A DNA stretch of 64,000 bases, taken from Chondrosia reniformis. Lineage: Eukaryota > Porifera > Demospongiae > Chondrillida > Chondrillidae. Every line of letters starts with the position of its first letter. Within the stretch, counting starts at the first letter, position 1. Shown in pieces: positions 1-64,000 of the stretch. Location: positions 9,312,996 to 9,376,995 of the forward strand of contig OX359191.1 of the NCBI GenBank assembly GCA_947172415.1, in the 5' to 3' direction. Position numbers and translations under genes: made by a program. The notes under the pieces were generated by a model that did no database searches, was not told where the DNA came from, and was given only the letters and a program-made list of their open reading frames with translations.

Positions 1-654
1 AGAGAATCTGGACACTCTAAAAGCAGTTCCAGTTCCTCTAAACATTCATCCCAGCACTCCCGCCAAATGGAGGAGAGCCTGCAACAAAAACAGCAACAAA
101 AGCAGCAACAAAAACAACAACCACAGCAGCAAGCCAGAATGATGCCTACTGCTGGGTTGGTGGGACTGAATCCTAGAGGCAGTGAATCCCACCACTTGCT
201 GCTGCCAGGCCTCCATCCAGAGCTGATGCAAGCGGCTGTCACTTCTACAGACACATCTGAGAGGCAGCAGCAGCAAGCCCTGATGCAGCAGGCCCTCCTG
301 CAGCACCAGGGAGGCCTCCAGATGGTTGTGCCAGCTGGACACAGTCTGGAGAACATGATGCTTCAGGCTGCTACTACACAGCAGCAGCAAATGATGCCTT
401 TTGCAATGATGAACCCTTCTCTGGTCAACCACGGATTTATATCTGCAGAACAGCTTCAAATGATGTCCTTGCCACATTGGAGGTCGCAAATGGAGTTGAT
501 GCGAGGTCAAGTGCCTCAGATGGACAATCTGGTGATGGTAGCTCCAAACCAGACAGTTGTCGCCCAGATGCTTGCTGCTCAACAACAAAGTCAACAAAGT
601 GGCACTGGTGGACCAACTCCCATTCATAAACCAGTAATTGTAAACTCAACCTGA
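1..654 (+). CDS. C-terminal part of a glutamine-rich protein (partial at 5' edge)
   Basis: Frame 1 is open from the first base to a TGA at 652-654, so this is the last exon of a gene that begins outside the window. An in-frame ATG at 67 is probably internal, because the serine/histidine-rich reading continues upstream of it without a stop. The ~217 residues begin with a Ser/Lys/His-rich stretch, then runs of Gln with interspersed Lys, and then a Met/Gln/Leu-rich region with several MM pairs. No enzyme motif or membrane segment is visible. This composition is common in transcriptional coactivators and RNA-binding scaffolds, but I do not recognise the family. The CAG/CAA mixture in the Gln tracts argues against a pure triplet expansion. 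Confidence 0.75.
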   Translation, partial: RESGHSKSSSSSSKHSSQHSRQMEESLQQKQQQKQQQKQQPQQQARMMPTAGLVGLNPRGSESHHLLLPGLHPELMQAAVTSTDTSERQQQQALMQQALLQHQGGLQMVVPAGHSLENMMLQAATTQQQQMMPFAMMNPSLVNHGFISAEQLQMMSLPHWRSQMELMRGQVPQMDNLVMVAPNQTVVAQMLAAQQQSQQSGTGGPTPIHKPVIVNST

Positions 655-894
655 GATTTAGAAGTAGAAAGTTTCTTTAGGATTTCAGTTTGTGTAACAA
701 GTTGCATGTAGTGTATTGACCCACCACTTTATAAGGTCTTCCTGTCCCTGTAACACTGGTGTATTACACAATGTTATTTTATCAATTTTTGTATTTGCTT
801 TGTCATATGTATGATTCCATTGGTCACACTATAATAGTACCTTATGAGCTCCATAGCCAGATATACTTCATGCTTGGGTAGTTGTAAGTAGTAT
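655..894 (+). other. 3' UTR / intergenic, AT-rich
   Basis: AT-rich sequence following the stop codon, probably the 3' UTR of the Gln-rich gene. No coding signal seen. It runs directly into the satellite array. Confidence 0.5.
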
Positions 895-1388
895 TATATA
901 TCTGAAAGAAGGGCAAATATATATAACAAAACTCTTTGGATATGTTTTATGGATGTCTGTGAATGCTGACACCAAGTTTCACCTTCATATCTTTCCAATT
1001 GACAGAGTTGCAGCGCTAAATGTAAATTAGATTCTGGTATACAAATTTAATGTATGGTGAGAGATAGGGCAAATGTGAGCAAAATTCAAAATTTGCAAAA
1101 CTCTTTGGATATGTTTTATGGATGTCTGTGAATGCTGTCACCAAGTTTCAGCTTCATATCTTACCAATTGACAGAGTTGCAGCACTAAATGTACATTAGA
1201 TTCTGGTATACAAATTTAATGTATGGTGAGAGATAGGGCAAATATGAGTGAACTTCAAAATTTGCAAAACTCTTTGGCTATGTTTTATGGATGTCTGTAA
1301 ATGCTAACACCAAGCTTCAGCTTCATATCTTTCCAATTGACAGAGTTGCGGCACTAAATGTATATTAGATTCTTGTATATTTAATGTA

Positions 1389-2110
1389 CTTAAGGGAGTT
1401 TCATAATAATATAAATGGCCGACCTAGAGAAGGAAATATTGTAAAAACGGTACTTTTATATGTATATCTTATTAACGAGAACGCTTTTAAGATTTTTATA
1501 CACATGGATATTCACTCTGTAATACTTGATTGTTTTGAAGCAGTATCTGTCCATATATATTATATGGATGTCGCTAAAGTGAAAAATCGCCAATCGATTG
1601 CTAACGAAACTCCAAAGGAAAAGAATTGGACCATACCGAACGCTACCATCCACGACGCTCAGAGGCCGGGATCGGTGGTAACGCTCTGCCGAGTTGAGCT
1701 TTGGGTGTCACTTGCGTGAGAAGAACCAGTTCTTCTCGATATGGCCGACTCATATGAATCCTAAGATATCAGATGCCAATCCCACATACGTGGAACCCCC
1801 CCGAAATCCGGATTATTGGTGAGCACGTCTCTATGGCACCAACCGATTAGGAGACAGCTTCAGAGTCTAAGCGCTACCAACCTCTATGGGAACCGCTACC
1901 ACCATAGAGATGTGTCCAGGTAGGCCTACTATTATAAGGTTTTATCTTCTATTTAAATAAAGTAATTGCCTATGAAAACGCTTGTGGTTGGCGAATCTTC
2001 AATACTTTAGAATAGGGTATTTTTCGATCCGCAGTAACTCGTGTATACTTGTTTGAAATTTTACAAAACTAGCCGGATATTCTGTATGGGTATATGTGCA
2101 TATAGCCAAG
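1389..2110 (+). mobile_element. Satellite-associated core, copy 1
   Basis: About 720 bp of unique-looking, more GC-rich sequence embedded in the satellite, beginning with CTTAAGGGAGTTTCAT and ending where satellite homology resumes after AGCCGGATATTCTG. It contains a perfect 9-bp inverted repeat with a 2-bp centre at 1718-1737 (GAGAAGAAC-CA-GTTCTTCTC) and a 9-bp stem TCTCTATGG (1828-1836) / CCATAGAGA (1902-1910). Almost identical copies lie at 3702 and 9201, and inverted copies lie near 56 and 59 kb. The architecture (core plus tandem repeat) resembles non-autonomous elements such as Helitron-like elements with internal satellites, but no terminal motif or transposase proves that. Confidence 0.7.
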
Positions 2111-3701
2111 AGGTTTCAGCTTTATATCTCTCCAATTGACAGAGTTGCGGCAAAAAATGTACATTCGATTCGGGTATACAAATTTAATGTATAGTGAGAG
2201 ATAGGGTAAATATGAGTAAACTTCAAAATTTGCAAAACTCTTTGGATATGTTTTATGGATGTCTCTGAATGCTGTCACCAAGTTTCAGCTTCATATCTTT
2301 CCAATTGACAGAGTTGCAGCGCTAAATTAAATTAGATTCTGGTATACAAATTTAATGTATGGTGAGAGATATGGCAAATATGAGTGAACTTCAAAATTTG
2401 CAAAACTCTTTGGATATGTTTTATGGATGTTTGTGAATGCTGACACCAAGTTTCACCTTCATAGCTTTCCAATTGACAGAGTTACGGCACTAAATGTACA
2501 TTAGATTCTGGTATACAAATTTAATGTATGGTGAGAGATAGGGCAAATATGAGTGAACATCAAAATTTGCAAAACTCTTTGGCTATGTTTTATGGATGTC
2601 TGTGAATGCTGTCACCAAGTTTCAACTTCATAGCTTTCCTATTGACAGAGTTGCAGCACTAAATGTACATTCGATTCTGGTATACTAATTTAATGTATGG
2701 TGAGAGATAGGGCAAATATGAGTGAACATCAAAATTTGCAAAACTCTTTGGCTATGTTTTATGGATGTCTGTAAATGCTGACACCAAGTTTCACCTTCAT
2801 AGCTTTCCAATTAACAGAGTTACGGCACTAAATGTACATTCGATTCTGGTATACAAATTTAATGTATGGTGAGAGATAGGGCAAATGTGAGCGAAATTCA
2901 AAATTTGCAAAACTCTTTGGATATGTTTTATGGATGTCTGTGAATGCTGTTACCAAGTTTCAGCTTCATATCTTTCCAATTGACAGAGTTGCAGCGCTAA
3001 ATGTACATTAGATTCTGGTATACAAATTTAAGAGATATGGCAAATATGAGAGAACATCAAAATTTGCAAAACTCTTTGGATATGTTTTATGGATGTCTGT
3101 GAATGCTGTCACCAAGTTTCAGCTTCATAGCTTTCCTATTGTCAGAGTTGCAGCACTAAATGTACATTCGATTCTGGTATACAAATTTAATGTATGGTGA
3201 GAGATAGGGCAAATATGAGTGAACTTCAAAATTTGCAAAACTCTTTGGATATGTTTTATGGATGTCTGTGAATGCTGTCACCAAGTTTCAGCTTCATAGC
3301 TTTCCTATTGACAGAGTTGCAGCACTAAATGTACATTCGATTCTGGTATACAAATTTAATGTATGGTGAGATATATGGCAAATATGAGTGAACATCAAAA
3401 TTTGCAAAACTCTTTGGATATGTTTTATGGATGTCTGTGAATGCTGTCACCAAGGTTCAGCTTCATAGCTTTCCTATTGACAGAGTTGCAGCACTAAATG
3501 TACATTCGATTCTGGTATACAAATTTAATGTATGGTGAGAGATAGGGCAAATATGAGTGAACTTCAAAATTTCAGAAACTCATTGGATGAACTTGATAGA
3601 TGTCTGTAAATGCTAACACCAAGCTTCAGCTTCATATCTTTCCAATTGACAGAGTTGCGGCACTAAATGTATATTAGATTCTTGTATATAAATTTAATGT
3701 A

Positions 3702-4423
3702 CTTAAGGGAGTTTCATAATAATATAAATGGCCGACCTAGAGAAGGAAATATTGTAAAAACGGTACTTTTATATGTATATCTTATTAACGAGAACGCTTT
3801 TAAGATTTTTATACACATGAATATTCACTCTGTAATACTTGATTGTTTTGAAGCAGTATCTGTCCATATATATTATATGGATGTCGCTAAAGTGAAAAAT
3901 CGCCAATCGATTGCTAACGAAACTCCAAAGGAAAAGAATTGGACCATACCGAACGCTACCATCCACGACGCTCAGAGGCCGGGATCGGTGGTAACGCTCT
4001 GCCGAGTTGAGCTTTGGGTGTCACTTGCGTGAGAAGAACCAGTTCTTCTCGATATGGCCGACTCATATGAATCCTAAGATATCAGATGCCAATCCCACAT
4101 ACGTGGAACCCCCCCGAAATCCGGATTATTGGTGAGCACGTCTCTATGGCACCAACCGATTAGGAGACAGCTTCAGAGTCTAAGCGCTACCAACCTCTAT
4201 GGGAACCGCTACCACCATAGAGATGTGTCCAGGTAGGCCTACTATTATAAGGTTTTATCTTCTATTTAAATAAAGTAATTGCCTATGAAAACGCTTGTGG
4301 TTGGCGAATCTTCAATACTTTAGAATAGGGTATTTTTCGATCCGCAGTAACTCGTGTATACTTGTTTGAAATTTTACAAAACTAGCCGGATATTCTGTAT
4401 GGGTATATGTGCATATAGCCAAG
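3702..4423 (+). mobile_element. Satellite-associated core, copy 2
   Basis: Nearly identical to the core at 1389, offset 2313 bp; visible differences are single substitutions such as ATGAATATTC versus ATGGATATTC. Flanking satellite units are also shared, so the copy arose by duplication of a core-plus-satellite block or was homogenised recently. Confidence 0.75.
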
Positions 4424-7400
4424 AGGTTTCAGCTTTATATCTCTCCAATTGACAGAGTTGCGGCAAAAAATGTACATTCGATTCTGGTATACAAATTTAA
4501 TGTATAGTGAGAGATAGGGTAAATATGAGTAAACTTCAAAATTTGCAAAACTCTTTGGATATGTTTTATGGATGTCTCTGAATGCTGTCACCAAGTTTCA
4601 GCTTCATATCTTTCCAATTGACAGAGTTGCAGCGCTAAATTAAATTAGATTCTGGTATACAAATTTAATGTATGGTGAGAGATATGGCAAATATGAGTGA
4701 ACTTCAAAATTTGCAAAACTCTTTGGATATGTTTTATGGATGTTTGTGAATGCTGTCACCAAGTTTCAACTTCATAGCTTTCCTATTGTCAGAGTTACAG
4801 CACTAAATGTACATTCAATTCTTGTATACAAATTTAATGTATGGTGAGATATATGGCAAATATGAGTGAACTTCAAAATTTGCAAAACTCTTTGGATATG
4901 TTTTATGGATGTCTGTGAATGCTGTCACTAAGTTTCAACTTCATAGCTTTCTTATTGTCAGAGTTGCAGCACTAAATGTACATTAGATTCTGGTATACAA
5001 ATTTAATGTATGGTGAGAGATAGGGCAAATATGAGTGAACATCAAAATTTGCAAAACTCTTTGGATATGTTTTATGGATGTCTCTGAATGCTGTCACCAA
5101 GTTTCACATTCATAGCTTTCCAATTGACAGAGTTACCGCACTAAATGTACAATAGATTCTGTATACAAATTTAATGTATGGTGAGAGATAGGGCAAATTT
5201 GAGCGAAATTCAAAATTTGCAAAACTCTTTGGATATGTTTTATGGATGTCTGTGAATGCTGTCACCAAGTTTCAGCTTCATATCTTTCCAATTGACAGAG
5301 TTGCAGCACTAAATGTAAATTAGATTCTGGTATACAAATTTAATGTATGGTGAGATATATGGCAAATATGAGTGAGCATCAAAATTTGCAAAACTCTTTG
5401 GATATGTTTTATGGATGTCTCTGAATGCTGTCACCAAGTTTCAGCTTCATATCTTTCCAATTGACAGAGTTGCAGCGCTAAATGTACATTAGATTCTGGT
5501 ATACAAATTTAAGAGATATGGTAAATATGAGAGAACATCAAAATTTGCAAAACTCTTTGGATATGTTTTATGGATGTCTGTGAATGCTGTCACCAAGTTT
5601 CAGCTTCATAGCTTTCCTATTGTCAGAGTTGCAGCACTAAATGTACATTCGATTCTGGTATACAAATTTAATGTATGGTGAGATATATGGCAAATATGAG
5701 TGAACTTCAAAATTTGCAAAACTCTTTGGATATGTTTTATGGATGTCTGTGAATGCTGACACCAAGTTTCACCTTCATAGCTTTCTAATTGTCAGAGTTA
5801 CGGCACTAAATGTGCATTAGATTCTGTATACAAATTTAATGTATGGTGAGAGATAGGGCAAATGTGAGCGAAATTTAAAATTTGCAAAAGTCTTTGGATA
5901 TGTTTTATGGATGTCTGTGAATGCTGTCACCAAGTTTCAGCTTCATATCTTTCCAATTGACAGAGTTTCATTGCCCAATGTAAATTAGATTCTGGTATAC
6001 AAATTTAATGTATGGTGAGAGATAGGGCAAATATGAGTGAACATCAAAATTTGCAAAACTCTTTGGATATGTTTTATGGATGTCTCTGAATGCTGTCACC
6101 AAGTTTCAGCTTCATAGCTTTCCAATTGACAGAGTTACGGCACTAAATGTACAATAGATTCTGTATACAAATTTAATGTATGGTGAGAGATAGGGCAAAT
6201 TTGAGCGAAATTCAAAATTTGCAAAACTCTTTGGATATGTTTTATGGATGTCTGTGAATTCTGTCACCAAGTTTCAGCTTCATATCTTTCCAATTGACAG
6301 AGTTGCAGCACTAAATGTACATTCGATTCTGGTATACAAATTTAATGTATGGTGAGATATATGGCAAATATGAGTGAACTTCAAAATTTGCAAAACTCTT
6401 TGGATATGTTTTATGGATGTCTCTGAATGCTGTCACCAAGTTTCACCTTCATAGCTTTCTTATTGTCAGAGTTGCAGCACTAAATGTAAATTAGATTCTG
6501 GTATACAAATTTAATGTATGGTGAGATATATGGCAAATATGAGTGAGCATCAAAATTTGCAAAACTCTTTGGATATGTTTTATGGATGTCTCTGAATGCT
6601 GTCACCAAGTTTCAGCTTCATATCTTTCCAATTGACAGAGTTGCAGCGCTAAATGTACATTAGATTCTGGTATACAAATTTAAGAGATATGGTAAATATG
6701 AGAGAACATCAAAATTTGCAAAACTCTTTGGATATGTTTTATGGATGTCTGTGAATGCTGTCACCAAGTTTCAGCTTCATAGCTTTCCTATTGTCAGAGT
6801 TGCAGCACTAAATGTACATTCGATTCTGGTATACAAATTTAATGTATGGTGAGATATATGGCAAATATGAGTGAACTTCAAAATTTGCAAAACTCTTTGG
6901 ATATGTTTTATGGATGTCTGTGAATGCTGACACCAAGTTTCACCTTCATAGCTTTCTAATTGTCAGAGTTACGGCACTAAATGTGCATTAGATTCTGTAT
7001 ACAAATTTAATGTATGGTGAGAGATAGGGCAAATGTGAGCGAAATTTAAAATTTGCAAAAGTCTTTGGATATGTTTTATGGATGTCTGTGAATGCTGTCA
7101 CCAAGTTTCAGCTTCATATCTTTCCAATTGACAGAGTTTCATTGCCCAATGTAAATTAGATTCTGGTATACAAATTTAATGTATGGTGAGAGATAGGGCA
7201 AATATGAGTGAACATCAAAATTTGCAAAACTCTTTGGATATGTTTTATGGATGTCTCTGAATGCTGTCACCAAGTTTCACCTTCATAGCTTTCCAATTGA
7301 CAGAGTTACCGCACTAAATGTACAATAGATTCTGTATATAAATTTAATGTATGGTGAGAGATAGGGCAAATTTGAGCGAAATTCAAAATTTGCAAAACTC

Positions 7401-9200
7401 TTTGGATATGTTTTATGGATGTCTGTGAATTCTGTCACCAAGTTTCAGCTTCATATCTTTCCAATTGACAGAGTTGCAGCACTAAATGTACATTCGATTC
7501 TGGTATACAAATTTAATGTATGGTGAGATATATGGCAAATATGAGTGAACATCAAAATTTGCAAAACTCTTTGGATATGTTTTATGGATGTCTCTGAATG
7601 CTGTCACCAAGTTTCACCTTCATATCTTTCCAATTGACAGAGTTGCAGCGCTAAATGAACATTAGATTCTGGTATACAAATTTAAGAGATATGGCAAATA
7701 TGAGAGAACATCAAAATTTGCAAAACTCTTTGGATATGTTTTATGGATGTCTGTGAATGCTGTCACCAAGTTTCAGCTTCATATCTTTCCTATTGTCAGA
7801 GTTGCAGCACTAAATGTACATTCGATTCTGGTATACAAATTTAATGTATGGTGAGGGATAGGGCAAATATGAGTGAACTTCAAAATTGGTAAAACTCTTT
7901 GGCTATGTTTTATGGATGTCTGTGAATGCTGTCACCAAGTTTCAGCTTCATAGCTTTCCTATTGTCAGAGTTGCAGCACTAAATGTACATTCGATTCTGG
8001 TATACAAATTTAATGTATGGTGAGATATATGGCAAATATGAGTGAACTTCAAAATTTGCAAAACTCTTTGGATATGTTTTATGGATGTCTCTGAATGCTG
8101 TCACCAAGTTTCACCTTCATAGCTTTCCAAATGACAGAGTTACGGCACTAAATGTACATTAGATTCTGGTATACAAATTTAATGTATGGTGAGATATATG
8201 GCAAATATGAGTGAACATCAAAATTTGCAAAACTCTTTGGATATGTTTTATGGATGTCTGTGAATTCTGTCACCAAGTTTCAGCTTCATATCTTTCCAAT
8301 TGACAGAGTTGCAGCACTAAATGTACATTCGATTCTGGTATACAAATTTAATGTATGGTGAGAGATATGGCAAATATGAGTGAACTTCAAAATTTGCAAA
8401 ACTCTTTGGCTATGTTTTATGGATGTCTGTGAATGCTGTCACCAAGTTTCAGCTTCATAGCTTTCCTATTGTCAGAGTTGCAGCACTAAATGTACATTCG
8501 ATTCTGGTATACAAATTTAATGTATGGTGAGATATATGGCAAATATGAGTGAACATCAAAATTTGCAAAACTCTTTGGATATGTTTTATGGATGTCTGTG
8601 AATGCTGTCACCAAGTTTCACCTTCATAGCTTTCCAAATGACAGAGTTACGGCACTAAATGTACATTAGATTCTGGTATACTAATTTAATGTATGGTGAG
8701 AGATAGGGCAAATATGAGTGAACATCAAAATTTGCAAAACTCTTTGGATACGTTTTATGGATGTCTGTGAATGCTGTCACCAAGTTTCAGCTTCATAGCT
8801 TTCCTATTGACAGAGTTGCAGCACTAAATGTACATTCGATTCTGGTATACAAATTTAATGTATGGTGAGAGATAGGGCAAATATGAGTGAACATCAAAAT
8901 TTGCAAAACTCTTTGGATATGTTTTATGGATGTCTGTGAATGCTGTCACCAAGTTTCAGCTTCATAGCTTTCCTATTGACAGAGTTGCAGCACTAAATGT
9001 ACATTCGATTCTGGTATACAAATTTAATGTATGGTGAGAGATAGGGCAAATATGAGTGAACTTCAAAATTTCAGAAACTCATTGGATGAACTTGATAGAT
9101 GTCTGTAAATGCTAACACCAAGCTTCAGCTTCATATCTTTCCAATTGACAGAGTTGCGGCACTAAATGTATATTAGATTCTTGTATATAAATTTAATGTA

Positions 9201-9922
9201 CTTAAGGGAGTTTCATAATAATATAAATGGCCGACCTAGAGAAGGAAATATTGTAAAAACGGTACTTTTATATGTATATCTTATTAACGAGAACGCTTTT
9301 AAGATTTTTATACACATGGATATTCACTCTGTAATACTTGATTGTTTTGAAGCAGTATCTGTCCATATATATTATATGGATGTCGCTAAAGTGAAAAATC
9401 GCCAATCGATTGCTAACGAAACTCCAAAGGAAAAGAATTGGACCATACCGAACGCTACCATCCACGACGCTCAGAGGCCGGGATCGGTGGTAACGCTCTG
9501 CCGAGTTGAGCTTTGGGTGTCACTTGCGTGAGAAGAACCAGTTCTTCTCGATATGGCCGACTCATATGAATCCTAAGATATCAGATGCCAATCCCACATA
9601 CGTGGAACCCCCCCGAAATCCGGATTATTGGTGAGCACGTCTCTATGGCACCAACCGATTAGGAGACAGCTTCAGAGTCTAAGCGCTACCAACCTCTATG
9701 GGAACCGCTACCACCATAGAGATGTGTCCAGGTAGGCCTACTATTATAAGGTTTTATCTTCTATTTAAATAAAGTAATTGCCTATGAAAACGCTTGTGGT
9801 TGGCGAATCTTCAATACTTTAGAATAGGGTATTTTTCGATCCGCAGTAACTCGTGTATACTTGTTTGAAATTTTACAAAACTAGCCGGATATTCTGTATG
9901 GGTATATGTGCATATAGCCAAG
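9201..9922 (+). mobile_element. Satellite-associated core, copy 3
   Basis: Third near-identical core, offset 5499 bp from copy 2 and in the same orientation. The unit just upstream (TTCAGAAACTCATTGGATGAAC near 3571 and 9069) is an otherwise rare satellite variant shared by copies 2 and 3, which shows that the core was duplicated together with its flanking unit. Confidence 0.75.
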
Positions 9923-12900
9923 AGGTTTCAGCTTTATATCTCTCCAATTGACAGAGTTGCGGCAAAAAATGTACATTCGATTCGGGTATACAAATTTAAT
10001 GTATGGTGAGAGATAGGGTAAATATGAGTAAACTTCAAAATTTGCAAAACTCTTTGGATATGTTTTATGGATGTCTCTGAATGCTGTCACCAAGTTTCAG
10101 CTTCATATCTTTCCAATTGACAGAGTTGCAGCGCTAAATTAAATTAGATTCTGGTATACAAATTTAATGTATGGTGAGAGATATGGCAAATATGAGTGAA
10201 CATCAAAATTTGCAAAACTCTTTGGATATGTTTTATGGATGTCTGTGAATGCTGTCACCAAGTTTCAGCTTCATATCTTTCCAATTGACAGAGTTGCAGC
10301 GCTAAATTAAATTAGATTCTGGTATATAAATTTAATGTATGGTGAGAGATATGGCAAATATGAGTGAACTTCAAAATTTGCAAAACTCTTTGGATATGTT
10401 TTATGGATGTCTCTGAATGCTGTCACCAAGTTTCAGCTTCATATCTTTCCTATTGTCAGAGTTGCAGCACTAAATGTACATTCGATTCTGGTATTCAAAT
10501 TTAATGTATGGTGAGAGATAGGGCAAATATGAGTGAACTTCAAAATTTGCAAAACTCTTTGGCTATGTTTTATGGATGTCTGTGAATGCTGTCACCAAGT
10601 TTCAGCTTCATAGCTTTCCTATTGTCAGAGTTGCAGCACTAAATGTACATTCGATTCTTGTATACAAATTTAATGTATGGTGAGAGATAGGGCAAATATG
10701 AGAGAACATCAAAATTTGCAAAACTCTTTGGATATGTTTTATGGATGTCTGTGAATGCTGTCACCAAGTTTCAGCTTCATATCTTTCCAATTGACAGAGT
10801 TGCAGCGCTAAATTAAATTAGATTCTGGTATACAAATTTAATGTATGGTGAGAGATATGGCAAATATGAGTGAACATCAAAATTTGCAAAACTCTTTGGA
10901 TATGTTTTATGGATGTCTGTGAATGCTGTCACCAAGTTTCAGCTTCATATCTTTCCAATTGACAGAGTTGCAGCGCTAAATTAAATTAGATTCTGGTATA
11001 TAAATTTAATGTATGGTGAGAGATATGGCAAATATGAGTGAACTTCAAAATTTGCAAAACTCTTTGGATATGTTTTATGGATGTCTCTGAATGCTGTCAC
11101 CAAGTTTCAGCTTCATATCTTTCCTATTGTCAGAGTTGCAGCACTAAATGTACATTCGATTCTGGTATTCAAATTTAATGTATGGTGAGAGATAGGGCAA
11201 ATATGAGTGAACTTCAAAATTTGCAAAACTCTTTGGCTATGTTTTATGGATGTCTGTGAATGCTGTCACCAAGTTTCAGCTTCATAGCTTTCCTATTGTC
11301 AGAGTTGCAGCACTAAATGTACATTCGATTCTTGTATACAAATTTAATGTATGGTGAGAGATAGGGCAAATATGAGAGAACATCAAAATTTGCAAAACTC
11401 TTTGGATATGTTTTATGGATGTCTGTGAATGCTGTCACCAAGTTTCAGCTTCATATCTTTTCTATTGTCAGAGTTGCAGCACTAAATGTACATTCGATTC
11501 TGGTATACAAATTTAATGTATGGTGAGAGATAGGGCAAATATGAGTGAACTTCAAAATTTGCAAAACTCTTTGGCTATGTTTTATGGATGTCTGTGAATG
11601 CTGTCACCAAGTTTCAGCTTCATAGCTTTCCTATTGTCAGAGTTGCAGCACTAAATGTACATTCGATTCTGGTATACAAATTTAATGTATGGTGAGAGAT
11701 AGGGCAAATATGAGTGAACATCAAAATTTGCAAAACTCTTTGGATATGTTTTATGGATGTCTGTGAATGCTGTCACCAAGTTTCACCTTCATAGCTTTCC
11801 AAATGACAGAGTTACGGCACTAAATGTACATTAGATTCTGGTATACAAATTTAAGAGATAGGGCAAATATGAGAGAACATCAAAATTTGCAAAACTCTTT
11901 GGATATGTTTTATGGATGTCTGTGAATGCTGTCACCAAGTTTCAGCTTCATATCTTTCCAATTGACAGAGTTTCATTGCCCAATGTAAATTAGATTCTGG
12001 TAAACAAATTTAATGTATGGTGAGAGATAGGGCAAATATGAGTGAACATCACAATTTGCAAAACTCTTTGGATATGTTTTATGGATGTCTGTGAATGCTG
12101 TCACCAAGTTTCAGCTTCATAGCTTTCCTATTGTCAGAGTTGCAGCGCTAAATGTACATTAGATTCTGGTATACAAATTTAATGTATGGTGAGAGATAGG
12201 GGAAATGTGAGCGAAATTCAAAATTTGCAAAACTCTTTGGATATGTTTTATGGATTTCTGTGAGTGCTGTCACCAAGTTTCAGCTTCTTATCTTTCCAAT
12301 TGACAGAGTTGCAGCGCTAAATGTAAATTAGATTCTTGTGTACAAATTTAATGTATGGTGAGAGATATGGCAGATATGAGTGAACATCAAAATTTGCAAA
12401 ACTCTTTGGATATGTTTTATGGATGTCTGTGAATGCTGTCACCAAGTTTCACTTTCATATCTTTCCAATTGACAGAGTTACGGCACTAAATGTACATTAG
12501 ATTCTGGTATACAAATTTACTGTATGGTGAGAGATATGGCAGATAGGAGTGAACATCAAAATTTCAGAAACTCACTGGATGAACTTGATGGATGTCTGTG
12601 AATGCTGACACCAAGTTTCACCTTCATAGTTTTCCAATTGACAGAGTTACGACACTAAATGTACGTTAGATTCTGTATACAAATTTAATGTATGGTGAGA
12701 GATAGGGCAAATGTGAGCGAAATTCATAATTTGCAAAACTCTTTGGATATGTTTTATGGATGTCTGTGAATGCTGTCACCAAGTTTCAGCTTCATAGCTT
12801 TCCTATTGTCAGAGTTGCAGCACTAAATGTACATTCGATTCTGGTATACAAATTTAATGTATGGTGAGAGATATGGCAAATATGAGTGAACTTCAAAATT

Positions 12901-13010
12901 TGCAAAACTCTTTGGATATGTTTTATGGATGTCTGTGAATGCTGACAACAAGTTTCAGCTTCATAGCTTTCCAATTGACAGAGTTACAGCACTAAATGTA
13001 CATACATACA

Positions 13011-13630
13011 CCGTACTTGCGGTTCATCTCAAAAATGGATAAAAGACTGTATGTGTCTTGATAGAGGAGAACGACTTTTATGAGATGTAGAAAACTAGAT
13101 AGTTCAAGGTCCGATATTTATCGCCGATTAAGTTCGATATTAATGTCTGAAATCGACTTAGCTTGTGGGAAAAACTTTAAGTAAACTCCAGAGGGATATT
13201 AATGTACCGATAGTGAGAATGATCAAATACTACTTCTAGACAGTTTAATAATGTATGGTTAGTATTTTCAAAACTCATTGGACATGTTTTATGGAATGCT
13301 GATACCTTCAAAGCTTTCCATTTGATAGAGTTACAGAGTTACAGCACTAAGCGTACAATAGATATACCATATATATTATTATTAGTAGTATTATTATTAT
13401 TAGAGTGCCCATGCTTACAATGAATGTATAAAAGCAAACCAAAAGTGGTTAAGGGGCACAGGGCTATACCTGGACACGTATAAACCATCGCCACTTAAGC
13501 CGTCCGCGCAGGTACATAGCCCGGCTGCCTGGGCGCATTAAGCCATCGCCACTTAAGGCTACCAGGCCGCACTTCCCAGACAGCCACATACAAGCACCGA
13601 GTTCGGAGGTGGTGCATCATATAAGTGATA
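13011..13630. other. Noncoding stretch between satellite and minisatellite
   Basis: No convincing exon. A 17-bp word AACCATCGCCACTTAAG occurs twice (near 13484 and 13541, the second with a G before CCATCGCC), and a short (ATT)n tract lies near 13375. Probably old repeat debris. Confidence 0.4.
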
Positions 13631-13632
13631 AT

Positions 13633-14052
13633 GAATGTTTGGTGTGGTGTATGTGGGTGTGGTGTATGTGGGTGTGGTGTATGTGGGTGTGGTGTATGTG
13701 GGTGTGGTGTATGTGGGTGTGGTGTATGTGGGTGTGGTGTATGTGGGTATGGTGTATGTGGGTATGGTGTATGTGGGTATGGTGTATGTGGGTGTGGTGT
13801 ATGTGGGTGTGGTGTATGTGGGTATGGTGTATGTGGGTGTGGTGTATGTGGGTGTGGTGTATGTGGGTGTGGTGTATGTGGGTGTGGTGTATGTGGGTGT
13901 GGTGTATGTGGGTGTGGTGTATGTGGGTGTGGTGTATGTGGGTGTGGTGTATGTGGGTGTGGTGTATGTGGGTGTGGTGTATGTGGGTGTGGTGTATGTG
14001 GGTGTGGTGTATGTGGGTGTGGTGTATGTGGGTGTGGTGTATGTGGGTGTGG
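13633..14052. repeat. 15-bp minisatellite, about 28 copies
   Basis: Unit GGTGTATGTGGGTGT repeated with perfect 15-bp register; the only variants are a few copies with GGGTAT instead of GGGTGT, clustered near 13740-13830. Since 15 is a multiple of three, all frames stay open and give artefactual ORFs on both strands. Confidence 0.97.
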
Positions 14053-14299
14053 TTGTATACACAAATAAGGTGAGTGAATATACATGTGAATAATAATAAT
14101 TTAAACGTATACATATGTATAAAAACAAGGGTGATATGCAGGTGAGGGAGCCACGGGGGTTAATTGCCAGGGTAGGTACGTTTTTTCCACATTGTCAACA
14201 GTAACGAAATATATATACGCGTTGGATAATAGTATGATATATATCTTTTTGTGACTAATAAGCCAACCTGGCTGGTCAGCTTGTATACTGATAGTCACT

Positions 14300-14300
<1 letters not shown>

Positions 14301-14361
<61 letters not shown>
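14301..14361. repeat. (TAA)n microsatellite
   Basis: About 20 tandem TAA units; further tracts lie at about 14433-14462, 14719-14749 and 14814-14857. Each follows the same short AT-rich word and is best read as the 3' tail of a retroposon copy. Confidence 0.9.
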
Positions 14362-14363
<2 letters not shown>

Positions 14364-14429
14364 TCAACAATGAACTAAACAAATTTATATTATTATTATT
14401 ATTTATCCATTATCCATTGTAAATTTTAT

Positions 14430-14465
<36 letters not shown>

Positions 14466-14716
14466 CCATTCATGAATTCACCCCAGTGGCAATCGAGACT
14501 ACTGGCGTGATGGGACCAGAAACCATGGAGTTTATTCGTAATCTGACAACCAGAATTAGATCCATCACAGGGGAGGACATGGCACACTGCCATCTCATCC
14601 AGCAGCTGGCAGTTGCCACTCAGAAGGGGAACGCGATGTCCATCATGTCAACAATGAACTAAACAAACTTATATTATTATTATTATTTATCCATTATCCA
14701 TTGTAAATTTAAATTT

Positions 14717-14752
<36 letters not shown>

Positions 14753-14810
14753 CAAACTTATATTATTATTATTATTTATCCATTATCCATTGTAAATTTA
14801 AATTTTAGAT

Positions 14811-14858
<48 letters not shown>

Positions 14859-14860
14859 CG
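14362..14860 (+). mobile_element. Nested 3' ends of a LINE-like retroposon
   Basis: A 3' end module (ATGTCAACAATGAACTAAAC, then ATTATTATT, then TTTATCCATTATCCATTG) occurs at 14362 and 14645, and a 5'-shorter copy occurs at about 14752, each followed by (TAA)n. The middle copy is longest and keeps an ORF (about 14465-14662) ending in a TAA stop, with the segment VAIETTGVMGPETMEFI. The ATTG..GPE..EF pattern is typical of C-termini of reverse-transcriptase polyproteins in LINE-like elements of animals. This is a dead 5'-truncated fragment. Family assignment is from the motif only. Confidence 0.6.
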
Positions 14861-14915
14861 ATATGACGTCACGTCACGTGTATAAGGCGTGCTAAAGTTT
14901 AGGGTCTAGGGGACT

Positions 14916-17107
14916 ATGGCTGTTGCTCGACTAGGCAGGTTTTGTAGACCCGGAGTAAGATGTTGTTTGTTTAGAAACTTTAGCACATCAAAAAATCTTG
15001 GAAAAGAAAGAGTATTTGTCGTTGGTGTGGGCATGACCAAGTTCTCAAAGGTGGAGACTGCCTTTTTATCTATCTGTATGTCCTAATAGGAAGAGCTGCA
15101 TGTAATGTATGTAATAGTTCATTTGACGCATTACTGGTGCACGACACTACGAACGGTCCCTCCAACAATTACCTTGATATACTCGCATTTGGTGTGTGTA
15201 GCCATTAGGGGTCAAAGGTCCCAGCTTTATTGAGCTGGGGAAGGAGGCAGTTCACGAGGCGCTGAAGGACGCAGGAGTGCCGTACATTGCAGTGGAGGGA
15301 GCTGTGAGTGTTGGCTGATGTTTGGTCGTGCTCCGAGTCAATGCTTCTCACGCATGCAGCATGTTGGCTACGTCTTTGGACCTTCCACTAAAGGGCAGAG
15401 TGTGGTGTATCAAGCCGGCCTTACTGGAATACCAATCACCAATGTCAACAACAACTGTGCAACAGGTATATACATTGTAGCCACCTCACTCATTCCCACT
15501 GTCTGCCCCACCCTCTCCTGCCTGCCCCGCCCTCTCCTGCCTGCCCCGCCCTCTCCTGCCCGCCCCGTCCTCTCCTGCCTGCCCCGCCCTCTCCTGCCTA
15601 ACCCACCCTTTTCCTACCTAGGGGCCTCTGCTCTGTTTGCCTCTCGCAACATGATAGCTGGAGGGCTGGCAAGATGCACCTTGGCTGTGGGAGTGGAGAA
15701 GATGCAGAAGGGTTCTCTGACTTTGGACGTGGACGATGTCAATCCGATCGGTAGGTCTCTGAGATTAGATGGAAGACTGTGGTGGATTGTCTGTTTGTGT
15801 AGAGGATCACATTACCCAGTTGGTGAAGGAGTGTGGTCACCATGGCGATGCACCCATAGCACCTTGGATGTTTGCTGTAGCAGGGCAGCAGCACATGAAG
15901 AAGTAAGTCCTTTAACCTTTGACCTTTGCTCTCCCTAATCTCGCTGCTTGTTAGGTATGGCACAACCATAGAGCAGTTTGCAAAGATTGCTGTAAAGAAC
16001 CACAGACACTCGATCAACAATCCCAATGCTCAGTTCACTCAAGAATATAGTCTAAGTGACGTGCTGGAATCAAAGGAGATATTCTCTCCTTTAACAGTAA
16101 GGAACGTAGTAGCCAGGGGCTTTTATTAGGAGACACCTTACATTGTAGCAGTAGGCTCTTATGTATAAGAGGTACATGAATTGACTTTAGTAGTCTGTAC
16201 TGTTTGTAGAAACTTCAATGTAGTCCTACCTCTGATGGAGCTGCTGCAGTTATACTGGCCAATCAGGTGTGTCCGATGTCATGTGATTGTCACATGCTTT
16301 CATTTATTTATTCATTTATTTATTTATTTATTTATTAGGAATTTGTAAAAGATCATGGCCTCCAAGATAATGGTAACCACAACTATTGTGTTTAGTATTT
16401 TCTAGAGTTATGTGATGTTCCACTTGTACTGTTTAGCTGTAGAGATTGCTGGGATATCTCTTGCTACTGATGTGCCGAGCTCATTTGACAACCCTATCAG
16501 TAGGTCTACTCAATCCACTTGGTGCTAGTTCTCTAACTTCTGTGGTCCCCTTCAGATGTAGTAGGCAGTGCCATGACAGTGAGGGCTGCTAGGCAGGCCT
16601 ACAGAGAGGCCGGGATTGCTGTGAAAGAAGCCCAGGTTGTTGAACTACATGACTGCTTCTCTGTAAATGAGCTTCTAACATATGAAGCACTGGTCAGTAA
16701 GAATATCATTCAGTACTAAAGTAGTTTGAAATTTATTACCTCTTGCTCCCCTCTCCTTCTCTAGGGCATGTGTGATGAAGGTGATGGAGGGGCTTTGGTT
16801 GACCGAGGTGATGTGACCTACGGAGGGAGATGGGTGGTCAACCCAAGTGGTGGCCTCATTTCCAAGGGACATCCCCTTGGGGCTACAGGTGTTGCGCAAT
16901 GCATAGAGCTATGCTGGCAGGTAAGTACCTCACTACGGCTGCTGGTGTGTAACATCTGATGACTGCCTTTCCCCTCTTCATCCCTGCAATCCTTACCAGT
17001 TGAGAGGACTAGCTGGAGAGAGACAAGTGAACCCAGCCACTGTTGCTGTTCAGCACAACATTGGTCTGGGAGGAGCCTCTGCGGTAGCAGTGTACAAAAA
17101 ATATTGA
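14916..17107 (+). CDS. SCP-x-type 3-ketoacyl-CoA thiolase lacking the SCP2 domain
   Basis: A multi-exon gene; joined exons read through a full thiolase. Visible landmarks in order: [30 protein letters not shown] (nucleophilic Cys), [48 protein letters not shown] (catalytic His/Cys region) and VQHNIGLGG. The family cleaves branched-chain 3-ketoacyl-CoA in peroxisomes, with bile-acid/sterol side chains as vertebrate substrates. The ORF stops right after the thiolase fold (VAVYKKY), so the C-terminal sterol-carrier domain of vertebrate SCP2/SCP-x is absent. The first ~28 residues are rich in Arg, Cys and Phe with no acidic residue ([18 protein letters not shown]), which looks like a mitochondrial presequence, and there is no C-terminal SKL-type signal. 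Introns are 40-160 bases; one holds a C-rich CCTGCCTGCCCCGCC repeat (15492-15600) and another the paired octamer at 16279. Confidence 0.9.
15492..15602 (+). repeat. Intronic C-rich minisatellite in the thiolase gene
   Basis: Imperfect ~19-bp repeats of CCTGCCTGCCCCGCCCTCT in the intron after the NNNCATG exon, C-rich on the transcribed sense strand. Confidence 0.8.
16279..16297 (+). other. Paired intronic octamer, thiolase gene
   Basis: TCATGTGA-TTG-TCACATGC, two octamers 11 bp apart in near-perfect inverted orientation, about 12 bases after the 5' splice site of a short intron. Confidence 0.8.
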
Positions 17108-17241
17108 AAATGATTTATAATATTAAAAAAGTGTAATTATAATTGTTATGTAGTTAGTGGTACCGCTTGACTTTATTTTGAAGGGAAGTCATTAGAGAAA
17201 GTGCAACTTTAAATTTGTCGTCGGAAATTAAAGAATTCGAA

Positions 17242-18105
17242 ATGGTTGTGGTTCATAACGATTATCGGTCTCTGTTTATGGCTGGTAGAGCTGGGCTGGA
17301 CAAGACTCATGGATTCTTTAAGGCTATCTGTCGAAATCAGGTCGACCGCAAGTTGTATCACGACAGACGAGAACGAGAACTGAAAGATTTAAAGGAGAAG
17401 TTGAATGTGGAAAGAGAGGAAAAGAAAATGGATAGCAATAGTCACTCGGAACCTCAAGAGAGAACGCCAAAGAGCGTTTGTGACCCAAAGCGACCAGACA
17501 GAGCACTGTATATTCCTCCTGGTCAGAGATATAGCCGCCGGTCCAGCCAGCACGGGGAAGGCCTAGGGCAGTCGAGGGGTCAGTCCAGCCAGCACGGGGA
17601 AGGCCTAGGGCAGTCGAGGGGTCAGTCCAGTCAGCATGGGGAAGGCCTAGGGCAGTCGAGGGGTCAGTCCAGTCAGCATGGGGAAGGCCTAGGGCAGTCG
17701 AGGGGTCAGTCCAGTCAGCATGGGGAAGGCCTAGGGCAGTCGAGGGGTCAGTCCAGTCAGCATGGGGAAGGCCTAGGGCAGTCGAGGGGTCAGTCCAGTC
17801 AGCATGGGGAAGGCCTAGGGCAGTCAAGGGGTCAGTCCAGTCAGCACGGGGAAGGCCTAGGGCAGTCGAGGGGTCAGTCCAGTCAGCACGGGGAAGGCCT
17901 AGGGCAGTCGAGGGGTCAGTCCAGTCAAAGCTTTGTGTATTCTGTAGAAGTGAAGAGAGGAATCTTTGCAGAAAGGGAAATAGATGAGCTCAGTGATTTC
18001 CAAGCAGTTGCTGAGGAAATCACTACATATTACAACTTAAGGAAGTCTGTAAAAATGGCCATTGAAATGGACCTCAGGGAGAAAGCAAATCATTTTTTCA
18101 ATTAA
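17242..18105 (+). CDS. Repeat protein with RPDRALYIPP motif (R3HCC1-like, tentative)
   Basis: One uninterrupted ORF from the first ATG at 17242 to TAA, 287 residues; the reading frame is open slightly upstream but without ATG. An N-terminal ~50 residues is followed by a charged helical stretch likely to form a coiled coil (residues ~40-75), then the motif CDPKRPDRALYIPPGQRY (~90-105), nine exact 14-residue repeats SSQHGEGLGQSRGQ, and a ~60-residue acidic/hydrophobic tail. The RPDxALYxPP motif resembles the N-terminal motif of R3HCC1/R3HCC1L proteins, which are linked to RNA/exon-junction binding; that link is weak here because no R3H domain is visible. The start lies 134 bases after the thiolase stop. 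The function is unknown. Confidence 0.65.
   Translation: MVVVHNDYRSLFMAGRAGLDKTHGFFKAICRNQVDRKLYHDRRERELKDLKEKLNVEREEKKMDSNSHSEPQERTPKSVCDPKRPDRALYIPPGQRYSRRSSQHGEGLGQSRGQSSQHGEGLGQSRGQSSQHGEGLGQSRGQSSQHGEGLGQSRGQSSQHGEGLGQSRGQSSQHGEGLGQSRGQSSQHGEGLGQSRGQSSQHGEGLGQSRGQSSQHGEGLGQSRGQSSQSFVYSVEVKRGIFAEREIDELSDFQAVAEEITTYYNLRKSVKMAIEMDLREKANHFFN
17542..17919 (+). repeat. Coding 42-bp minisatellite, nine copies
   Basis: Nine tandem 42-bp units inside the ORF at 17242, each encoding SSQHGEGLGQSRGQ. Copies differ only at a handful of silent positions (CCAGCCAGCAC versus CCAGTCAGCAT), so the array expanded recently while staying in frame. Confidence 0.95.
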
Positions 18106-18237
18106 GAAAGATGGACAAACCTATGTGAATTCTCATGTAAATAGTTTTATTTACTTTTAATGTTGTAAATATGTATGTAAAAACATGTACATTGTCAGAA
18201 GGACAGATTAAAATTTAAGTGGTATTACAGAGAATAG

Positions 18238-21098
18238 TTAAAATCTTTTGTTTCCATGGCAACCCTTTGGTGCCATTATATGCTTTCTCCAGCTTGCTTC
18301 ATCGTTCAAAACAGACTTGGAGCAAAGAGCACACCATTTCATGTTTGAGGGAGGGGCTACAGTAGTGAAATAGAGGGTTTTACTCTTGTACGCCATAATT
18401 ACCTCTATATGTACTGGAACACTTTTTGGCTGAAACATGTTTCTGGAATTGCGACACATGAATCGGCTCCTTGCAACAAAGACATTTGCGAAACTTCTTC
18501 TTTTCAGTACATTCAGCCATCCAGTGCACTTGCAATTGAGGAATCTCCACTACCTACATATGTATATTCTATAGTAGCCGCACTCACCTCTCTACAGTAG
18601 CCGCACTCACCTCTCTACAGTAGCTACACTCACCTCTCTACAGTAGCCGCACTCACCTCTCTACAGTAGCCGCACTCACCTCTCTACAGTAGCTACACTC
18701 ACCTCTCTACAGTAGCTGCACTGGTGTAGCATTGCACAGCTGGTAATATAGTGTGTCTCCAGCGTGGAGGCAGTAAACGATGGGTCAGAAAGACCACAAA
18801 AGACGCAAGAACTGAAAGGAGATATCAATAGCATGTTTTACAGAACAACACAAAGCACTAAATAACACACTTTTGGTTGTCTGTGGTAGCTAAATCATGG
18901 CTAGTTCGACTGTTCAGGGAGATAGTGGGAGATTTGAATCGGACACTTTTACTGTCAACAGCTGAGAAAATAAATAAACAATTTCAACATGAAGAATATA
19001 ATATTATATATTCACCTAAAGCTGAGGTTGCTACAGTAGGGGTCCTACTAGGGATTTTCCCCTGTTCAGCTGCCATTTTACGCAAGTGCTGAACTTCATT
19101 TTTGAGTGCATTCAGTTCCTCTACTTTTGCCTTTTCTTCTTCTTTTTTACTGTCCTAATATGGCAACAACCCATCACTATTTCCATGGCAACATGGGCAA
19201 AGGTACGTACCATACTGACAGTAGGTTTCCCATCAATCTTGTCGAGTCCTTCCATGACAGTTTTCCATAGAACACTCTTCCTCAGAGCTGCAGTGTCAGG
19301 AGGAAGTTCCCTGCGTACCTCTGCTGGAGTCAGCTTGTAGAGGTCAAAGGTCAACTGCACTGCCCTCTCTCTTACTTCCTTGTGGCTATGAACCATGCAA
19401 ATTGACAGCAACTGAGAAAGGATTGAAGTACTAGTTTTGGGCGATGGGTGCTGATTTGGGATGCAAATACCTTTATTATCCGATTAAACAATTGTGGTTC
19501 AATCAGATTCTTTTTCAATAAATCATTTATTAATTCAAGTCTACCTTTCACAATTTTCCAGTGAGGCAATGGTTTCGAGAAGTTTTCTGTGATCACCTCA
19601 AATACATTCGAAACATGCTGTATTTGTACACACAGGAAGGTAAGTACACACACACATACCAATGCTTGTAGCTCTGACCTTAATTCTTTCAAGTGATAAA
19701 ATATCTACAATGACCCCCTGAGAGTGTTGCGCAATTCTGTGGGTGTGGTCTCCCAGTCTGGTTAGGAGTTTTGAAACAACACTTGTGACAAATCCTTCAA
19801 AGTCTTCAAAACTGTACCTCAGCAGGAAGGGGGTCAAAGGTCAAACAGAACTGACATTGCCTAGACAAAGCCAAACTCACTATTTTGAATGTTTTGTAAC
19901 AAAATCAGTTGTCAAGTACTTTAGTAAATTGCAAGAGCTCTGAAAGACCTAAATATATATAAATGGTAATATTTCAGTGACACATGTTAAACTTGACAGT
20001 GCAGTTGAGGTTGACTATGTAAGCTGTTGCCGGGGGCAACCTCAGGACCTCGGTCTGCTTGTGTGAGTAGCAACTACCAGATCTGCCTACGTCTCGAGAC
20101 ACTCGGTCCTTGGGTACCCACATGTGTATTGGTTTCTATGGCAACAGACTTGAATGGGACTGACATAGATGTTATTTCAGACCCTAATCAGTCATACTGC
20201 AGCACACAACTGTCACATGACTGTCACACGACTGTCACATGGTCACTATCCTTACACTGAAGACTTTGTCATTGAGCAGTCTATACAAAAGCTGTTTAAG
20301 TGCTTTGAGCTCAGTTTGCAAGTCCTTCTTGTTCTGAATGTTCAGAGAACAGATCCTTTCACTTAAACTGTTTAAAGCACTCTCTCGATGATGGAACTGC
20401 TTACTATAGACCAACTTAACCTAGGAGGTGGAGCAGATGCATCACATGATCAGCACATGACTAGTTAAAGGGACAGCACCAATTCCATTCCAAATTCCTG
20501 GATAGCCAAAGAGCTCTCATTTTGAGCTTGTTCTCCAAGTGGTTCCGGAGGCAACAAGTCTCTGCCAGATAGGTCACTCACTCCAGAAGGATCGTTAACT
20601 CCAATGACCTCATCAGACCTACAGGTCCACACCATGATAAGCACTGCTCGGGTATGTACCGCTACACACATACCTCTTTAGCAGAGCTGGTAGCGGCCTC
20701 TCATCCTCTATTGTAACCATGGTAACAGAGGGCTTCACGTGGTGTTCTTGTTTCTTTGGACTTTCAATTACTGATAATTGAGGGGGTTCCCCCAGAGGTG
20801 ATTTACTAGGCTCTGGATCAGCAGGTGGGGGTTTGTTCGGTGAATGGAAGGAAACTCCCTATAGACAGCCAATGATCCATATGAGGGACTGTCCCTCAAT
20901 ACTCACATATTACAGGGACATCCCCTTACCTGTAATAGGGAGGGGTCCTGTATTAACTGGTGAAGGTTGAGTTGATGATAAACATGCCGTCTCAAGCTGT
21001 CACAATAGTCCTTCTTCTGCTTAGCTAGGTCAAAGTCTTCCCTCTCCACTGCACGTCTCTTTTCCACTTCAAACTGTCCCAGCACCTCTCCAACCTGA

Positions 21099-21152
<54 letters not shown>

Positions 21153-22227
21153 CAAGGTATACTTGTTAGAGTAGGCAGATGGGTACCTTTTGCAAGTCAA
21201 CTATAGCTTGTTTTAGCAATTTAGCTTCATTAAACTGCTCCCTTTCAACAGCTGTCAGCTTTATGTCCTGAAGATGTCTAATGATTTTAGCTGTAATTGA
21301 ATCTTGATAAACTGAGAAAGCTAAGTCATCCATTAAAGGGATTTCCCCTCCAGCTACACTAGCCCTGACAGTAAAAGATTCAAAAGTTAAAAAATGCATG
21401 GATAAACGGGTTGCCTCTCACTTGTTTCCATGGTAACCAGGTAGATAGGAATGTACTATTCTCTCTTGGGTTTCCACATCCTGTAGTGGGTGTGGCTGCA
21501 CCTGACCACTCCCACTGGGCTCAACCCTCTCTCCAATCACATTCACTGCCACCAGTCCCACCTGACAATCAAGAACACATCCACTCCAGACCAATACTAC
21601 ATACACCAGAGGAAGCACTGACCTGGTTGAACACATTCAAATGGTTAATGTGATTCTGGTGAAGGAGCAACTTGACAAACTGACACTTCACATTCAGTGG
21701 AATTGACTTTAGCTCACGCGACTAGAGCCAACAGCAGAGCTAGGTCATGTCCATCAGGTCTGTGATGCTGTGAGAGCAACTCACTCGATGTCCGTTCTCC
21801 TGGTTGTCCCCAAGGGACACAAACCCCAGGCGTTTGAAGGTCACGTGAGCCAGGGCCGCGGGCCTGCCGTGTCTGACACTACCACTCAGTATCTCAATCC
21901 TTTTTGCTGCAAATTTTGGAAAGTTTAACTAACCAGTGGAGCGATGGGGGTATCGCTAAACTAACAAATAAGGTATTGGTGCGAAAGGATTTGGAGAATT
22001 GATATTCTTGAAAATGTTGAAAGCTTTAGTATCAGTTCTTGTGGGTAAAGGCAGTACCTACATAATACAAATAATAGAGATCGTATGCCTGCAAGCATTT
22101 CAGTGTCGCACCTCTCAGAGCGCCATCCCTTAACTAGTGGACTGTGTACGGTCAGTTCTTTGGGAGAATATCCGTCTTCCCATCCAGTAGCGTCTACAAC
22201 TTCGAAACTAATTCGCTTCTTCATCAT
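18238..22227 (-). CDS. CEP104: Centrosomal protein CEP104 (ciliary tip protein)
   Basis: CEP104 binds tubulin and EB1 at the distal tips of centrioles and cilia and supports ciliogenesis. The start is set by MMKKRISFEVVDATGWEDG (22227-22112), which matches the N-terminal jelly-roll domain; the next exon at 22057 gives YCLYPQELILKL. Further exons (about 21890-20260) give LGFVSLGD, HQNHINHLNVFNQ and VGLVAVNVIG, then the paired helices ending KQAIVDLQK and VGEVLGQFEVEKR (coiled coil), a linker and ERPLPAL. The TOG-domain exons lie around 19840-19210 (LLTRLGDHTHRIAQHSQGVIV; HKEVRERAVQLTFDLY; WKTVMEGLDKIDGKP). A KKEEEKAKVEELNALK coiled coil follows. The C-terminal zinc fingers are CVFCG...HYITSC, CSYC...H, CLCC...H and CALCS...H with GCHGNKRF at the end. 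Introns are short; (CA)n sits near 21100. The divergent neighbour NOC2L starts 13 bases away. Confidence 0.93.
18580..18702 (-). repeat. Tandemly amplified 5' splice site of a CEP104 zinc-finger exon
   Basis: About five 23-bp units, sense strand GGCTACTGTAGAGAGGTGAGTGC, lie immediately downstream of the exon that ends GCAGCTACTGTAGAGAG at 18703 followed by GTGAGT. Each unit copies the last ~17 exonic bases plus the donor GTGAGT, giving several equivalent donors in series. Confidence 0.85.
20213..20242 (-). other. Intronic octamer triplet, CEP104
   Basis: TCACATGA, TCACACGA and TCACATGG at exact 11-bp spacing (CTG spacers); on the CEP104 sense strand the first reads TCATGTGA. Confidence 0.7.
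20442..20460 (-). other. Paired intronic octamer, CEP104
   Basis: TCACATGA-TCA-GCACATGA, 11-bp spacing, in a short CEP104 intron; the sense strand reads TCATGTGC-TGA-TCATGTGA. Confidence 0.75.
20713..20726. promoter_or_regulatory. X-box-like palindrome
   Basis: GTAACCATGGTAAC is a perfect inverted repeat 14 bp long matching the RFX half-site pattern GTNNCC. It lies within a CEP104 exon or its border. Binding is inferred only from the match. Confidence 0.5.
21102..21144. repeat. (CA)n microsatellite in a CEP104 intron
   Basis: About 20 CA units followed by (TA)n, between two coiled-coil exons of CEP104. Confidence 0.95.
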
Positions 22228-22240
22228 TCATCTGAACAAA
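22228..22240. promoter_or_regulatory. Ultra-short divergent promoter, CEP104/NOC2L
   Basis: Only 13 bases separate the CEP104 initiator ATG (22227, minus) from the NOC2L ATG (22241, plus). Both starts are supported by N-terminal similarity to the known families, so the 5' UTRs must overlap in opposite directions. Confidence 0.7.
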
Positions 22241-25022
22241 ATGGCGGATAGCAAAGCTAAAAGGTCTGCACACGTGCTGTATAGTCTCGTTTAGTGTGCA
22301 ACTTGTTTGCCTTGCAATTTAACAGGAGGAAGGTGGATATGTCAGAGATGTCGGTCGACGAATTCATGGAAAATGACTTTGCATCAGAAGACAGCGAAGA
22401 CAGCGAGATTGAAGAGACGATTCAGCGGGATCCGAGGTAGGTTGGTTGCAGAATAGCTTACCTATAAATTGTAGATTATTGCTCGTAGAGGGTCACACTC
22501 GAGAGGCCTAGCAAATCTGCAAGACATGGATAAAGAGTTTTACGAGTTTCTGAAGGAGAATGATCCCCAGCTGTTGAACTTTGACCTTTCCGACGAGGAC
22601 CTCTCAGATGATGCTGGTGATGCAAGTATAAATGAAGTTCCGGAAAAAGTGCCTTGTACTATCACATCATATCCAAAGGTATGTATATGTAGCAAATGGG
22701 TTGCAGTGTCATGTGATGGTCATGTGATCTACCTTACAGCCGAGTGGAGGTGTTGAACCGGAGGAAGATGAAAAGGAGGAGGAGCCTATGGAAGAATTGA
22801 CTACTGAAGTTGAGTCCCATAGTGAACCATCTGGTGTGCTTGTTACCATGGCAATGGTTAAGGGATGGCTAAAGACTGTTAAAAATGTGTGTTCTTAAAA
22901 GATTTGTAATTGTGTTCAAAATTATAAGTGTTACACCCTTTCTAATTAGAACAATTCCATGTCTGGAATGAGGGGGATAATCCTATCATTACATGGAGGT
23001 GTGCTTAAAGTAATTAGTCAAGAAAAAGACGATGAGGAAGACCCTGAATATATTGTCAAAGATAAGGAAGGTGTGTCCCCAAGATTGGAACCATCCACCG
23101 GCTGAGACACATGCCAATCTCTTCTCTGTAGTGTTTAATGAACTGCTGGTAGCTGGCTTGAAGAACATGGCGACCTTTCTTGAGTCACACCTTCAAGTGA
23201 AAGTGGGCGTGGCAACTCAGAAGAGGAAAATTACAACTCACAAGAAGTGGCCGAAGTTGAAGACACTTGTCAAACTCTACATACAAGACCTCATGACAGT
23301 TGGTGCAGCTGATGAGGTAGATGGTAGTGTACGCTGTACTGTGTCCCTTTGTCTGTGTACAGCTCCTGAAAGGGCTCAGCGAAGCCTCCATGTTGGCAGC
23401 CATTTTGAAACAGGTCCAGTCCTTAATTTCCTTTTTTGAAGTGTTCCCAAAGTTGCAGCGTCAGCTCTTCAAGCAGTTGGTTGTCTGCTGGAGCGAGGGA
23501 GAGGAACACGTTCGAGTCCTCTCCTTCCTCTCCATCAGAGCACTTGTTCTCCACCAGAACCTGCCACTCAGCAGGTCGCTCAAGGTTGGAGCCAATAGTT
23601 GCCAAATGTACTGTATTCGCAGTTATCGTACACTTTTGTGCTTGCAGACTTTATATTTAGCGTTTGTTCGGAATAGCAAGTTCACTTCAAGCAAGTCATT
23701 TCCTTTGATCAAGTTTATGCAGAATTCTCTAGTGGAAATGTGTCGTATGAATCCTGCCACTACATACCAACACGGCTTCCTTTACATCCGACAGCTGGCA
23801 ATGTTGCTTAGAAATGCTATGTCCGCTAAAAATAAAGTACGTATTTACCTTTATGTGGTGGTCACATGCTTGTCACATGACATCCTTACTCTGTCCTCAG
23901 GATTCCATTAATTCTTTGGCCAATTGGCAGTTTGTCCACTGTGTTCGCCTCTGGTGCAACGTCCTCTCGGAAGTCCAGAACGCCTCCCTCAAGCCTTTAG
24001 TCTATCCTCTCACTCAAGTGGCACTTGGAGCACTTCAGTATGAATATTTAGTTGTCACCTCCCTGCCCTCCAAATGCCCACCTCTCTTCCCTCCCCTCTC
24101 CTCTCTGCCTCAGGTTGCTCTCTTCTCCGAGATACTTTCCACTGCATCTTCACCTTATAGCTGCACTTCACAAGTTGTCTAATTCTCTCTCAGTCTTTGT
24201 GCCAACGGTGCCACACCTTCTGAGGATCATGCAGTGGAAAGGCAAGAAGCCAAAGGGCCAGGACACAATGGGGAAACCCCCAGATCTGGCATACCTCTGC
24301 AAGCTCTCCTCCGGATCACTGGCCAGTAAGGCCATTCAGGTACCAACTCCTCAATCTGTGTCACCTGGTCAGTGATCACCGCCTGTCATTGTGCAGACCA
24401 GCCTGATGGATGGCAGCTATGAACTTTTGATGGACTACTTTGCCATACACTCCAGCAGTATTGCCTTCCCAGAGCTCATTATACCTACTATTGTACAGGT
24501 GAGAGTCATGTGACAGTCATGTGATCTGTAGTAGTCCTTGATGCCTCTTTGTAGCTAAGGAAGTTGTCAAAAGAGACCAAGTTTACGTGGTTCAGGAGAC
24601 AGTTGAAGCAGTTGATTGAGAAGGTGCACATGGATCACATGAAGGCATTACATTACTTGTACCTCCTCCATCTTGTAGGCAGAAGAAGTGGCAGATGATG
24701 TGAAGCAAGCTAGGTCAACAGTGAATTTCTCTCCCAAAGATACCAAAGAAATTGTAATTCTTAATATCTACCATGCCCCTCCCCATCCTAACCACGCCCC
24801 TCCCCTCCCCATCCTAACCACACCCCTCCCTCACTATAGGAGATTTGGGAGAGTAAGAGAAGGTCTACAGTCACTCCTTTGGACAAGTACTTATCTTCTT
24901 GGAGACTTATCAAACAGAAAGAGACCAACGACAAGCAGCCTCACAACACTCCCTCCACCTCCAAGCAGCCTCACAACACTCCCTCCACCTCCACTTCAAC
25001 CAAGACTCATAAAAATGTTTAA
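22241..25022 (+). CDS. NOC2L: Nucleolar complex protein 2 homologue (NOC2L)
   Basis: NOC2 acts in the nucleolus in pre-60S ribosome maturation and nuclear export; the vertebrate protein also inhibits histone acetyltransferase. Exon 1 MADSKAKR joins RKVDMSEMSVDEFMENDF, matching the basic start and VDEFL motif of NOC2L. Then DMDKEFYEFLKENDPQLLNF, an acidic linker, and the Noc2 helical repeat region: FNELLVAGLKNM, HKKWPKLKTLVKLYIQDL, FPKLQRQLFKQLVVCWSEGEE, FVRNSKFTSSKSFPLIKF, TTYQHGFLYIRQLAMLLRNAM and NWQFVHCVRLWCNVLSEV. The C-terminus has EIWESKRRSTVTPLDKYLSSWR and then a short duplicated PHNTPSTSKQ tail rather than the long acidic tail of vertebrates. Introns are 50-80 bases; three carry the paired octamer (22709, 23862, 24506), and one is a C-rich CCACGCCCCTCCCC tract (24775-24835). 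Confidence 0.95.
22709..22727 (+). other. Paired intronic octamer, NOC2L intron
   Basis: TCATGTGA-TGG-TCATGTGA, direct copies 11 bp apart, ending 12 bases before the 3' splice site (CTACCTTACAG). Confidence 0.85.
23862..23880 (+). other. Paired intronic octamer, NOC2L intron
   Basis: TCACATGC-TTG-TCACATGA, 11-bp spacing. This is the one pair with both copies in the opposite sense orientation. Confidence 0.8.
24506..24524 (+). other. Paired intronic octamer, NOC2L intron
   Basis: TCATGTGA-CAG-TCATGTGA, 11-bp spacing, seven bases after the 5' splice site GTGAGAG. Confidence 0.85.
24775..24835 (+). repeat. Intronic C-rich tract in NOC2L
   Basis: Imperfect CCTAACCACGCCCCTCCC repeats filling a short intron, C-rich on the sense strand. 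Confidence 0.75.
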
Positions 25023-25118
25023 CTTGTAAATGCATTTTAATCAATTTTCAAAAATAATTATTTTAAATGAGGTCTGCGTCATGTGTTGTATATTCTGGGA
25101 GATGTTCATTAAAGTACT

Positions 25119-28100
25119 TCAATCTCCTAGCAAGTCTTCATCATCCAGGTTAATGTCCTGCAATGTATAGTTACCTTGACAACCATCATCATGACCAATC
25201 ACTATCCACTTACATCTACACCATCAGTGATTCCAAAGTCATCGTCATCATCAAAGTTCAGCAAATCCTATAAAATAGTAAATCCCATATTTTCTGAGGA
25301 TGACACAGTTTGCTAGTACATGTCTGAATACCTCTTGGTTGTCAGGGGCAACTGGTGTGTCCTTAGCTGGGACTGCCTTTTGAACAGGGCTAGCTGGAAG
25401 TGGCTTTTGACTGGCCTCCTCCAAAAGGTTGCGTTCAGCCTCATCCTAAATCATTAAAGGTCACATGACTGTCACATGACTAATGTAACCATGTGATATC
25501 ACACCTTGATTGTGGGGTATACTGAAGCTGGTTTCCGATTGGCCAGTTCGCCCTTTAATATCTAACATTAATTAAAATAGTTCAAAAGTTGTTCAAACTA
25601 TATTTATAGCAACTGACTTGTTCAGCACTCAAAGATAACTTGAAGTCTGAAAATAGGTTTTCATAGGAATCAGGATCCGCTAGTCTGTCAGCCATTTTCT
25701 GATTTGATTGAGCTAATTGTTCCTTCCACAGCTCCACAACCCTAAATAAACACATCTCCCTCACACAACTCTCTCTAGACTCACTGCAGAACAGGTCATA
25801 CCGTGTGATCTGGCTGGGCAGGTAAGTCCGGGCAAAGAAGGCTGCTTCAGGTAGCCTCTCCGAGCTCAAGAGGATATCCAAGCACTTCTCCACGTGACCA
25901 CACATCAAGTGGCATGTGAAGGCAATGTTGGTGTCCCCGCTCTTGAGCGCCTCCTCTGCCAGCCTCTCCATCATGACTGCATCGCCTGCGGAGGAGGCCA
26001 GCAGAAGGAGACCTCCAAAGTCCTTGGCTTTATACAAACACTCCTTTGCTAGACCAAATTCAAACTTTGCCAAAGCAAGATCTCCTAGGAAACGCCACTT
26101 TTCTTCTGACTACAGATGAACATTAAAGGGGAGGGTACACAAGTTAAAGGGGGAGGGGCAGTCATTTACCCCATCCTCACCTCAGACTGCTGCGCAATCT
26201 GGTATGCAGTTCGAAGGTCCTTTAGCTGAATTGCCAAATCAAATCTAAATGTAGAAGTAGACCTTAGACATCCAATCTCCAGACAATTTCACTCTATTAA
26301 GTGCCCACCTGTGGTCCGGGTCGTTGGAGACAGCCAGTGCCTGCTGCTTGAAGCCTTGTTTCTCCAGAAAGTGTGCCACTCTGGTCCTCTGGTCCTTTGT
26401 GACACGAGGAAGCACTTGGTCGGCCGTCTCAAAGTCCTGTCTCATCACAGCTGTCTGGTATTCCAGCACAGACAATTGGAGGGAAAACCCCACAATGTTC
26501 AGCTCTCTGTCCCCCAGATACAGTCTGTTGTGAGCCGGAATGTAGCCCAACAGATACATTGGCCTGCACAAGAGAGGAAGTAGACAGTGGATGGCTACAA
26601 CAGTGCAGCACCATACGTACCTATCCAAGTGTGACACTGTCACAATTTCTCCTCCAACAAAGTAGTTGAGTCGATTGACATTGTTGGTGTATATGAAGCA
26701 GTCTCCCACCCAACAACCTGCTCGCACGACCTCATCCATCTCTGCTACCACATCAAAGGCATTCTCCACTCCATCATCATCAATCCCTTCGTTTGTAGAC
26801 AGCGAATGTTGAACTTCTTCTGCACTGTATTTCAATATATAATAGGACTCCTCTGTTACTATGGCAACCATTCCACTATTTTCTGACCAATAAACCTAAT
26901 ATGGGAATGGACGCTGTCACTAGGAACATCCAACAGCATGACATCCTCGTCAGTAGACGTGATACAGCTATTGACAGTAGACACAATTGCACATTTAGTG
27001 CTCAAATAATTACCAGTTTTGGTTGAATTTCAATTCTTCTAATTAATTCCTGGTTCTCCCAGTCATAAAATGTTAATCTGTTGGCAGACCTCACCCCTAG
27101 CAAGTTCCCTCCAAAGATTCCTATTAGACAAGAAACAGGTGACAAGCAGCACTGATAGACAAAGGTCCAGATTACCTTCAGCTCCTAGCTCTGGCTTAAA
27201 GGATTTAATTTCTTTGAAACCCTTAAAGAGCTTAACTGTGCTAGACGATTCTCTGGTAGCATATTCGTTGGATTCTGCCGCCCACACAAACTCTTGAGCA
27301 TTTCCAAAGCTCTTGTTCCTCAGAGCCATTGCAGTGTATATAATGTACTCTCCATCTCCACAGACTGTAACAAACCTACAGCAGGGAACAGATGGGGGTG
27401 TGGATAGTGACAGGGGGTGTGCCTGGTGACAGGGGGTGTGGCTAGTGACAGGGGTGTGGATAGTGACAGGGGGTGTGGCTAGTGACAGGGGTGTGGATAG
27501 TGACAGGGGGTGTGGCTAGTGACAGGGGGTGTGGCTAGTGACAGGGGGGGTGGCTAGTGACAGGGGGGGTGGCTAGTGACAGGGGGTGTGGCTAGTGACA
27601 GGGGGTGTGGCTAGTGACAGGGGGTGTGGCTAGTGACAGGGGGTGTGGCTAGTGACAGGGGCGTAGCTAACCTTCCATTGGGACTGTGCAGAATCGTGTT
27701 GGGAAATATCTCACAGCTTCCCATGTCCTTAATTGCTAGGGGCAACCTCTCTCCATCTGTGAACACTGCATCAGCTATGATCTTCAGATTGGCTTGTTGA
27801 ATTTCATTGTGTTTGGCCCACAGCACCTTCCCCGAGGTGTCCATGCTCATAGCCGGCTCTTCTCTACCCATCTATGGGATGGAGGATGGAGGAGGGTGGA
27901 GGAGGTAGGGGGAGGTAGGGGGAGGGTTAAACAAGTACCTTAATAACTACACTGCCTTCATCGTAACCAATAGCAACATCATTGCTACCTCTCAAATGAG
28001 CAAAGGCCCACACTCGCTCCATCCCATAGTTTAGTGATGTTTCCAGACGATACGTGTTAGAATGCCATATTCTAACAGTACCTGTAAGTGATCGAAGGGG

Positions 28101-29507
28101 TGGGTGTGTCTATAAAAATGGGCGTGGTCAGCAACAGCAGTCATCTAAGACTCACCATCTTCAGATCCTGAGAGGATGACGGGTAGTTCTGGGTGGAAGG
28201 CCACAGCTACCACATTGTGGGCGTGTCCCTCAAGTGTCTGCACACAAGACTTGCTCTGGTAGTCCCAAATCTTCAGAGTTCTATCAAATATATCGTTATG
28301 TTGCCACGGCCATGATGGTAACCATGGTAACCATGCCTACCTGTCATCAGAGCCTGACACCAAGTAGGGTTTGTCCCCTCCCTGAAAGTAGTCCACCGCA
28401 TTGACTCCTTTGTCATGGCCCTCCAACGTGAAGTTGGGGTGGGTGGAGCCTAGCTGCCACACCTTAAGGCTGCGGTCCAGGGAGGCACTGGCAAACTGGT
28501 TGTTGTCCTTTGGATTCAGTACAATTTGCATGACATAGTGTGAGTGGCCTTCAAAGACTTGCACGTTTTGCCACTTCTTCTCCCAGTCCCACAACTTGAT
28601 GGTCATATCATCTGTACAGGAGGCAGTAGGGGGCGGGTCAGTAGGGGGTGGGGCAGTAGGGGCGAGGCAGTAGGGGGCGGGTCAGTAGGGGGCGGGTCAG
28701 TAGGGGGTGGGGCAGTAGGAATGGGGCAGTAGGAATGGGGCAGTAGGGGGAGGGGCAGTAGGAATGGGGCAGTAGGGGGAGGGGCAGTAGGGGGAGGGGC
28801 AGTAGTGCTACAGTGCCTTACCAGAGCTAGTGATGATGTATGGATGCGTTGGATGAGCAATAATGCTTCTGACATAGTCTGAATGAGCCTCGAAGGCTAT
28901 CACCTTTTCCAGAGTGTTGTAGTTGAACACTCTCACATGCATGTCATCCTGAGCCGAAGATACTCACAGTGACACTAGTGACGGACAGTGTTACAAGTTG
29001 CTAACTCACAGAACCAGTTACGATCCAACTCTTCCTAACAACGAACCTCGCCACTCGCACTGGCACGTCAGTCACTTCAAACGACTTGACCAAGGTCTAC
29101 ACATAGGTAGCATGGAATAAGCCATATATTATCTAGAACAATCCGCCATTTTATTCTACCTGCGACTCGTGGTTCCAGACATGTACGTTTCCATTGTACA
29201 GACTGGCCAACATCCATGGCTCCTTCGGATGGAGGTCCACCGATTTGACCCTGTCCGACCTCGCCGACAACTTGCGCTACACACAGAACAAGAGCACGTT
29301 GCATGTGCACGCCACAGAAATTTAGAGATACAGCTATCTAGAGAATTAGACCTTTGGGACCTAACATCAGTTACATGTCGTATACAATTAATTAAATAAG
29401 GTCTTGTACGCCATCGAGGTCAGAGTCGAATTTAAAGTATCTTGTATTCTCTGTACATGAGTTAACTTGTCGGTAAGCACTACCTTTACGTCCATTCGGA
29501 GCGGCAT
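25119..29507 (-). CDS. COPB2: Coatomer subunit beta' (COPB2)
   Basis: COPB2 is a subunit of the COPI coat on Golgi-to-ER vesicles; its WD40 propellers recognise dilysine cargo. Exon 1 is just MPLRMDVK (29507-29484), then [21 protein letters not shown] (about 29285-29160). WD repeats include [40 protein letters not shown] and [12 protein letters not shown]. The second propeller and solenoid follow: [125 protein letters not shown] and [18 protein letters not shown]. The acidic tail ends [12 protein letters not shown] and [11 protein letters not shown]. All domains are at normal family length. Two introns are filled by C-rich minisatellites, and one (25461) carries the paired octamer. The divergent neighbour CENPS starts 71 bases away. 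Confidence 0.97.
25461..25479 (-). other. Paired intronic octamer, COPB2
   Basis: TCACATGA-CTG-TCACATGA on the plus strand, so TCATGTGA twice on the COPB2 sense strand, 11 bp apart; a third partial word CATGTGAT follows at about 25490. Confidence 0.85.
27395..27662 (-). repeat. Intronic 19-bp minisatellite in COPB2
   Basis: About 14 units of GACAGGGGGTGTGGCTAGT (plus strand), with variants GTGTGGATAGT; C-rich (ACTAGCCACACCCCCTGTC) on the COPB2 sense strand. Confidence 0.95.
28318..28331. promoter_or_regulatory. X-box-like palindrome
   Basis: GTAACCATGGTAAC, a perfect 14-bp palindrome in a COPB2 intron, immediately preceded by a second half-site-rich stretch (GTTGCCACGGCCATG). Confidence 0.5.
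28615..28803 (-). repeat. Intronic minisatellite in COPB2
   Basis: Units of about 15 bp, GGCAGTAGGGGGAGG and GTCAGTAGGGGGCGG variants, reading CCTACTGCCCCTCCC on the sense strand. The repeat begins about 25 bases from the 5' splice site of the intron. Confidence 0.93.
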
Positions 29508-29578
29508 TGTACTTCTTGTCTTTCTCTGAACAATCACGTGGCAAAACCGGGAACCGAGAAACGAAAAATGGTCACAAA

Positions 29579-30325
29579 ATGGACGACGAGACATTAGCGC
29601 AAAGCCAGGTTAGTAGGTCGCACTTTGAAAGTAATAATACTGCAAAACGAACTGCAAATTGTATTCCTCCCATTGCTTAGAGATTTAAAGCTGCTTTACA
29701 TTATGCAGTCGGTGAAATATGCAGAGAGATAGGTACGCCTCTAAATTATAAGGTGCACTTTAGTATGTGTTTTAACGGCCGCATGAGGACACACCAGAAG
29801 AGGGATTGAACAGTTTAATCCCATTTTCAATTAAGGTGAAACAGAAGAATTAAGTTTTTCAAGAGAAGTCGTTGCAGCCATTTCTGAAACTGTTTACAAC
29901 TTTGCAGGTTCATATTGTCAATATGTTTTGTCAAAATTGTCTTTCATTTCTGACTAATTTGTGTATGTCCTTTGACTGTATAGAGATGCATGCGAGAGAC
30001 CTGGAGGCCTTTGCACTGTGAGTTTGTTGCTGGTCTCAGTGAGGACGAGTGTGAGCATTTGCTTGATCAACTGTAGACATGGAAAACGTAAAGTCATTAC
30101 AGCGGAAGATGTCAAGTTGTGCTGCAGGAGGAATGCAAACTTGGTGAGCTGTCAGGTGATTGTCACGTGATTGTCATATAGTGCCTGTGTGTGATTCTAT
30201 AGTTGCAGTTGGTGAATGGATGGCATGAAAACCTCAAATCTAAGAAGGCTGCAGTACAAAAGCCTCCAAAGAAGAAAACTAAAGTCAAAACAGTAGACAG
30301 TGATTCCGATTTAGAATTGCTATAA
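29579..30325 (+). CDS. CENPS: Centromere protein S / MHF1 histone-fold protein
   Basis: CENPS (MHF1, APITD1) pairs with CENPX to form a DNA-binding histone-fold complex acting in the Fanconi/FANCM pathway and at kinetochores. The gene is built from small exons: MDDETLAQSQ (29579-29608), RFKAALHYAVGEICREIG, ETEELSFSREVVAAISETVYNFA, EMHARDLEAFA, GKRKVITAEDVKLCCRRNANL and LVNGWHENLKSKK, followed by a basic Lys-rich tail and SDSDLELL. These match the three histone-fold helices in order (human RLKAAVHYTVGCLCEEV and TTINTEDVKLLARRSNSLL) and normal length (about 130 residues). One intron carries a triple octamer at 30152. It is convergent with UBIAD1, whose stop lies 14 bases beyond. The short exon around 29990-30075 is the least certain part of the model. 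Confidence 0.88.
30152..30181 (+). other. Intronic octamer triplet, CENPS
   Basis: TCAGGTGA, TCACGTGA and TCATATAG at 11-bp steps with identical TTG spacers, seven bases after the 5' splice site. Confidence 0.75.
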
Positions 30326-30339
30326 ATATCATAAATAAG

Positions 30340-31233
30340 TTAATTGTGTACATACTGCAAAAATGGAATGTCTGTTGCTAGGTAACAACCAGTTAGAAAT
30401 AGTAAGCTGGCTACAGTGTTCATCTTGGCAGTGTCCTTTGGAAGATGTCTGAGCTTGCCCTCACCAAAGCGATACAGGAGTCTAAAGCTAAACGGCATGG
30501 TTGCCAATGGTAACGCTAGATAGCCCGAGTACTGAAGTCCCCAAATCATGTACACTAGATAAGGGAGCAGTAACAGCAGAACGAATAGAATATAGGCGCC
30601 CTGCTGCCCCAGAAGACTAGCCAACGTGACCACTTTAGCACGCCTGTCCATCTCGATGTCTCTAGTGTTGTTGGCGTGTAGGGCGGCCTCGGTATGTAGA
30701 GCGATTGGTACTGCCAGGACGAGGGGACCCGTCATCAGGCGACCCGTCTGAACGGCAAACGAGAACAGCACGGCCAGCGGCCCAAACAGTATCATAACAA
30801 CGAGGTCTCCCAGGGCGTAGTATTTGAGTCCCCCTCCCGTGTACAGGAAGGAGCCGGAGAGACCGCAGAAGAAGAGCAGCGCGATTAGCTCGCTCTTGGC
30901 CTTGGACCAGTACAGTATACACCAGAGACAGAGCATGCCAAATCCGTAGAGATACATTCCCAAACTGACCACGTCCACTGGCTGGAGCTTGTGGTCCACC
31001 AGAATGCGGTCATCCGACTGAGTCGTGTCGACTCCCTTCTCGTAGTCATAATAAGTGTTGACCGCGTTGCCAGCGCTGTGTACCGCCACGACACACAGCA
31101 CAGTCAAGATACAAAGTGAAATGTCGAGCTCCTCATAGCACCTGTAACCTAGCACTGCACCCAGGCAGACAGGGATCAGAGACGTTAAGAGAGACCACGG
31201 TCGGAGCGCCAAGATATAGTCTGATAACGCCAT
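30340..31233 (-). CDS. UBIAD1: UbiA prenyltransferase domain-containing protein 1 (menaquinone-4 synthase)
   Basis: An intronless 297-residue membrane prenyltransferase. UBIAD1 attaches a geranylgeranyl chain to menadione, giving vitamin K2 (MK-4), at ER/Golgi membranes. The first Asp motif is NTYYDYEKGVD (N59, D63, D69) with SDDRILVD after it; the second is NNTRDIEMDRRAK (N188, D192, D196); both bind Mg-pyrophosphate in the UbiA superfamily. About nine hydrophobic segments are visible. It is about 40 residues shorter than the human protein, and the difference is at the N-terminus, where the vertebrate leader is missing. It is the only sizeable single-exon conserved gene in the window, which could indicate a retrocopy origin or simple intron loss. 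Confidence 0.96.
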   Translation of the reverse strand: MALSDYILALRPWSLLTSLIPVCLGAVLGYRCYEELDISLCILTVLCVVAVHSAGNAVNTYYDYEKGVDTTQSDDRILVDHKLQPVDVVSLGMYLYGFGMLCLWCILYWSKAKSELIALLFFCGLSGSFLYTGGGLKYYALGDLVVMILFGPLAVLFSFAVQTGRLMTGPLVLAVPIALHTEAALHANNTRDIEMDRRAKVVTLASLLGQQGAYILFVLLLLLPYLVYMIWGLQYSGYLALPLATMPFSFRLLYRFGEGKLRHLPKDTAKMNTVASLLFLTGCYLATDIPFLQYVHN

Positions 31234-31310
31234 TTTATTTTTGCCCGGGGAAGTCCCTTTAACCTTCTTATCCTATATAGTTGATCGTTTACTTTCTGGT
31301 TGTCCTCGGA

Positions 31311-33280
31311 ATGGGAATTCAAGACAGCAAACTCTCTTCCGAAGGGACTGCGAGCGCCTTATACCTTCGCCTCTTTGAAGTTAGCCGCGGAGATAGGCCA
31401 TACAGTATATCCTATAAGCGCTAGCTCCCACTGTAGGAAGTATCTGTGTTCACGAATAGCGGAGTTCAAGTTGTGAACCAAAAGAACTTTGAGGTACTCG
31501 GATAACTTACCTTGTGACAGTCTGATGCACATGTCCTTTTGTAGGCATTGTTCGGAGGGCCATGTCTCGAGTTTGGACAATGTCTCTACAAGCGCCTGTT
31601 TGAAGAGTTCAAAAGTCCTGTTACAAAGGACATCTTCTTTAACGCGTGTCAGAAGTTGGAAAAGATAGCCAGTGAGTTTCTACAAGTGGTGATCACATGA
31701 TAGTCATGTGATATCTGTTGTTAGGTTATCAAGAAAACGACACAGATACAGTCAAGTTTTTGTTTACTGTGCTAAGTAATGGCGAATACACTTTACCTGA
31801 ACAAGGTAACGCTTCTCCATTGGCTTTACCACTGTGCCCATATTTGGTGGTGATTGTGCAATCTATTAGATCTAGAAGGTCTAATTGTAAAGGCGATGGG
31901 GTACTCATTAGTGATGGGGACTTCCTCTCATGAAGAGGCGTGGTCACAATCAATACCTGAGCTGGTGAAATGGATGGCTAAAAATTTAGTATGTATATAG
32001 TGGCTATTTATAAAATTGTAATGTGTAGTAACTCTATAAATGTATCTTTAGAGTTATCACGTGGATCGTGACACGAGAGAGATAAGCAAAGGTAGATTTG
32101 CTGTCTGGCTCAGCCATCATAGCCCTCGCATGCTTTTGGGGATCCAACTCTGGCTGGCCTCACTGCTCCATGGACACCAAGTCTCCGGACCTACCTCGGC
32201 TGACAAGGTCAGTTCTCTAAGTTCATGCAGCATAGTGATAAACTGCCATTTGGTTCTGTAGTCATGGCAACTATTGTATCAGCTGCCTCACCTAACAGCA
32301 GTGTCAGACAAGCCTTCTCTGATGGACACTCCCCTCATTTGGGCCCTGTCCACCAACCTGCCTCTCTGCTACCTGGGACGCATGACGGATCAACCCAAAT
32401 CTGCAGTGCCTGTAAGCAAGTGACTTGAATCTACACACCATGGGATGTGTTGCTTTAGCCCCACCCCCTACCCTCATCCAGAGCTACCCTGTCGGCTGTG
32501 AGTGGACGCAGCTGTACAACAGCAGACAACATGGATTTGGACTGAACCGATTCATGCATCATTCCAGTGACTACAAAGATCCAACCATTACAGTACTTCA
32601 ATGTCATGCGGCCACTGGAGATGAGTTCATTTTTGTGATGGCTGTAGACACAGACTGGAAGTGCGTGGTTAGCACTGCTACCCGACTGATGTGCCACTGA
32701 CACTGTTGTTGTTGTTGTTGCAGAGAGGGTGCCTTCTTCTGGGGCAAGGAGAACTGCTGTCTGATCCAGATCAAGCCAGACTTTCAGAAGATTACCTGTA
32801 TTAACTTCCTCCATATCAGTTGTGAAATAACTGGCTTTTGAAAGTGCTTTGTTGTGTAGGTGGACCAAAGCTGCTGTGTTTGAATGAAAAGAGTAGGGAA
32901 TTTCCCAAGGGACTGCGGTTTATGGCTCCCAGTGATGGTCCAAAGATCAAGTCGCATCTTTACATTGAAGAAGACTTCAGTAGCGTTCACTTGTTTGATG
33001 GAAAGGAATCGGTGACGCTTGTAGCAGTTGAGGTGAGTTAGTGCACTTCTGTACTGATGCCCTGTGACTTCCCCTTCCCACCCCACAGGTGTGGGGCTGT
33101 GGTGATGTCAGCTCCATAGAGCAGCAGCAAAGGTGGAAGGAGTGGGAGAGCAAGGAAGTGCAGAGGAGGCGAAAGATCAAGAAGGAATCACTGGAGGACT
33201 GGAAGGAGAACCCGGACAGAGCCATTTTGGAGTGGGGAGGGATAGTCACAACTCACCCAAAGGAGCAGCAGCAAGAATAA
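31311..33280 (+). CDS. TLDc-domain protein (MEAK7/Rtc5-like)
   Basis: The start MGIQDSKLSSEG has Gly2 and Ser6, a plausible N-myristoylation site as in MEAK7 (MGNS). Later exons give ALFGGPCLEFGQCLYKRLF, FNACQKLEKIA, and after two more exons PSLMDTPLIWALSTNLPLCYLG, which fits the opening of a TLDc domain. Then follow LYNSRQHGFGLNRFM, FIFVMAVDTDWK, EGAFFWGKENCCLIQIKP, KLLCLNEKSREFPKGLRF, the loop ending VEVWGCGD (VWG is the TLDc hallmark) and a charged helical tail KWKEW-type with ENPDRAILEWGG. TLDc proteins bind V-ATPase and influence oxidative-stress and mTOR signalling; a lysosomal role is inferred from MEAK7. Exon borders between 31740 and 32330 are uncertain. One short intron carries the inverted octamer pair at 31693. 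Confidence 0.78.
31693..31711 (+). other. Paired intronic octamer, perfect hairpin
   Basis: TCACATGA-TAG-TCATGTGA is an exact 8-bp inverted repeat with a 3-base loop, in a ~55-base intron of the TLDc gene. Confidence 0.9.
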
Positions 33281-34602
33281 CCAAATCTTGAGTGTTAATA
33301 CATCTCAAAGACATTTCTCTTTTGTAATTGCTTGTACATCACACACACTTAACAACTTTTATATTTTTGTGAATTCTAATACCAACCAGCAATAGCTGTC
33401 ACATACTTCATTGAGCTGGTATACATGTCAAATTTCAATATATCCCCTTGAAAATATTCTCTAGCAATTGCCATAAATTGAACTAATTTGACATACCAAA
33501 TATCCATTGATAACTTCAGTACACAACTTGTAAAGGTGTCGGGGATGCTACCGAGGTAGTCTGGTAACATGATAGTAGCCTCAATTCCCTCTTATCAGTC
33601 ATACTATCGCTCCTCGTGGCCACAAGACAGGGCTGAATGTCATCTGGAGTTCTAATTAGTGATAAATCTCTTCTAAGACAGTCCCTTCTTGTATTTGCTC
33701 AAGTGTCTGTTGCAGACTTATCCAACTTGTGTCATCAGGTCATAATCAAAGATGCTGTGAAACTCATTATCTAACAACACACTCAACCTTGGGATTGGGA
33801 GCATGTACAATAACAAACTGAAGGGTACCAAGAATCTGATTTGCCATGCTGTGCAGATCTGCAGGTTGAGAGAATCTCTTCCAAATCCAGGGGAAACTCA
33901 ATCACTGCACCTTCTCTAGTATTGCTACACTTCCTGTTTGAAAATGACCTTATATTATATTGAAATTTAGTATTAGCTACTTAGAAGAGTGGCTGATTTG
34001 GTGTAAATGATTCAATATTTGCAGAAATACCTCATTATAGAATATAGATCTCTTGATTTAATGACCTTCCTAAATATATTCTCTGAGAGAGTTGGGCCAC
34101 TTGCAATTACATGGCAAAGTTGTAGATCTATATATTTAAGGTTTACCTGCAAATATGGAATTCATTTACACTCAATGCATATAGTGCTGTTATTACAGCC
34201 AAAGTATACAACCGCAAGTGTAAAAATAAGATAGAGGAAGCAAAACATGTCACGTGACTTCCAGGGAATCGTCTATGAATATCATTAGAGCTATTATTCC
34301 AAGAAATGCAGTCGACCTTGAAAAGTAGCAATTCTTTGTTTCCAGTCATTCAAAGGTACTCACAGCTCCTGGAAGAATCGGGTACTCGATTCAAATAACT
34401 TGGAAATTTGTCTGCTTCAAGTCTTGCGGCTTCCTAGTCAATTGCTTTCGCAATAGCCCTCGCCCCCGTACGAGTACTATTATTTTTTATTAGCTGAGTT
34501 ACGGTTTCGCATTGTCGTCTATTTAATTGAAGGTCCGCCGTTGAAAGTGCATGTTTTTGCAGTAACTGGCTGGAAACGCGTCGCACAAACGATAGAGTTG
34601 AA
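33281..34602. other. Intergenic region between the TLDc gene and IRF
   Basis: No intact gene. The minus strand at 33376-33950 has broken coding-like pieces (see separate entry); the rest is AT-rich. A lone TCACGTGA-type E-box lies near 34249. The last ~170 bases before 34603 include a GC-richer stretch, probably the IRF promoter and 5' UTR. Confidence 0.5.
33376..33950 (-). pseudogene. Possible eroded gene, unidentified
   Basis: On the minus strand, short coding-like stretches appear in different frames: REGAVIEFPLDLEEI, then MANQILGTLQFVIVHAPNP, then RTPDDIQPCLVATRSD, then MLPDYLGSIPDTFTSCVLK continuing to a TAA. Frame changes and stops interrupt them. They read like a once-continuous protein, but I do not recognise the family, and unannotated introns could explain some breaks. 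Confidence 0.25.
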
Positions 34603-37600
34603 ATGCTTACGATGATGCACCCGTCATGGAGCACAATTGCTACCGTCACATCAGCGAACAGTTCTGCTATTGTTAGCAATCGGCCGTCCTTCGTGGAGAA
34701 TGGAAACGGAACAGTTATCGGGTTAATCACTACTTCGCCATCACTACAGGTGGTGCGCCCTATAGAAAATACTCTCTCGTCCGTTTTGCCAAGGAAGCGT
34801 TCCTTAAGCGATGCGGCAGAAGAGCACGTAGGACCGCCAGGCAGTTCTACTATTCCCAGCAAGCGGCCCGAACGCATGAAGGATTGGTTGGTGCGACAAA
34901 TCGAGAGCAACGAGCATCCGGGGCTGGAATGGGTGGATAAGGATCAAGGAATCCTGCGCATTCCCTGGCGACATGCGAAGCATCGTGAGTACGACCCCAA
35001 CACTGATGCATCAATTTTCAGAGCTTGGGCCATGCAGTCAGGGAGGTACCATGGGGAGGGCGACCAGGCCTCCTGGAAGGCAAACTTTCGCAGTGCAATA
35101 TGCAGTCTCCCTGATGTCCAGGAGTTGGTAAAGATGAGAACGGACAAGCACAGAGTGTTCAAGGTTGCCATGGACAACCGTAAGCACTACAAAGAACCAA
35201 AGCAGTCTCCAACACTCAGTCTTCCAGGTGACTGCAAGTATCCCTCATCCACAGCAGTAAACAGCACCTCCTCAGGTAAGCATCACTACACCCCTTCAGC
35301 ACTGCATATATAGCCTGCTCCAGCGGATATAGCACATGGTTCTCCTAGCTGTATAAAGGTGTTTGGAGAAAACTTTCTATTATTTAACACAATTATCCTG
35401 GTTTTGAATGGAGACTTTTAATGTATTATCTTCTCTTTCATTTTGGACAAAGTGACTTGATTGAAAGTATTCAATATGTATCAAAAGACACTGACTAGAA
35501 TACCCATCTCTTCCATTTGTGTTATTCAATGGTCAAGGTGACACTTTCCACTCTTCCCAAGCTAGGATTTGAGGCAGGTAGATTTGCCAAATTAGCTGGA
35601 GCTAATGGCTAGTTTATTTCCTTAGCAATGTAACCAATTTGTAAATGAAATTGAATGGATAGGCACAGTGCAGACTTTTGTCTCTGATTGTATTAGGAGC
35701 TAGGGATAAGTTTAATTCACAACACAAACTGAAAGTGACACTGATGTGATTCTGTTAGCACAAGAACTTCCTTGGTAACACTATACCAATTACCTGTTTC
35801 TATATTTATACATATAAATGGACGGTTTGTGTTATTTGAGTAAAGGCATTCTGAAAGTATTGTAGACATCAGTCATTTAACTGATAATGATTTTCAGTAA
35901 AGCTATTATGTTAACTGGTTGATCTGGCATAGCCTGTCCTGGGAGGGGAGGGATAGCCTGTCCTGGGATGGGAGGGATAGCCTGTCCTGGGAGGGGAGGG
36001 ATAGCCTGTCCTGGGAGGGGAGGGATAGCCTGTCCTGGGAGGGGAGGGATAGCCTGTCCTGGGATGGGAGGGATAGCCTGTCCTGGGAGGGGAGGGATAA
36101 CCTGTCCTGGGATGGGAGGGATAGCCTGTCCTGGGAGGGATAGCATGTTTTGATAGTGGATGGTTATCAAGTGCAAAGTTTCAAACATCTACCTTGGAAT
36201 GTCCGGTTGGTTTCACAACACATTTCATGACATAATGGTGGCTGAGGGATTTTCCAGGCAATTCTTACAATCTTTGTGTTTGATGATAAAGTTACTTAAG
36301 CTCAGTCAAACATTCTTATAAGTTATATGGCTTCTGTTGGCATCTCTCTAGTTAAGGCCTAGTTGGAGTAACGTTCCAAATGAGGAGATGTGATGTAGTA
36401 ACACTTTTGTTTCTCTTTCTGCAGTCCTGCCTTCAGCAATGCCTGTTGTGATTGTCAATAGCTACCCCACCCACCAGTTGGGTGGGTGTGGCCAGCATAT
36501 CCTGTCGCCCCCTAGCCTCCAACTGATGGATGTGCCCAGTGATGGAGAGGGAAGCATTAGCCCTAGAGCCGTGCCCACTCCGTGCATACGCTTCACCGAT
36601 GGGAATGGCTCCACCTCCTCACTCTCCTCAACATTCAAATCACATTGTGATGTACGTTAACTATGTTTATATCCCAGTCATTAATTATATTAGCTTTGAA
36701 AGACTGTGGCTTAGCTCTCAGACTCATTCACTGCATCTGCTTATGGAATATATACAAGTTTCAATATTTTGAAAGATCTGGATTATGCTTTATGTTGAAT
36801 AACCACTTCTGTATATTTAATGAAATGGATGCTTTATTGTAAAATATTGGAATTCTAAAACTCAGTTTTGCAGAAACTGACTGCAATCTCATTTCACCAA
36901 AATGTATATAGTAAAATGTCGCCTAAGTATTTAATAGAATTCATCATTTTAATGAAATTCATGACCTTTCATCTTGAAAAGCACCATTTCCTAGAAGCTA
37001 TGAATATCATTGAAACACCTCCTAGAAATGTATGTAGGTCACTTTCAATATGACATTAATTCCCTACTGTGGTGTCTCTTGTGGTTGCCATGACACCAGA
37101 TTATCTCAATTACAGTGTGATGGAGGCAGATTTATGACCGCATGTTTCCCTGTCTCCATGGTAACACTTGATAAGTGCTTCAGCAGGTGAAATAGTGCTA
37201 ACTTGTTTCCTGTACCTATTACTGTCCCGCTATAGGGTGAGGATCCACCTTCCGATAATAACAGGGACAGCCCCATTGGAGGATATGAGGGAGAAGATGA
37301 CTCCACTAGCAATGAAGTTACCATGGAAACCCATCCTCCCTGCTTTGAGGAAGAAGAAGAGGATGAGAGCAAAGAAAATTTGTGTAATCTAAAGCTGAAA
37401 CAACAAAGTCTAACAAAGGAAGAGGATGTGAGTCGTAATTTGATGTGCAATGAGGCAGATGTACTAGCTAAACAGGATACTAGTGTATTAGTGTAGTGCA
37501 AGGCAGCAAAACAATTACGATCTGTTAAGTTGGGCTAATTTGGAAATGTAATAAGAACTTTGTAGCAGGAGAAAAGTGATAAAACGAGTGATTTTGTAAG

Positions 37601-39103
37601 AAAGAAATATTTAATTGTTTGTACAAGTTCACATTGGAACTGGAAGTATTTACACACTACGGATAACTTAAGTGTTGAGAGACTAATCTTACATTATGCT
37701 GTATACGCAGTGCGCATTGGTACATGAAACGCTGTATGTAGGTTGTAAACTTGTATCTAAAAGTTGTGTGTTTGTAGCCAGCAATACTCAGTAAAGTCAT
37801 TGGCTGATATTCATTGCCACAAACACATGCACTGAGTTGGTTGCTACGATTCTGTATGACTCTTGCAAGTAAATTGGAGTAATTTCAGCTGCTAATTTAA
37901 TCAATTGCATCTAAAGACTTGCTCAGTTATGTTGCCATGACAACCTGTGATTTATATTAAATCTGTTGATTACTTTTTTTACCATTTTCACTTTATGTGG
38001 GTGGTGTCAAGGTGTGGGTGAAACCCTAATTGTTAATGGAAGGTGCACCCCCATCTGTGTGGGCTGTACCAGAGTGGAGAATAGGCCAAATTGACAGTAA
38101 TAGCTGCTAACTCCCCTGCATGGGGGCTTTCAGTGAAAATATATGGCAAATCCTTTAAACCCATCTAGTAACAACATTTCTTCTAATTATCATTTTATAT
38201 ATTCTTATGTGCAGAACCCATCCTCACTTGATGCCATAGCCACGCCTCTTGACCCTGTGACCACACCCCCCGCTAGTGCTGTACAGCCTTCTGGTGGCTA
38301 CTTCCAATCACTGCACCAAGCTCGCCAGTTTACCGTAGCAGTGTACTACCTCTCCTTACCTGTTGTTATGGATAGTGTGAAGAATAACTATGGATGCAGG
38401 CTTTACTCAGGTTGGGTTCCACTCCCATATTCCTATAGTCACTTTACATACTACTCATTCCCATTCCCAATTCCTATAGTCACTTTACATACTACTCATT
38501 CCCATTCCCAATTCCTACAATCACTTTACACACTACTCATTCCCATTCCCAATTCCTGTAGGTTCCTCTGAATTGAACAATAAAGTCCATCAGGTCCACC
38601 TTCCCAGTCACCCTCACAGAAAGGTGCAGCAGGTCCTCTCCAACATGGCACAGGGTCTGTCCATAGAGAGCAGTCAGGACGGAGACATTTACATCACCTG
38701 TCACACTCCCTTGCGAGTGGACATACAATGTGCCGCAGACAAGTCCCCGGTCATCCAGACACTGAAGATGAACACTCGGACCAAGGTCTTTGACTACTCG
38801 CTCTTCAAGGCCTCCTTAGCTGATGGTCGTGGGCTTCTGAATCCATGCCTGCTACTGTCAATTGGCTCCAGTCTGCAGAGAACACATCCCTTGGTGCAGA
38901 GCTATGTCACTGTTGTTGTGGTCCTCAAGGGAGCCCTCAGGAGAATGGAACGCTTCTATCCTCACTTGTCCTCTCAGGAGCCAGAGACAATGATTAATGT
39001 TCTCTTAGAGGCAGAACCAGACATTGAATGCAATTTTGAGGATAGCTCAGATATAAAATCCCCACAGACCCATCCGTTATTATACAAGTCTGAGAACAAT
39101 TGA
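34603..39103 (+). CDS. Interferon regulatory factor (IRF) transcription factor
   Basis: Exon 1 (34603 to about 35274) has an ~85-residue Ser/Thr-rich leader with a KRKRS-like basic patch, then a full IRF DNA-binding domain: [60 protein letters not shown]. The five characteristic Trp are W95, W110, W122, W142 and W158. The exons near 36425-36657 and 37237-37428 are a Ser/Pro-rich and then acidic linker. The exons from about 38215 and 38562 give [54 protein letters not shown] and SVQTL-type strands, which match the IRF-association (SMAD/FHA-like) domain. IRFs are nuclear regulators of innate-immune and developmental genes. Introns are 0.5-1.2 kb, longer than elsewhere in the window. The orthology class cannot be set from sequence alone. 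Confidence 0.88.
35925..36150 (+). repeat. Intronic 23-bp minisatellite in IRF
   Basis: About ten units of ATAGCCTGTCCTGGGAGGGGAGGG (with GGGATGGG variants). Unlike most intronic arrays here it is G-rich on the sense strand. Confidence 0.95.
38425..38560 (+). repeat. Intronic ~46-bp pyrimidine-rich repeat in IRF
   Basis: Three copies of a unit containing CAATTCCTATAGTCACTTTA and CATACTACTCATTCCCATTC, lying just before the 3' splice site of the last IRF exon. Confidence 0.9.
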
Positions 39104-40021
39104 ATTGTTTAGTTGTGAATATTTGCTTTAATTGTTCAAGGAAGCATTTTAGTGATTTGCTTTGGACTTATATCTTTTTATGTTTTGTGTGCTTTTTTCA
39201 ACTTTCACTGTATTTAACACATTATGAAGTCACTTTACCTATTATATTATAGTTATATATTGAAAGCAATATAAAATACTATACAGACACAATTGCTTTG
39301 TTAGAGATGTATTGTCTGCATATATGCTGTCCAGTCCATTCTGAGTGATCAATGGACAAGAGCAACAGAAGATAATGAAAGTACATTATTGCACAGTGTA
39401 CACTCAAATGTTATATATTATGTGAATTATAAGAAGAAGGAAGAGATAGGTTGAATGTGAAGTTATATTTTGAAATTTAAAGAACTTAATGTTTGCTTAG
39501 AGGAAATGGTATGACATCAAAGAAAATTTATTATAGAAAGGCCAATTTAAAGAGTTGGTATGGAGATAAACAGTCTTAAGTTTCAATTCAGTCATGTAGC
39601 TCATGAGTGCATGTGCATGGCTTGACCTGCACAACTCTACTAGCTACAGGAGGTTATCTGAAAAGTCCAGGAAAAGTATTTAATATTTACCTGCATGCTA
39701 CTTGGGAGCTAATTAGTTAACAATTTGGTCCACTACTTCCCTTCAAATACTAGATAGTTGAGCTAAACCAATTTGTATGCAGTCCAATGGTTATCTTGTG
39801 AGGCAAAAGTAAAAAATGATGCTTGACGCTTCAAAGCAATTTGTTTACGAACAAAAGGGAAAACAAAACCAACAAAGCAGCGAAATTGATTGTCACAGAA
39901 CAACTAAAAGTGCAACGGTTTACGCAACACTGATTTAGTAAAAGAAAGTTAAGCTAAATTCAAAAGAACACATTTAAATTATAAATTATATTTAAAAATT
40001 GTGAGAACGACTTTGCAACTG

Positions 40022-40365
40022 TAGTCCACTGACCCCTTCATCCTACATACAGTATCCACACAGGAGTGAGGTGGACACTGGACCCTTCATCCTACATACA
40101 GTATCCTAACAAGAGTGAGGTGGACACTGACCCCTTCATCCTACATACAGTATCCACACAGGAGTGAGGTGGACACTGACCCCTTCATCCTACATACAGT
40201 ATCCACACAGGAGTGAGGTGGACACTGACCCCTTCATCCTACATACAGTATCCACACAGGAGTGAGGTGGACACTGGACCCTTCATCCTACATACAGTAT
40301 CCACACAGGAGTGAGGTGGACACTGGCCCTTTCATCCTACATACAGTATCCACACAGGAGCTATT
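40022..40365. repeat. ~49-bp minisatellite, seven copies
   Basis: Unit contains CCTTCATCCTACATACAGTA and TCCACACAGGAGTGAGGTGGA; copies differ by one or two bases (ACTGACCCC versus ACTGGACCC). Confidence 0.95.
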
Positions 40366-41448
40366 TTCTATTGGACATTCAGATGAATGTAGTTGGCCAA
40401 TAATATGAAAACCACATTTACTAGAAAGAAAAGTAGATTCTTCCATTGTGTGCTTCCATTGTATTTACTGTCAATGGAAGAGAATACCCAAGTCATTTCA
40501 GAGACAATAGCTTTAGTTTTTCAGAAACAGGTTGTATTTTCCTTTTATTCAAAATTACATTCAATATATCAAAACAGTCACTTGAAAAGAATCAACAGAA
40601 ATGCAAGCTGAAGTGGAATAAATAGCTATTCAAATAGCTTAAATTGGTTTCAAAATGAAACGCATTAGAATAGCTTAACCACACACTATCAACACATTCA
40701 CCAAGTGGTCGTGTTTGAGAGAATCACAATTGCACTGTGAGAGTGTATGGAGACTTATAGAGGGGGTAGATTACAGAGTGAGTGGGGGATCCCCTGTCTT
40801 CTGGGGTAGATAATTGTAACAGATACACTAGATATTGTGGAATCCCCTAACATTGAAGTGTGGCACAATGGGTGGACCTCTAACAGAATGAATAGGGATC
40901 CGATTTTAGTTGAATAGAAACTATTTGTTTACTCAAATTTCCAGATCCATTCCATGTAACCACTTTGATAAGAAAAAGCTAATTATATGTAAGAAATGCA
41001 ATTAACATTTTGGATATCCTAGCTATTTACTAGTGTAGTGTAATTAACTGGCACTGATAGTTGCATATCTAATGACAATCTCGTAGTGAGTGGTTGGCAC
41101 AGCTACTCAAATATCCTTTCACTATGTAGAGATAAGAATAGGATTGTTCCTAAGAGTCATTGCAATATTAGTTTGAGAGTATTGGACCATTAAAGGTAAC
41201 CATGGTTACTTGTCACAGCTGACTCAGCACATCTTGTACCTCTGTGGCAGCCCTATTTCCTGTTGAGTGAAGCAATGTAATGGAATTGTAACTAATTCAA
41301 TTACCTTGGTACTTTCACTATGAGGTTTGTAATTGGGTATTCCCAGAGGTCCAATCATGTGTACTTTATTTGAGTGTTGTTCCAAGAACAACCAAAAGTG
41401 ATTGCATAAGCATCACATGCAATAGTCTTGTCTCCTTGGGTCACCTTA

Positions 41449-41462
41449 GTTGCCATGGCAAC
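41449..41462. promoter_or_regulatory. Perfect X-box palindrome
   Basis: GTTGCCATGGCAAC is an exact 14-bp palindrome and the textbook RFX-binding X-box. It lies in noncoding sequence; a related GTAACCATGGTTAC lies at 41196-41209. Confidence 0.6.
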
Positions 41463-41959
41463 CTTATATTTAACAACACCTGCTGTCCTTCTGTAGCTTT
41501 GCCAAAAACCACAAGTCTCAGAGGACCTCACAGGGAAAGGCATTTAAAGAAGCTGGCCCATGGTCCTTCACTAACATCACCTCCAGATGCAGTTCCCCTC
41601 TGGTCTCTGTGCACTGAGAGGCCAGCAGGTGGTGCAGTCCCTTTGGAAAGATAGAGTGTTTATCCATCAGTTTGTTAAATTTCCTTTCCTTTCAATATCT
41701 ACTTTCAAGTCTTCATTATTTCCTACTTATTAGAAAATATTAAATAATTTAATTTCAATTCGCAACTTCACATTCAACTGCTATGAATATACAATTATTA
41801 ACAACCACTTGAAGCGATAGTCATTTAATTATAATTTCATAGTCATTCATACCAATAAGGTCATAATATTAATACTACATATGTCAGTCTAGCAGCGTTA
41901 CCCTAGCTTCAGTGGTTTAATCTTTTCGCACTAGAGGCTTAATCACTGTCTGGGGCAGG

Positions 41960-42545
41960 TATATTAAGGATGTGGCTGATGTCTCTGTGGGTGTGGCTGG
42001 GATCTCTGTGGGTGTGGCTGATGTCCCTGTGGGTGTGGCTGATGTCTCTGTGGGTGTGGCTGATGCCTCTGTGGGTGTGGCTGGGATCTCTGTGGGTGTG
42101 GCTGGGATCTCTGTGGGTGTGGCTGATGTCTCTCTGGGTGTGGCTGGTGTCTCTGTGGATGTGGCTGGGATCTCTGTGGGTGTGGCTGATGTCTCTGTGG
42201 ATGTGGCTGGTGTCTCTGTGGATGTGGCTGGGATCTCTGTGGGTGTGGCTGATGTCTCTGTGGGTGTGGCTGATGTCTCTGTGGGTGTGGCTGGGATCTC
42301 TGTGGGTGTGGCTGATATCTCTGTGGGTGTGGCTGATGTCTCTGTGGATGTGGCTGGGATCTCTGTGGGTGTGGCTGGGATCTCTGTGGGTGTGGCTGGG
42401 ATCTCTGTGGGTGTGGCTGATGTCTCTGTGGGTGTGGCTGATGTCTCTGTGGATGTGGCTGGTGTCTCTGTGGATGTGGCTGGGATCTCTGTGGGTGTGG
42501 CTGGGATCTCTGTGGGTGTGGCTCATGTCTCTGTGGGTGTGGCTG
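41960..42545. repeat. 21-bp minisatellite, about 28 copies
   Basis: Unit GATCTCTGTGGGTGTGGCTGG with variants GATGTCTCTGTGG. Because 21 is a multiple of three, long artefactual ORFs appear on both strands. It is not in a recognised gene; SNUPN ends 190 bases beyond. Confidence 0.97.
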
Positions 42546-42738
42546 AGGCACTACAATTGGAGCCTATGGGCTGCTGTCATGACCAGACTACTTCACTTGT
42601 CATTTATGACTACTTTTATTGCATTTACAATTTTCACTTCAGCTCCAATTAACTATGACAATAAACATTGTGTACAAATACCATATCTGGACAATGAGAG
42701 TGATTAAAAACGATTCATGCATTGCATATGCGTCTATA

Positions 42739-44776
42739 TCAAGATTCCATCGTCTGATGGTGATGTTTGTCTGCAGAGGCAGAGCTCTCTAGAAATGCAG
42801 CACTTGGTTGAAGTTTGAGTATGTCGTTCAGCATGCCTGGTTTGAGCCACACACAGAGAGGAGAGTGGCGCCGGATATAGTGTCCTTGCAGGTGGAAGAA
42901 GAGCAGCCCATCCACACTCACAGGCCACCTCTGAGAAAACACTTCACTGAGGCTCTCCTTGGTGCAGGAGTACTGCAGGAGGAGCTCAAAGAGTAGAGGG
43001 TGCCGACTGCTTCTCTTGCACAGCGCTTCCTTCTCCTCCTCAAATTTGGACTTTAGTAGGAAGTACCTGAGGTCTCTCTCTGAGTCATAGAATGTGTGGC
43101 TGTTCCAACACATCACATCCATCACATAGAACACCTGCAGGGGGAGGGGCACACACCAGTAGGGGGAGGGGCACACACCGGTAGGGGGAGGGGCACACAC
43201 CGGTAGGGGGAGGGGCACACACCAGTAGGGGGAGGGACACACACCGGTAGGGGGAGGGGCACACACCGGTAGGGGGAGGGGCACACACCGGTAGGGGGAG
43301 GGGCACACACCGGTAGGGGGAGGGGCACGCTCCTGTAGGGGGAGGGGCACATACCGGTAGGGGGAGGGGCACACTCCAGTAGGGGGAGGGGCACACTCCA
43401 GTAGGGGGAGGGGCACACTCCAGTAGGGAGAGGGGCACACACCAGTAGGGGGGGCACACACGAGTAGGGGGAGGGGCACACACCAGTAGGGGGAGGGGCA
43501 CACACCAGTAGGGGGAGGGACACACACCGGTAGGGGGAGGGGCACACACCGGTAGGGGGAGGGGCACACACCGGTAGGGGGAGGGGCACACACCGGTAGG
43601 GGGAGGGGCACATACCGGTAGGGGGAGGGGCACACTCCAGTAGGGGGAGGGGCACACTCCAGTAGGGGGAGGGGCACACACCGGTAGGGGGAGGGGCACA
43701 CACCGGTAGGGGGAGGGGCACACACCGGTAGGGGGAGGGGCACACACCGGTAGGGGGGGGCACACACCAGTAGGGGGGGCACACACCAGTAGGGGGAGGG
43801 GCACACACCGGTAGGGGGAGGGGCACACACCAGTAGGGGGAGGGGCACACACCGGTAGGGGGAGGGGCACACACCGGTAGGGGGAGGGGCACACACCGGT
43901 AGGGGGAGGGGCACACTCCTGTAGGGGGAGGGGCACACTCCAGTAGGGGGAGGGGCACACTCCAGTAGGGGGAGGGGCACACTCCAGTAGGGGGAGGGGC
44001 ACACTCCAGTAGGGGGAGGGGCACACTCCAGTAGGGGGAGGGGCACACTCCAGTAGGGGGAGGGGCACACACCAGTAGGGGGAGGGGCACACACCAATAG
44101 GGGGAGGGGCACATACCTCACTAATTTCATTAAATATACAGTCAAGTATAGTGAACTTGGCGTTGTGGGTGTGGTTTCCTCCTGGCAGGTGGGATGGGAA
44201 GCGCTTCAGACAGTAGCCCTTCCGAGTGTAGGCAGTGGTCCGGCCCCGGGAGGCCACCACCATGCATCTCCTCCCCAGGGGACACACCAACATGGTCCAG
44301 TTGGCAGTAAAGTCTACCGGTAGGTCCACCAACCACTCTGATAACATCAGCTGATCCTTGTAAGGATTCACTCTCTTCACTGTTCCTTTACTTTTCTTTT
44401 GCGCTCCGCCCTCCTCCATTTTACCGTCCACCTGTACAATGCAACCTTAACATAAGTACAGTCTCGCCCACCAGGGGAACTAAAATAGGGGAACTCGCTC
44501 TACCTCATCCTCTCCCCAGTCGTCCATCGCAGCATCCTCGTTGTCATCGTCACTTTCAGAGACTGGATCTCCTTCGGCTATCCGACGGGCCAAGTCCATG
44601 TAATCTCTCCGCCGTTTCTTTTGCGCTTCAATGGCTTTAAGTCTTCGCCTCCCGAGGTCCCCGAATCCATCACCCTTCGCCTTGTAATCTGCCAGGCGAG
44701 GGTGCTGCCCTGAAGTGGAAAACGGAGACGAAGCTATACGGAAGGAACCGCCTATTTGAGAGGTCAAGGCATCCAT
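42739..44776 (-). CDS. SNUPN: Snurportin-1
   Basis: Snurportin-1 imports snRNPs by binding the trimethylguanosine cap and importin-beta. Exon 1 (ATG at 44776, MDALTSQIGG) contains the importin-beta-binding region: HPRLADYKAKGDGFGDLGRR, KKRRRDYMDLARRIAEGD, and an acidic segment. Exon 2 gives VDGKMEEGGAQKK, then the cap-binding domain QLMLSEWLVDLPVDFTANWT, VCPLGRRCMVVASRGRT, YTRKGYCLKRFPSHLPGGNH and FTILDCIFNEISE, ending at 44117. After a 982-base intron, exon 3 (from 43134) gives VFYVMDVMCWNSHTFYDSE, FRY-type FLLKSKFEEE and WPVSVDGLLFFHLQGHY, with LCVWLKPGMLNDIL near the end. A 10-residue upstream in-frame Met is possible (44806). The protein lacks part of the vertebrate C-terminal tail. Confidence 0.95.
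43138..44112 (-). repeat. 22-bp minisatellite filling the SNUPN intron
   Basis: About 44 units of GGTAGGGGGAGGGGCACACACC (plus strand) occupy essentially the whole intron 43135-44116. The intron starts GTATGTGCCCCTCCCC, itself a diverged repeat unit. All three minus-strand frames are stop-free, so a spurious ORF joins the flanking exons. Confidence 0.97.
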
Positions 44777-45066
44777 CTTATTTTTCCACATAGCCAGACC
44801 CTTCAATGTCTACCATTTAATAAGGTAAAGTACCCGTACATGTACGAACGACCATCTCTCCAAGGCGCTTGCTTAATTGAGCCACAAAAATTAAACGGTT
44901 GTTTTTTGCATACATTTAAGTTAAACCTTAGCAATCCAGTCAAATGACAAAATACATACATAGGTGTTAGGTAGGTGTTTATATAATAAAAATGTTATCT
45001 ACACTGACTACAGTCAAATATGTACACAGAAATACAATCAAGTCATTAAAAGACTATTTTGACAAT

Positions 45067-46374
45067 TCACTCTATTGAAGGGCCATCTTTAGTTATCACT
45101 TTGGCGTTGTCATGGTTACTGGAGTACATCACTGATGCGGAGGTGAGGGGCTTAATGTCCACCGTCTTGCGTTGACAGCATTGCTTAAAGCACTGGACAC
45201 TTTTATCAGACAAAACCACAAACAAAATGGCATTCATCCAACCTTGAGATCCATCAAACAGACACTACATGGACGGATGGATGGGTGGACGGGCGGATGG
45301 GTGGACGGATGGATGGTAGGGTGGACGGGTGGATGGGTGGATGGTAGGGTGGATGGGTGGATGGGTGGATGGGTGGATGGGTGGATGAGCCGGGTCTGGT
45401 ACCTGCAGTGCAAGGAGTGGTTGTGAAAATAGGACTTGGTCAATGTTGGCTCGATAGCCTCGTATCTCGTAAATTGACAAGAGATAACGAAGTGTTCCAG
45501 GAAATCGCAAAAGAATAAATATGAAAGGAATCAACAGCAACTTTGTTTCTATGATCTTGTACTGCTGCCACCCTCCTCCTCCCAGAAATGGAGTGTCTTC
45601 GCTGGAGCTCCTCTGAACACACAATTACATGTAACACATTCACCACATGGCCTAAGGGTCTGGCTATGCGGGACTATAAATATGCGCACCTACCTTTCTC
45701 CTGAGGGTACATTTGAGGTATACAAAGCAAATAAATATGACAAGGATTGATGTCATTTCCCACATTTTTCCTGAGACTAGCTCCAAAATGTCATAAGTGT
45801 AGTCTCGGTCGGTCCCATTGCTGCGGAGTGTTATGTAGCACCAGGTAACGGAAACACTTCCGTTTCCCGGTCCCAACCAGTCTGTAGCCAACAGGGGCAC
45901 TGTCAGGACTAGTGGAACCAACCAGCCGACACAGATGTAAAAGGGGAGACATCTTCGCGACAGCTGTAGCCTGTTCGAGGCACAGTTGCACAAATGGATC
46001 GCGAGAATGCAGGTCCACCAGAATGACCACAAGTTACCTGTCGTAGTCACGAAGCTCTGTCCTTTGCACAGGTTGTAAAATGGCTGAATGCTCGTGAGAT
46101 CTGCGACAGCGATACTGGATCCGTCCTCAAAGTCACTCGCATTAGCACCTGTCTCATCATGTACACTCAAATACAGGGCCGATCCGGCGATATAGCCGCA
46201 AGCAGTAACTAGATCGGCTACTGCTATGAACAAGAGGATTTGCTTGGACAGGACGCTTCTGCATCCTCGCATCCAGTACAAGACTGAGAGGGATGCAGTG
46301 ACGGCAGAGCAACTGCAGGAGAGCACGGTCAGGATGGAGAAATAGGGACGAAAATACACAAGTGGGTCGCCCAT
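45067..46374 (-). CDS. GPR157-like seven-helix receptor A
   Basis: Exon 1 (46374 to about 45694) encodes TM1-TM5: [88 protein letters not shown] and [20 protein letters not shown]. Exon 2 (about 45610-45415) has [20 protein letters not shown] (TM6). Exon 3 (about 45235-45067) starts [20 protein letters not shown] (TM7) and has a short tail ending GPSIE. The pattern LLFIAVADL, WxWCYI, LxGKxWE and GWxNAIxF matches GPR157 and the cAMP-receptor-like class, which signals through Gq in neural progenitor cilia in vertebrates. The ligand is unknown. The intron before TM7 is a GGATGGGTGGAC repeat. Receptor B lies head to head. Confidence 0.88.
45268..45395 (-). repeat. Intronic 12-bp-type repeat in receptor A
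   Basis: GGATGGGTGGAC/GGATGGATGG units between TM6 and TM7 exons; CCATCCACCCAT on the sense strand. Confidence 0.92.
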
Positions 46375-46411
46375 TGGAGATCAGCTGACGGGAATTCCCG
46401 AAACTGGCAAA
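46375..46411. promoter_or_regulatory. Divergent promoter of the two GPR157-like genes
   Basis: 37 bases between opposing ATG codons, so core promoters must overlap one or both coding regions or transcripts start very close to the ATGs. Confidence 0.6.
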
Positions 46412-47797
46412 ATGGCGTGGGGAACTTGTCATCCTGGGGCCTTGGAGCCTTGCGTGACGCTCGGCACTGCCACCCTTGTCATCGCATCCTCGACCTTGTC
46501 TGTACTGGGATGCGTTGCAATATTTGCCTTGATCTGCCGCTCCAGATTGATGGTAACTTCGAGGTGGATCCTTCTGTGGATCGCAGTGTCAGATCTCGTT
46601 TCTTCTCTGGGCTACATCTTCGCGTCAAGCTTCTTTATAGTGTTAACAAGAGAAGGTAGCGAGCTCCATCCTCCAACTTGTATAGGGGAATATCCTTCTG
46701 AAAATGCAACATTTTGTAGTCTTTGTGCAGCCCAGAGCTTCATAACCACTTCTAGTTCGATGTGGTCCTTTTTCTGGACCAGCATACTTGCCATCCACTT
46801 GTACATCTGCATAGTCCACAAGAAGGATACCCTGTCTCGCCGCCTTCTGCCGGTGTACCACGTGGTCGCCTGGTCTGTCGGGCCCATCATTTGTATCATT
46901 GCAGTTGTCCTACGTTACCTTGGTCCGGGGGACAACCGACTGTCTGCCTCATGGTGTTACATCACAGCTGGCACGCAGAACCAATCTCTGGTGGCAAAGA
47001 ACTATCAGACGGAAGAAGTGAGCTTGGCCTTTGAGCTTCTAGCGGGAGAATTCTGGTTGGTCCTGACGATCCTGATAACTGCAGTGTTCTACCTGGCTGC
47101 CACAGTTGTCCTCTGTCGAAGGGTAAGCTCTAACATACATGCATCCACTGAGATTAATACTCTTAATATCTCCTTCCAGCGACGCAGCACAGAAAGTGGA
47201 TCTGTTGTGACAGTCGAATTTCGAATACTTCTTGTACCACTTTTGTTCTTCCTTATAAGGGCATGGGGGATGGTAAGATTCTTTATTTCTCTTGCGATTC
47301 TTGGAGGAGAATGGAAGAAGATTGCCTCCTTGGTCAACCATCCCTTCCTTTTGAATATGGAGGTATGTACGTTTGCTCTAGTAAAAATGTGCTGTTACCA
47401 TAGTAACCTGTGTTTGTAGGCCATTGGTGATCCTGCTCAAGGTTGGATTAATGCCATTGTATTTGTGTTGCTAAGCAACAGAGTAAGATCAGCTATTCAT
47501 AAGTGGTGTTGTTTTGTGTGTCTCCATGGTGACGAAAATATTGATCGTGTCAACTTCAGTTCCAGACTGGCCCAGCGGAGAGAGGTCAGAAGGGTCGAGG
47601 AGACACAGCGACTACTTGTGACTGCCAACACTGCAAATGAGAGCAGCAATGTGGCCAATTCAGGGAGCTACGGATCGGTTAACAGGCAACGGTCGCTGGC
47701 TGCCGGTGGATACAGGCAGTCAGTCTTGACCAGCAGTGAGACAGGAGACAAGGTCCACACTCCCATCACCAGTGAAGACGGACTGTACCGCTATTGA
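46412..47797 (+). CDS. GPR157-like seven-helix receptor B
   Basis: Three exons. Exon 1 (46412-47122) has TM1-TM5: LVIASSTLSVLGCVAIFALI, RWILLWIAVSDLVSSLGYIF, CAAQSFITTSSSMWSFFWTS, LLPVYHVVAWSVGPIICIIA, LSASWCYIT and ELLAGEFWLVLTILITAVFY. Exon 2 (from about 47180) gives VEFRILLVPLLFFLIRAWGM (TM6). Exon 3 (from about 47420) gives AIGDPAQGWINAIVFVLLSN (TM7), then a long intracellular tail with VRRVEETQRLL and Ser/Asn-rich sequence, ending GLYRY. It is a paralogue of receptor A, with the same exon breaks and shared motifs (QSFxTTxxxxWSFxWTxILAIHL, xLGPGxxxxSxxWCYIT), but with a ~90-residue tail where A has ~45. The class is GPR157/cAMP-receptor-like. Confidence 0.9.
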
Positions 47798-47878
47798 CTC
47801 CTTTTATATACATCCTTTTAAATATTTGTATAAATCATGAATATGGCGCGTGGTTATTATAGCGTAGCTACAAACAAA

Positions 47879-50800
47879 ATGGCGGCAGACCCTGAACAAC
47901 AAGATCTCCAGACTTAGTGAGTTGCGTTTATCTTCGTCTTGTGAGTAAACATCAGTTGCGACCAAATCTCTTTTCAGTTTAACTAATCGCGAGTTCTTTC
48001 AGCTCGTCTCGGGCGCATGCGGGCAGCTCTTGATCGATGATGACACGAAAAAGGTACGTACCTTTTGCAAGTATTTTGTTGGCCAGTAGGTCTCTGACTT
48101 GCATACTCACAGAGCGGAGTTGTGAAGCTGTATGCTGAGCGCTTCACTGCCATGCTGAGCTATTACAAGAAGCCCTGCCAGAGATCTCTGAACACTGTCA
48201 AGTCCCATCTGAAGGGAACCATGCTGGACTTTGTCCTGGAGATCAGCAAGACACTGGTAAGCACTTGAATGGCTTGGTTGACCTGTCTCAGCTGCCTCTC
48301 CTCTGAGCAGTGTCTGGACGAGGTGCAGTCGGAGGAGCTGCTCGAGTGCTTCCTCGCTGACAGCTACAGAGGCACTTCAAAGGACTTTGTCAACCTTCTC
48401 ACAGGCCAGCCTCAGGCCAAGCACACCCTCCTGACAGAGGTGGGCGTGACACCTTACCTCCCAGCAGTGTACACCTACTTTAATGAGAATGACTGTAATT
48501 TCCATTTACAGGTAATGAGATTTTATAGAAACGAGAGGGTTTACCTCTTAAAATCCATTAGGCAAGTGATTGTCAGCAAATTAGGCAACTATGACAACGA
48601 ATTTGTTTCCCTGGCAACGGATCTGTTGGATCCTTCCCTCCTAACAACCTCTTGGAAGCTCTTCACAGAAGCAGTGACCTCTGACCTTCCCCGTCGTCCC
48701 ACACTGGTTTGTACACTGTGTGTGAATTCTCACTAAAAGTGTGTGATTCCAACTCCCATTTGCAGTCCCCAGAAGTGGAACAGGAATTGGTCTTGTGGAA
48801 TTTACAGGAGCAAGTGGAGCTGCTCCAAATAATGCACACCTTTGCCCTCCTGGAGGAGGTTCCTCTGAAGGATGTACCTGTCTATGCTGAGGTTTTAAAG
48901 GACTGTCAGTTTGCACAACACCAGCCTCAGGCATCACTGGTTGTCAACAAGCAGTGCTCACTGCTATTGCATAACATTTGCCATCTCTCCTCCACTCTGC
49001 TCCCCGTACTCTGCCCGCTACAAGATGGCCGCCCTGAAACACTGAATGACAAGAATGTTTGTGAAGTAAGTTTTTACGTGATTTCTGTTGCACAAGCTGG
49101 AGCTTTTTGATTCTGCTGCAGAAACTGGTTTCTATGGTAACTGATTCTTGGAGAGATCTGCCACATTATTCACCAATCATTTTGTATGTTGCTGCAATTA
49201 AATATCAGTCAGTTAGTGGTTGCCATGGTGATATGGATGGCACAGTCGACGAACAAGTGTCTCTAAATGAAGTGCATAGCCTAATACACAGAGCATTGCA
49301 AAACGATGCACTCAATTTTCTATTAGCTGTACTATCAAACGAAGACTTGGTAAGTGTTATTGTGCAATCTCTACATTTGATTTCCTGCCACACCCCTCCC
49401 TGCCACACCCCTCCCTGCCACACCCCCTCCCTGCCACACCCCCTCCCTGCCCCCCTTAGAGGGTCTGCTGCGATGGTGTGTACAAATTTGTGTACAATGT
49501 GCTCAAGTGTTTGAACAGAGCAGTTGGACTGGACACTCTTCCCCAACAGAACATCCTCAGCCAACTTACGTCAAAACTACTTACAAACAGCACTGTTAGG
49601 AAAGATTTTTGGAAACATGTCAGTACAGGTGGAACAATTTGTTGTTAATTACACAATCCCTCACATCACCTCCACTCCCCTCCCCTCCCCCTCTCCTCAC
49701 CTCCACTCCCCTCCCCTACCCCTCTCCTCACCTCCACTCCCCTCCCCTCCCCCTCTCCTCACCTCCACTCCCCTCCCCTACCCCTCTCCTCACCTCCACT
49801 CCCCTCCCCCTCCCCTCCTCTCCCTCTCCCTCCCCTCCCCCTCTCCTCACCTCCACTCCCCTCACCTCCCTCTCCCTCCCCTCCCCCTCCTTTCACAGGG
49901 TCCAGATGAAGATCTGAGTGTCATTGTGCTGATGTCCCAGGCCACATTTCCAGTCACTTGCTCCTCCTTCCTAAACCTTCTCCTCTCCCTAGCCCCGCAC
50001 GAGACCACTGCTCATCATGTGATGCGGCTGATGGACACAGTGCCCTACTTCACTGAGGTGCTCTCTGAGGACCTCACACAGCTGGACGTTGAGTGTCAGG
50101 AGGTCACTACAGTCTCAAGGGACTGCAAGGTCGTGTATCCCAAAGGTCAGTATGCCAGTCATGTGACTGGTCATGTGACTGGTCATGTTACTCCTCTGTT
50201 GTACAGAATCTGCAGCTCTTGGGAAGGAGTTGGTAATACCAGCCAATACTGTGGGCCACATTGTGCAACTTGGAGGTATGTTTGTGCAATCTGCTTCCCC
50301 TAGCTGTGTCACTGTCTTGTGTTCCGTTAGAGCTGCAGGCAGTTTGCTGGAATGTGGAATACTCTGCCTGGGACTTCCTGTTGCTGCAGGCCATCCACCT
50401 ACACTCCTCAGGACAGGCCCTCTGTGGGTGCACTGAAGGGTCAGGTGCCCACACTGCTAGTAACGTGTCCCTCTTTGCTGTAGTCTCCCAAGTGACCATC
50501 CCTCATGACATCGCTGATGTGGTGGAGAATGTCACAAAGCTTTTCGACATTGTCTCTGAACTGCTTCACTCCATAGAAGATGCGGCTAATAAACTCCACC
50601 CACAAATATCAATGTGTTTTCACTTCTTACATAGGTGACCAGTAATTGTATATAAAAATATCTTTCTACTACTACTCTCTCTCTCTATATATATATATTA
50701 TTTATATTAGATTACCTTAGTATATTGTAACTTGTACTGTATATATAGATTCTCTGCCTGCCCCTCCCCCTCGCTGCCCCTTTTGGCTAGCTGCATAAGG

Positions 50801-53800
50801 TGTATCACAGCCTACCTAGAGCTCCACCCCTCAGAGGTCAGTCAGCTGATTAGGGGTCTAACTCAATGGAACTCCCACTCTGGTTTCCTTCCAGGCCTGG
50901 GTCCACTTGCTAGAGACAGGATTTTTGCCACATCGACTTGTAGTACCTTCAGCTAATAAGAGGTCAGTCAATACTCTAGAGTATACTGAAATATCCTAGA
51001 ATGGCCCTGTTATCCTAGAACATCCTGGGTTATCCCAGTGTATGTTATAGACTTACACTTATGCAACTTGTGATGTTGTATGCAGCACTAGTGTGGCTTC
51101 TGGACACTTTGGACATCTGTTAGCCGTACAGGAGCAAGCTAAAGGAAAATACCTGGTTACCATGGAAACACTTGATTGTATTCACACTGCTCTTGGTGCC
51201 AGAAAATTCTTGGGAAATTCCCCAGAATTGTTGATCTGTGTTATGTACATTGTTGAAGAGTTAGTTCCAGCGTACTGCAAGTGGAGGTTTGTTCAAAGGA
51301 ACGACTTTTACAAGATCAGTAAGTGATCTCCTTATTAGGTAAATGGGTATCTATGTACTATTGAGTGTTGTATTTATTAGGTCTGAAATTAATGGACATT
51401 GTCACAGCTTGTCTGTGCATGAAGGACACTCCTTTTTGTGAGTTTGTTAAACATTCATTGCAAAATACTGTAGCTGGGCTAAGCCTATTGAACAACATCT
51501 CTATGGGAGCGGTTGCCCTGGAAACCAGAGCAGCATGGTTAGTGCTGTTGTATTTGTGGTGCAATTCGCTGTTAATATTGTGCAATTCTCTGTTAATATT
51601 GTGCAATTCTCTGCAGGTGGAGTAGTTTAAGAAAAGATGTCATTTGTGAAGTGCTGAAGGCCACCTTTACCATTTTGGAGTGTTTGATGTCTTCTCGAAG
51701 TGACAGCTCTCCTCTGACAGCACTTGAGTCTGCCTTTGTGCACCATTCACTGGACCAGCGTCACTCCATGTTCCCAGCACTCTGTTCCTTCCTATACCCC
51801 CAGGGGGACCCTTCTCTGCGGACCAGTGCCATCCGGCTGATGACAGCCTTGTGCAAGGTAAGTTCAGACCTGCTCAATGGACCACTCCTTATACAGGTGC
51901 TCGATTTGACGGCTTCTTGTTTCTTGTTGTGTAGAGAATACCAATGTCAGTGTATGCTAGCCTCGGAGAGGAAGCCCCTGCCATTAGAGACACTCTGGTG
52001 TCCCGCCTCTCAGCACTGTCATCTCCTCGACAACTAATCACTAGCATTCTGCAGTTCATATCTGTCGCCATCCAGACACAACCAAGTTTGACGGAACTCT
52101 TTCTAGCACTTCAGAAGACCAAATCAACTGCTCAGGAAGCAGCAGTCAGTCTCTATAAACCAAATTGTATTGCTACAGCTGTAGCTGCTTTTCTAAATTC
52201 GTTTATTTAGTCTTTTGAAATTAATGAGATGGAGGGTTGTTTAACTCCAATTATGGATCACCTGGTGGCATTTAAAGATGGCCGCCTTCCTTACAGCATA
52301 GCTTCGTCTGTGTATGATGTACTGAGGAACTTGTGGAAACACAAACGAGATGCAGCAGTTGTGGCCATAAAGCAAAGGTTTAGGCACAACCACACCCCTT
52401 TATGACACACCCACCTGCAGCCACACCCCTTATGACACACCCACCTGCAGCCACACCCCTTATGACACACCCACCTGCAGCCACACCCCTTATGACACAC
52501 CCACCTACAACCACATCTTATTACTAGCCTCACTCTCTCTAGTGCTAATTTTTGGCCAACTTTGCTATACCCACTCTTCAATGATTTGGAGGTGTGGTAC
52601 CAATCCGAGGAGGCGTGTCACCAAAGCACTGAGCAATTCAACACCATTTCCCATCTCCTCTACATTCTAACAGCCGAAGGCTACTACTTGGCCAAGTATG
52701 GTATACACAAACTGACTATTGCTTAATACAGAATACATTGCCAATAGTGCACATATAAATACTGCCTGTATAGGTCATGTGACAGTAGTCTGGTCAGTCT
52801 GTTTAGGGAGTTCTCCTCCAAGAGGAAGTACAGCTACTGGACAATGGTGGGTTCAGTGCCAGTGGCCCTAAGCGGTGATGATCTGATTTGCCTCTTTTTC
52901 AGAAATGTGGAAAATTGGAAGAAGATGAGATTCAAGCTGTGCTGACTTCGGCTCCCGTGAAGGAATCTCTTAGAAGAGCACACATCAAGTTTGTAAATGA
53001 ATGGTGCAAGTTTCTATTGATTGCCTCAAAGTACCATGTAAGTGATATGTACAGTACATATACATCACATGCTGATCATGTGACTTTGTTATTTTATGAG
53101 CAGACAGCTGCTTTTGGTCTAACAGAGGATGTGATAGCTGAAGCACTCGAGGCTCTTCTGTGTGCTTTAGAAGAACACTCTAAAGACCCTGTCTCCAAGG
53201 AGACCCTGGAAGTGTGCACCTACCTCAGTAACACTCTCATGATCATATTGAGATACCAAAGACAGTCAGTCTTCTACCATCCTCCTTCCTTCTACCATCC
53301 TCCTTCCATCTACCCATCCTCCTTCCATCTACCCATCCTCCTTCCATCTACCCATCCTCCTTCCATCCACCCATCCTCCTTCCATCCACCCATCCTCCTT
53401 CCATCCACCCATCCTCCTTCCTTCTACCATCCTCCTTCCACCTGCTCTGTAGATCTGCCAAGGCTATAGTAAGGATAAGTGAGATGGTGGAGAGTGTATG
53501 TCGAGTGCTTCAGTACGGTTGGGGACTAGTGGACTTTGCTCCAACTGTTCCTTCTCCTCTAGTGAATCTCTTTTCCACCAGCATCACACTAATACAGGAA
53601 GCCAGATCCACTCAAGGTAATGTGTAATTGCAAGCATAGTTTGAGAAGTGTGGGTGTGGTTTAAGAAGTTCCTCATTTCATATAGGTTCACTAGATCTTC
53701 GTTTCTGCCACGGGTATATCCCTTTCATTAGTAAAGTGTTGCAAAAGGTCTCATTTGTGGACCCCCTTTCCAGTGATCTGATGGAGGTCTGTAAGAGAAT

Positions 53801-55725
53801 ATGGCTCCATATTCAATGGTATCCATTTGTGGATCTCATTCACCTGTAGATTACCGTATTGGCAGTTCTGCTGTTGAATGAACTGTGTCAGTTCTGCACC
53901 TCCAACCAGAAAGATGGCCCCTGGTTGACTGCTTTGCGTCAAAATTCCATTCTACAACATATTGTTCAGGTCATGGACAAATCACTTCGAGTTAGTTGCT
54001 AGGCAACATGAATTCACTATTTGTACATCAGCATGTGGTGTGTTTGTCTCAACAGAGCAGTAGCATGCAGTTGGTGGTGGACGCTTGTCTCTCCCTCCTC
54101 TTGGGAGTATCCCAGTTCAGGGAACTGGCCAAACTGCTGGTTATGAACAATCTTGATCAGCTGCTGTGTTTGTCATTTGGCAGCATATTTGACAAGATTG
54201 ATGAGGAGGAGGTTTCCATGGAAACAGGTGGTAGTCATGGCAATGAGTATATTACTGGGACATGGATGAACAGCCTCAGTCTTGTGTCAAACCTTCTGGA
54301 CACTCTGGATCACATATTTGTTCAAACAGCAATTGATTTTACTGGAGTACATGCTAAGCAGTTGTTACAGGTACGTATGTGTTGCCATGGAAAGTTCCAT
54401 GAAACCTTTCATTATCTCTTGATTACAGGGGCTCACCCTTCCTATGGGTGATGGTGTCAAAATTAACAACTTTATTAGGATTTTGGAGACAGTTGAATTA
54501 GTAAAAAAGTTAATGAAATTCAAAGAAAAGTGGCAATTTAAGCAACCTGAAGTGTACACTAGTGTTGTAGTAAGTTGAAAAGTTTGCAGTTGTTTGATTA
54601 AACAAAAAGTTCTTTTCTTTAGGACTGCTGTGTCAAATTATGTTGCACTGTGGTCGGAGTGTTGAATAATCCACGCTTGATAAGGCAGCTATCGCATGTG
54701 TGTATTCATATGCCCATACAAATGTCATCTGACATATCATGTGACCTGTGTATTGTATAGGATGTTCAAGAGAACAAGAGTAACAAAATTCAAGTTTCTA
54801 GTTCAGATTCAAATTCTTCAAGTTCATCTGAGGATGATATTGATGAGCACCTTCAGTGGATGTAAGCGAACGGACTGATCGTCAAGTTGTCCCAAAATGC
54901 ATGACATGACTTATGTTGATTAGATTGTTTTTGATTGTGGATGACTGTATAGCCATACAACAGCAGTGCGCACCCACTTTGATTGAACTACATAACGATG
55001 GGGTTAGCCTCACACTAAAGTCCCTCTGTGTGCAAAGTCAGAGGTTTCTCTGCTGTTTGTGCAGCGAGTGCAGGACAATGTGATATTGGTTGAACCAAGC
55101 TTTGCTACTCCTCAATTGTCTGCTGAACAGAACCAGATGACAATTGGAACATTGACAACAGCTTTAGACTGTGCTAGAAGTCTCCTTAAGCAAAAGGTCA
55201 GCACGTTTCTTTCTCTCCACTAGAACATTTGTGTACTTCTGTTGTATATTTCACTAGAGCACGCGAGGTGTCAGGAAGGACTGCAGGTTATTGTGTATTG
55301 TAGCTTGATAAGCCAGTGATTTAGCATTTCCTATGTCTCCCCTCCCAATAGGGTTCTCTTGCACTTCATGGAGCAAATCTTAATGTTCATTGTGTCGCAG
55401 TCCATCTGTATTCTGGCCAGCCCAACTCTGGAGACAATGCAGAAGGAGTTCCTGAAGAGAGAACTTTCCAGTGAACTTGTGAGCAATCCAATATGTTAGA
55501 TAATCTTGTGTTGTTGTACACTTTCTGATCCTTCTGTAGGAGACCTTTCTCTCGGGGATTTCCCGTTATTTTACCCGTAAAGGGTTTTCCCCTGCCATAT
55601 CACCACACAAAAGTAAACCATTTGATGATTCATGTTCTTCTAAAACAGCATCAAGTTTTAGTGAAACACCAGAACAAGGAATATTTAGGCTGACAGCTAT
55701 CTTCATGTCTGAACACTTAAAATAG
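47879..55725 (+). CDS. NUP188: Nucleoporin NUP188
   Basis: NUP188 is a ~200 kDa inner-ring scaffold nucleoporin and partner of NUP93. The gene has roughly 30 exons. Start: MAADPEQQDLQT, spliced to LTNREFFQLVSGACGQLL. The CLDEVQSEELLECFLADSYRG exon (48311) aligns with the human LDEEQSVQLLQCYLQEDYRG. Later landmarks are a long helical-repeat region, VYPK|ESAALGKELVIPANTVGHIV (SH3-like insert, about 50130-50275), LVPAYCKWRFVQRNDFYKI (51260-51320), IPMSVYASLGEEAPAIRDTL (about 51935) and QFISVAIQTQPSLTELFLAL. The C-terminal ELSSELETFLSGISRYFTRKG ends at FRLTAIFMSEHLK (55725). Introns are 50-250 bases; four contain C-rich minisatellites and three the paired octamer. Exact exon ends in the middle are not all settled. 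Its last 66 coding bases recur at 58523. Confidence 0.92.
49385..49455 (+). repeat. Intronic C-rich repeat, NUP188
   Basis: Five copies of CTGCCACACCCC(C)TCC, pyrimidine-rich on the sense strand. Confidence 0.85.
49663..49895 (+). repeat. Intronic ~42-bp C-rich minisatellite, NUP188
   Basis: CACCTCCACTCCCCTCCCC and CTCTCCTCACCTCCACTCCC units, strongly pyrimidine-rich on the sense strand and running up to the 3' splice site CTTTCACAG. Confidence 0.92.
50159..50190 (+). other. Intronic octamer triplet, NUP188
   Basis: TCATGTGA, TCATGTGA and TCATGTTA at 12-bp steps with identical CTGG spacers, in a ~65-base intron. Confidence 0.85.
52388..52510 (+). repeat. Intronic ~31-bp repeat, NUP188
   Basis: Four units of CCACACCCCTTATGACACAC plus CCACCTGCAG. 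Each unit carries a CTGCAG acceptor-like word; C-rich on the sense strand. Confidence 0.9.
53065..53083 (+). other. Paired intronic octamer, NUP188
   Basis: TCACATGC-TGA-TCATGTGA, inverted, 11-bp spacing. Confidence 0.8.
53270..53440 (+). repeat. Intronic ~19-bp repeat, NUP188
   Basis: CCTCCTTCCATCTACCCAT units, pyrimidine-rich on the sense strand. Confidence 0.9.
54725..54744 (+). other. Paired intronic octamer, NUP188
   Basis: TCATCTGA-CATA-TCATGTGA, 12-bp spacing, shortly before the 3' splice site GTATAG. Confidence 0.7.
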
Positions 55726-56450
55726 ATTTTAACTATCATTTGAATTTGACCTAAAACATCATATTACTATACCAGAATCTAATGTACATTTAGTGTTGCA
55801 ACTCTGTCAAATGGAAAGATATGACGCTAAAACCTCTAGGCTGCATGCACAAATAACCATACAGTAAATCCTGTTAATTTTATAAAACTGCAAAGAAGTA
55901 TTCACTAGTTTCAGCAGATCGAAAAATACCCTATTCTTAAGTATTGTAGTTACGCCAACCACAAGCGTTTTCTTAGGGAATTACTCTATTTAAATAGAGA
56001 TGAAAACCTTATAATAGTAGGCCTACCTGGACACATCTCTATGGTGGTTGCGGTTCCCATAGGGGTTGGTAGCGCTTAGACTCTGAAGCTGTCTCCTAAT
56101 CGGTTGGTGCCATAGAGACGTGCTCACCAATAATCCGGATTTCGGGGGGGTTCCACGTATGTGGGATTGGCATCTGATATCTTAGGATTCATATGAGTCG
56201 GCCATATCGAGAAGAGCTGGTTCTTCTCACACAAGTGACACCCAATGCTCAACTCGGCAGTAATTTGCTTCGGCAGATTCGATTGAACGTTACCACCGAT
56301 CCCGGCCTCTGAGCGTCGTGGATGGTAGCGTTCGGTATGGTGCAACTTTTTTTCATTGGAGTTTCGTTAGCTGTCGATTGACGAAATTTCACTTTAACGA
56401 GATGCATATATAATATATGGATAGATAGTACTTCAATAACAATCAAGTAC
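55660..56450 (-). mobile_element. Inverted satellite core, copy 4, overlapping the NUP188 3' end
   Basis: Reverse-oriented version of the core at 1389, with the ~200-bp module (near 56009-56215) almost unchanged. The duplicated block starts inside the last NUP188 exon at 55660 and matches 58523 onward at a constant 2863-bp offset for at least ~540 bp with only a few differences; similarity falls off after about 56200. Confidence 0.8.
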
Positions 56451-56599
56451 AACACAGTGCATATCCCTATGTATAAAAAATTGGAAAGTATTCTAGATTT
56501 TCAGATACAGTATAGAATTTTGTCATTGTTATAATATTATACCTTCTAACGGTCGGCCATATGTAGTATTACGCAATTTTCTCTAACAATACATTACAT

Positions 56600-58510
56600 A
56601 AACTGTAGTTCTGTAACTCTATCAAATGGCGAGATATGAAGCTAAATCTTTGTGTCAGCATTCACAGACAACTATAGAACATGTCCAATGTGTTTTTGAA
56701 ATTTTTATGGAACTTAAAATTTGCCCTATCTCTCACCATACATTAACTTTGTATACCAGAATTAAATGTACATTGAGGGCTGTAACACTTTCAAATGGAC
56801 AGATATGAAGCTAACACTTTGTGTCAGCATTCACAAACATCTATAGAGCATGTCCAAAGTGTTTTTGAAATTTTCATGGAACTTAAAATTTGCCCTATTT
56901 CTCACCATACATTAGCTTTGTATACCAGAATTAAATGTACATTGAGGGCTGTAACACTTTCAAATGGACAGATATGAAGCTAACACTTTGTGTCAGCATT
57001 CACAAACATCTATAGAGCATGTCCAAAGTGTTTTTGAAATTTTCATGGAACTTAAAATTTGCCCTATTTCTCACTATACATTAGCTTTGTATACCAGAAT
57101 TCAATGTACATTGAGAGCTGTAACTCATTCAAATGGAGAGATACAAAGCTAACACTTTGTGTCAGCATTCACAAACATCTATAGAACATGTCCAATTTGT
57201 TTTTGAAATTTTTATGGAACTTAAAATTTGCCCTATCTCTCACCATACATTAACTTTGTATACCAGAATTAAATGTATATTGAGGGCTGTAACACTTTCA
57301 AATGGACAGATATGAAGCTAACACTTTGTGTCAGCATTCACAAACATCTATAGAGCATGTCCAAAGTGTTTTTGAAATTTTTATGGAACTTAAAATTTGC
57401 CCTATCTCTCACCACACATTAGCTTTGTATACCAGAATTCAATGTACATTGAGAGCTGTAACTCATTCAAATGGAGAGATACAAAGCTAACACTTTGTGT
57501 CAGCATTCACAGACATCTATAGAACATGTCCAATTTGTTTTTGAAATTTTTATGGAACTTAAAATTTGCCCTATCTCTCACCATACTTAACTTTGTATAC
57601 CAGAATTAAATGTACATTGAGGGCTGTAACACTTTCAAATGGACAGATATGAAGCTAACACTTTGTGTCAGCATTCACAAACATCTATAGAGCATGTCCA
57701 AAGTGTTTTTGAAATTTTCATGGAACTTAAAATTTGCCCTATCTCTCACTATACATTAACTTTGTATACCAGAATTAAATGTACATTGAGAGCTGTAACT
57801 CATTCAAATGGAGAGATACAAAGCTAACACTTTGTGTCAGCATTCACAGACAACTATAGAACATGTCCAATGAGATTTTGAAATTTTCATGGAGCTTAAA
57901 ATTTGCCCTATCTCTCACTATACATTACCTTTGTATACCAGAATTAAATGTACATTGAGGGCTGTAACTCATTCAAATGGAAAGATAAAGAGCTAACACT
58001 TTGTGTCAGCATTCACAAACATCTATAGAGCATGTCCAATGTGTTTTTGAAATTTTCATGGAACTTAAAATTTGCCCTATCTCTCACTATACATTAACTT
58101 TGTATACCAGAATTCAATGTACATTGAGAGCTGTAACTCATTCAAATGGAGAGATACAAAGCTAACACTTTGTGTCAGCATTCACAGACAACTATAGAAC
58201 ATGTCCAATGAGATTTTGAAATTTTTATGGAGCTTAAAATTTGCCCTATCTCTCACTATACATTAACTTTGTATACCAGAATTAAATGTAAAAACTGTAA
58301 CTCTCTCAAATGGCGAGATATGAAGCTAAATCTTTCTGTCAGCATTCACAGACATCTATAGAGCATGTCCGATGTGTTTTTGAAATTTTCATGCAACTTA
58401 AAATTTGCCTTATCTCTCACTATACATTAACTTTGTATACCAGAATTTAATGTACATTGAGAGCTGTAACACTTTTAAATGGACAGATATGAAGCTGTTA
58501 CTTTGTGTCA
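56600..58510 (-). repeat. Second ~169-bp satellite array, about 11 units, reverse orientation
   Basis: Units containing GATATGAAGCTAACACTTTG, GTCAGCATTCACAAACATC and CTCACCATACATTAGCTTTG step by 169 bp (56795, 56964, 57133, 57302). This is the diverged reverse complement of the 1-13 kb satellite. Each unit contains a 60-62 residue ORF, which is a repeat artefact. Confidence 0.95.
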
Positions 58511-58522
58511 GCATTCACAGAC

Positions 58523-59300
58523 AGTGAAACACCAGAACAAGGAATATTTAGGCTGACAGCTATCTTCATGTCTGTACACTTAAAATAGATTTTAACTATC
58601 ATTTGAATTTGACCTAAAACATCATATTACTATACCAGAATCTAATGTACGTTTAGTGTTGCAACTCTGTCAAATGGAAAGATATGACGCTAAAACCTCT
58701 AGGCTGCATGCACAAATAACCATACAGTAAATCCTGTTAATTTTATAAAACTGCAAAGAAGTATTCACTAGTTTCAGCAGATCGAAAAATACCCTATTCT
58801 TAAGTATTGTAGTTACGCCAACCACAAGCGTTTTCTTAGGGAATTACTCTATTTAAATAGAGATGAAAACCTTATAATAGTAGGCCTACCTGGACACATC
58901 TCTATGGTGGTTGCGGTTCCCATAGGGGTTGGTAGCGCTTAGACTCTGAAGCTGTCTCCTAATCGGTTGGTGCCATAGAGACGTGCTCACCAATAATCCG
59001 GATTTCGGGGGGGTTCCACGTATGTGGGATTGGCATCTGATATCTTAGGATTCATATGAGTCGGCCATATCGAGAAGAACTGGTTCTTCTCACGCAAGTG
59101 ACACCCAATGCTCAACTCGGTAGTAATTTGCTTCGGCAGATTCGATAAGCTGAACGTTACCACCGATCCCGGCCTCTGAGCGTCGTGGATGGTAGCGTTC
59201 GGTATGGTCCAACTTTTTTCCTTTGGAGTTTCGTTGGCTGTCGATTGGCGATTTTGCACTTTAACGACATATTATATATGGACAGATACTACATTAACAA
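58523..59300 (-). mobile_element. Inverted satellite core, copy 5, with a duplicated NUP188 exon tail
   Basis: Direct repeat of 55660-56450: it opens with 66 bp copied from the last NUP188 exon (AGTGAAACACCAGAACAAGG onward), then the core. The satellite array lies between the two direct copies, an LTR-like layout. Confidence 0.8.
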
Positions 59301-59831
59301 TAATTATATAAGTACTACACGGTAAATATAAAAATCTTTAAAAGCGTTCACGTTATTCAGATGTACATATACAAGTACCGAATTTATCATATTTCCTTCT
59401 CTAGGTCGGCCATTTTTATTACTACGCATACGTATATATATGAAAGCCACCATACATAATTTGTATACTGATGCAGCACTCTGTCAAATGCACAGATATG
59501 AAGCTGAAACTTGGTGTCAGCATTTATAGACATCCATAAAACAAATCCAAAGAGTTTCCAAAATGTTATGTTCACTTATATTTGCCCTATCTTAAGACTT
59601 ACATACCTAATAATATATCAGGATTATAATCTCACTAAATTATTAGTAAGGAAGCCAATTACAAAGCACATTTCTCGTTATAACGAACAATCAAACCTGT
59701 AGATTGATCATTGACCATCACTGTAATAATTTGATTGAATTTGTAAAATGATAACAAAAAGGGAATAATTAGATATTAAGATATAGCAATATTTAACATA
59801 GTCTTTGAAACTGTACAAACTGAAAATGCTT
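59301..59831. other. AT-rich spacer with satellite fragments
   Basis: A degraded reverse satellite unit is visible at about 59465-59570 (GATATGAAGCTGAAACTTGG). The rest, to the DNAJC7 stop, is AT-rich without a coding signal. Confidence 0.55.
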
Positions 59832-62493
59832 TCAGAATGGGAACTGGAATGAGAACCCTCCAGGTGAACTTTGACTTCTGAACCCATCAAAGCCCCCACT
59901 ACCTGCAAAAGGAAGCACTTCTTATAAGTTGACTACAATGATGGAGAGGAGGTTTAATTATGGAAATCTTACTTGAGAAGGAGAAGCCCGGTGGCCCTCC
60001 ATATCCTCCTCCAGTGAACAAGGAAGAGAAGAGTTCTGATGGATCAAAACCTACAAGAAATAAACATCATCTGGAACACAAGGGAGTGCAATACATTATA
60101 AATCATACCTCCACCATCGATTAAGTCCTCCATATCTGCTCCGTTGTCATAGCGATGCTTCTTTTGTGGGTCAGATAGTACTGAATAGGCCTCTCCCACC
60201 TACCACAGGTGGAGTAGCTAAACAATGGTACATACCACAGCTGGTAAAGATCTCACCTCCTTAAACTTGTGTTCCATCTCAGCTTTCTCTTCAGGAGATG
60301 CAGTAGGATTACGATCTATATAGTATAGTCATGGTAATATACACCCCATATGGTAACTATGGAAACAAGTACCTGGGTGGTGCTGTAAGGCCTTTTTGCG
60401 ATAAGCCTTCTTAATTTCGTTGCTGTCTGAATTCTTTTCAATTCCAAGGATTTTGTAAAAGTCTTTTCGCTTACTAATCTTCAGAAGTCTCTTTGCCTCC
60501 ACGAGCTGCTGTTTGGTGTCTCTGGAGGGATCCTGCTTGTGCAACTTCTCAAAGTCTCTGACTGCCTCCTCGTGCTGGTTGTTGTCTTGGTAACTGCAGC
60601 AATGGATGGAAGGCAATGAAAAAATGCTGTTGGGCGTGGTAAAAGCCCTGGGCTCTTACAGTTTTGCTCTCCTCTGAAGTGCTCGAGCATAGTTAGGGTC
60701 CAGTTCGAGAGCTCTTGTGCAGTCCTCTATGGCTTCTTGCATTTTACCAATCTGCAAGTTGGATACATACTCTAATTAGTACCCACCCAGTCACCTGTGT
60801 GAGTGCAGCCATGTGAGAGCAGCTATTTGCGAATATACCTTAGAACCAGCTAGAGCTCGATTGCAGTACAGCTTAGAGTTAAGGTCTACATTGTCAGGAT
60901 CCACTGTGAGAGCTTCCGTGTACACTGCATATGCCTCCTCGTACTGCCCTGACTTCAGCAAGGTGTTCCCTTGCTCCTTCTTCACAACCACCTGCTTGGA
61001 TCTCTGGAACGGTAAGCAGGCATGTTATAAACTTGAATGGGTCACATGATGATCACATGACCAATATAGCAGAACTAGTGTGGCTTACTCTAAGGGACTG
61101 TCTGGCCCTTTGGTTGTCTGGGTCAAGTGTGAGCACTTGTTTAAAATACTCCACCGCCTTCTCTGGGTTGCCTTGCCGGAGAAGGCACATACCCCTAACG
61201 TACACTGCCTCCGAGTTCATCCGGTTCTCCTGAAGCACAGCACTGGAGCAAAGTACAACAGAAGAAACTCACTATGCTGATCTGCGCCTTGCTCAAGTGA
61301 TGTGCAGAGGAGAAACTCACTTTACAATTCTAGATGCCTCATCATACTTGTTGTCCAACATTAACAGTTCTGCTATCCGTATTTCAAACTGCAGTGCTCC
61401 AGGACATTGTGCATGAGCTTGTTGGAGATAGAAGTAGGCAGATCTGTAGTCACACACTTCAAAGTACTTTTCTGATTTTGACAAATACTGCATCACATTT
61501 TCAATTGTCACCAACTACGAAAAGAATACAGTCCTTTTGGAGGTGGGTGTGGTGCTTCTGGGGTGGGTGTGGTACTTCTGGGGTGGGTGTGGTGTTCTGG
61601 GGTGTGTGTGGTGCTTCTGGGGTGGGTGTGGTACTTCTGGGGTGTGTGGGTGTGGTACTTCTGGGGTGGGTGTGGTACTTCTGGGGTGGGTGTGGTACTT
61701 CTGGGGTGTGTGGGTGTGGTACTTCTGGGGTGGGTGTGTTGCTTCTGGGGTGGGTGTGGTGCTTCTGGGGTGGGTGTGGTACTTCTGGGGTGGGTGTGGT
61801 ACTTCTGGGGTGGGTGTGGTACTTCTGGGGTGGGTGTGGTACTTCTGGGGTGGGTGTGGTACTTCTGGGGTGTGTGGGTGTGGTAGGTATAGTGTGGTAT
61901 ACTCACCATACTTTTGGGGTCTTGATTAGAAGGCTCAAGTTCAATAACTTTTAAAATTTCTTTTTTTGCTAACTGGGGTTTACCCATCACCAGATATCCT
62001 TGGCCTAATCTGAAATGACTCTACGAGGGGGAGGAGGAGTGGAGAGGGGGAGGAGTGGGAGTGAGTGTGGGTGGAGTGGAGAGCATATACTCTGCCCGAA
62101 TACCTTTGCATGTGATGGGTTCTTGAGGACTGCAGTTTGTGCATCGTCTACCGATTTGGAATAGTTCTTTAATTTAAAGTACGTAAATGAACGGTTTGTG
62201 TATAAAATATAATTCTGTGGATCGCATTCTGTGGATAAAGGGCATTCAGTGGAACATATACAACAGAGATCAGCGACGCAGTCCTAGCGACCTACCAATG
62301 GCCTTGGTGTACATGTCCAGCGCACTCGAGTATTCTCCCTGTCTGAAAAGATCACTTCCTACTTTCCGACATCTTTCAGCCTCCGCTAATCGTCTACAAC
62401 CAGATTGGGTGTAATTATAACGTTTCAAAAGTGACAGATCAAATCTTACGTTTCTGAGCTGTTAATCTCCATAGGTTCCTCGTTCATCGCCAT
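59832..62493 (-). CDS. DNAJC7: DnaJ homologue with TPR repeats (DNAJC7/TPR2)
   Basis: DNAJC7 is a cytosolic co-chaperone that binds both HSP70 and HSP90 through TPRs. The start is MAMNEEPMEINSSE (62493). TPR exons include MVTIENVMQYLSKSEKYFEV, QQAHAQCPGALQFEIRIAEL, NSEAVYVRGMCLLRQGNPEK, KEQGNTLLKSGQYEEAYAVY and DNVDLNSKLYCNRALAGSK; KRKDFYKILGIEKNSDSNEI begins the J domain. The exon break splits the HPD motif (HHP-G|AT-CGT gives HPDR at about 60373/60313). The end of the J domain is VGEAYSVLSDPQKKHRYDNG, and the Gly/Phe-rich tail ends GGFSFQFPF, close to the human FFFQFG ending. A GTGGTACTTCTGG minisatellite fills one intron (61545-61880). PTCD1 diverges 78 bases away. Confidence 0.94.
61042..61060 (-). 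other. Paired intronic octamer, DNAJC7
   Basis: TCACATGA-TGA-TCACATGA on the plus strand, TCATGTGA twice on the sense strand, 11-bp spacing. Confidence 0.85.
61545..61880 (-). repeat. Intronic ~20-bp minisatellite, DNAJC7
   Basis: About 16 units of GGTGGGTGTGGTACTTCTGG with a TGTGTGGG variant; CCAGAAGTACCACACCCACC on the sense strand. Confidence 0.95.
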
Positions 62494-62571
62494 GTTGACA
62501 ATCCAGAATATTCCATAGGGAATCCCCGCGTTTGCTAACGAAAGTGAAACGCATTGCAACACGAGTGTGCA

Positions 62572-64000
62572 ATGAACACATTCAATAAGATCCTCTTTAG
62601 TGTTCTCCGCTCAGCCGAAGCTTACCGTTTAGGACGATTGGGCTCAGCTTTGAGATACACTAGGCGTGCTATGCGTCCTCCCTTTGATTGCGTTGTCCTA
62701 ACCTCTTTTCGCAGAGAAAGATCTAATTTTACTCCTCCCCCTCCAAAGGAAAACATGAAGTGGGAGGGGCAGGAGGCTAAGTGGGAGGGGCAGAAGGCTA
62801 AGTGGGAGGGGAAGGAGGCTAAGTGGGAGGGGAAGGAGGCTAAGTGGGAGGGGAAGGAGGCTAAGTGGGAGGGGCAGGAGGCTAAGTGGGAGGGGCAGGA
62901 GGCTAAGCGGGAGGGGCAGGAGGCTAAGTGGGAGGGACAACAGAGGAGGGCAAAACAAGAACGAAAACCTTTAAATAGGTACATGTGATAGACCCGCCCC
63001 CCTGGGCTGACCTGTGATAACCTGGTCTCACTGTGTAGGGTTGAGAAGGAGAAGCGCTGGTACCACAATCGCATGTTAAAGTTGACTGGTAGAGGGGAGG
63101 TGGAACAGGCCATGCAACTGCTTCGGGAGATGCAGTCAAAGGTCCTTTATGCGGATCTAGTAGCATACAACTGCCTAATAGCTGCCTTGTGCAGGACTGG
63201 TGAGATTAAAACAGCTTTTAGACTTTTCAATGATGTAAGTTAAAAGTGTCTATACATTTCAGATGTTATGTATGCGTTTACCCTGTTAGTTAAAGAAGAG
63301 AGGGTTGTGCCCAAGTCATCGTACCTACACCAGCCTGTTCAATGGATGTGCTGTTCGGGGCAACTGGGACATATTTGAACGCATCCAAAGTGAGATGGAA
63401 CGTAGAGATTTTGTACCAAATACGGTGACCTGCAATGCTATACTGAAGGCTTGCGCAATGTGTGGAAAACCTGCTGAAGCATTTGAAATCTATTCCAAAA
63501 TGACAAACTGGAACTGCCACCCAGACATGCACACTTACAGCTCTCTGATAATGTGTGCCTGCGAGGACAAAGAGGATGGGCTGGCTGTCCTGCAGAGAGT
63601 GTGGAACGATTTGATTGCCTCAGGAGACCAACCGAACGTTTACTGCTTCAATTTGCTGCTGAGGTACTACTGTTCCTTCATTACTGTACAGGTAAACCTG
63701 TATGCGTCGTGTGTTTAGGTGTCTGAGGGAGGGAGGAGTGCCAGGGACAGACACGAGCCATTTGGAGGATAATGAGAGGGTCTTCCCCTTTGTACTTGGC
63801 AGAGGTTACACAATGAGCCTTGGGATATCTGATGATGGTGTGAGATGGCTAACTGAAGAGACTATACAAGTAATTGTGAAGCAACTGTTTATTAGAGTCT
63901 TTTACAAATGTAACTTGTGTGCTGTAGCAACTGTTGCTATGCATGGAGGAATGTGGAACAGCACCGGATGTAAAAACCTTTCACTTCCTGTTACGGTTAC
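62572..64000 (+). CDS. PTCD1: Pentatricopeptide repeat protein PTCD1-like (partial at 3' edge)
   Basis: PTCD1 is a mitochondrial matrix PPR protein affecting leucine tRNA levels and 16S rRNA. The ATG at 62572 opens MNTFNKILFSVLRSAEAYRL, a basic, acid-free leader typical of mitochondrial import. An in-frame 21-bp repeat (62758-62940) encodes KWEGQEA-type heptads, then KPLNR joins at 63039 to VEKEKRWYHNRMLKLTGRG. PPR motifs follow: DLVAYNCLIAALCRTGEIKT, SHRTYTSLFNGCAVRGNWDI, NTVTCNAILKACAMCGKPAE, DMHTYSSLIMCACEDKEDGL and NVYCFNLLLR. The last exon in the window continues QLLLCMEECGTAPDVKTFHF past 64000. Orthology to PTCD1 rests on PPR number and order plus the EDKEDGL/QDKKTG insertion; other animal PPR proteins are less similar. 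Confidence 0.82.
62758..62940 (+). repeat. Coding 21-bp minisatellite in PTCD1
   Basis: Eight to nine units of AAGTGGGAGGGGCAGGAGGCT (K-W-E-G-Q-E-A, with Q/K variants) inside exon 1, just after the putative mitochondrial presequence. Confidence 0.95.

What the first reader, a model, noticed from the sequence alone, without database searches (positions are those of the whole stretch)
16279..61060. Paired TCATGTGA/TCACATGA octamers on 11-12 bp spacing in short introns of seven genes
Thirteen introns in this window carry two or three copies of an octamer, nearly always 11 bp apart (12 bp with a 4-base spacer in two): starts 16279, 20213, 20442, 22709, 23862, 24506, 25461, 30152, 31693, 50159, 53065, 54725, 61042. 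Eighteen exact octamers are intronic; two would be expected by chance in 64 kb. The genes are unrelated (thiolase, CEP104, NOC2L, COPB2, CENPS, TLDc, NUP188, DNAJC7; eight if CENPS, whose copies are degenerate, is counted). On the sense strand the direct pairs are almost all TCATGTGA, and in RNA two UCAUGUGA copies can pair with each other over 8 bp using two G-U wobbles, while inverted cases (31693) pair perfectly with a 3-base loop. The opposite orientation, which would give C-A mismatches, occurs in both copies only once (23862). This suggests a selected intronic hairpin, or a shared origin of the introns (introner-like). It could also be a dimeric bHLH E-box (CACATG/CACGTG) on one DNA face.
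Basis: partly seen in the sequence, partly recalled or inferred. Interest (0 to 1): 0.88.

Follow-up and report, generated by a model that had tools for sequence, protein, structure and literature searches.

The report
Phased E-box arrays in sponge introns
In a marine sponge, a ten-letter DNA word that looks like a transcription-factor landing site occurs thousands of times, hundreds of them in pairs one helix turn apart; the pairs that were sampled lie mostly inside short introns, and the evidence points to a DNA-level site that multiplies by local duplication rather than to an RNA hairpin.

Summary
The window lies 39-103 kb from the end of chromosome 3 of the kidney sponge Chondrosia reniformis (identified from contig lengths). 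The unit is a decamer, RTCATGTGAY: 8,108 copies in 117 Mb against 1,621 for the reversed word, while the same core with opposite flanks (YTCATGTGAR) shows no excess (1,293 against 1,427). Direct pairs number 53, 814 and 69 at 10, 11 and 12 bp. Of 40 pair places examined, 38 fall in predicted introns. The window's sense-strand bias disappears elsewhere (direct pairs 13:11), direct pairs outnumber perfect inverted ones 814:275, and sense TCACATGA pairs hardly fold, so the RNA-hairpin reading fails as a general account; the introner reading fails because the introns share nothing else. Best reading: homotypic arrays of a bHLH-zipper E-box (TCATGTGA is a published MITF site; the genome has a MiT/TFE-like gene), multiplied by local 11-bp duplication and kept with one-turn phasing. 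Which protein binds, and whether selection or duplication-prone mutation maintains the arrays, is not shown.

The parts
16279..16297 (+). inverted pair TCATGTGA-TTG-TCACATGC in intron 16267-16338 of the thiolase-like gene
   Evidence: miscalled it as exon
20213..20242 (-). three copies at 11-bp steps (one exact), intron 20136-20255 of the CEP104-like gene
20442..20460 (-). direct pair, one exact, intron 20404-20474 of the CEP104-like gene
22709..22727 (+). exact direct pair, 11 bp, intron 22679-22739, NOC2L
23862..23880 (+). direct pair in the TCACATGA orientation, one exact, intron 23837-23900, NOC2L
24506..24524 (+). exact direct pair, 11 bp, intron 24499-24554, NOC2L
25461..25479 (-). exact direct pair, 11 bp, intron 25446-25504, COPB2
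30152..30170 (-). degenerate pair with one TCACGTGA, predicted intron 30071-30232 between UBIAD1-like and COPB2 exons; may be intergenic
31693..31711 (+). perfect inverted pair, intron 31672-31724, TLDc-like gene
50159..50190 (+). three copies at 12-bp steps (two exact), intron 50146-50206, NUP188-like gene
   Evidence: intron margin low (3.5)
53065..53083 (+). inverted pair, one exact, intron 53038-53103, NUP188-like gene
54725..54744 (+). direct pair at 12 bp, one exact, intron 54698-54760, NUP188-like gene
61042..61060 (-). exact direct pair, 11 bp, intron 61004-61088, DNAJC7

Best explanation
These are homotypic clusters of a double-stranded DNA site, RTCAYRTGAY, the kind of E-box read by bHLH-zipper dimers of the MiT/TFE type. 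Single sites multiplied locally by tandem duplication of an 11-bp unit (the 10-bp palindromic frame plus one free base), and arrays that keep neighbouring sites one helix turn apart were retained, so that successive dimers sit on the same face of the DNA. Arrays are found mostly in introns because introns are most of the non-coding DNA of the gene-dense chromosome ends. Shown: the decamer and its flank rule, the spacing, the lack of strand preference relative to genes outside the window, the intron location in the sample, homogeneous spacers within 11-bp runs, and a MiT/TFE-like gene in the genome. Inferred: that this protein (or another bHLH-zipper) binds, that the arrays act as intragenic enhancer or chromatin elements, and that selection on phasing keeps them.
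For: Decamer: RTCATGTGAY 8,108 sites against 1,621 reversed; YTCATGTGAR 1,293 against 1,427. Spacers obey Y-N-R at unrelated loci: 48 and 49 of the 50 listed (of 150) inverted pairs, middle base free (on the list); outer flanks R in 27 and Y in 28 of 31. Spacing: direct pairs 53 / 814 / 69 at 10 / 11 / 12 bp with reversed controls 7 / 1 / 0. Strand symmetry: 13:11 outside the window, 18:11 with it (p 0.26 for 18:11). Local duplication: 15 of 21 adjacent spacers identical in the 17 runs of the listed part (C1 and C2), 0.066 between loci. Octamers intact while spacers differ: 9 of 12 adjacent 12-bp spacers differ. MITF binds TCATGTGA with only a moderate loss against TCACGTGA (PMC10539308, passages). 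A MiT/TFE-like bHLH exon lies at C10:425969, best PDB matches MITF E 5.7e-11 and TFEB 1.3e-8. Precedent: short insertions at germline-bound sites often duplicate the motif and build homotypic clusters in human (PMC8559717, abstract and passages); local duplication builds fly binding-site clusters (PMC3188502, abstract and outline).
Against: No binding, chromatin or expression data. The best mammalian MiT/TFE site, TCACGTGA, hardly occurs in arrays: one TCACGTGA-N3-TCACGTGA in the genome, although RTCACGTGAY has 931 sites (control 451), listed places running evenly along the first 5.9 Mb of C1. The window's genes are not an evident MiT/TFE (lysosomal) set (my judgement). Arrays lie along gene bodies, not only near starts. 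Inside the window and its flanks the strand bias is 14:3 (p 0.013). Whether introns are favoured over intergenic DNA is not settled: 12.5 of 18.8 kb unassigned to genes in the window is a 169-bp satellite. Exact-match searches select intact octamers, which inflates their apparent conservation over spacers.
Confidence: 0.55

Rival explanations
1. Mutation alone: the motif is a hotspot for short tandem duplication in the germ line (protein-bound or break-prone DNA); the arrays have no function and drift in introns, like minisatellites at recombination hotspots near chromosome ends.
For: Spacers are homogeneous within 11-bp runs (15 of 21). Longer-period minisatellites on C1 (steps of 19, 20, 22, 34, 37 bp) also carry one octamer per unit (seen in the list). 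The window is rich in other minisatellites. Pairs lie closer to chromosome ends than RRM-domain exons do (median 0.086 and 0.082 against 0.166 of chromosome length; p 0.006 for both pair sets together). Motif-duplicating insertions at germline sites are described in human.
Against: Does not by itself explain the 11-bp peak, intact octamers where spacers differ (9 of 12 adjacent 12-bp spacers), or the Y-N-R flank rule across unrelated loci. It needs some sequence-specific protein in any case.
Confidence: 0.27
2. Selected intronic RNA hairpin (sense UCAUGUGA pairs folding with G-U wobbles), for example a splicing element.
For: Inside the window direct pairs are nearly all sense TCATGTGA; over the window and flanks 14:3 introns (p 0.013). 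Predicted pairing is 0.61 in sense TCATGTGA introns and 0.97 in the two sense TCACATGA..TCATGTGA introns. Sampled pairs lie in introns.
Against: Bias gone outside the window (13:11; the skipped L019 and the mixed L004 are also on the TCACATGA side); sense TCACATGA pairs hardly fold (0.14, 11 introns); perfect inverted pairs are the minority (275 against 814); the Y-N-R spacer and outer R/Y flanks fit a 10-bp DNA palindrome.
Confidence: 0.06
3. Introners: the introns were created by insertion of one mobile element that carried the pair.
For: Many unrelated introns share the pair.
Against: With the motif masked, 35 array introns show no more similarity than shuffles (3 BLAST rows against 0-4); motif position and orientation within introns vary.
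Confidence: 0.02
4. Decayed CLEAR-type arrays: ancestral TCACGTGA arrays lost their CpG by methylation-driven C-to-T change, giving TCATGTGA or TCACATGA.
For: CpG is depleted here (observed/expected 0.38); some arrays mix TCACGTGA with TCATGTGA (L003, L014) or both decayed forms (L026); palindromic flanks are kept.
Against: Only one TCACGTGA pair remains; listed TCACGTGA sites do not crowd at the chromosome end; orientation within pairs is concordant 3:1 and spacers within 11-bp runs are mostly identical, so most duplication came after the present form.
Confidence: 0.1

Closest known systems
MITF/TFE (MiT/TFE) E-box sites: CLEAR box TCACGTGA, TYR element TCATGTGA, M-box
   Same: Identical octamer, with the 5' T and 3' A named as important for MITF (PMC10539308, passages); a MiT/TFE-like gene is present
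   Different: The TCACGTGA form, best bound in mammals, is almost absent from the arrays; arrays at 11 bp along gene bodies are not part of what I saw described
Tandem E-boxes of CLOCK:BMAL1
   Same: Two bHLH dimers on closely spaced E-boxes
   Different: 6-7 bp between hexamers, plus 3 bp on nucleosomes (PMC12424780, passages), CACGTG core; here 5 bp (11-bp period), RT...AY flanks, mostly CATGTG core
Homotypic clusters built by local duplication (human germline binding sites, fly enhancers)
   Same: Motif copies arise by short tandem insertions next to the site (PMC8559717, abstract and passages; PMC3188502, abstract and outline)
   Different: Here one motif is multiplied genome-wide with a single preferred step of one helix turn
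Introner elements
   Same: Many introns sharing a short sequence
   Different: Nothing shared beyond the site
E-box (G-box) motif of Amphimedon promoters
   Same: Sponge, E-box enrichment (PMC4773876, passages)
   Different: That motif is around transcription starts; the word 'tandem' does not occur in the text

Membership tests
MiT/TFE-bound E-box | TCAYRTGA core with T and A flanks | tested here: met
   site definition
MiT/TFE-bound E-box | TCACGTGA as the preferred form | tested here: not met
   one TCACGTGA pair against 814 direct TCATGTGA pairs
MiT/TFE-bound E-box | a MiT/TFE protein in the genome | tested here: met
   exon at C10:425969
MiT/TFE-bound E-box | bound in vivo | not testable with these tools
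   no binding data
Homotypic binding-site cluster by local duplication | neighbouring copies more alike than copies at other loci, spacer included | tested here: met
   15 of 21 against 0.066 for listed 11-bp runs; weaker (3 of 12) for 12-bp runs
Homotypic binding-site cluster by local duplication | the copies are binding sites in fact | not testable with these tools
   no binding data
Intronic RNA hairpin | sense-strand bias towards the foldable orientation | tested here: not met
   13:11 outside the window, although 14:3 in the window and flanks
Introner | introns homologous beyond the motif | tested here: not met
   masked all-against-all BLAST, 3 rows against 0-4 in shuffles
CLOCK:BMAL1 tandem E-box | 6-7 bp between hexamers | tested here: not met
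   peak at 5 bp (11-bp period, 814); 6 bp (12-bp period) has 69; 7 bp was not counted

The most novel reading that the evidence does not exclude
A sequence-specific protein active in the sponge germ line both marks RTCATGTGAY and triggers its tandem duplication in one-turn steps, so that one transcription-factor site is actively colonising the introns of a whole animal genome, most of all near chromosome ends.
Probability: 0.25. Interest if true: 0.8.

Novelty: new variant of a known kind. Interest (0 to 1): 0.6.

Why it matters
Clusters of one binding site are known, but a single decamer that is five-fold enriched across an animal genome, with about a thousand pairs at one helix turn and, in the sample, lodged in introns of ordinary genes, is unusual. 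It gives a countable natural system for asking whether site clusters grow by selection or by duplication at protein-bound DNA, and it may reveal an intragenic regulatory code in a compact sponge genome.

Tried and rejected
RNA hairpin: rejected as a general account on strand symmetry and folding. Introner: rejected. CpG decay of TCACGTGA arrays: lowered, not excluded. USF as reader: no clear USF among the 18 HLH matches (my reading; names other than MiT/TFE are recalled, not searched). Comparison with other sponges: the tool states that this genome has no relatives here; I made no scan of viral contigs, genome contigs or metagenome contigs, so conservation is untested. Literature: searches listed nothing that describes such arrays in a sponge; these are capped listings (for example 25 of 537), and only passages or outlines of the papers named were seen. 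My gene finder was trained on the same sequences that it classifies, except L089-L096; 3 of 35 array introns have a low margin (50159, L092, L096).
Full report
What was checked. The window holds 21 exact TCATGTGA/TCACATGA; 100 dinucleotide-preserving shuffles give a mean of 4.91 and a maximum of 12. Distances from an exact TCAYRTGA to a partner with at most one mismatch peak at 11 bp (16) and 12 bp (4), both-exact pairs counted from each side, with at most 1 at any other distance up to 60. Among 309 predicted introns under 300 bp in the window plus 40 kb of flank, this octamer ranks second of 13,159 by number of introns that hold it (19, tied with an overlapping octamer; the reversed word 5).

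Where it is. The window is C3:9312996-9376995 of a 117,379,552-base genome in 15 contigs. The contig lengths agree within 0.01 Mb with the 14 chromosomes and the 17.45-kb mitochondrion of the Chondrosia reniformis assembly odChoReni1.1 (PMC12181767, abstract and passages with Table 3). Chromosome 3 is 9,415,654 bases long, so the window lies 39-103 kb from its end.

Genes. No annotation was at hand, so I wrote a small gene finder (coding Markov model, donor and acceptor profiles, Viterbi) and trained it without outside evidence on 36 sequences, 212 kb. It finds 664 introns, median 68 bp. The exons tried for the thiolase-like, TLDc-like and NUP188-like genes gave no Pfam match, so those names rest on reading the predicted proteins. 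CENPS was not confirmed. In the final model 13 of 13 pairs and 20 of 21 exact octamers are in introns, with 30152 uncertain because its gene model fuses two genes.

Genome-wide anatomy. TCATGTGA-N3-TCATGTGA: 382 forward plus 432 reverse, reversed control 1. With two spacer bases 53 (control 7), with four 69 (control 0). Inverted pairs with three spacer bases: 150 (control 0) and 125 (control 1; about 20 of these belong to one repeated locus family on C2 at 1.9-2.2 Mb). TCACGTGA pairs: 1. The loose form TCAYRTGA-N0-30-TCAYRTGA has 2,960 places (control 791), among them local arrays of longer period. Single sites: RTCATGTGAY 8,108 (control 1,621), YTCATGTGAR 1,293 (control 1,427), RTCACGTGAY 931 (control 451). 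The unit is therefore a 10-bp palindromic frame, R-TCA-YR-TGA-Y, and the TCATGTGA core is in excess only with these flanks (mixed flanks were not counted).

Spacer rules. In the 50 listed of 150 inverted pairs the first spacer base is a pyrimidine in 48 and the last a purine in 49, the middle one free. In 31 pairs from held loci the outer flanks obey the same rule (27 and 28 of 31), and the neighbouring registers show degenerate further copies. In the 17 eleven-bp runs listed (C1 and C2 only), 15 of 21 adjacent spacers are identical against 0.066 between loci; in the nine 12-bp runs, a complete list, only 3 of 12 are. So local duplication plays a large part, but octamers are also found intact where spacers differ. 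Exact-match searching biases this last comparison.

Introns and strand. Of 40 exact pair places in held loci (window, C1 start, L051, and eight loci fetched afterwards from C1-C5, C7 and C10), 38 are in predicted introns and 2 outside (L006:2197, L089:994); after merging places in one intron and skipping a 450-bp intron (L019), 35 introns were kept. The eight later loci, outside the training set, gave 7 introns and 1 unclear, two of the seven at low margin. Direct pairs: 18 sense TCATGTGA, 11 sense TCACATGA; without the window's five, 13 to 11. In the window and flanks the octamer occurs 29 times in 33.8 kb of intron, 4 in 50.6 kb of exon and 0 in 19.6 kb of unassigned DNA, but in the window 12.5 of the 18.8 kb unassigned is a 169-bp satellite, so introns against intergenic DNA remains open.

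RNA folding. Mean fraction of octamer bases paired with the other octamer: 0.61 in 18 sense TCATGTGA introns (range 0 to 0.97), 0.14 in 11 sense TCACATGA introns, 0.97 in 2 and 0.53 in 2 inverted introns, 0.07 and 0.00 in two others. A selected hairpin should favour inverted pairs and one strand; neither holds genome-wide or outside the window.

Introner test. With motif and splice ends masked, the 35 array introns give 3 BLAST rows (2 intron pairs, 10-11 bases) at E up to 0.1; five shuffles give 2, 0, 4, 1 and 2.

Chromosome position. Period-12 pairs (50 after merging within 50 kb) and listed inverted pairs on C1-C6 (42) lie at a median 0.086 and 0.082 of chromosome length from the nearer end; RRM-domain exons (74 after merging) at 0.166; p 0.006 for both pair sets together. 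RRM exons are themselves crowded towards the ends, so gene density explains much of the bias.

Which protein. The genome has 18 HLH matches. The exon at C10:425969 reads as MiT/TFE (MITF E 5.7e-11, TFEB 1.3e-8, USF 5.4e-4 in the PDB). Mammalian MITF binds TCATGTGA with only a moderate loss against TCACGTGA, and the flanking T and A are important (PMC10539308, passages). That makes MiT/TFE the first candidate, not a proven reader; the shortage of TCACGTGA in arrays speaks against a simple version.

Mechanism. A step of 11 bp places sites on one DNA face. Tandem E-boxes of CLOCK:BMAL1 use 6-7 bp between hexamers, and 3 bp on nucleosomes (PMC12424780, passages); here it is 5. Human germline binding sites gain copies by short tandem insertions (PMC8559717, abstract and passages), and fly enhancers show local duplication (PMC3188502, abstract and outline). 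I therefore favour duplication at a bound site followed by retention of the in-phase arrays, with mutation alone as the main rival.

Noticed in passing
window 927-13003 and 56611-58523: A 169-bp satellite (about 91-93% matches, over 28 copies in the longest block) fills much of the left end and recurs near 57 kb with a unit that looks like the reverse complement.
   Followed up: partly
window 13641-14058, 17541-17927, 27394-27661, 35929-36139, 40027-40360, 41971-42546, 43131-44117, 61542-61876: Many minisatellites of period 15-49 bp in and between genes, some read as coding by the gene models.
   Followed up: no
   Followed up: partly
G000 C1:230348-230674, 685242-685509, 830845-831099, 1097267-1097340, 1190634-1190845: Minisatellites with steps of 20, 37, 19, 22 and 34 bp that carry a TCATGTGA/TCACATGA per unit (list).
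   Followed up: partly
G000 C2:1879803-2219403 and C4:6489744-6517065: The same inverted pair recurs mostly every 12-16 kb (C2, 20 places) and every 8-11 kb (C4, 4 listed places), which suggests tandemly repeated large units.
   Followed up: no
L005, L022, L026, L034, L035: In these introns a sense TCACATGA starts at donor position +6 (GTRAG or GTTGG followed by TCACATGA), so array and splice donor overlap.
   Followed up: no
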